The translations under genes and the position numbers were made by a program. From the IMG/VR virus record IMGVR_UViG_3300017746_000165, positions 1 to 23,468 of that record: a DNA stretch of 23,468 bases. One strand, written 5' to 3'. Positions within the stretch are counted from its first letter, which is position 1. Each line of letters opens with the position of its first letter. Shown here piece after piece: positions 1 through 23,468 of the stretch. The notes beneath the pieces are model-generated. The model had not been told where the DNA came from. It saw nothing but the letters and a program-made list of their open reading frames with translations, and searched no databases. This stretch comes from a virus.

Positions 1-43
1 GCCACCTTTTACAGACCATCCTGAAGAGTCCTTCACCTGCAGC

Positions 44-64
44 GCGGACCGTGCAGCTGGATCC
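44..64. repeat. Dispersed 21-nt repeat, copy 1
   Basis: GCGGACC, three variable bases, then CAGCTGGATCC. Positions 231-251 match at 19 of 21 positions. The PvuII-type (CAGCTG) and BamHI-type (GGATCC) palindromes overlap by one base in both copies. A diverged form, CAGCTGGGTCC, is at 1452-1462. Here the word is followed closely by the heptamer array at 71-98. Confidence 0.7.
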
Positions 65-70
65 GTGATT

Positions 71-98
71 TCCCATCTCCCAACTCCCACTTCCCACT
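71..98. repeat. Heptamer array, four units (G4-capable)
   Basis: Four head-to-tail 7-nt units start at 71, 78, 85 and 92 (TCCCATC, TCCCAAC, TCCCACT, TCCCACT). The four CCC runs are spaced exactly 7 nt apart, so the minus strand has four GGG runs with 4-nt loops, which fits the canonical intramolecular G-quadruplex pattern. The stretch 69-97 equals 449-470 except for one extra 7-nt unit, suggesting gain or loss of whole units. The function is unknown. Confidence 0.85.
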
Positions 99-169
99 GC
101 AAATCCAACACTTTTTAACCATCGACCCCGAGCCCTTCAGGAGCTGGTACCGCGAAACCTGTGGTGAAC

Positions 170-183
170 TCCCATTTCCCATT
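170..183. repeat. Heptamer array, two TCCCATT units
   Basis: Two perfect copies of TCCCATT stand head to tail at 170 and 177. They lie 19 nt after a GAGCTGGTACCGC word (141-153), resembling the arrangement of repeat words and heptamers elsewhere in the first 1.7 kb. Confidence 0.7.
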
Positions 184-230
184 GGTAATTCACACTTTTG
201 TTGAGGAAAGCAGGACTGCAGCATCAGGAT

Positions 231-251
231 GCGGACCCCGCAGCTGGATCC
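231..251. repeat. Dispersed 21-nt repeat, copy 2
   Basis: Second copy of the 44-64 repeat, 19 of 21 positions identical. This copy is not followed by heptamers; the promoter-like site at 276-303 comes next. Confidence 0.7.
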
Positions 252-275
252 AGGTGAAGCTGGGAAAATAAATAC

Positions 276-303
276 TTGACATCAGCGTGGGATAATATAT
301 ATA
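276..303 (+). promoter_or_regulatory. Orphan sigma70-like promoter
   Basis: A perfect TTGACA (276-281), a 16-nt spacer and TATATA (298-303) form a plausible sigma70-type promoter. An alternative -10, GATAAT (291-296) with an extended TG, lies too close to the TTGACA to pair with it. No gene with a ribosome binding site follows before 661, so it may drive an untranslated RNA, act as a long-leader promoter for the 661 cassette, or be non-functional. Confidence 0.4.
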
Positions 304-443
304 CGCACATGGTAGCTCAATCATCTCAAACTTGTTAGCTCCTGTTTGTCCGTTGGGCTACCGTCATCGTGGGGTACTCGAGAAAAAGCTTACCACTGTA
401 GTCAAAGACTAGTCGCTCGGTGTTTATTGCGAAACCTATGATA

Positions 444-471
444 CCCCATTTCCCATCTCCCACTTCCCACC
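444..471. repeat. Heptamer array, four units (G4-capable)
   Basis: Four units start at 444, 451, 458 and 465 (CCCCATT, TCCCATC, TCCCACT, TCCCACC). As at 71-98, the minus strand has four G-runs with 4-nt loops. Upstream lies GCGAAACCT (429-437), a word also found at 152-160 just upstream of the 170-183 array. Confidence 0.85.
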
Positions 472-511
472 GCAGAACCAAGAACTGTGGTTTGTAAACT
501 AAGCATCAGGA

Positions 512-525
512 GGAGCTGGTACCGC
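512..525. repeat. Dispersed 14-nt repeat GGAGCTGGTACCGC
   Basis: GGAGCTGGTACCGC occurs at 140-153 and 512-525. The following GGTCCGCAGGTCAGGG (531-546) has a near copy beginning at 1558 (GGTCCGCAGCTCAGGA). These words recur only in the first 1.7 kb. Confidence 0.65.
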
Positions 526-568
526 CCGCTGGTCCGCAGGTCAGGGATCGGTAGATTACCTACGCACA

Positions 569-594
569 CACACGCATGTGTGAAAAATTTTTTT
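569..594 (+). terminator. Weak terminator-like hairpin and T-run
   Basis: CACAC (569-573), loop GCAT, GTGTG (578-582), then AAAAA and a run of eight T. The stem is only 5 bp, so this is a weak intrinsic-terminator candidate. It would end any transcript from the orphan promoter before the 606-634 promoter. The same A/T tract can equally be read as an UP element for that promoter. Confidence 0.3.
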
Positions 595-605
595 TATTTT
601 ATGCA

Positions 606-634
606 TTGACTTCTAATGCTAAACATCCTATATA
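606..634 (+). promoter_or_regulatory. Sigma70-like promoter for early cassette
   Basis: TTGACT (606-611), a 17-nt spacer and TATATA (629-634), preceded by an A/T tract (583-601) that could be an UP element. Transcription would begin near 640, within TGGGATAAC, leaving a short leader with AAAGGAG (647-653) before the ATG at 661. This placement argues against the in-frame ATG at 616, which lies inside the promoter. Confidence 0.6.
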
Positions 635-660
635 CATGGGATAACCAAAGGAGAACAACG

Positions 661-972
661 ATGACAAAAGAAACACAAGAAGACAAAAACAATTTATTGT
701 TTAGCTGTCCAGAGCATGGAAAAGAAGCATACTTCAGTATTAAAAAATTTGAAAAGCACCCGAGATGGGCGAAGTCTATGGTGTATGTCTGGTTTAAGGA
801 CGACGAACGTGGCGACGAGAAGATGTGGTGTAGAATCTTCAAAGGAGATCTGAAGAAAGGTATTGGGATTCTAGACAATCAACCATTTAACCAAATTCAA
901 TACAAGGTCGGTGATAAATTTAAATACCAAACAGATGTCAATGGCATTACGTGGAAGGTAGGAAAAGCATGA
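661..972 (+). CDS. Hypothetical protein (103 aa)
   Basis: I do not recognise this gene with certainty. The start at 661 has AAAGGAG (647-653) seven bases upstream; an in-frame ATG at 616 sits between the -35 and -10 boxes of the predicted promoter and is rejected. The product is a charged, soluble protein with no signal peptide or membrane segment. It has a CPEHG motif near residue 16 (one Cys, one His) and another Cys in MWCRIF. The C-terminal half (VGDKFKYQ, GITWKV) looks like a small beta domain. The next gene starts inside its stop codon (ATGA at 969-972), so the two are probably translationally coupled. As first gene behind a sigma70-like promoter, it could be an early or accessory function. 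Confidence 0.75.
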   Translation: MTKETQEDKNNLLFSCPEHGKEAYFSIKKFEKHPRWAKSMVYVWFKDDERGDEKMWCRIFKGDLKKGIGILDNQPFNQIQYKVGDKFKYQTDVNGITWKVGKA

Positions 973-1310
973 GCATTGAAAATTTTTTGTTAGAAGGAGA
1001 GAAGGCAGAGTCCTTCGTTATTGAAGATGTCGTCAAACATGGTTGCAGTGGCGGGATTATCCCGTCGCTGATTCCCTACGTTGCTACGGTGAAGTTTCAT
1101 GATGAACATGAAACCTGGATCTGGCAGCAGCTGTACCAACACGCCAACAACGATGGTATGTCGACCCTGCAGTACATTTCCCGCTTGAATGGCGGAAAGC
1201 ATGTGGGGTCAATGACTCAATTGAAAAACCTGCTGAGCTGGTGGGCGTGCGAGGTAGCTGCACAGTACATCCTGAACGAAAGAGAGGAGCAAGATGCGTG
1301 CACTGGTTAG
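969..1310 (+). CDS. DUF7222-like conserved marine phage protein
   Basis: This is a 113-aa soluble protein. I chose ATG 969, which overlaps the previous stop as ATGA and has AGGA (959-962) upstream, over the GTG at 951. The pattern HGCSGGI near residue 24, a central FHDEHETWIWQQLY segment and a C-terminal SMTQLKNLLSWWACE segment match a small marine phage and plasmid family that I recall as DUF7222. That assignment is from memory. The molecular role is unknown. Codon use is richer in GC than in the virion genes (for example CTG, CAG and GGC codons), in keeping with the rest of the left end. It lies in a tight cassette with the 661 gene and the 1298 peptide. Confidence 0.75.
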   Translation: MSIENFLLEGEKAESFVIEDVVKHGCSGGIIPSLIPYVATVKFHDEHETWIWQQLYQHANNDGMSTLQYISRLNGGKHVGSMTQLKNLLSWWACEVAAQYILNEREEQDACTG

Positions 1311-1393
1311 GTATATTATTTGGTTTGTTTTTGATGCGATCGGAGTGGGGGCGCGTGTTCGTGGGCCTGGCTTTGGTAGCGATATTCATTTAG
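1298..1393 (+). CDS. Small membrane peptide (31 aa, GTG start)
   Basis: Starting at GTG 1298, with GAGAGGAG (about 1281-1288) upstream, this frame encodes 31 residues, overlaps the previous stop and ends at TAG 1391-1393. The product is almost all hydrophobic, with two short stretches (LGILFGLFLM and VFVGLALVAIFI) around a charged turn (RSEWGR), as expected of a tiny membrane protein. An overlapping frame from ATG 1294 runs to 1719, but it reads through the repeat block and its first part lacks a protein-like pattern. The heptamer pair at 1395-1408 begins right after this stop codon. I see no homologue I can name. Confidence 0.5.
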   Translation: MHWLGILFGLFLMRSEWGRVFVGLALVAIFI

Positions 1394-1518
1394 TTCCCAC
1401 ATCCCGTGCCAAGCCTCGAGACCTTAGATCTACAGATGAAGAGACTGGAGGCAGCTGGGTCCGCCGTACCGAGACTGATGTGGTTTCCCACATCCCGCTG
1501 AAAGAAAGGAGTTTTGCT
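1394..1518. repeat. Second repeat block between small genes
   Basis: This 125-nt intergenic segment has two exact copies of TTCCCACATCCCG (1394-1406 and 1485-1497), each two heptamer units long. Between them lies GCAGCTGGGTCCGCCGTACC (1451-1470), a diverged form of the words seen at 44-64 and 512-540. Composition resembles the 1-605 region. A strong ribosome binding site (AAAGGAG, 1505-1511) lies at its right edge. Confidence 0.65.
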
Positions 1519-1719
1519 ATGTATGAAGAAGCTAATGCATCTGGTACGGTCCGCAGCTCAGGACAGGGGTATGGAACTAATGTTTTCCCATTTCCCATTT
1601 CCCACCGAAAAGCTGAGGTTGATGATGTGAAAGATAGACATCAGAAGCACGGCGGTACCGCAAAAATTCAGGTCTTGTTCTATTGGTCGTTGGTTGGTTG
1701 GCTATTATTCAATCTGTGA
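1519..1719 (+). CDS. Small ORF with embedded heptamer array (66 aa)
   Basis: ATG 1519 follows AAAGGAG (1505-1511) at an ideal 7-nt spacing. The product is 66 aa: a polar N-terminus, a VFPFPISH segment encoded by the three-unit heptamer array at 1586-1606, a charged linker (AEVDDVKDRHQKH), and a hydrophobic C-terminal segment (VLFYWSLVGWLLFNL) that could be a tail anchor. The upstream part of the same open frame back to 1294 is not supported. Since the repeat words at 1549-1606 match non-coding repeats elsewhere, the repeat may have entered an existing small gene and stayed in frame, or the ORF may be fortuitous. I cannot assign a function. Confidence 0.45.
   Translation: MYEEANASGTVRSSGQGYGTNVFPFPISHRKAEVDDVKDRHQKHGGTAKIQVLFYWSLVGWLLFNL
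1586..1606. repeat. Heptamer array, three units, inside ORF
   Basis: Units TCCCATT, TCCCATT and TCCCACC start at 1586, 1593 and 1600. Together they span 21 nt, a multiple of three, so the frame of the 1519 ORF is kept. CTGGTACGGTCCGCAGCTC just upstream (1550-1568) is related to the other repeat words of the region. Confidence 0.75.
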
Positions 1720-1751
1720 GGTTAAAATAAAAAATGAAATAAATGTAAAAT

Positions 1752-1786
1752 AAAGCTTGTTATGGTCATGGGATAATGTAAGCTTT
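1752..1786. promoter_or_regulatory. Inverted repeat around CATGGGATAATG, pre-gene leader
   Basis: AAAGCTT (1752-1758) and AAGCTTT (1780-1786) form a perfect 7-bp inverted repeat. The loop holds CATGGGATAATG, almost the same sequence as at the likely transcription start of the first cassette (635-645). A second small inverted repeat, ATTGTT (1788-1793) and AACAAT (1803-1808), follows directly before the ribosome binding site AGGAG (1809-1813). This AT-rich 100-nt leader is the likely promoter/operator zone of the 1822 gene, although I cannot place a good -35/-10 pair. Confidence 0.35.
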
Positions 1787-1821
1787 CATTGTTATAAATA
1801 TAAACAATAGGAGTATATAAT

Positions 1822-2163
1822 ATGACAAAGACAAAAGAGAAAGCACCTAAGTTGCTTAACAGAAAACAAACACAGCTAATTATAAATGGTTGTGAGTTGT
1901 TAGATAACAAAGCACAATTAAGTAGTGATTGGAATAGAATTATAAAACCAGAAATGGTTTTATTATTTGAGGAAATGAACAATCTCTCATTAGTTGGTTT
2001 AGGAGTTGTTAAAAATAAAACTCACTATTCAATTAACAGAAATGTTAAAGAATATAATATGTTTGATAGTGAGAAATTTAAAAAACAATATCCAGACTTG
2101 TTCAAAAAGTTCAGTAAAAAGAACATAAGAACAAACTGGACTTACTCAATCAAAGAGGTATAA
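1822..2163 (+). CDS. Hypothetical protein (113 aa)
   Basis: The start follows AGGAG (1809-1813) at 8 nt. The product is lysine- and asparagine-rich and soluble, with no signal peptide or membrane segment. Its N-terminal half looks helical (RKQTQLIINGCELLDNK); the C-terminal part has KKQYPDLFKKFSKKN and a possible strand (RTNWTYSIKEV). I do not recognise a family. It marks the change to AT-rich composition. With the 2170 gene it occupies the place where a small terminase subunit is often found, but I see no helix-turn-helix that would support that role. Confidence 0.7.
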   Translation: MTKTKEKAPKLLNRKQTQLIINGCELLDNKAQLSSDWNRIIKPEMVLLFEEMNNLSLVGLGVVKNKTHYSINRNVKEYNMFDSEKFKKQYPDLFKKFSKKNIRTNWTYSIKEV

Positions 2164-2169
2164 TTCATT

Positions 2170-2454
2170 ATGACAAAAGCACTAATAAAAATGAATGAGA
2201 TTATATCTCAAGATAAGAACAATGATGAGATCGTTGCGGAGTTAAAACAATTCGTGGATATCTTAAAGAATAAAAAAGAAAGCACGATTGATTGGCAACT
2301 TGTTGCGGGATATCTTGATCAACAAGTCTTTGAATTCTTTTTAAGAAATCAGAATGATGAGAAGATCAAAGAGTTCGCAACAACTCTAGCAGGAAATCTT
2401 GCAGAGAAATTTGGCATGGTCAGAGATACAACGACTATGACACGACCTAATTAA
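2170..2454 (+). CDS. Hypothetical helical protein (94 aa)
   Basis: This gene lies 6 nt after the previous one; the GAGGTA near 2155 is a weak ribosome binding site. The protein looks all-helical: an N-terminal helix (ELKQFVDILKNKK), a middle one around WQLVAGYLDQQVFEFFL, and KEFATTLAGNLAEKF near the end. No membrane segment or catalytic motif is visible. Its position directly before terL, with only a hairpin between, would suit a small terminase subunit or a terminase-associated factor, but that is positional inference only and I do not assign it. Confidence 0.65.
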   Translation: MTKALIKMNEIISQDKNNDEIVAELKQFVDILKNKKESTIDWQLVAGYLDQQVFEFFLRNQNDEKIKEFATTLAGNLAEKFGMVRDTTTMTRPN

Positions 2455-2461
2455 ACCTAAT

Positions 2462-2485
2462 GCGTGGCGGATAAAACCGCCACGC
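2462..2485 (+). terminator. Perfect 9-bp GC-rich hairpin upstream of terL
   Basis: GCGTGGCGG (2462-2470), loop ATAAAA, CCGCCACGC (2477-2485). The stem is perfect and GC-rich, seven bases after the 2454 stop. No T-run follows (TGTCCACCAG), so it is not a standard intrinsic terminator; it may end transcription inefficiently, stabilise the upstream mRNA 3' end or mark an RNA-processing site. The remaining 110 nt to terL show no other structure apart from a C-run at 2573-2578. Confidence 0.5.
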
Positions 2486-2596
2486 TGTCCACCAGCAGTT
2501 CACCTGTCACCATCTCAGAATTAGTATCTCTTTTATCCTACATACTAGATTTAGCGATTTTTCCACACCCTACCCCCCAGATTTTGTGTATGTAAC

Positions 2597-4129
2597 TTGA
2601 CAAACAACATACGTGCAAAGTTAGACAGATATGATATAACCAAAATACTTATGGATTTAGATTTACTCCCAAAAGAGAAGTTAATTAAGGTAAAACAACT
2701 TCTAGATGCAAAAAAGATACTGAAAGCGAGAACAGAATTCCTTTACTTTGTTAAACAAGTATGGCCAGATTTTATATGTAGAGAAACAAATGAACCTTCT
2801 AAGTGGGGCCACCATCAAATAATTGCTGAAAAATTAACCCAGGTTGCTGAAGGCAAGATAAAGAGACTCATTATCAACATGCCACCTAGACATACTAAAT
2901 CTGAATTTGCATCTTTTTTGTTTCCTTCTTGGATAATGGGACTCCGACCCAAAGCCAAAATTATGCAAGTTTCTCACAATGCCGAACTCTCACAAAGGTT
3001 TGGTAGAAAAGTAAGAAACTTAGTTGACAGTACCGAATATAAAAAAATTTTTAATAATATGGGACTCCAACAGGATAGCAAAGCCGCAGGTCGTTGGGAA
3101 ACTTCTGATGGAGGTGAATATTTTGCAGCGGGGGTCGGTGGTGCCATAACGGGTAGGGGTGCTGATGTATTAATTATTGATGACCCTCACACTGAACAAA
3201 ACGTCATGTCTGATTCTGCTATGGAGAAAACCTATGATTGGTATGTATCAGGCCCACGTCAACGTTTACAACCTGGTGGGTCGATCGTGGTTGTAATGAC
3301 TAGATGGGCTACAGATGATTTGACAGGAAGACTTTTAAAATCACAATCTAACACGGGTGCTGATAAGTGGGAGGTGGTCGAGTTCCCAGCAATCCTGGAC
3401 GACGGAGAACCTGTATGGCCAGAGTATTGGAAGAAAGAAGAATTAGAATCTGTAAAAGCATCTATACCTCCTCAACGTTGGAATGCACAATATATGCAGA
3501 ACCCAACTTCAGAAGAAGGAGCCATCATCAAACGTGAATACTGGCGACCATGGTCGGGAGGCATGCCAGAATTAGAATTTGTTATTCAATCCCTTGATAC
3601 TGCTTTTTCAAAAAAAGAAACTGCAGACTATAGTGCAATAACTACTTGGGGTGTGTTTAGACCGTCAGAGGATTCTCCACCATGTTTAATGTTACTTGAT
3701 GCTATGAAAGGTCGTTGGGACTTTCCAGAACTAAAAGCAGTTGCAACAGAAGAATATACATATTGGAAACCAGAAGCTTGTATCATTGAGGCAAAGGCCA
3801 GTGGACTACCGCTCATTCAAGAATTACGTAGAACTGGAATACCTGTACAAGAATTTGTCCCTGGTCGGGGAAAGGATAAAGTTTCACGTGTAAATGCAGT
3901 GTCTCCTGTCTTTTCATCAGGAATGGTTTTTTACCCTGAAGGCAAGCAATTTGCACATGAAGTAATTGAAGAATGCGCAGCATTTCCTCACGGGGATAAT
4001 GACGACCTCGTGGACAGTACCACACAAGCTGTGTTAAGATACAGAGAAGGTAATTTTATTTCAGCTGATTTTGACTATGATCCTACGGACGAAGTAAGAA
4101 TGCCAAAAGAATATAAATATTATACGTAG
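2597..4129 (+). CDS. terL: Terminase large subunit (TerL)
   Basis: This is the packaging motor ATPase and nuclease that loads DNA into the prohead through the portal. The N-terminal ATPase has a Walker A-like MPPRHTKS (residues 95-102, with Thr where many terminases have Gly), a Walker B VLIIDDPH (191-198) and a coupling motif VVVMTRW (231-237). The C-terminal RNase H-like nuclease shows the expected acidic positions: SLDTAF (first Asp), CIIEAKASG (Glu), and GDNDDLVDSTTQAV near the end. A length of about 510 aa is normal for the family. The start is uncertain: TTG 2597 gives the full frame but has no clear ribosome binding site, and ATG 2651 (residue 19) is an alternative. The family is certain; the packaging strategy (cos or headful) cannot be read from the sequence. 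Confidence 0.95.
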   Translation: MTNNIRAKLDRYDITKILMDLDLLPKEKLIKVKQLLDAKKILKARTEFLYFVKQVWPDFICRETNEPSKWGHHQIIAEKLTQVAEGKIKRLIINMPPRHTKSEFASFLFPSWIMGLRPKAKIMQVSHNAELSQRFGRKVRNLVDSTEYKKIFNNMGLQQDSKAAGRWETSDGGEYFAAGVGGAITGRGADVLIIDDPHTEQNVMSDSAMEKTYDWYVSGPRQRLQPGGSIVVVMTRWATDDLTGRLLKSQSNTGADKWEVVEFPAILDDGEPVWPEYWKKEELESVKASIPPQRWNAQYMQNPTSEEGAIIKREYWRPWSGGMPELEFVIQSLDTAFSKKETADYSAITTWGVFRPSEDSPPCLMLLDAMKGRWDFPELKAVATEEYTYWKPEACIIEAKASGLPLIQELRRTGIPVQEFVPGRGKDKVSRVNAVSPVFSSGMVFYPEGKQFAHEVIEECAAFPHGDNDDLVDSTTQAVLRYREGNFISADFDYDPTDEVRMPKEYKYYT

Positions 4130-4134
4130 AAACC

Positions 4135-6768
4135 ATGGCTGATGATAACAGAGTAATATTAGATTATGATGAAGTAGCTGATCTAGATGATGCAAAACTA
4201 GAGGCAGCCAAAAAGAAATTTCAAGAAATAGCATATCCATTAGTAAGAGATGTAACGCCCGTGGTCGGTGAAGCACAGTCCTATAAGTATGCAATGCAAG
4301 ATGCTCAGACTTTAGCAAAAGCTGCAAGAAGTGAACCAGGCTATGATGATATGACTCCAATTGAAGCGTTGGGGTATGTAGGTCTAACTGCACTTGGAGT
4401 AGCGGGTATGACACCATTAATAGGGCCTGCATTTAAAAGTGCAGCTAAAGGTATTCGTTCATTGATGCCGAACCGTGGAACACGGCAATCAGCAGGTCAA
4501 ACACTTCCAGGAGCTCGAGCAAACGAATTTGATAGAATGGATCTTGATACTCCAATGAATGATGATCTAAGAGCATCTATTCAAAACGACCCTAGGTTTG
4601 ATATTTTTGTAAATGGGTTACCTGATTACAGAAGAACTCCTGAATCTTTGGAAGCAAATATGGTTGAGTACAGAAACATATACAGAAACGATCCTGCAAG
4701 AATGGCACAATTTAATGAAGACTATTCTCTTAGAGGAAGCACAAAAAGTTTAACTGAAGAAGCGGCTCAAGCAGATAAAAACCAAGTAGATTTTGATGCA
4801 AAAGTTATAGGTAATTCATCAAAAGCATTAACAATACCAAAAGAACCTTTAACGTTTGGTAAAGGGTTAAGACAAAATAAAAATGATACGGTGAAAGAAT
4901 ATTTAGGTTCTTCAGCTTGGGACGAAGTAAATAGATCTGGTAATGCAATGGGTACACCGCAAGAGTGGTTAGGATTTTTAAAAGGGCTAAGACAAAAAGG
5001 AATAAAAGCAGAAGAGTTATCAGACTCAGGATTATTGATGTTTGGTAAAGGTGGTGAACCTGTAGGCGGAGATATATTTAATTTAGCAAAAGACAATGCC
5101 AAACTTAAAATAAGTAAATCAGAAATTTTAGCAGCATTAGAATCTAATCCGACATTTAGAATGAAAACAAAAGATTACAGATATCCAATCAATACAGATG
5201 AAGTATTAAATGTATATCCTAATTTTGCAAAACTAAGTAGAGAAGTCGAATCAATGATTTTAAAAAACACAACTGATATATCAGATGTAAGTGCGCCTAC
5301 AAGATCAGAGTTTAGTAAAATTACAGATAGCTTAAATAATGATAGAATCACCTTTAATGATTTAGCAGGTTCTCTTTCGGCTAAACCTAATAATTTATCT
5401 TCACTTGAAGCGACCAAAGTAAGATTAACAAATTCATTAAATAATTTTAAAGACAATGATAAAATACTGGTACGAGCTTTAATAGATGAATATGATAAAG
5501 CTATTGGTATTGCATCAAGAGCAACGGAAGCCACTTCAATGCCAAGACATAAAGGGACTTTCCCAGGTGGCGGAACTGATTATAGAGAAAAGGTAACTTA
5601 TTTAAATGAAGCTATACCAGGTAACTCTGTAGGTATGAGAATAGATAGCTCACACTTTAATGAACCTAATGCAGTGACATTTGTAAGATACGATACTAGA
5701 GGTGTAGACAATTATGGGGACACCTATTTTATGGTTGAGTTACAATCAGACCCTCATCAAAGCATAACTAAATCTGCATCAAGTCATTATAAAAAATTTA
5801 AAAAAGGTGAATATGAATTTAGTCCTGTAGACATGGTTAGAAAAAATCCAAATAGCAAAGCAATTAGAACAAGAGTTATAAAAAGAGAAATTGATGATCT
5901 TTTAACTAGACAAAATGAAATACAAAAAAATGCAATGGAAAGACCTCTAGCACCACCAGAGATAGACGAATTAGATTCAATAATGAAAAGTATTAAAACT
6001 AAAGAAAGAGATTTAAATAGAATGCCTGCTACACTAGGAGAAGCATCCTCTACTCAAACTTACCGAGGATCTACTTATGATATAGATAATAAAAGTTATG
6101 ATTTTTTTCCAATGGGTAATGAATCTACTTGGGTCAAAGCAAATATTAAAGGTTTAATTAATGACGCAAGAAAAAATAATAAAAGATACATTGCACTTGC
6201 ACCAGCAGACTTCTTTCAATTAACTATAAATAATAAAGCAAAGATAGAACAGTTTTATGGTTTGGGAAATAAAAGACTAAGTGATGAATTTATAAACGTT
6301 GATTCAATGAAAAATTTTAATAACGCTGATGGCAGTGGATTTGGTAAGTATAGAAAATATAAAAAAGTAGATGACGATAGTTACTCAGACTCTTTGCCTA
6401 CTGAAGAATTAGGGGGAATGGCTGTTGTACCGAAGGCTATGAAAGATGTTGCAAAAGAACTTGGCGCAACGTTTACTACAAAGAAAGTATTTCACACAGA
6501 TCAAAATAAACTATATAAAATATATGATAATAGTAAAAAAGTACCTGCATATGCTTTTAGTAAGAAATATGAAATGGAAGAGTTTTTTGCTAATTTAAAT
6601 AGGAAAAGTGGATTGGAGATGATGAAAATGGAAACAGATGATCCTAGAAATTTTGTTGAAAGTATAGTAATAGATTTACAAGGGACTAATAAAAAGGCTA
6701 AAATGAAAGCTTACAAATTTGGAGGATTCGTGCAGGTTGATAGATCTAACTTTGCACCTTTATTTTAA
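4135..6768 (+). CDS. Large polyvalent-protein-like protein (877 aa)
   Basis: This is a large protein of unknown function between terL and the portal. An early hydrophobic segment (ALGYVGLTALGVAGMT, about residues 78-93) could be a membrane or ejection helix. Residues around 260-345 (WLGFLKGL, GIKAEELSDSGLL, KISKSEILAAL) and the segment with SSHFNEPN (505-512) and ELQSDPHQ (535-542) resemble motifs that I recall from phage polyvalent proteins (SSHFDEPN and EIQSDWHQ type). Here the Trp of that second motif is Pro. The later ALAPADFF and ELGGMAVVPKAMKDVAKELGA segments fit the same module. Such proteins are thought to be injected with the genome in some phages. That this is an ejected internal protein is inference. 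The ribosome binding site is weak; the next gene overlaps its stop by 1 nt. Confidence 0.85.
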   Translation: MADDNRVILDYDEVADLDDAKLEAAKKKFQEIAYPLVRDVTPVVGEAQSYKYAMQDAQTLAKAARSEPGYDDMTPIEALGYVGLTALGVAGMTPLIGPAFKSAAKGIRSLMPNRGTRQSAGQTLPGARANEFDRMDLDTPMNDDLRASIQNDPRFDIFVNGLPDYRRTPESLEANMVEYRNIYRNDPARMAQFNEDYSLRGSTKSLTEEAAQADKNQVDFDAKVIGNSSKALTIPKEPLTFGKGLRQNKNDTVKEYLGSSAWDEVNRSGNAMGTPQEWLGFLKGLRQKGIKAEELSDSGLLMFGKGGEPVGGDIFNLAKDNAKLKISKSEILAALESNPTFRMKTKDYRYPINTDEVLNVYPNFAKLSREVESMILKNTTDISDVSAPTRSEFSKITDSLNNDRITFNDLAGSLSAKPNNLSSLEATKVRLTNSLNNFKDNDKILVRALIDEYDKAIGIASRATEATSMPRHKGTFPGGGTDYREKVTYLNEAIPGNSVGMRIDSSHFNEPNAVTFVRYDTRGVDNYGDTYFMVELQSDPHQSITKSASSHYKKFKKGEYEFSPVDMVRKNPNSKAIRTRVIKREIDDLLTRQNEIQKNAMERPLAPPEIDELDSIMKSIKTKERDLNRMPATLGEASSTQTYRGSTYDIDNKSYDFFPMGNESTWVKANIKGLINDARKNNKRYIALAPADFFQLTINNKAKIEQFYGLGNKRLSDEFINVDSMKNFNNADGSGFGKYRKYKKVDDDSYSDSLPTEELGGMAVVPKAMKDVAKELGATFTTKKVFHTDQNKLYKIYDNSKKVPAYAFSKKYEMEEFFANLNRKSGLEMMKMETDDPRNFVESIVIDLQGTNKKAKMKAYKFGGFVQVDRSNFAPLF

Positions 6769-6977
6769 TGATAGATAAATTAATAACTATGACAGCTAAA
6801 GCTCCACAAGATACTGCAGCGTATGCGCAAGAACAAATAAATCAACCGCAAGACGTTTCATTAGGTATGGATGGATTTCAAAAAGATAAAACAATGAAAA
6901 TGAAAAAAGGTGGTTTTATTGCAAAAGGATGTGGTAAGGTCATGAGCAACAGACGTAAAAAAACAAGGATGTATTAA
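6768..6977 (+). CDS. Small basic protein with KKGG tail (69 aa)
   Basis: The start overlaps the previous stop by one base (TAATG) and the stop overlaps the portal start in the same way, so this gene is held between two virion genes in one transcript. The N-terminal 40 residues are neutral and glutamine-rich. The C-terminus is strongly basic: KMKKGGFIAKGCGKV (about 44-58), then NRRKKTRMY. The KKGG-hydrophobic pattern is shared with several other small proteins of this window (see 17774, 17967, 18366, 19052). I recall similar GGFIAKGCG tails in uncultured marine phage proteins, without a known function. It may be a minor virion or DNA-binding component. Confidence 0.8.
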   Translation: MIDKLITMTAKAPQDTAAYAQEQINQPQDVSLGMDGFQKDKTMKMKKGGFIAKGCGKVMSNRRKKTRMY

Positions 6978-9331
6978 TGTCAGGAGAAAGTTTCGAAAAC
7001 ACAGATTTAGAGATTGAACAAGAAACTGGTTCATTACCAGAAGATGTAGGCACTGTAATTGATGAAGATGAAAATGTAATTGCAGGAGAAGATTTACCTG
7101 AAGTTGCTGAAGAATCTTTTTATACTAACCTTGCAACAGTCTTAGATGATCAAACACTTTCTAAGATTGGATCTGATTTGGTGTCTGATTACGAACAAGA
7201 TAAAAGATCAAGACAAGAGTGGGTAGATTCTTATGTCAAAGGTTTAGATCTATTAGGGTTTAAATATGAATCTCCAAGCAGACCCTTCTTAGGTGCAGCG
7301 GGTGTGACCCATCCTTTACTGGCAGAATCTGCAACACAGTTTCAAGCACAAGCGATAAAAGAACTATTACCCTCAGACGGACCAGTCAGAACAGAAGTAA
7401 TCGGTGCGCAAACAGATCAAAAAGTAGATCAAGCTAGCAGAGTTAAAGATTACATGAATTATATGATCATGAACAAAATGGAGGAGTACACTCCAGACAT
7501 GGATCAAATGTTATTTATACTTCCTCTTACAGGATCAACATTTAAAAAAGTTTATTTTGATCCAGTAATGAATAGAGCTTGTGCTAAATTTATAAAAGCA
7601 GAAGATTTAGTAGTACCTTACAATGCAACTGATTTATCAGATGCAAGTAGAATTTCTCAAATAGTTCAAACATCAGAAAATGATTTAAGAAAATTACAAG
7701 TTTCGGGATTCTATAGAGATATAGATCTTCCGAGACCAGTTTATAAACAGGATAAAGTCCAAGAAAAGATTTATGAACTGGAAGGTGTGTCCGCAAATGA
7801 CGGACGGGATCGTGGTGGGTTATATAATTTAGTTGAGGTTCATACTAATTTGGATATTCCTGGTTATGAAGATCCAGATGGAATTAAAGTTCCTTATATA
7901 GTAACTGTAGATGAAGACTCTAGAAAAATTCTTTCTATCTATAGAAACTACAAAGAAAACGATCCTCAAAAGAAACCAAAACAATATTTTGTACATTATA
8001 AATTTTTACCAGGACTTGGATTTTATGGTTTTGGTTTAATACACATGATCGGTGGTCTATCAAGAACTGCTACTTCTGCATTAAGACAATTACTAGATGC
8101 AGGAACTTTATCTAATTTACCTGCTGGATTTAAATCTAGAGGTCTTAGAATAAGAGACGATGCAGACCCTTTACAACCAGGTGAGTTTAGAGATGTGGAT
8201 GCTCCTGGCGGAAACATAAAAGATCAATTTCAATTTTTACCTTTCAAAGGCCCTGACCAAACTTTATTTCAATTGTTAAATTTTTGTGTTGAATCAGGAA
8301 GAAGATTTGCTTCAATTGCTGATATGAAAGTATCTGATATGAACGCACAAGCTCCTGTTGGAACTACAATGGCGATCCTTGAGCGAGGGTCAAAAGTTAT
8401 GTCTGCTATCCACAAGAGATGTTACTATGCAATGAGACAAGAATTTAAAATGCTTGCAAGCGTGTTTGCTGATTACCTACCACCTGAATATCCATATGAT
8501 GTAGTAGGTGGAAATAGATTTATTAAACAAGAAGATTTTGATGATAGAATAGATGTAATCCCAGTAGCGGATCCTGATATATATTCTATGACACAAAGAA
8601 TACAAGTTGCTCAAGCTGAATTACAACTAGCACAATCTAATCCAGCAATGCATGATGTTCATGAAGCATACAAAAGAATGTACCAAGCTTTAGGTGTAAA
8701 AAATATTAATGGTATTCTAAAGCCACCGCCTGAACCACCAAAACCTTTAGACCCTGCAATTGAAAATACAGGTGCACTACAAATGATTATTCCAAAAGCT
8801 TTTCCTCAACAAGATCATGAGGCACATATTCAAGCACACATGGCATTTATGACTTCGAGAATGGTTCAAGTAAATCCACAAATATATGGATTACTTCAAG
8901 GCCATATAATGGAACATGTATCATTACAAAGTAAACAAGAAGTATTACAACAGTTTAATCAAAACCCACAAATGGTTGAGATGCAAACAGCTGATGAAGA
9001 AGCTTTTACAATAGAATTTGATAACGCGGTTGCTAAAAGAATTGCACAAAGAATACAAGAATTAGTAGCGATGGAACAACAATTTACTGCACAACAAAAT
9101 CAAGATCCTCTTTTAGCTTTAAAACAAAAAGAATTAGACCTTAGAGCAATGGATATTCAACGAAAAGCTACTGAAGAAGCACAAAAAATGGATTTTGAAA
9201 CAAACAAATTTAGTGCACAACAGACTTTAGCTGAAGATAAGCTTAATTTGAATGAAGAATTAGGTAGAAAAAGAATAGAATTGCAAGAAGAGAAACTTGA
9301 TCAAGAAAATAACAATGATTCTGAGAGATAA
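6977..9331 (+). CDS. Portal protein, P22/podovirus-like
   Basis: This is the dodecameric portal at the capsid vertex through which DNA is packaged and ejected and where the connector binds. At 784 aa it has the size of P22-type portals. Supporting segments are GSTFKKVYFDP (about 190-200), LSRTATSALRQLLDAGTL followed by NLPAGFK in the middle, the QFLPFKGPDQTL tunnel-loop region, and ADMKVSDMNAQAPVGTTMA. The last 85 residues are glutamine- and glutamate-rich, charged and helical (LKQKELDLRAMDIQRK onward), consistent with a C-terminal barrel of the P22 kind. The N-terminal 45 residues are acidic. The assignment is from overall pattern and context, directly downstream of terL and upstream of scaffold and capsid genes. 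Confidence 0.9.
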   Translation: MSGESFENTDLEIEQETGSLPEDVGTVIDEDENVIAGEDLPEVAEESFYTNLATVLDDQTLSKIGSDLVSDYEQDKRSRQEWVDSYVKGLDLLGFKYESPSRPFLGAAGVTHPLLAESATQFQAQAIKELLPSDGPVRTEVIGAQTDQKVDQASRVKDYMNYMIMNKMEEYTPDMDQMLFILPLTGSTFKKVYFDPVMNRACAKFIKAEDLVVPYNATDLSDASRISQIVQTSENDLRKLQVSGFYRDIDLPRPVYKQDKVQEKIYELEGVSANDGRDRGGLYNLVEVHTNLDIPGYEDPDGIKVPYIVTVDEDSRKILSIYRNYKENDPQKKPKQYFVHYKFLPGLGFYGFGLIHMIGGLSRTATSALRQLLDAGTLSNLPAGFKSRGLRIRDDADPLQPGEFRDVDAPGGNIKDQFQFLPFKGPDQTLFQLLNFCVESGRRFASIADMKVSDMNAQAPVGTTMAILERGSKVMSAIHKRCYYAMRQEFKMLASVFADYLPPEYPYDVVGGNRFIKQEDFDDRIDVIPVADPDIYSMTQRIQVAQAELQLAQSNPAMHDVHEAYKRMYQALGVKNINGILKPPPEPPKPLDPAIENTGALQMIIPKAFPQQDHEAHIQAHMAFMTSRMVQVNPQIYGLLQGHIMEHVSLQSKQEVLQQFNQNPQMVEMQTADEEAFTIEFDNAVAKRIAQRIQELVAMEQQFTAQQNQDPLLALKQKELDLRAMDIQRKATEEAQKMDFETNKFSAQQTLAEDKLNLNEELGRKRIELQEEKLDQENNNDSER

Positions 9332-9446
9332 AGGTAAAAAATCAGGGCCTCCACCAAAAAAAGGGCCAATGCCACAAGGTTTTAGTGGACAAAAAATGAA
9401 AAATGGTGGAAAAATAACTAAGAAAATAGAAAAAAAGAAAAAATAG
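9315..9446 (+). CDS. Tiny basic protein with proline-rich core (43 aa)
   Basis: ATG 9315 lies inside the portal end (17-nt overlap) and the frame closes at TAG 9444-9446. The product has SGPPPKKGPMPQGF in the middle and a lysine-rich end (MKNGGKITKKIEKKKK). I recall a DKGKKxGPPPKKGPxPQG pattern in alphaproteobacterial and marine phage genomes in this same place, which is why I accept so short an ORF. The NGGKI segment is a possible member of the GG-tail set. No upstream ribosome binding site is visible, so translation probably depends on coupling to the portal. The function is unknown; it is likely small enough to be missed by automatic annotation. Confidence 0.6.
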   Translation: MILRDKGKKSGPPPKKGPMPQGFSGQKMKNGGKITKKIEKKKK

Positions 9447-9454
9447 GAGCATTT

Positions 9455-9838
9455 ATGTGGTTATCAGCAATAAAATTAGCAGTTTCAGCAGGAAGTAAGA
9501 TTTACGCTAACAAGCAGCGAACTAAGATGGCTATGTCAGACGCACAATTAATGCATGCATCTCGTATGGCCGAAGGAAAAGAAGCTTACCAAGGCAAATT
9601 ATTAGAAGCACGTCAATCGGACTGGAAAGACGAGGCGGTACTCATAATATTATCGGCTCCAATTTTAATTTTGGCCTGGGCGGTGATATCTGATGATCCA
9701 ACAGCGATGGACAAGGTAAGATTGTTCTTCGATATGTTCTCTACGCTACCGTCATGGTTCACAAATCTCTGGATCCTTGTCGTGGCGAGCATCTATGGTA
9801 TAAAGGGAACACAAATCTTCCGTAATGGAAAAAAATAG
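9455..9838 (+). CDS. Membrane protein, holin-like candidate (127 aa)
   Basis: AGGAG (about 9445-9449) precedes the ATG. The N-terminus is a weakly hydrophobic helix (AIKLAVSAGSKIYANK), followed by a charged helical region. Two clear membrane segments come next: AVLIILSAPILILAWAVI (about 61-78) and LWILVVASIYGIKGT (about 105-119), joined by a loop containing DDPTAMDKVRLFF. The layout resembles three-helix holins of the kind known from gene transfer agents and marine phages, which would time lysis by permeabilising the inner membrane. It lies far from the M15 endolysin (16577), among head genes, so a structural or ejection role in the membrane is also possible. Holin is a moderate-confidence guess. 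Confidence 0.65.
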   Translation: MWLSAIKLAVSAGSKIYANKQRTKMAMSDAQLMHASRMAEGKEAYQGKLLEARQSDWKDEAVLIILSAPILILAWAVISDDPTAMDKVRLFFDMFSTLPSWFTNLWILVVASIYGIKGTQIFRNGKK

Positions 9839-10056
9839 TGGACTTTGAAACAATAAAATACATCAAGAATAAACTGCTCGAACCTAAGAAAGAACGACTT
9901 AAAGATAAAGTTGTAATTGGTGTTGACAATTGGGACGAATATAAATATATAATAGGACAGATCAGATCCATAGAGGATCTGCAACAAGACCTAACGGACT
10001 TGTTCAAAAAACAGGAGCTACATGACGATAATAACGCCGAAGGCGCAGGAGACTAA
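9838..10056 (+). CDS. Hypothetical protein (72 aa, GTG start)
   Basis: The GTG at 9838 shares its first base with the previous stop (TAGTG), so coupling is likely. The product is charged and probably helical, with an aromatic centre (VDNWDEYKYIIGQIRSIEDLQQDL) and a polar, acidic end. No membrane segment or known motif is visible. Its 3' end overlaps the co-chaperonin start by 35 nt, the largest overlap among the head genes. I do not recognise it. The WDEYKYIIGQIRSIEDL stretch could form an oligomerisation helix, as in small minor virion proteins. Confidence 0.7.
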   Translation: MDFETIKYIKNKLLEPKKERLKDKVVIGVDNWDEYKYIIGQIRSIEDLQQDLTDLFKKQELHDDNNAEGAGD

Positions 10057-10477
10057 AAATGGAAGTCTTCTCAATGCTTACAAGACTAAAGAAGAAGTAG
10101 AAAAACTTTACTTACATTCTGATTCCATTGACAAAAAAGCCGTAGAAAAATTACCTCAACCAACAGGATGGAGAATGTTAGTTCTTCCATACTCAGGCCC
10201 TAAAAAATCTAAGGGGGGTTTAGTATTTTCAGATGAAACTCATGAAAGAATTCAAATGACAACTGTTTGTGCATTGGTTCTTAAATTAGGATCTCTTTGT
10301 TATTCAGACAAAGATAAATTTGGAGATAAACCGTGGTGTAAAGAAGGTGATTGGATTATCTTCGGTAGATATGCAGGAAGCCGTTTCAAAATTGATGGTG
10401 GTGAAGTGCGTATCTTAAACGATGACGAAGTTATCGCTAAAATCAGTAATCCAGAGGATATACTGCACACTTATTAA
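10022..10477 (+). CDS. GroES-like co-chaperonin (Cpn10 family)
   Basis: This is probably a phage GroES substitute that caps host GroEL during folding of the capsid protein, as gp31 of T4 does. GroES-type features begin near residue 49 (GWRMLVLPYS, first beta strand). PKKSKGGLVFSDETHER corresponds to the mobile loop with its hydrophobic GGIVL-like contact (here GGLVF). Next come KEGDWIIFGRYAGSRF, the GDxVxF strand typical of the family, and EVRILNDDEVIAKI at the end. A 48-aa N-terminal extension and an insert with two Cys (around SLCYSDKDKFGDKPWC) make it longer (151 aa) than bacterial GroES (about 97). CAGGAG precedes the ATG. Its place just before scaffold and capsid genes fits head folding. 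No GroEL gene is visible. Confidence 0.85.
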   Translation: MTIITPKAQETKNGSLLNAYKTKEEVEKLYLHSDSIDKKAVEKLPQPTGWRMLVLPYSGPKKSKGGLVFSDETHERIQMTTVCALVLKLGSLCYSDKDKFGDKPWCKEGDWIIFGRYAGSRFKIDGGEVRILNDDEVIAKISNPEDILHTY

Positions 10478-10488
10478 GGAGCTAAAAG

Positions 10489-11487
10489 ATGGTAAAAGAT
10501 AAATATGGTTTAGACACTAGTGAAGTAGAACTTGACACTTCAGGAGTAGAAGAAAAAGAAGTTACAATTGAAGAAAAAAAGGTTGAGTCTAAAGAACCTG
10601 TAATTCCAAAGTTTGAAGTTGAACCAGATGGTACAGCTGTAAATGAACATAAAGATGATAAGATAGAAGTTGTTCAAGCAGAAGATACTGCGGTAGAAAA
10701 CAAACAAGAAGATCAAAAAGATCCCCAAGACCTAAATAAATATTCTGAAAGCGTAAAAGGAAGAATAGGAGATCTTACTAGAAATTGGAGAGAATCTCAA
10801 AGAAGAGAAAAAGCAGCTTTAGAGTACGCTAAAGGCATTCAGAAAAAAATTGATGATATGCAAAAACGTTTTCCAAAGTTAGAGGAAAATTATTTAAGTG
10901 AATTTGAGAAAAGAATTAATTCAGATTCTGCTGACGCATCTAGAGCACTTCAACAAGCAATTGATTCAGCTGATTCTGGTGCAATTGCTAAAGCTAATGA
11001 AAGAATAGTTCAATTAAGTATTGAAAAAGAAAGATTAGCTAATACAAAATACATGCGTGAGCAAGAAGCAGAGCAAGTCAAAAATCAACCGCAGGAAACA
11101 CAACCTCCTGAAATTCAAGCCTCTCCCAAAGCACAAGCTTGGGCTGAAAAAAATGAATGGTTTATGAATGACAATATTATGACTACTGCAGCACTTGAAA
11201 TTGATAAACAAATCAAGGGTGAGGGTATTGCGGGAGACACAGATGCATATTATAATGAATTAGATAAACGACTGACGGAATATTTTCCTCAGAAATTTAC
11301 TAAGCCCGAAACTGCAGGCACTGTAGTTGAGGAACCTAAACAGGAGCAAAAGAAACCCGTCCAGACTGTTGCTTCTGCTGTTAGAAACCAAGATGGACGC
11401 AGAACTGTGAAACTCACCAGGTCACAGTTGGTAATCGCTAAAAGATTAGGGGTGCCACCTGAAGAATACGCGAAATATGTTAAATAA
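10489..11487 (+). CDS. Scaffold-like protein
   Basis: This 332-aa protein is very acidic at the N-terminus (repeated glutamate/lysine stretches to about residue 90) and then forms a long charged helix with heptad-like spacing (RNWRESQRREKAALEYAKGI, about 98-117, on to about 190). A glutamine/proline linker follows, and the C-terminus ends in a basic motif (RRTVKLTRSQLVIAKRLGV, then PPEEYAKYVK). Low complexity, high charge, coiled coil and a basic tail, one gene before the capsid region, are the hallmarks of an internal scaffolding protein that guides shell assembly through its C-terminus. GGAG lies 7 nt before ATG 10489. No protease gene is visible, so it probably leaves the prohead intact; that is inference. 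Confidence 0.8.
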   Translation: MVKDKYGLDTSEVELDTSGVEEKEVTIEEKKVESKEPVIPKFEVEPDGTAVNEHKDDKIEVVQAEDTAVENKQEDQKDPQDLNKYSESVKGRIGDLTRNWRESQRREKAALEYAKGIQKKIDDMQKRFPKLEENYLSEFEKRINSDSADASRALQQAIDSADSGAIAKANERIVQLSIEKERLANTKYMREQEAEQVKNQPQETQPPEIQASPKAQAWAEKNEWFMNDNIMTTAALEIDKQIKGEGIAGDTDAYYNELDKRLTEYFPQKFTKPETAGTVVEEPKQEQKKPVQTVASAVRNQDGRRTVKLTRSQLVIAKRLGVPPEEYAKYVK

Positions 11488-11498
11488 AGGAGCTAAAT

Positions 11499-11972
11499 AT
11501 GAGTGAAGAAAATAAAAGAGTTTCGCGCGAGTCAGATCAAAGAACAAAAGCTGTTCGTAAAAAGGTCTGGTCTCCACCGTCAAGTCTAGATGCGCCTCCG
11601 CCACCGAAAGGTTATGTCCATAGATGGCTGAGATCCACTTCAATGGGTTTTGAAGACACTGGAAACATGTCTAAAAAACTTAGAGAAGGCTGGGAATTAG
11701 TTAGAGCAGATGAGTTGTTAAAACAAATCGGTCCTAATGATTTTCCTGTCATGCATAGTGGTTCACACGAAGGCGTAGTTGGGGTTGGGGGCCTATTGTT
11801 GGCTAGGATACCAGAAGAGATTGTAGAATCGCGTAAAGAATACTTTAGATCCAAGACCAAAGGTCAGATGGACGCGGTAGACAACGATCTAATGAAGGAG
11901 CAACGACCAGAGATGCCTATCAATATTGATAGACAATCTCGAGTAACCTTCGGAAGTGGAACTAAAAAATAA
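11499..11972 (+). CDS. Conserved probable virion-associated protein (157 aa)
   Basis: AAGGAG (11488-11493) precedes the ATG. The first 25 residues are basic, then SPPSSLDAPPPPKGYVHRWL leads into a compact domain: MSKKLREGWELVRADEL (about 57-73), a loop with a His (MHSGSHEGVVGVGGLLLARI) and a helical segment (EEIVESRKEYFRSKTKGQMD), then KEQRPEMPI and a basic tail. I recall this pattern from a widely distributed but unnamed family in T7-like and marine phages that sits next to the capsid gene. It may bind the capsid or scaffold. The gene is followed by a 61-nt AT-rich spacer with an AACTAAC-type direct repeat before the next one. Confidence 0.7.
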   Translation: MSEENKRVSRESDQRTKAVRKKVWSPPSSLDAPPPPKGYVHRWLRSTSMGFEDTGNMSKKLREGWELVRADELLKQIGPNDFPVMHSGSHEGVVGVGGLLLARIPEEIVESRKEYFRSKTKGQMDAVDNDLMKEQRPEMPINIDRQSRVTFGSGTKK

Positions 11973-12033
11973 TTTTTTAGTGACTACCAAGGGGTTATTA
12001 AACTAACAACTAACAAACTAAGGAGTAACAACC

Positions 12034-12615
12034 ATGGCTAATCAAAGTGGTAACTTTGGCTTGAGACCGTCTAGAATGTTAGGAGGAACACCGTTTAATA
12101 ACTCACAAAACAGATACAGAATATTGAAGAACTACGGTACTGCAATATTCCAAGGTGACTTAGTTGCTGCAAATACTAACGGAACAATTGTTAGAGCAGG
12201 AGCAACTGATAACCCTGTTGTTGGAGTTTTTAATGGAGTCTTCTATACAGATCCGACTTCTCAGAAGCCCACGTTCAAAAATCATTATCCAGGCGGAATA
12301 AGCGCTAACGATATTATTGCGAACGTAATTGACGATCCAAATGTAGTTTATGAAATTAAATCAGATGGCAGTTTTGCGACTGATCATTTGTTTGCAAACT
12401 ACAAGATCGTTGCAACAGCTGGCGACACTAATTCAGGACAATCTAGAGTAGCTTTAGATGAAACAACTGCAGACTCTTCGTCTACATTTGTTTTACAAGC
12501 AATTGATATTTCTCAAGATCCTGAGAATAGTGATCAAACAACATCAAACGTAAACGTACTCGTTAGAATCAATGCTCACCAATACAAAGGTGGAGTAGTT
12601 GGTTTAACGGCGTAA
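12034..12615 (+). CDS. Probable capsid-associated structural protein (193 aa)
   Basis: AAGGAG (about 12020-12025) precedes ATG 12034. The product begins NQSGNFGLRPSRMLGG and contains NRYRILKNYGTAIFQGDLV (about 27-45), a pattern common in virion proteins located beside marine podovirus capsid genes. The rest is beta-rich, with alternating hydrophobic and polar residues and many Asn, Thr and Asp, without membrane segments. It lies 16 nt before the major capsid gene and so is likely made in bulk. A decoration or cement protein is the best guess, but I cannot tell this from a minor head protein. Confidence 0.75.
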   Translation: MANQSGNFGLRPSRMLGGTPFNNSQNRYRILKNYGTAIFQGDLVAANTNGTIVRAGATDNPVVGVFNGVFYTDPTSQKPTFKNHYPGGISANDIIANVIDDPNVVYEIKSDGSFATDHLFANYKIVATAGDTNSGQSRVALDETTADSSSTFVLQAIDISQDPENSDQTTSNVNVLVRINAHQYKGGVVGLTA

Positions 12616-12631
12616 TAAGGAGTAAATAACT

Positions 12632-13540
12632 ATGGCTATATCACGAGCACAACTAGTTAAAGAACTAGAGCCAGGTTTGAATGCCTTATTCGGCCTGGAG
12701 TATGATAGATACGAAAATGAACACGCAGAAATCTTTACTACAGAATCTTCTGACAGAGCTTTCGAAGAGGAAGTTATGTTATCAGGCTTCGGTGGTGCAC
12801 CTACTAAAACAGAAGGTGCTGCTGTAACATTTGACGATGCAAAAGAAAGTTTCACTGCAAGATATACGCATGAAACTATCGCTTTAGCATTTGCTGTTAC
12901 AGAAGAAGCAGTAGAAGATAACTTGTACGACAGATTGGCTGCTCGTTACACTAGAGCATTGGCAAGATCAATGGCTAACACTAAACAAGTGAAAGCTGCA
13001 GCTGTTCTTAACAATGGTTTCGACACTGCTAATGGCGGTGACGGACAACCTCTATTATCTAATGCACACCCACTTGTAAGTGGTGGTACATTTAGAAACG
13101 AGTTGGCAACTGCTGCCGATCTATCTGAAACATCATTAGAACAGTCGTTAATTGACATTTCGGCTTTCGTTGATGAAAGAGGAATGAAAATCGCTACTCA
13201 AGGTAGAAAATTGATAATTCCAAAAGAATTACAATTCACTGCTGAGAGAATCTTAAAGTCACCTTTAAGAGTCGGTACTGCTGATAATGACATCAATGCG
13301 ATGCAGAATATGGGAATGATTCCAGAAGGTTATAGAATCAACCATTTCTTAGCTGACAATGATGCATTCTTCATCATGACTGATGCACCTAATGGAATGA
13401 AACATTTCGTTAGAGCACCATTAAGAACTGCAATGGAAGGTGATTTTGACACTGGAAACATGAGATTCAAAGCTAGAGAAAGATACAGCTTCGGCTTTTC
13501 TGACCCTAGAGGAATCTTCGGTTCACCAGGCGCAGCGTAA
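12632..13540 (+). CDS. Major capsid protein
   Basis: This 302-aa protein is the likely main shell subunit. AAGGAG (about 12616-12621) lies upstream. The N-terminal helix (LVKELEPGLNALFGLEYDRY) is followed by a segment with glycines (VMLSGFGGAPTKTEGAAV), which fits an HK97-type E-loop. Next come YTHETIALAFAVTEEAVED (spine/P-domain region), ARSMANTKQVKAAAVLNNGF (spine helix), QPLLSNAHPLVSGGT, GRKLIIPKELQFTAERIL, and a C-terminal FKARERYSFGFSDPRGIFG. This order matches HK97-fold capsid proteins related to the Mu gpT group. A strong terminator follows immediately, and scaffold and co-chaperonin lie upstream, as expected. I assign it from pattern and context; there is no sequence match to a named type phage. 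Confidence 0.88.
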   Translation: MAISRAQLVKELEPGLNALFGLEYDRYENEHAEIFTTESSDRAFEEEVMLSGFGGAPTKTEGAAVTFDDAKESFTARYTHETIALAFAVTEEAVEDNLYDRLAARYTRALARSMANTKQVKAAAVLNNGFDTANGGDGQPLLSNAHPLVSGGTFRNELATAADLSETSLEQSLIDISAFVDERGMKIATQGRKLIIPKELQFTAERILKSPLRVGTADNDINAMQNMGMIPEGYRINHFLADNDAFFIMTDAPNGMKHFVRAPLRTAMEGDFDTGNMRFKARERYSFGFSDPRGIFGSPGAA

Positions 13541-13561
13541 TTTTTAATTACCTAATAATTT

Positions 13562-13594
13562 AAAAGGGGCGGAGTTTACTCTGCCCTTTTTTTT
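13562..13594 (+). terminator. Strong intrinsic terminator after capsid gene
   Basis: A 13-bp stem (13562-13574 with 13579-13591, two G-T wobbles), loop TTTA (13575-13578), and eight T at 13587-13594. Stem, loop and T-run are all typical of a Rho-independent terminator. It begins 22 nt after the capsid stop and ends the packaging/head transcription unit. Confidence 0.88.
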
Positions 13595-13622
13595 ATATAT
13601 ACTAAAAAAACCTAGAAAAATT

Positions 13623-13665
13623 ATTATGTAGACTGACTAGGCAGACGGTATAGAGACTACATAAT
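13623..13665 (+). promoter_or_regulatory. 9-bp inverted repeat in leader of decoration gene
   Basis: ATTATGTAG (13623-13631) and CTACATAAT (13657-13665) are perfect inverted copies 25 nt apart. They lie between the terminator and the AAGGAG of the 13690 gene. They may be an operator, a leader hairpin or part of a phage-specific promoter; I see no good sigma70 -35/-10 pair nearby. Confidence 0.45.
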
Positions 13666-13689
13666 TAACGCTATACAAAGGAGAATATT

Positions 13690-14097
13690 ATGGCAAATAC
13701 AACTTTTTCAGGACCAGTCCGATCGGAAAATGGTTTTGAATCTATTACAAAAAACGCAACTGGAACAGTAACTTCAAATGCATCTTATGGAAAATCAATA
13801 AGAGGTGGTGTTCAATCTTTATCAGGGGCAGGTGCAATTGATCTTGATAATTTAGTAACTGAACTTACTACAGGCGGTGGAGCTGCAGCTGTTACTTTAG
13901 CAGACGGAACTACTTCAGGACAAGTCAAAATCATTTATATGGTTGTTGATGGAGGAGGAACTGCAACTGTTACTCCAACTACTTTTGCTAGTGGATCAAC
14001 ACTTGCTTTCGATGCAGTGGCTGAAGCTTGTACATTAGTTTGGAACTCTACAGTTGGTTGGGTTCTTGTATCAGACAGAGGCGTAACAATAGCATAA
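13690..14097 (+). CDS. Probable decoration/head fibre protein (135 aa)
   Basis: AAGGAG (13678-13683) lies 6 nt before the ATG. The product is rich in Thr, Gly, Ala and Ser, with repeated short beta strands (TVTSNASYGKSI, TGGGAAAVTLADGTTSG, GGTATVTPTTFASGSTLAF, TLVWNSTVGWVLVSD). The last 75 residues resemble a small beta-sandwich seen at the end of many phage surface proteins (IKIIYMVxDGGG, WNSTxGWxLV). It is the first gene after the capsid terminator. I expect an exposed capsid decoration protein or a short fibre; the order of genes favours decoration. Confidence 0.75.
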   Translation: MANTTFSGPVRSENGFESITKNATGTVTSNASYGKSIRGGVQSLSGAGAIDLDNLVTELTTGGGAAAVTLADGTTSGQVKIIYMVVDGGGTATVTPTTFASGSTLAFDAVAEACTLVWNSTVGWVLVSDRGVTIA

Positions 14098-14104
14098 TTA
14101 ACTA

Positions 14105-14124
14105 GTGGCTCCTTCGGGAGCCAC
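14105..14124 (+). promoter_or_regulatory. Perfect UUCG tetraloop hairpin in mRNA
   Basis: GTGGCTCC (14105-14112), TTCG, GGAGCCAC (14117-14124) forms an 8-bp perfect stem closed by a C-UUCG-G tetraloop, one of the most stable RNA hairpins known. No T-run follows (GAACAAAGGAG), so it is unlikely to be an intrinsic terminator. It sits 7 nt after one stop and just before the next gene's AAGGAG, so it probably shapes mRNA stability or processing, or tunes expression of the two virion genes. Confidence 0.75.
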
Positions 14125-14141
14125 GAACAAAGGAGAATTTT

Positions 14142-14462
14142 ATGGCTTTTAAAGGCGATATACAAGCAACAAGGTCTGCAGCGGCGGCTGGCGCAACTGC
14201 AATTATTGAACAACCTATTAGGTTGAGAGGTATTATAATTGCATCAGACGGCACAGGAGCTGGAACTTTGGAGCTTACAACTACATCAAATTCAGGAGCT
14301 ACTTTGTTTCAAGCAGATGTACCCTCTGGAGATGTTATTAACTTTAACTTTCCAGAAGATGGAATAGTATTTCCAAAAGGAATTTTTTGTAAAACAAAAA
14401 CTAAAGTTACAGCTTATACTTTACTGACTGATAAATATTCAGGTAAAGGTTTAACTGCTTAG
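14142..14462 (+). CDS. Probable beta-rich virion protein (106 aa)
   Basis: AAAGGAG (14129-14135) lies 6 nt before the ATG. The product begins MAFKGDIQATRSAAAAGATA, followed by beta-strand-like segments (PIRLRGIIIASDGTGAGTLE, TTTSNSGATLFQADVPSGD, GIVFPKGIFCKTKTKVTAYT). It contains the GxxxF.K.G pattern often seen in small phage decoration or head-tail proteins, has a single Cys, and carries no membrane segment. Together with the 13690 gene it appears to be a pair of abundant surface proteins. A structural role is likely; the exact one is unknown. Confidence 0.75.
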   Translation: MAFKGDIQATRSAAAAGATAIIEQPIRLRGIIIASDGTGAGTLELTTTSNSGATLFQADVPSGDVINFNFPEDGIVFPKGIFCKTKTKVTAYTLLTDKYSGKGLTA

Positions 14463-14469
14463 GATTTAA

Positions 14470-14802
14470 ATGAATAGTGTAGGCATACAATCTAAAGGTA
14501 CTAGTCCTATTTTGTTAAAAGATGGAGGTATGCCTACCAGAAGAAAATCTTCTGGTAATTACCGATCAACAAAATCAGGAGCAGGGATGACACAAAAAGG
14601 TGTCATGGCTTACAGAAGAAAAAATCCAGGTTCAAAATTAAAAACTGCTGTAACAGGTAAAGTAAAAAAGGGATCAAAAGCTGCAAATCGTAGAAAATCA
14701 TACTGTGCAAGATCTTTAGGTCAATTAAAAAGATCAAGCGCAAAAACAAGAAACGACCCTAATTCAAGAATTAGACAAGCAAGAAGGAGATGGAAATGTT
14801 AG
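14470..14802 (+). CDS. DUF6321-like basic protein (110 aa)
   Basis: This is a small, highly basic protein. After a short leader with a KDGGMPTRRK motif (about 17-26), it shows the conserved core GMTQKGVMAYRRKNPGSKLK, TGKVKKGSKAANRRKSYCAR (about 62-81) and DPNSRIRQARRRWKC at the end. I recall this core as DUF6321, frequent in marine and algal viruses; the number is from memory. With about one third Lys and Arg it could bind DNA or RNA, possibly packaged in the head. Two Cys (in YCAR and at the C-terminus) are conserved in the pattern I recall and might bind metal. Its stop overlaps the start of the 14796 mini-gene. Confidence 0.8.
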   Translation: MNSVGIQSKGTSPILLKDGGMPTRRKSSGNYRSTKSGAGMTQKGVMAYRRKNPGSKLKTAVTGKVKKGSKAANRRKSYCARSLGQLKRSSAKTRNDPNSRIRQARRRWKC

Positions 14803-14912
14803 ATCAATTAAAAGAAATTTGGAGAAGAATTAACGCAAGAATAATAGCCACGCCTAATGAAATGCATGGGATAATTTTATTGTTGATTTTAATAACACTA
14901 ATATTAAAATAA
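14796..14912 (+). CDS. Tiny membrane protein (38 aa)
   Basis: This gene is easily missed. ATG 14796 has AAGGAG (14784-14789) six bases upstream and overlaps the previous stop by 7 nt; TAA is at 14910-14912. The first 24 residues are amphipathic and basic (LDQLKEIWRRINARIIATPN), followed by one membrane helix (GIILLLILITLILK). With such a size and a single C-terminal helix it could be a pinholin-like or accessory membrane peptide. The DNA near 14864-14875 carries CATGGGATAATT, the same word as at the leaders near 635 and 1767. No homologue is recognised. Confidence 0.6.
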   Translation: MLDQLKEIWRRINARIIATPNEMHGIILLLILITLILK

Positions 14913-14919
14913 TATATGA

Positions 14920-15639
14920 ATGGCTTATCTAAATGCAAATATACCGCCCATATATTGTAAAATAAAAAAGGAGTATCTTTATGATCTTAAAGAACATTAT
15001 GGAGAAAGTGAAGAGTGTGTGGTCTTTGGTATTACATCCATTACAGGTCGTGCAATCTTATTTAATATCATGTTACCAAATGGTGCATGCTTTTGGCGTT
15101 TGCCTATCGCAGCGTTTTTCCAAAAATCGCATGATAGAGCCGATGTGCCGAATATGCAGACGCACGAATTGGAATTGTGGAACTGTTTTAGTTACTATCC
15201 TAGCGTTCATTGCTTTGATTGGTTGGATGGTCTAAAAGGTAAATTTCTAGGGTTAGATAAAAAATTCTATCATGGAGAATATTTATTTACGATTGATTGG
15301 GGTCATCCAGAAAACAACATTCTTAATACGGAACATTCTGAAATACCTCAAGAACATAAGTGTGCACATATATTGGCTCTTGCTAACGGGAATTATGCAG
15401 CTCAGCCTAATAATCGTATTCTGTGGCACGTTAATAGTTATACTACTGATAACAGCTGGCCAGACTATAAGGTTCAAACCACCGTTTGGGATGCAGAAAA
15501 TAATGATATGGTTACAGAAGATACGGACAAAATGTTTTATGAAATGGAAGAAATAAAAGATAATAAAAGAACATATACTAAATACAAAGAATATGCAGAT
15601 GATATGTCTTTTGAAAACGACGGTAAAAAAAATGATTGA
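14920..15639 (+). CDS. Hypothetical protein (239 aa)
   Basis: I see no named family, though similar proteins seem to recur in marine phage genomes. It starts 7 nt after the previous stop without a clear ribosome binding site. It is soluble, with aromatic-rich segments: GESEECVVFGITSITGRAIL (about 29-48), LPNGACFWRLPIAAFF, ELELWNCFSYYPSVHCFDWL, GEYLFTIDWGHPE, and NNRILWHVNSYT. Cys and His are frequent (CVVF, NCFSYY, HCFD, EHKCAHIL), so metal binding is possible. The C-terminal 50 residues are acidic and low in complexity. The next gene starts inside its 3' end. A virion role is possible given the neighbours, but I cannot assign one. Confidence 0.75.
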   Translation: MAYLNANIPPIYCKIKKEYLYDLKEHYGESEECVVFGITSITGRAILFNIMLPNGACFWRLPIAAFFQKSHDRADVPNMQTHELELWNCFSYYPSVHCFDWLDGLKGKFLGLDKKFYHGEYLFTIDWGHPENNILNTEHSEIPQEHKCAHILALANGNYAAQPNNRILWHVNSYTTDNSWPDYKVQTTVWDAENNDMVTEDTDKMFYEMEEIKDNKRTYTKYKEYADDMSFENDGKKND

Positions 15640-15802
15640 TAAATGGATATACGGGTTTTTTAGTGCTCTAGACAAAATTGGTCTAATGGTTGATAATCTT
15701 TGTCAACGTATGACTAGGATAAATATGAATTATTATTTTACAGGCTTGCTAATTGTAATGTTAGTCATCCTAGCTTTTTGTGGAGGGCCAAGTGTCCAAT
15801 AA
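15632..15802 (+). CDS. Small single-helix membrane protein (56 aa)
   Basis: I chose ATG 15632, which overlaps the previous stop by 8 nt, rather than upstream in-frame starts that extend far into that gene. The first half is amphipathic (WIYGFFSALDKIGLMVDNLC), then a basic turn (QRMTRIN) and one membrane helix (YYFTGLLIVMLVILAFCGG, about 34-52) close to the C-terminus. The layout would suit a small holin or antiholin. The next gene starts within its last 11 nt. With the three genes that follow and the endolysin it could form a lysis cassette; this is inferred from order and topology, not from a sequence match. Confidence 0.6.
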   Translation: MIDKWIYGFFSALDKIGLMVDNLCQRMTRINMNYYFTGLLIVMLVILAFCGGPSVQ

Positions 15803-16217
15803 AGCTTTACAAATATCTGAAGAAGCATCTGTTCAGATGCCGATGAAGACGGTTGCTAGCTTGATAATAATGGTCGCGATCGGAACTTGGGCTTATTTTG
15901 GTATAATTGAAAAACAAAACAAGATGGCGACGCAGTTAGAATTAATGTCTAAAGATGTAGAAAACAATTCAGAGTTTAGAATTAAATGGCCACGAGGACA
16001 AATGGGTACGTTGCCCGCGGATTCTGAGCAGTACATGATGATTGAGGATTTGTACAAGACCACTGATCGTTTAAATCAACACATAGAATCAATGGCATTA
16101 AATAAAGTAAACATAGAATTTTTAACAAAACAAATGGAAAAAGTTTTGGTTGATATAGAAAAGTTAAAAGATCAAAACAGGGATTTTAAATACAATGGCA
16201 ACGGGACGAGTCACTAA
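15792..16217 (+). CDS. Membrane-anchored coiled-coil protein (i-spanin-like topology)
   Basis: The likely start is GTG 15792, five bases after GGAGG (15782-15786); GTG 15780 is the longer alternative. The 141-aa product has a polar N-terminus, one membrane helix (VASLIIMVAIGTWAYFGIIE, about 21-40) and then a charged helical region (KQNKMATQLELMSKDVENN). A conserved-looking RIKWPRGQMGTLPADSEQY segment follows, then a coiled coil (IEDLYKTTDRLNQHIESM, later TKQMEKVLVDIEKLK). N-in topology with an outer coiled coil resembles inner-membrane spanins, but no outer-membrane partner lipoprotein is obvious, so I call only the topology. Similar proteins appear next to endolysins in marine phages, as far as I recall. 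Confidence 0.65.
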   Translation: MSNKALQISEEASVQMPMKTVASLIIMVAIGTWAYFGIIEKQNKMATQLELMSKDVENNSEFRIKWPRGQMGTLPADSEQYMMIEDLYKTTDRLNQHIESMALNKVNIEFLTKQMEKVLVDIEKLKDQNRDFKYNGNGTSH

Positions 16218-16365
16218 AAAAGTGTTAGATCACATAGCACAAATAAACAAAGAGAACAAAGCTATGAGTTTAGCTAAAGAATTAAAAAAAGAAGTAGAAA
16301 CTGGTAAACATGGTACACAAAAATATGTTGTCAAAGAAGGTGAAAATAAAGGTAAAGTGATATGA
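16195..16365 (+). CDS. Small basic helical protein (56 aa)
   Basis: ATG 16195 lies inside the previous gene (23-nt overlap) and the frame ends at TGA 16363-16365, overlapping the next ATG as ATGA. The product is Lys-rich and helical (VTKKVLDHIAQINKENKAMS, then LAKELKKEVETGKHGTQKYV). There is no membrane segment or signal. The upstream AACAGG (16176-16181) is a weak ribosome binding site, so coupling is likely. It is too short for most ORF filters but fits the continuous run of overlapping genes. The function is unknown. Confidence 0.6.
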   Translation: MATGRVTKKVLDHIAQINKENKAMSLAKELKKEVETGKHGTQKYVVKEGENKGKVI

Positions 16366-16574
16366 TTACAGAAATTGTGGTAGCTCTACTTATGTTTGTA
16401 AATGGAGAGATCAAGGAGCACCTTATTCAAGATAATATGGCTGCGTGCCTTCGCGGGAAGCGTACCGCAGAAAGACAATACAGTGAATCTGTATCCTATA
16501 AATGTTATAAAGGTAAAGCACAGACAGAAGTATACCAAGGAAGAAAATCAATAAAAGCATTAATATTGGAGTAA
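16362..16574 (+). CDS. Small secreted-like Cys protein (70 aa)
   Basis: The first 14 residues (MITEIVVALLMFVN) are hydrophobic like a short signal or anchor, but lack N-terminal positive charges. The rest is polar with two Cys (MAACLRGKRTAE and SYKCYKGKAQTE) that could form a disulfide in the periplasm. The end is KSIKALILE. I recall similar short proteins (MITELLVxLLxF start, two Cys, KSIKA end) in marine phages, unnamed. It lies between the spanin-like gene and the endolysin, so a periplasmic lysis or envelope role is plausible. It could also be a surface-exclusion factor; nothing in the sequence decides. Confidence 0.65.
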   Translation: MITEIVVALLMFVNGEIKEHLIQDNMAACLRGKRTAERQYSESVSYKCYKGKAQTEVYQGRKSIKALILE

Positions 16575-16576
16575 TT

Positions 16577-17053
16577 ATGAATTTGAGTCGTAATTTTAGT
16601 TTACAAGAATTAATTAAATCAGATACCGCCATCAGGAAGGGTATTGATAATAATCCAAATGCAGATCAAGTAGAAAAGTTAAAAGCGTTGTGTGAAAATA
16701 TTTTACAACCAGTTCGTGATCATTTTGGCAGAGTAAAAGTTACTAGCGGATTCCGTTCACCTGAGTTGTGCCAAGCCATAGGATCAAGTTTGACCAGCCA
16801 GCATTCAAAAGCTGAAGCCGCTGATTTCGAATGTATAGGAACCGACAATGCTGAACTAGCAGATTGGATATATAAGAACCTTGAGATAGATCAATTGATT
16901 CTCGAATTCTACACTCCAGGAGAACCTAATTCGGGATGGATACATGCAAGTTACATACCTTATCAACCAAGAAAACAATTCTTGCATGCTTTTAAATTAG
17001 AAGGTAGAACTAAGTACAAACCAATTATAGGAAAAGCAACCGATTTAGTTTAA
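16577..17053 (+). CDS. M15-family peptidase, endolysin
   Basis: This is probably the phage endolysin, cutting peptide bonds in peptidoglycan as a zinc D-Ala-D-Ala carboxypeptidase or endopeptidase. The N-terminus (NLSRNFSLQELIKSDTA) and VKVTSGFRSPEL (about 53-64) are typical of the M15 (hedgehog/DD-peptidase) fold. Zinc ligands are seen in SQHSKAEAADF (His76, Asp83) and GWIHASY (His123). The length of 158 aa is normal for the single-domain form. There is no signal peptide, so release needs a holin. It starts 3 nt after the previous gene, within the membrane-protein cluster. The family is secure; whether it acts on the phage's way in or out is not shown, but lysis is the usual role. Confidence 0.92.
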   Translation: MNLSRNFSLQELIKSDTAIRKGIDNNPNADQVEKLKALCENILQPVRDHFGRVKVTSGFRSPELCQAIGSSLTSQHSKAEAADFECIGTDNAELADWIYKNLEIDQLILEFYTPGEPNSGWIHASYIPYQPRKQFLHAFKLEGRTKYKPIIGKATDLV

Positions 17054-17202
17054 TGGCCATATCAAGATCACAAATACCAAAAGAAGTTGAAGGCAAATTA
17101 AGAGGTGCTAGAAAAGGATCCAATGATAAGAGGAGACAGTTCCGATTACGAACTTCTAAAAAAGTGGTGCGAAACAGTTCCAGTATACAGTCCAAAAGAT
17201 AG
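17053..17202 (+). CDS. Tiny basic ORF overlapping the methyltransferase
   Basis: ATG 17053 shares its first base with the endolysin stop; the frame ends at TAG 17200-17202 and gives 49 aa, starting MAISRSQIPKEVEGKLRG and becoming very basic (NDKRRQFRLRTSKKVV). MAISRSQ-type starts are common in small basic proteins of marine phages, as I recall. The last 80 nt overlap the methyltransferase gene in another frame. It may be an intact tiny gene, or the start of an older gene whose 3' part was replaced when the methyltransferase came in. There is no good ribosome binding site. Confidence 0.35.
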   Translation: MAISRSQIPKEVEGKLRGARKGSNDKRRQFRLRTSKKVVRNSSSIQSKR

Positions 17203-17695
17203 ATTTTATTCTTGTGAAATAGGAGTCCGAGAAGGACTTGGTTCAAAAATTATAATGGATGCATTAAAAGAAAGATTAAAAGGTCTTCGCTATATGCATT
17301 TTGGGATAGATCCATATGGTAATTTAAATTATCAACATTATGATAAATCAGATTCATATACTTGTGATTACACAGATGAAATGTCTGAGCAAATGGTCAA
17401 AGATTTTGAAGAATACCCTATGTTTAATTTTATAAAGATGACAGATACTCAATTTATGAATGAGAACGGTCACTTAGAATATTTTAACTTTGTTCACTTT
17501 GACGGACCACATATGACTAAAGATGTCCTAACGGAAGCTGTATGGTTTGCAAATAGATCATTAAAAGGAACTAGGTTTGTTTTTGACGATTATCCTAAAT
17601 ATGACATGGAATTAATTCATAAGGTTCTTGAAAAGTATGGGTTTTCTATAATAGAATCTGGCAGAAATAAAATATGCCTAGAAAGAACCCAATAG
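17123..17695 (+). CDS. Class I SAM methyltransferase-like protein
   Basis: The segment SCEIGVREGLGS (about 30-41) looks like the glycine-rich AdoMet-binding motif I. Further supports are HFGIDPYG (59-66, acidic end of strand 2), FNFVHFDGPHM (121-131, motif IV-like DGxH) and TRFVFDDY (150-157). This fits the Methyltransf_24-like group of class I methyltransferases, often acting on small molecules, sugars or lipids; the substrate is unknown, and DNA motifs such as DPPY or PC are absent. ATG 17123 has AAAAGGA (17112-17118) upstream; GTG 17105 would add six residues. The gene is flanked by two tiny basic ORFs that it overlaps on both sides, so it may be a later insertion (moron). Confidence 0.75.
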   Translation: MIRGDSSDYELLKKWCETVPVYSPKDRFYSCEIGVREGLGSKIIMDALKERLKGLRYMHFGIDPYGNLNYQHYDKSDSYTCDYTDEMSEQMVKDFEEYPMFNFIKMTDTQFMNENGHLEYFNFVHFDGPHMTKDVLTEAVWFANRSLKGTRFVFDDYPKYDMELIHKVLEKYGFSIIESGRNKICLERTQ

Positions 17696-17823
17696 CCAAA
17701 AACTTACGGACTAGACGATTTAGACTGAAAGTGATAAAGTCTAAGAAAGTTTATAACAGGAGCAAACTTCAAAATGACAAAATTATGCCCGAGAGGGAAA
17801 GCAGCAGCAAAGAGAAAGTTTAA
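17674..17823 (+). CDS. Small basic conserved protein (49 aa)
   Basis: ATG 17674 lies within the methyltransferase end (22-nt overlap); the frame ends at TAA 17821-17823, overlapping the next gene by 50 nt. The first 30 residues (PRKNPIAKNLRTRRFRLKV, then IKSKKVYNRSK) match a tiny protein pattern I recall from many alphaproteobacterial and marine phages (NPIAKxLRTPxYRxRVVKxKKxYxRKK). The tail after about residue 30 differs from that pattern and coincides with the overlap with the 17774 gene, so the stop may have moved downstream. It is Lys/Arg-rich and may bind nucleic acid. The function is unknown. Confidence 0.6.
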   Translation: MPRKNPIAKNLRTRRFRLKVIKSKKVYNRSKLQNDKIMPERESSSKEKV

Positions 17824-17974
17824 GGTATATCCGTCTGCATACGCGAATGCATATGCAAGCAAAATTTGTGCTGGGAAAGCAAAAGATCCATCAGGTGTAA
17901 AAAGAAAAGATTGGGGCCCTAAGAAAAAGAAAGATGGTGGCATGATTAATATGACAAAGATGAAATATGTCTAA
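17774..17974 (+). CDS. Small basic protein with GG tail (66 aa)
   Basis: AGGAG (17758-17762) lies 11 nt before the ATG. The core LCPRGKAAAKRKFKVYPSAY (4-23) followed by ANAYASKICAGKAK is a recurrent marine phage and algal virus motif with two Cys; I recall it as an unnamed conserved pattern. A lysine-rich stretch (VKRKDWGPKKKKD) leads to the C-terminal tail GGMINMTKMKYV. That tail is closely similar to the end of the next protein (GGIINTTKYKIL), although the two proteins differ otherwise. It overlaps the next gene by 8 nt. It may be a DNA-binding or virion-packaged protein; no direct evidence. Confidence 0.75.
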   Translation: MTKLCPRGKAAAKRKFKVYPSAYANAYASKICAGKAKDPSGVKRKDWGPKKKKDGGMINMTKMKYV

Positions 17975-18356
17975 ACAAGGAACATGTTGGGACGGCTATG
18001 TCCAAAAGGGCATGAAGAAAAAAGGAAAGAAAATGGTTCCTAATTGTGTCCCTGCTGGTATGAAAGAAGGTGGTTTAACCAAGTGGTTTAATCAAAAATG
18101 GGTCGATATAGGATCTAAGAAAAAAGGTGGAGGATATAAGGAATGTGGAAGAAAATCTGCAAGTGGATCAAAAAGAAAGTATCCAAAGTGCGTCCCTGCT
18201 GCCAAAGCAGCAAGCATGACAAACTCTCAGAGGCGGAGTGCCGTTGCAAGGAAACGATCAGCGGGTAACCCTGGCGGAAAGCCCACTAATGTTCCTACCT
18301 TTGCAAAGAAACAATGTGGTGGTATAATAAATACAACGAAGTACAAAATTTTATAG
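17967..18356 (+). CDS. DUF5872-like basic protein with GG tail
   Basis: This 129-aa basic protein appears to be two units. Residues 5-36 (QGTCWDGYVQKGMKKKGKK, then MVPNCVPAGMKEGG) form a Cys-containing short module. Residues about 39-115 (KWFNQKWVDIGSKKKGGGYK, ECGRKSASGSKRKYPKCVPA, AKAASMTNSQRRSAVARKR) match the pattern that I recall as DUF5872. The words NCVPAG and KCVPAA suggest that the short module and the DUF share an ancestral element. The C-terminal tail GGIINTTKYKIL is like that of the upstream gene. Six Cys might bind metal. It is probably nucleic acid-binding or packaged; unproven. Confidence 0.8.
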   Translation: MSKQGTCWDGYVQKGMKKKGKKMVPNCVPAGMKEGGLTKWFNQKWVDIGSKKKGGGYKECGRKSASGSKRKYPKCVPAAKAASMTNSQRRSAVARKRSAGNPGGKPTNVPTFAKKQCGGIINTTKYKIL

Positions 18357-18365
18357 GAGAATAAA

Positions 18366-19052
18366 ATGCCAAGATCAGAAGGTTTAAAACCAATAGGTGA
18401 CTCAGTAAAAAAACTTATTGAAAAACTAAAAAAAGAACGTGAAGAACGTCGAAATAAAAATAAATCTGTTAGAACACAACCTAAACTTCCTGGTATGAAA
18501 AAAGGCGGAGATGTAAAAGGTTATATGTCAGGTGGTTTTGGTATATTCTCCAAAAAGAAAGCTCAAGCTGATGAACCTGATAAAAAAGAATCTAATGAGT
18601 CTAAGAAAAAGAAAAGACTCGAAGAATTGAAAAAGGAGATAGGTATGAAAAAAGGTGGAGAAGTTCAAGGATATGAACAAGGCGGTATGACTAGTAAAAA
18701 AGGTGGAAGAAATAAGCCTAAACCTTTTTTAGGATTACCTGGCAAACCATTACCGAGACCACGACCTGGGCCTGGGAGACCACCACCAAAAAAAAGAAAA
18801 GAATCCTCTCCAAAAAAACAAGATCCTAATTATGGGGTAGAGTTTAATAGAGACGGACCAGCTAGACCAGGAAAAGATGTTACTGGATACATGGTTAAAA
18901 AAGGTGGTTTGATCGGTGGTCAAAAGAAACTTGATGCAAACAAAGACGGAAAGATTTCAGGAGATGATTTTAAAATCTTGAAAGCTAAAAATAACAAAAT
19001 GAAAGGTGGCGGAATCGCCATCAGAGGAACTAACTTTAAAGGAATATACTAA
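18366..19052 (+). CDS. KKGG-repeat protein with EF-hand-like loop (228 aa)
   Basis: AGGAG precedes the ATG by 7-8 nt. The N-terminal 40 residues are a charged helix (VKKLIEKLKKEREERRNKNK). Two copies of a 15-residue repeat, GMKKGGDVKGYMSGG (43-57) and GMKKGGEVQGYEQGG (93-107), share 11 residues and are separated by a Lys/Glu-rich helix. A proline-rich linker (PGKPLPRPRPGPGRPPP) follows, then a third VKKGG (177-181), a calcium-binding-type loop DANKDGKISGDD (190-201, one EF-hand or dockerin-like), and a tail GGGIAIRGTNFKGIY. The whole is disordered-looking and basic. I do not recognise the full protein. It could be a multivalent virion-associated protein whose short repeats dock to a partner. 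Confidence 0.8.
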   Translation: MPRSEGLKPIGDSVKKLIEKLKKEREERRNKNKSVRTQPKLPGMKKGGDVKGYMSGGFGIFSKKKAQADEPDKKESNESKKKKRLEELKKEIGMKKGGEVQGYEQGGMTSKKGGRNKPKPFLGLPGKPLPRPRPGPGRPPPKKRKESSPKKQDPNYGVEFNRDGPARPGKDVTGYMVKKGGLIGGQKKLDANKDGKISGDDFKILKAKNNKMKGGGIAIRGTNFKGIY

Positions 19053-19273
19053 TGGATAATTCAAAAATAAAAATGCATAAAAAAATGGCTATGTCTGGAA
19101 AATCACCTGTCGGTAAAATGGGCGGTGGTATGATGAAACCTACAGGCTACAATAAAGGCGGAAGAGTAAGAAAACCAGTAACAGTTAAAGAAATTACACC
19201 AAAAGGTAAAAAAGGTGTCTTAATTTTTAAAGGCAAAGCTAAAGATTATAAAAACGTTGGCAAAAGTAAATAA
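19052..19273 (+). CDS. Small basic Met/Gly-rich protein (73 aa)
   Basis: The ATG overlaps the previous stop by one base (TAATG). The N-terminus is rich in Met and Lys (KIKMHKKMAMSGKSP), followed by KMGGGMMKPTGYNKGGRV (about 22-39), another member of the GG motif set. The C-terminal part (PVTVKEITPKGKKGVLIFKG) looks like a short beta hairpin with basic ends. There is no membrane segment. It closes the run of KKGG proteins before the connector genes. The function is unknown. Confidence 0.7.
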   Translation: MDNSKIKMHKKMAMSGKSPVGKMGGGMMKPTGYNKGGRVRKPVTVKEITPKGKKGVLIFKGKAKDYKNVGKSK

Positions 19274-19286
19274 AGGATATGTTTAA

Positions 19287-19976
19287 ATGGCTACATCAGG
19301 AACTACAGCATTTGATTTATCAATTGATGACATTGTAGAAGAGGCTTATGAAAGATGTGGTCTATCAACTAATTCTGGTTACGATTTAAAAAAAGCTAGA
19401 AGAGGATTAAATGTTTTGTTTTCTGAATGGGGAAACAGAGGAGTTCATCTTTGGAAAGTTGAAAAACAAGTTCAAGCATTAACTGCTGGTACAGCAACTT
19501 ATACCACTCCTACATCTACTAATGATGTTTTAGAAGCGTATATTTCAACTGCGTCAGCTCCAGGAACAAACGTTACAGATATTACATTATCTAAAATAGA
19601 TAGATCTACTTATGCAGCATTACCAAATAAAGGATCTACAGGTCAGCCTTCACAATATTATGTAGATAGACAAACGACACCTACAATTACATTATACCTG
19701 ACCCCTGATGCATCGACTTATACACATTTATGTTACTATACATTAAATAGAATTCAAGATGCGGGTGCTTATACTGATAATCCAGATATACCTTTTAGAT
19801 TTTTACCGTGTATGATTTCTGGACTTGCATTTTATATATCTTTAAAATATGCACCAGAAAGAACACAAGCTTTAAAAATGTATTATGAAGACGAACTTAA
19901 AAGAGCTTTGGATGAAGATGGTCAAAGAGCTTCTTTATTTATTTCACCAGCTAACTATTATCCAACGAGGAACTAA
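19287..19976 (+). CDS. Head-tail adaptor, P22 gp4-like
   Basis: This 229-aa protein matches the pattern of podovirus tail accessory/adaptor proteins that bind below the portal and seal the packaged head (P22 gp4 type). Indicators are the N-terminal helix DIVEEAYERCGLS (about 15-27), the segment KARRGLNVLFSEWGNRGVHL (about 36-55), VEKQVQALTAGTATYTTP, and the helical C-terminus FYISLKYAPERTQALKMYYE, which ends in ELKRALDEDGQRASLFI. The family match comes from pattern memory; the position before other connector-like genes supports it. It starts 13 nt after the previous stop with AAGGAT as a modest ribosome binding site and overlaps the next start. Confidence 0.8.
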   Translation: MATSGTTAFDLSIDDIVEEAYERCGLSTNSGYDLKKARRGLNVLFSEWGNRGVHLWKVEKQVQALTAGTATYTTPTSTNDVLEAYISTASAPGTNVTDITLSKIDRSTYAALPNKGSTGQPSQYYVDRQTTPTITLYLTPDASTYTHLCYYTLNRIQDAGAYTDNPDIPFRFLPCMISGLAFYISLKYAPERTQALKMYYEDELKRALDEDGQRASLFISPANYYPTRN

Positions 19977-20344
19977 TGGCACGATTTGCAAGAGGTAAAA
20001 ATTCATTAGCTATATCCGACCGTTCTGGTCAGGCTTTTCCATATACTGAAATGGTAAAGGAATGGAATGGATCCATCGTCCATATTTCTGAGTTTGAACC
20101 CAAACAACCTCAGCTGACACCTAAAGTTTATGGTTCTGATCCACAAGGTTTACTGGACGCTAGACCACAAAAACCTGATACTACCGCTAGTTTTACTTTA
20201 TACATCAATAGCAATCCAACTAACGATCCTTTAATAAATAGTTTTAGTATGATTCCTTCCTCAAGTGATAATATATTAGGTACACCACTAACTAGTTTTT
20301 CTGCAGATATGTCAATTGGAAATGTTACCGTGGAGATATCATAA
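19976..20344 (+). CDS. Conserved structural protein (122 aa)
   Basis: It overlaps both neighbours by one base (TAATG on each side), so it is locked between two adaptor-like genes. The N-terminal half, FARGKNSLAISDRSGQAFPY (about 4-23) and MVKEWNGSIVHISEFEPKQPQ (about 25-45), matches a pattern I recall in many marine podovirus genomes between the adaptor genes (ISDRSGxxF, KEWNG, E(F/Y)EPKHPQ). The second half is Ser/Thr-rich with beta strands. The role in the head-tail junction is unknown. Confidence 0.75.
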   Translation: MARFARGKNSLAISDRSGQAFPYTEMVKEWNGSIVHISEFEPKQPQLTPKVYGSDPQGLLDARPQKPDTTASFTLYINSNPTNDPLINSFSMIPSSSDNILGTPLTSFSADMSIGNVTVEIS

Positions 20345-21006
20345 TGGCAATTACCCATACTAATTTTTTAACACAAGTAAGAAATTATACAGAGGTAGAT
20401 TCTAATGTATTGACTGACTCGATATTAGATCAATTTATTAGAAATGTTGAACTTGATGTGTCTGGTCAAGTAGATTACGACGATACAAGAAAATATGCTA
20501 CTTCTTCATTTACCGCCAACAAACGATATCTTGTGACTCCAGCTGATTTTTTAATAATAAGATCTCTTCAAGTATTCGCGACTACATCAAATACTTCAGC
20601 AAGAACTTTTATGGAAAAAAGAGATACAAGTTTTATAACTGAATTCAATTCAAGTAGCGCAACAGGACAGCCTAAATATTATGCAAATTGGGACGCTACT
20701 ACCATTGTAGTTGCTCCAACTCCAGATATTGCTTATGCAACACAATTGAATTATATTGTAACTCCTCCTCATTTTAATAGTTCTACAACTACTTACTTAT
20801 CAGATTATCAGGAATCAATGTTATTACATGGAGTTTTAGCTGAAGCATTTTCTTTTTTAAAAGGCCCCTTGGATATGTACAATTTATATAAAAACAAGTA
20901 TACTGAGGAATTAAAAGCTTTTGGTATCCAACAAATGGGTAGAAGAAGAAGAGCAGAATTCGATGATGGCGTTCCTAGAATGAAAGTACCGTCACCATCA
21001 CCATAA
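20344..21006 (+). CDS. Second adaptor-like connector protein (220 aa)
   Basis: The start overlaps the previous stop by one base. The N-terminus NFLTQVRNYTEVDSNVLTDS (about 7-26) followed by ILDQFIRNVELDV resembles phage adaptor proteins (the pattern I recall as DUF6682). Helical and beta segments follow (RTFMEKRDTSFITEF, PKYYANWDATTIVVAP), and the C-terminal helices (YQESMLLHGVLAEAFSFLKG, then MYNLYKNKYTEELKAF) are like those of the gp4-type family. The last 25 residues are basic and proline-rich. It probably stacks under the 19287 product to form the neck. Confidence 0.75.
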   Translation: MAITHTNFLTQVRNYTEVDSNVLTDSILDQFIRNVELDVSGQVDYDDTRKYATSSFTANKRYLVTPADFLIIRSLQVFATTSNTSARTFMEKRDTSFITEFNSSSATGQPKYYANWDATTIVVAPTPDIAYATQLNYIVTPPHFNSSTTTYLSDYQESMLLHGVLAEAFSFLKGPLDMYNLYKNKYTEELKAFGIQQMGRRRRAEFDDGVPRMKVPSPSP

Positions 21007-21019
21007 AAAGGAGTTAAAA

Positions 21020-21460
21020 ATGGCAATAACAACAAACGCAATATGTAATTCATTTAAAAAAGAATTATTAGAAGGAAAACACGATTTTACACAAACTAGT
21101 GGAGATCAATTTAAATTAGCATTATACAATGATTCAGCAGTTTTAGGGAAGTCAACAACTTCATTTACCACTGATAACCAAGTTAATGCTTCAGGGCAAT
21201 ATACATCAGGCGGAGGAAAATTAGCAAAATCAGGTCAGAATACATCGGTAGCATCAAGTGTAGCTATTGTAGATTTTCCTAATAGATCATTTACTGGAGT
21301 AACACTTACAGCTAAGGGAGCATTAATTTATAATACTTCAAACTCTAATTCAGCTGTTTGTGTTTTAGATTTTGGTGGAAATAAAACTGCAACTGCAGGG
21401 ACATTTACAATTCAATTTCCTGCATTTACAACATCTGCTGCAATATTAAGATTAACGTAA
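21020..21460 (+). CDS. Virion beta-sandwich protein (146 aa)
   Basis: AAGGAG (about 21008-21013) lies 6 nt before the ATG. The pattern NSFKKELLEGKHDF (about 10-23), QFKLALYNDSAVLG, VNASGQYTSGGGKL and a C-terminal QFPAFTTSAAILRL is common near tail fibre genes of podoviruses and siphoviruses that infect marine bacteria. It is all-beta in appearance, with Ser/Thr/Asn-rich turns and no membrane segment. A small tail or fibre-network protein is the best guess. Confidence 0.75.
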   Translation: MAITTNAICNSFKKELLEGKHDFTQTSGDQFKLALYNDSAVLGKSTTSFTTDNQVNASGQYTSGGGKLAKSGQNTSVASSVAIVDFPNRSFTGVTLTAKGALIYNTSNSNSAVCVLDFGGNKTATAGTFTIQFPAFTTSAAILRLT

Positions 21461-21471
21461 GAGAGGTTTAG

Positions 21472-21930
21472 ATGGCACTTGTCATTAACGATAGAGTTAA
21501 AGAGACAAGCACTACCTCGGGAACGGTAACGTTAAACCTAGCTGGTGCTTCACAGGACTTTGTAACATTTGTAGCTGGAGTAGGTACAACTAATACTACG
21601 TATTATTGTATTACAGAAACAGGTACAGATAAGTTTGAAGTTGGTATTGGTACTGTTACCGATGCTTCTCCAGATACTTTATCAAGAGACACAGTGATAA
21701 GTAATTCATCAGGAAACACCTCTAAGATTAATTTTGGTTCAGGAGAAAAAGAAGTATTTTGTACTGTCCCTGCTAAAAAAGCAATGTCACCTGTTATGCA
21801 AGCAACAGGTTATGTTGTAACTCATGCATCTACTTTAGATGAAGTTCAAACTATGGACTCAGGTGTATTAGCAGGACCAGTAACAGTATCAGGAACAATA
21901 ACAGTAACAGGAGTTTTAATTATATTGTAA
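21472..21930 (+). CDS. Tail fibre-associated protein (152 aa)
   Basis: AGAGAGG lies 6 nt before the ATG. VINDRVKETSTTSGTVTLNL (4-23), NTTYYCITETGTDKFEVGIG, TLSRDTVISNSSGNTSKINF and KEVFCTVPAKKAM form a pattern very widely found in phage fibre operons (RVKETTTTTGTG, YxI.. G...WEVGxGTY, L.RDTVL.SSN). The last 25 residues (GPVTVSGTITVTGVLIIL) repeat Thr/Val strands that may mediate trimerisation. It is likely a fibre-base or tail spike-associated protein. The stop overlaps the fibre start by one base. Confidence 0.82.
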   Translation: MALVINDRVKETSTTSGTVTLNLAGASQDFVTFVAGVGTTNTTYYCITETGTDKFEVGIGTVTDASPDTLSRDTVISNSSGNTSKINFGSGEKEVFCTVPAKKAMSPVMQATGYVVTHASTLDEVQTMDSGVLAGPVTVSGTITVTGVLIIL

Positions 21931-22904
21931 TGAGCACATTAGAAGTAGATAAAATAATTCCACAATCAGGAACTGCAACACAGTTAGGTGAATCAGGTGA
22001 TACGATTACTATTCCAGCAGGTGCAACTATTACTAATAATGGAACTGCTACTGGATTTGGAAGTGCTGATACAGAAAAAGTAAAAGTATCTGCTAACGAT
22101 ACAACAGCTGGTTTTTTAAATGGTAAATTAGTTGCAGGTACAAATATATCTTTAACTGAAGGTACTGATGGTGGAAATGAAACTCTTACTGCTGCTCTTT
22201 CAGGAACAATTGCAACAGCACAAATTGCAGATGATGCAGTAACTTTAGCTAAAATGGCTCCAGGTACAGACGGTAATATTATTTCATATGATGCTTCAGG
22301 AAATCCAGTTGCAGTTGCAACGGGAAGTGCAGGACAAGTATTAACTTCAGCAGGTGCGGGTGCACCTCCAACTTTTGCAGCAGGTGGAGTAGCTGGTATT
22401 ACATCAAGTGCAGACGCAACAGCTATAACTATTAATTCAAATGAAATTGTAACTCTTTCGAGTGTTCCAGCTTTTAGTGCTGGTTTATCTTCATCTTATA
22501 CTCCAAGTGTCAATACAACTATTGTTTTTGGTGATACATCTGGTTCTGCTCATTTTAATAGAGGAAATCATTATAACACTACTACTGGAAAATTTACTGC
22601 TCCTGTTGCTGGAATTTATTCCTTTTATTGTAGTTTAATTTGGGAAAATGCATCAGACGGTCAAGAGATGCAAGATGCTTTTAGATTTCAAAAAAATTCA
22701 TCTTTATTAGCTTATGATAATAGGAGAGCAGAATATGTTAATGGTACTACTGGTAATGGTGGTTATTATACATCACACCAAACACAAAAAGCTGAATTAG
22801 CTGCAAACGATACTTTTCAAGTATATATTCAAACTAGGGGAGTAGCACAACCCTTACATGGAAATACAAATTTTTGTTATTTTACAGGTTTTTTAATAGG
22901 ATAG
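21930..22904 (+). CDS. Tail fibre with C1q-like tip (324 aa)
   Basis: Three parts are visible. The N-terminal anchor (about 1-35: VDKIIPQSGTATQLGESGDT, then ITIPAGATIT) is shared with the partial gene at 23206. The shaft (about 48-150) has the widespread KVKVSANDTTAGFLNGKLVA motif and small-residue repeats. The C-terminal domain (about 182-324) is C1q/TNF-like: YNTTTGKFTAPVAGIYSFYC (215-234), ELAANDTFQVYIQTRG, and the final NFCYFTGFLIG. Such domains form trimeric knobs and here probably bind the host surface. The start lies in TAATGAG right behind the 21472 gene. The fibre assignment is firm; the receptor is unknown. Confidence 0.88.
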   Translation: MSTLEVDKIIPQSGTATQLGESGDTITIPAGATITNNGTATGFGSADTEKVKVSANDTTAGFLNGKLVAGTNISLTEGTDGGNETLTAALSGTIATAQIADDAVTLAKMAPGTDGNIISYDASGNPVAVATGSAGQVLTSAGAGAPPTFAAGGVAGITSSADATAITINSNEIVTLSSVPAFSAGLSSSYTPSVNTTIVFGDTSGSAHFNRGNHYNTTTGKFTAPVAGIYSFYCSLIWENASDGQEMQDAFRFQKNSSLLAYDNRRAEYVNGTTGNGGYYTSHQTQKAELAANDTFQVYIQTRGVAQPLHGNTNFCYFTGFLIG

Positions 22905-22912
22905 GAGATTAT

Positions 22913-23206
22913 ATGAATTTAGAAACAGGCAGACCAGACCATATACAAGATTATTTAGCAAGGTTACATACAGGATTATGGTATGGTTGGAGTGATATTA
23001 ATAATAAAGTTTATGCTAATTTAATTGTTTTAGACAATACTAAAACAAAACCTACTGAACAAGAATGTATTGATGGTTTAGCAACTTTGCAATCTAATTT
23101 TGATATAGCAGAAGCAAACGCAATAGCTAAAAAAGCATCTGGAAAACAAAAACTAAAAGACTTAGGATTAGATGATGACGAAATCCAAGCATTAACTGGA
23201 GCATAA
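22913..23206 (+). CDS. Small fibre-associated protein (97 aa)
   Basis: I chose ATG 22913, which has TAGGAG (22901-22906) six bases upstream, over ATG 22874 inside the fibre gene. The product starts NLETGRPDHIQDYLARLHTG followed by LWYGWSDINNKVYANLIV; the C-terminus is helical and charged (KKASGKQKLKDLGLDDDEI, then QALTGA). Small proteins of this form alternate with fibre genes in marine phages; they may be fibre chaperones or assembly factors. The stop overlaps the next fibre start by one base, so coupling is likely. The role is inferred from position only. Confidence 0.75.
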   Translation: MNLETGRPDHIQDYLARLHTGLWYGWSDINNKVYANLIVLDNTKTKPTEQECIDGLATLQSNFDIAEANAIAKKASGKQKLKDLGLDDDEIQALTGA

Positions 23207-23468
23207 TGAGTGAAGTAAAAGTAAATAAAATTAGTCCAAGATCAGGGACAGATGTACAGTTAGGAGATAGTGGTGACACTATTACTGTTCCAAGTGGAGC
23301 AAGCTTAACTTTACCTGCAGCAAGTATTGCAAACGCTGATCTACAAGGTTCAGGACAAATTACAATTAATGGTACTGCGGTAGCATTAGGTGGATCTATT
23401 ACTTTAGTTACAGAAACAAGACCAACTTTTACATCCATAACTCCAAACGTAGTTGAAAACACACAGAC
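23206..23468 (+). CDS. Second tail fibre, 5' part only (cut by window)
   Basis: This gene starts in TAATGAG, exactly as the fibre at 21930 does, and runs off the window (87 codons and 2 nt visible). The first 36 residues (VNKISPRSGTDVQLGDSGDT, then ITVPSGASLT) are clearly paralogous to those of the 21930 gene, with about 22 identical. Beyond residue 36 the sequences diverge (ADLQGSGQITINGTAVALGG, then TLVTETRPTFTSITPN). This supports a shared particle-binding anchor with different distal parts. The 3' end and the receptor-binding tip are not visible. Confidence 0.85.
   Translation, partial: MSEVKVNKISPRSGTDVQLGDSGDTITVPSGASLTLPAASIANADLQGSGQITINGTAVALGGSITLVTETRPTFTSITPNVVENTQ

Follow-up and report, generated by a model that had tools for sequence, protein, structure and literature searches.

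Interchangeable C-terminal peptides on unrelated basic proteins of HTVC023P-like pelagiphages: a probable address label for virion assembly

Introduction

Why should small basic proteins with unlike bodies, encoded close together in one phage, end in nearly the same peptide? The question was raised by a stretch of viral DNA of 23,468 nucleotides (IMG/VR record IMGVR_UViG_3300017746_000165, positions 1 to 23,468; hereafter the window). An earlier note on its letters had picked out at least six basic proteins with GG motifs, with a possible further one, and had proposed that a short tail shared by some of them is a tag.

Results

The window and its virion lineage

By its gene content, the window is a piece of an HTVC023P-like pelagiphage genome: homologous terminase, portal, GroES, capsid, and adaptor genes occur in matching order. 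The following genes served as lineage markers.

2597..4129, + strand: terminase large subunit (phrog_38)
6977..9331, + strand: portal protein (phrog_1216; 56% identity to HTVC023P), adjoining tagged genes
12632..13540, + strand: major head protein (phrog_371)
19287..19976, + strand: candidate tail adaptor (phrog_12985; weak match to the structural protein phrog_399)

Homologues of the candidate adaptor are labelled adaptor in DSL-LC04 and portal-adaptor in Pag-Yong1. The tagged cluster of the window sits immediately upstream of this gene.

Proteins that carry a tail

All ORFs and GG positions listed in the earlier note were present in the window, and the proteins are strongly basic, with net charges of +8 to +36. 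The ORFs and their tails, each of which begins at a GG, are as follows.

6768..6977, + strand: 69-aa basic protein with a class A tag, immediately upstream of the portal gene
6909..6974, + strand: class A tag GGFIAKGCGKVMSNRRKKTRMY, residues 48-69 of ORF 6768, terminating at the stop codon
9297..9446, + strand: 43-49 aa basic protein, untagged, immediately 3' of the portal gene
14470..14802, + strand: DUF6321 protein, untagged, with GG near the N-terminus and the invariant end RRRWKC
17774..17974, + strand: 66-aa protein with a YPSAYANAYAS core (phrog_27331) and a class C tail
17936..17971, + strand: class C tail GGMINMTKMKYV, residues 55-66 of ORF 17774
17967..18356, + strand: 129-aa protein with a DUF5872-like core (phrog_23735) and a class C tail
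18318..18353, + strand: class C tail GGIINTTKYKIL, residues 118-129 of ORF 17967
18366..19052, + strand: 228-aa lysine/glycine-rich protein with a class B tag, repeated MKKGG[DE]V motifs, and one EF-hand-like loop
19005..19049, + strand: class B tag GGGIAIRGTNFKGIY, residues 214-228 of ORF 18366, in the register G(-13)xA(-11)x[RK](-9)G(-8)
19052..19273, + strand: 73-aa basic protein with internal GG motifs, whose end fits no tag class

The tails of ORFs 6768, 17774, 17967, and 18366 are thus real, whereas three of the proposed carriers had to be dropped. ORF 19052 is one, its GG motifs being internal. ORF 14470 is a member of DUF6321 (PF19846; 45.6 bits, above the Pfam curated cut-off of 28.5); its GG lies at residue 19, and none of 206 DUF6321 relatives in the marine set has one of these tail classes. 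The untagged protein at 9297 (9315 in the earlier note) is a shortened relative of tagged proteins; the longer relatives found at this locus finish with a tag of class A or B (HTVC023P gp32; L019, L029).

Among the relatives of ORF 6768, 34 of 35 are tagged. The YPSAYANAYAS core bears class A, B, C, D, E, or F tails in relatives of ORF 17774. ORF 17967 had a clear match to phrog_23735; against DUF5872 (PF19197) it scored 21.2 bits, below the curated cut-off of 27.5. The likeness of the ends of ORFs 17774 and 17967 on unlike cores was borne out: in other contigs, 19 proteins show the class C pair again on these two unrelated cores.

The GG is usually the junction, after which a short tag runs to the stop codon. 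KKGG, which had been offered as the shared signal, was rejected as the tag itself: it also occurs internally, for example in ORF 18366, and the conserved part is the sequence that follows GG, of which there are several classes. Adenain- or ubiquitin-like cleavage after GG was also considered; no supporting spacing or protease was seen.

Position at the chain end

Among the matches listed, all class B cores (161/161) and all class A cores (129/129) from the fetched loci were at C-termini. In the scan loci, again among the matches listed, a single exact distance to the stop was kept by 111/111 class B and 75/78 class A tags. A lineage-blind scan, run without a protein confirmation step, revealed a sister class, J (DG[I/C]AQRGKT[R/K]Gxxx-end), for which 153 of the 174 listed matches lie exactly 14 codons from the stop. 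The looser pattern [KR]G.G.[AV] was found 169 times within the last 25 residues of relatives, against 17 times when the tails were shuffled. Strict class A/B tails numbered 276 in 5,053 ORFs, compared to 0.35 per shuffled set, and the same pattern had only nine matches in 619,011 internal pseudo-ends. The earlier note had staked the tag on C-terminal enrichment in related genomes and on members being found together; both expectations held. Several tagged genes occur per phage.

Tagged proteins consist of a domain, a variable linker, and then the invariant end, and the bodies are basic in 98% of class J carriers. AlphaFold2 returned low confidence throughout, both for the 6768 family (mean pLDDT 56) and for a tagged YANAYAS protein (mean 60, lowest at the tail with 45-47), which gives weak support to a tail that may be disordered. 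Some neighbours of tagged genes are tandem repeats resembling the class B core (KGTKYMAKGGAM).

The bare tags had no match in PHROG, and neither the window proteins nor the class J carriers matched NCBIfam models. Solved structures in the PDB gave no useful match to the tags, portal, capsid, or adaptor. The tag strings were not found in the open-licence PMC literature, where we also found no mention of DUF6321, whereas DUF5872 is mentioned in one paper. A short tblastn search of isolates gave almost no matches, an expected outcome with queries of 23-28 aa and a 2.3 Gb collection. In 84,980 cellular genomes the class B pattern had 11 matches. One was confirmed; it lies on a contig of 7.5 kb from a Maricaulis MAG.

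Selection on the peptide and exchange between cores

Wobble bases differ freely from tag to tag (residue G6 of class B is encoded by GGC 40, GGA 31, GGT 26, and GGG 13 times); selection therefore acts on the peptide. The DNA downstream of the tags is not conserved. Both observations bear on the possibility that the shared ends are a feature of the DNA, such as a recombination site, a regulatory element, or an overlap with the gene that follows, and have no role as peptide. The stop does overlap or abut the next start in 52-62% of tagged genes, and tails are exchanged at the KKGG codons, as such a feature would allow; however, the remaining 38-48% have no overlap, and the codon analysis largely refutes this explanation, which we regard as extremely improbable. 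Translational coupling as the sole cause was rejected on the same count of genes.

Among the matches listed, class A and B tags together occur on about 47 core families, and class J on about 110, with up to four tagged genes per contig. The sequences that BLAST split into these families are basic, and some families may be distantly related; under loose single linkage, many cores merge and 29 families are left. This merging, together with the basic character of all carriers and their location in shared gene clusters, would suit descent from a single small ancestor protein that kept its family end while its body diverged. However, one and the same core carries differing tags in differing phages. 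In the pair L018/L042 only the tail differs (54.5% identity), amid DNA that is 93-99% identical, and the exchange is located at the KKGG codons. Cores with named domains (DUF6496, DUF6321, EF-hand type) are tagged in some phages and untagged in others. Common ancestry is thus a quite improbable account of the tails as the sole cause.

On these results, the tails are true C-terminal peptide tags, conserved as peptide and swapped between cores. The central claim of the earlier note, a common short tag on unrelated basic proteins, is strongly supported by the fixed distance to the stop, the selection on the peptide, the dozens of cores, the tail exchange, and the presence of several tagged genes in a phage.

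Restriction to one virion lineage

Every class A/B scan locus that bears any marker (142/142 among the matches listed) belongs to one portal/adaptor/capsid lineage, as do 115 of 120 class J loci among the matches listed. In other, T7-like lineages the YANAYAS core was tagged in none of 13 proteins. Tagged genes adjoin terminase, portal, and tail-adaptor genes. Class B tags are not more alike within than between phages (p 0.998), whereas class J tags are (p 0.0007). Covariation of the portal with the class A subtype was rejected: portals 98.5% identical over 591 residues accompany different subtypes. Virion proteomics data for the carriers were looked for, and none were found.

The restriction to one lineage weighs on two other explanations. 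The tags might bind each other or nucleic acid, with arginine/glycine/aromatic tails condensing basic proteins with the genome. In favour of this, tags of classes A and J are basic, GG motifs are repeated in many carriers, and the tandem repeats next to some of them recall the class B core; but simple condensation or charge would require neither an invariant sequence nor its exact spacing from the C-terminus, and the tags are confined to one virion lineage though the same basic cores are untagged elsewhere. We consider condensation doubtful. Less probable still are processing or stability signals for a maturation protease or host proteolysis. C-terminal degrons likewise need a free C-terminus in fixed register, and some relatives of the capsid protein family are fusions with head maturation proteases (phrog_4523, phrog_133); against this, no separate protease was recognised beside the tagged genes, and confinement to basic late-region proteins of a single virion lineage is not expected of a general degron.

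Discussion

The reading that we prefer, with a probability of roughly 0.55, is that the tails are docking tags that bring basic proteins to a lineage-specific component of the head or neck, a putative receptor. The free C-terminus would dock on a component specific to this type of virion, be it portal, adaptor, the inner face of the capsid, or scaffold. Several basic, probably DNA-associated proteins would thereby enter the procapsid or reach the portal vertex during assembly, and KKGG would act as a flexible hinge between body and tag, as well as the site of tail exchange. The suggestion in the earlier note that the tagged proteins might be packed into the capsid or bind a common partner is compatible with the gene positions and the single virion lineage. 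Some results weigh against the docking reading: class B tags are no more alike within a phage than between phages, near-identical portals go with different class A subtypes, and several tag classes occur within one phage, for which a single receptor offers no simple explanation. We give about even odds to an address code in which a few interchangeable C-terminal peptides, in exact register with the chain end, direct dozens of basic proteins with unrelated bodies to sites in one virion lineage, whose members range from ocean pelagiphages to relatives found elsewhere. To our knowledge, no such sorting system has been described for tailed phages.

Docking is modelled by analogy on the cargo-loading (targeting) peptides of encapsulins, short conserved C-terminal peptides on unrelated proteins that are bound by an HK97-fold shell (PMC8346489). 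The phage tags are likewise short, conserved, C-terminal, and found on several unrelated proteins. However, they differ in sequence, come in several interchangeable classes, and have a putative partner; the tagged genes lie beside phage terminase, portal, head, and adaptor genes rather than an encapsulin shell gene. The capsid targeting sequence of T4 is a short transferable signal that takes several internal proteins into the head (PMC7697877); it comprises about 10 residues, is N-terminal, and is removed by the head protease, whereas the phage tags are C-terminal and end at the stop codon. The families DUF6321, DUF5872-like, DUF6496, and phrog_27331 are core modules that bear the tags or adjoin them; they describe cores only, and none of the libraries searched has an entry for the tags as a motif.

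The same few tags recur in hundreds of related viruses, on small basic proteins beside shell and neck genes, and they look like a previously undescribed address label, which most likely serves to build these proteins into the virion. For most genes of abundant marine phages, no function is known. Here one recognisable kind of tag links 'hypothetical' families that are otherwise unrelated, about 47 with class A/B and about 110 with class J, and it predicts a shared site of action in the virion for them. Small phage proteins could then be annotated by their tail rather than by their core. A simple test follows, in which 16 residues are attached to a reporter, and the tag may possibly prove transferable, for loading proteins into phage heads.

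Conserved C-terminal ends

Genes were called on 299 loci of related phages, and the last 25 residues of the encoded proteins were searched for [KR]G.G.[AV]. The pattern was found 169 times, versus 17 times with each tail shuffled, which bears out the C-terminal enrichment that the earlier note had expected of a shared tail. Two main classes of tag end at the stop codon: class A, GG(F/I)(I/V)A(K/R)GCG(K/A)VM..RRK.TK.., and class B, (GG..)RG.GAA(I/V)(R/K)G..F.G(V/I)(F/K/Y). Strict patterns for both matched 276 of 5,053 proteins, versus 0.35 per set of shuffled tails; at 619,011 internal pseudo-ends there were 9 matches.

IMG/VR was scanned for A and B with the tail alone as query and any core (the protein minus its tag) accepted; scan counts are to be read as "at least". 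The tag motif was C-terminal in all fetched loci (B, 161/161; A, 129/129). Among the scan loci listed, it started 13 codons before the stop in 111/111 class B cases and 17 codons in 75/78 class A cases, a figure that is partly selected because matches were confirmed with 32-residue tails.

Tails in the window

The window is a virus record of 23,468 bases, and its portal shares 56% identity with the counterpart in Pelagibacter phage HTVC023P. The marker genes are as follows.

2597-4129, terminase (PHROG profile)
6977-9331, portal (PHROG profile)
12632-13540, major head protein (PHROG profile)
start 19287, candidate tail adaptor

ORFs are named by start position. ORFs 6768 and 9297/9315 flank the portal gene, immediately before and immediately after it; ORF 14470 lies downstream of the capsid gene, and ORFs 17774-19273 form a cluster running up to the candidate tail adaptor.

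GG motifs are present at every position where the earlier note had reported them, and are of three kinds. As a shared tail, the motif stands for ORFs 6768, 17774, 17967, and 18366, in which the tail begins at GG, and falls for two others: ORF 14470 has its GG at residue 19 and ends in RRRWKC, and in ORF 19052 the GG is internal only. None of the tail classes occurs in 206 DUF6321 relatives of ORF 14470 in the marine set. ORF 9297/9315, suggested as a possible member, is untagged at 43-49 aa; longer relatives at the same locus are tagged at the end, for example in contigs L019 and L029 and in HTVC023P gp32, which ends GIRGVGAAIRGHKFIGVK. The similar ends remarked on in ORFs 17774 and 17967 are class C, found on 19 proteins with two unrelated cores.

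Several neighboring features were also recorded. A Methyltransf_24-type protein (17105-17695, above the Pfam cut-off) adjoins the tagged cluster, and a family of proteins like it recurs close to tagged genes in relatives. Just upstream of its class B tag, ORF 18366 has one loop of EF-hand or dockerin type, LDANKDGKISGDDFKILK (18921-18986, residues 186-207); all its Pfam scores are under the curated cut-offs, and loops like it are found again in related phage proteins bearing other tails. Modules 14470-14802 and 17967-18356 are fused in other phages, since long proteins there (phrog_3477, with 928 positions, and also phrog_727 and phrog_10346) match one module at one end and the other at the opposite end. 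One DUF6321 protein starts with a tag-like sequence, MGDIALRGQGKAM (L355:6759-7088), and another DUF6321 core has a C-terminal class J tag (L568:2337-2660). Between the terminase and portal genes, 4135-6768 encodes an 877-aa protein that ends KFGGFVQVDRSNFAPLF; its family conserves this GG(L/F)V..(R)..FAPLF end, which was not seen on other cores. Positions 1-2500 hold few convincing genes, yet show 84-97% identity in several close-relative contigs.

Exchange of tails between cores

Without their tags, the A and B carriers form 47 families (E 1e-5, 50% coverage) or 29 under looser single linkage; these counts are approximate, as certain basic cores could be distantly related. The YPSAYANAYAS core (phrog_27331, borne by ORF 17774) occurs with A 90 times, B 43, D 58, C 5, E 6, and F 2, where class D is a further conserved end (YYKGMI or DYYKDLM) and classes E-H are smaller ones. 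DUF6496 cores have B 8, A 2, and D 1, and EF-hand-type cores D 10 and B 2. This distribution shows that cores and tails combine freely. Between contigs L018 and L042, the 6768-family core is 98.6% identical, the upstream and downstream sequences 93% and 94%, and the tail 54.5%, with the switch located at the KKGG codons; this is a clean tail exchange. Between L042 and L013, the tail is 94% and the core only 73% identical.

Several tagged proteins also start alike, with MSKKSRRRNR and then a stretch rich in Ala, Gly, and Leu (L082:8718-9323, L220:5311-5919, L272:761-1135), which may be a second shared end. Small neighbor proteins consist of tandem KGTKYMAKGGAM-type repeats resembling the class B tag core, IRGTKFKG (L287:8850-9095, L430:4085-4273, L432:4296-4556).

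A sister tag, class J

Freshwater cyanophage Pag-Yong1 has the head gene order of this lineage; one of its proteins, encoded two genes ahead of the adaptor, ends DGCAKRGRTKGRFI. IMG/VR was also scanned at the DNA level for D-G-x-A-x-R-G-[KR]-T-[KR]-G, taking no account of lineage or core and omitting any protein confirmation step; this gave at least 120 hits. Of the 174 translated matches listed, 153 start exactly 14 codons before the stop and all lie within 37 codons of it; 42 of the contigs listed have two to four copies. The 148 distinct carriers listed fall into about 110 families, and bodies are positively charged in 98% of called carrier genes. Since J and B share a register from the C-terminus, G(-13)-x-A(-11)-x-[RK](-9)-G(-8), the sequences suggest one underlying motif. 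Class J phages encode a further small protein, two or three genes past the adaptor, whose end (I/V)(K)(I/V)RGTGAATKG....RGP.A is another RGxGAA box variant (L599:6272-6523, L555:8980-9177, L579:3535-3726).

Lineage and gene position

One portal/adaptor/capsid lineage accounts for 142/142 listed A/B loci with any marker and 115/120 listed J loci, both raw shares that are uncorrected for how common the lineage is in the collection. Independent of that base rate is the contrast within the YANAYAS core: in this lineage 239/267 proteins have an A, B, or other GG tail (of the other 28, the examples printed have class D-like ends), whereas the tails are absent from 13/13 in HTVC106P-, HTVC010P-, HTVC203P-, or P-SCSP2-like phages. 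Tagged genes with a marker nearby adjoin portal or terminase, or lie one to four genes upstream of the adaptor.

Selection and proposed role

At invariant tag residues, codon positions 1-2 are fixed and position 3 is free (class B G6: GGC 40, GGA 31, GGT 26, GGG 13), and the 60 bases 3' of the tags are not conserved as a block; selection acts at the peptide level. Coupling of gene ends was rejected as the sole cause of the tails because 38-48% of tagged genes end clear of the next start codon.

The window carriers and J carriers tested match no NCBIfam model, the bare tags match no PHROG, and the tag strings searched appear in no paper of the open-licence PMC literature. The tags would resemble in their working both encapsulin cargo-loading peptides, C-terminal sequences that bring proteins into HK97-fold shells (PMC8346489), and the T4 capsid targeting sequence, which sits at the N-terminus and is cleaved off (PMC7697877); their position or gene context places them in neither group.

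Covariation evidence on a docking partner is mixed: J tags from one contig resemble each other beyond expectation (p 0.0007), and B tags do not (p 0.998). Two portals are 98.5% identical, yet are paired with different class A subtypes, so probably either the subtypes are equivalent or the portal is not the partner. In the alignment of class B YANAYAS proteins, an invariant N-terminal domain is followed by a linker very different in length and sequence and by an invariant tag. This layout of body, variable linker, and tag at the chain end is why we read the tag as a putative docking peptide. Given the confinement to one virion architecture, the location in the virion gene region, and the basic bodies, its partner would most likely be a head or neck component, and the cargo would be DNA-associated basic proteins.
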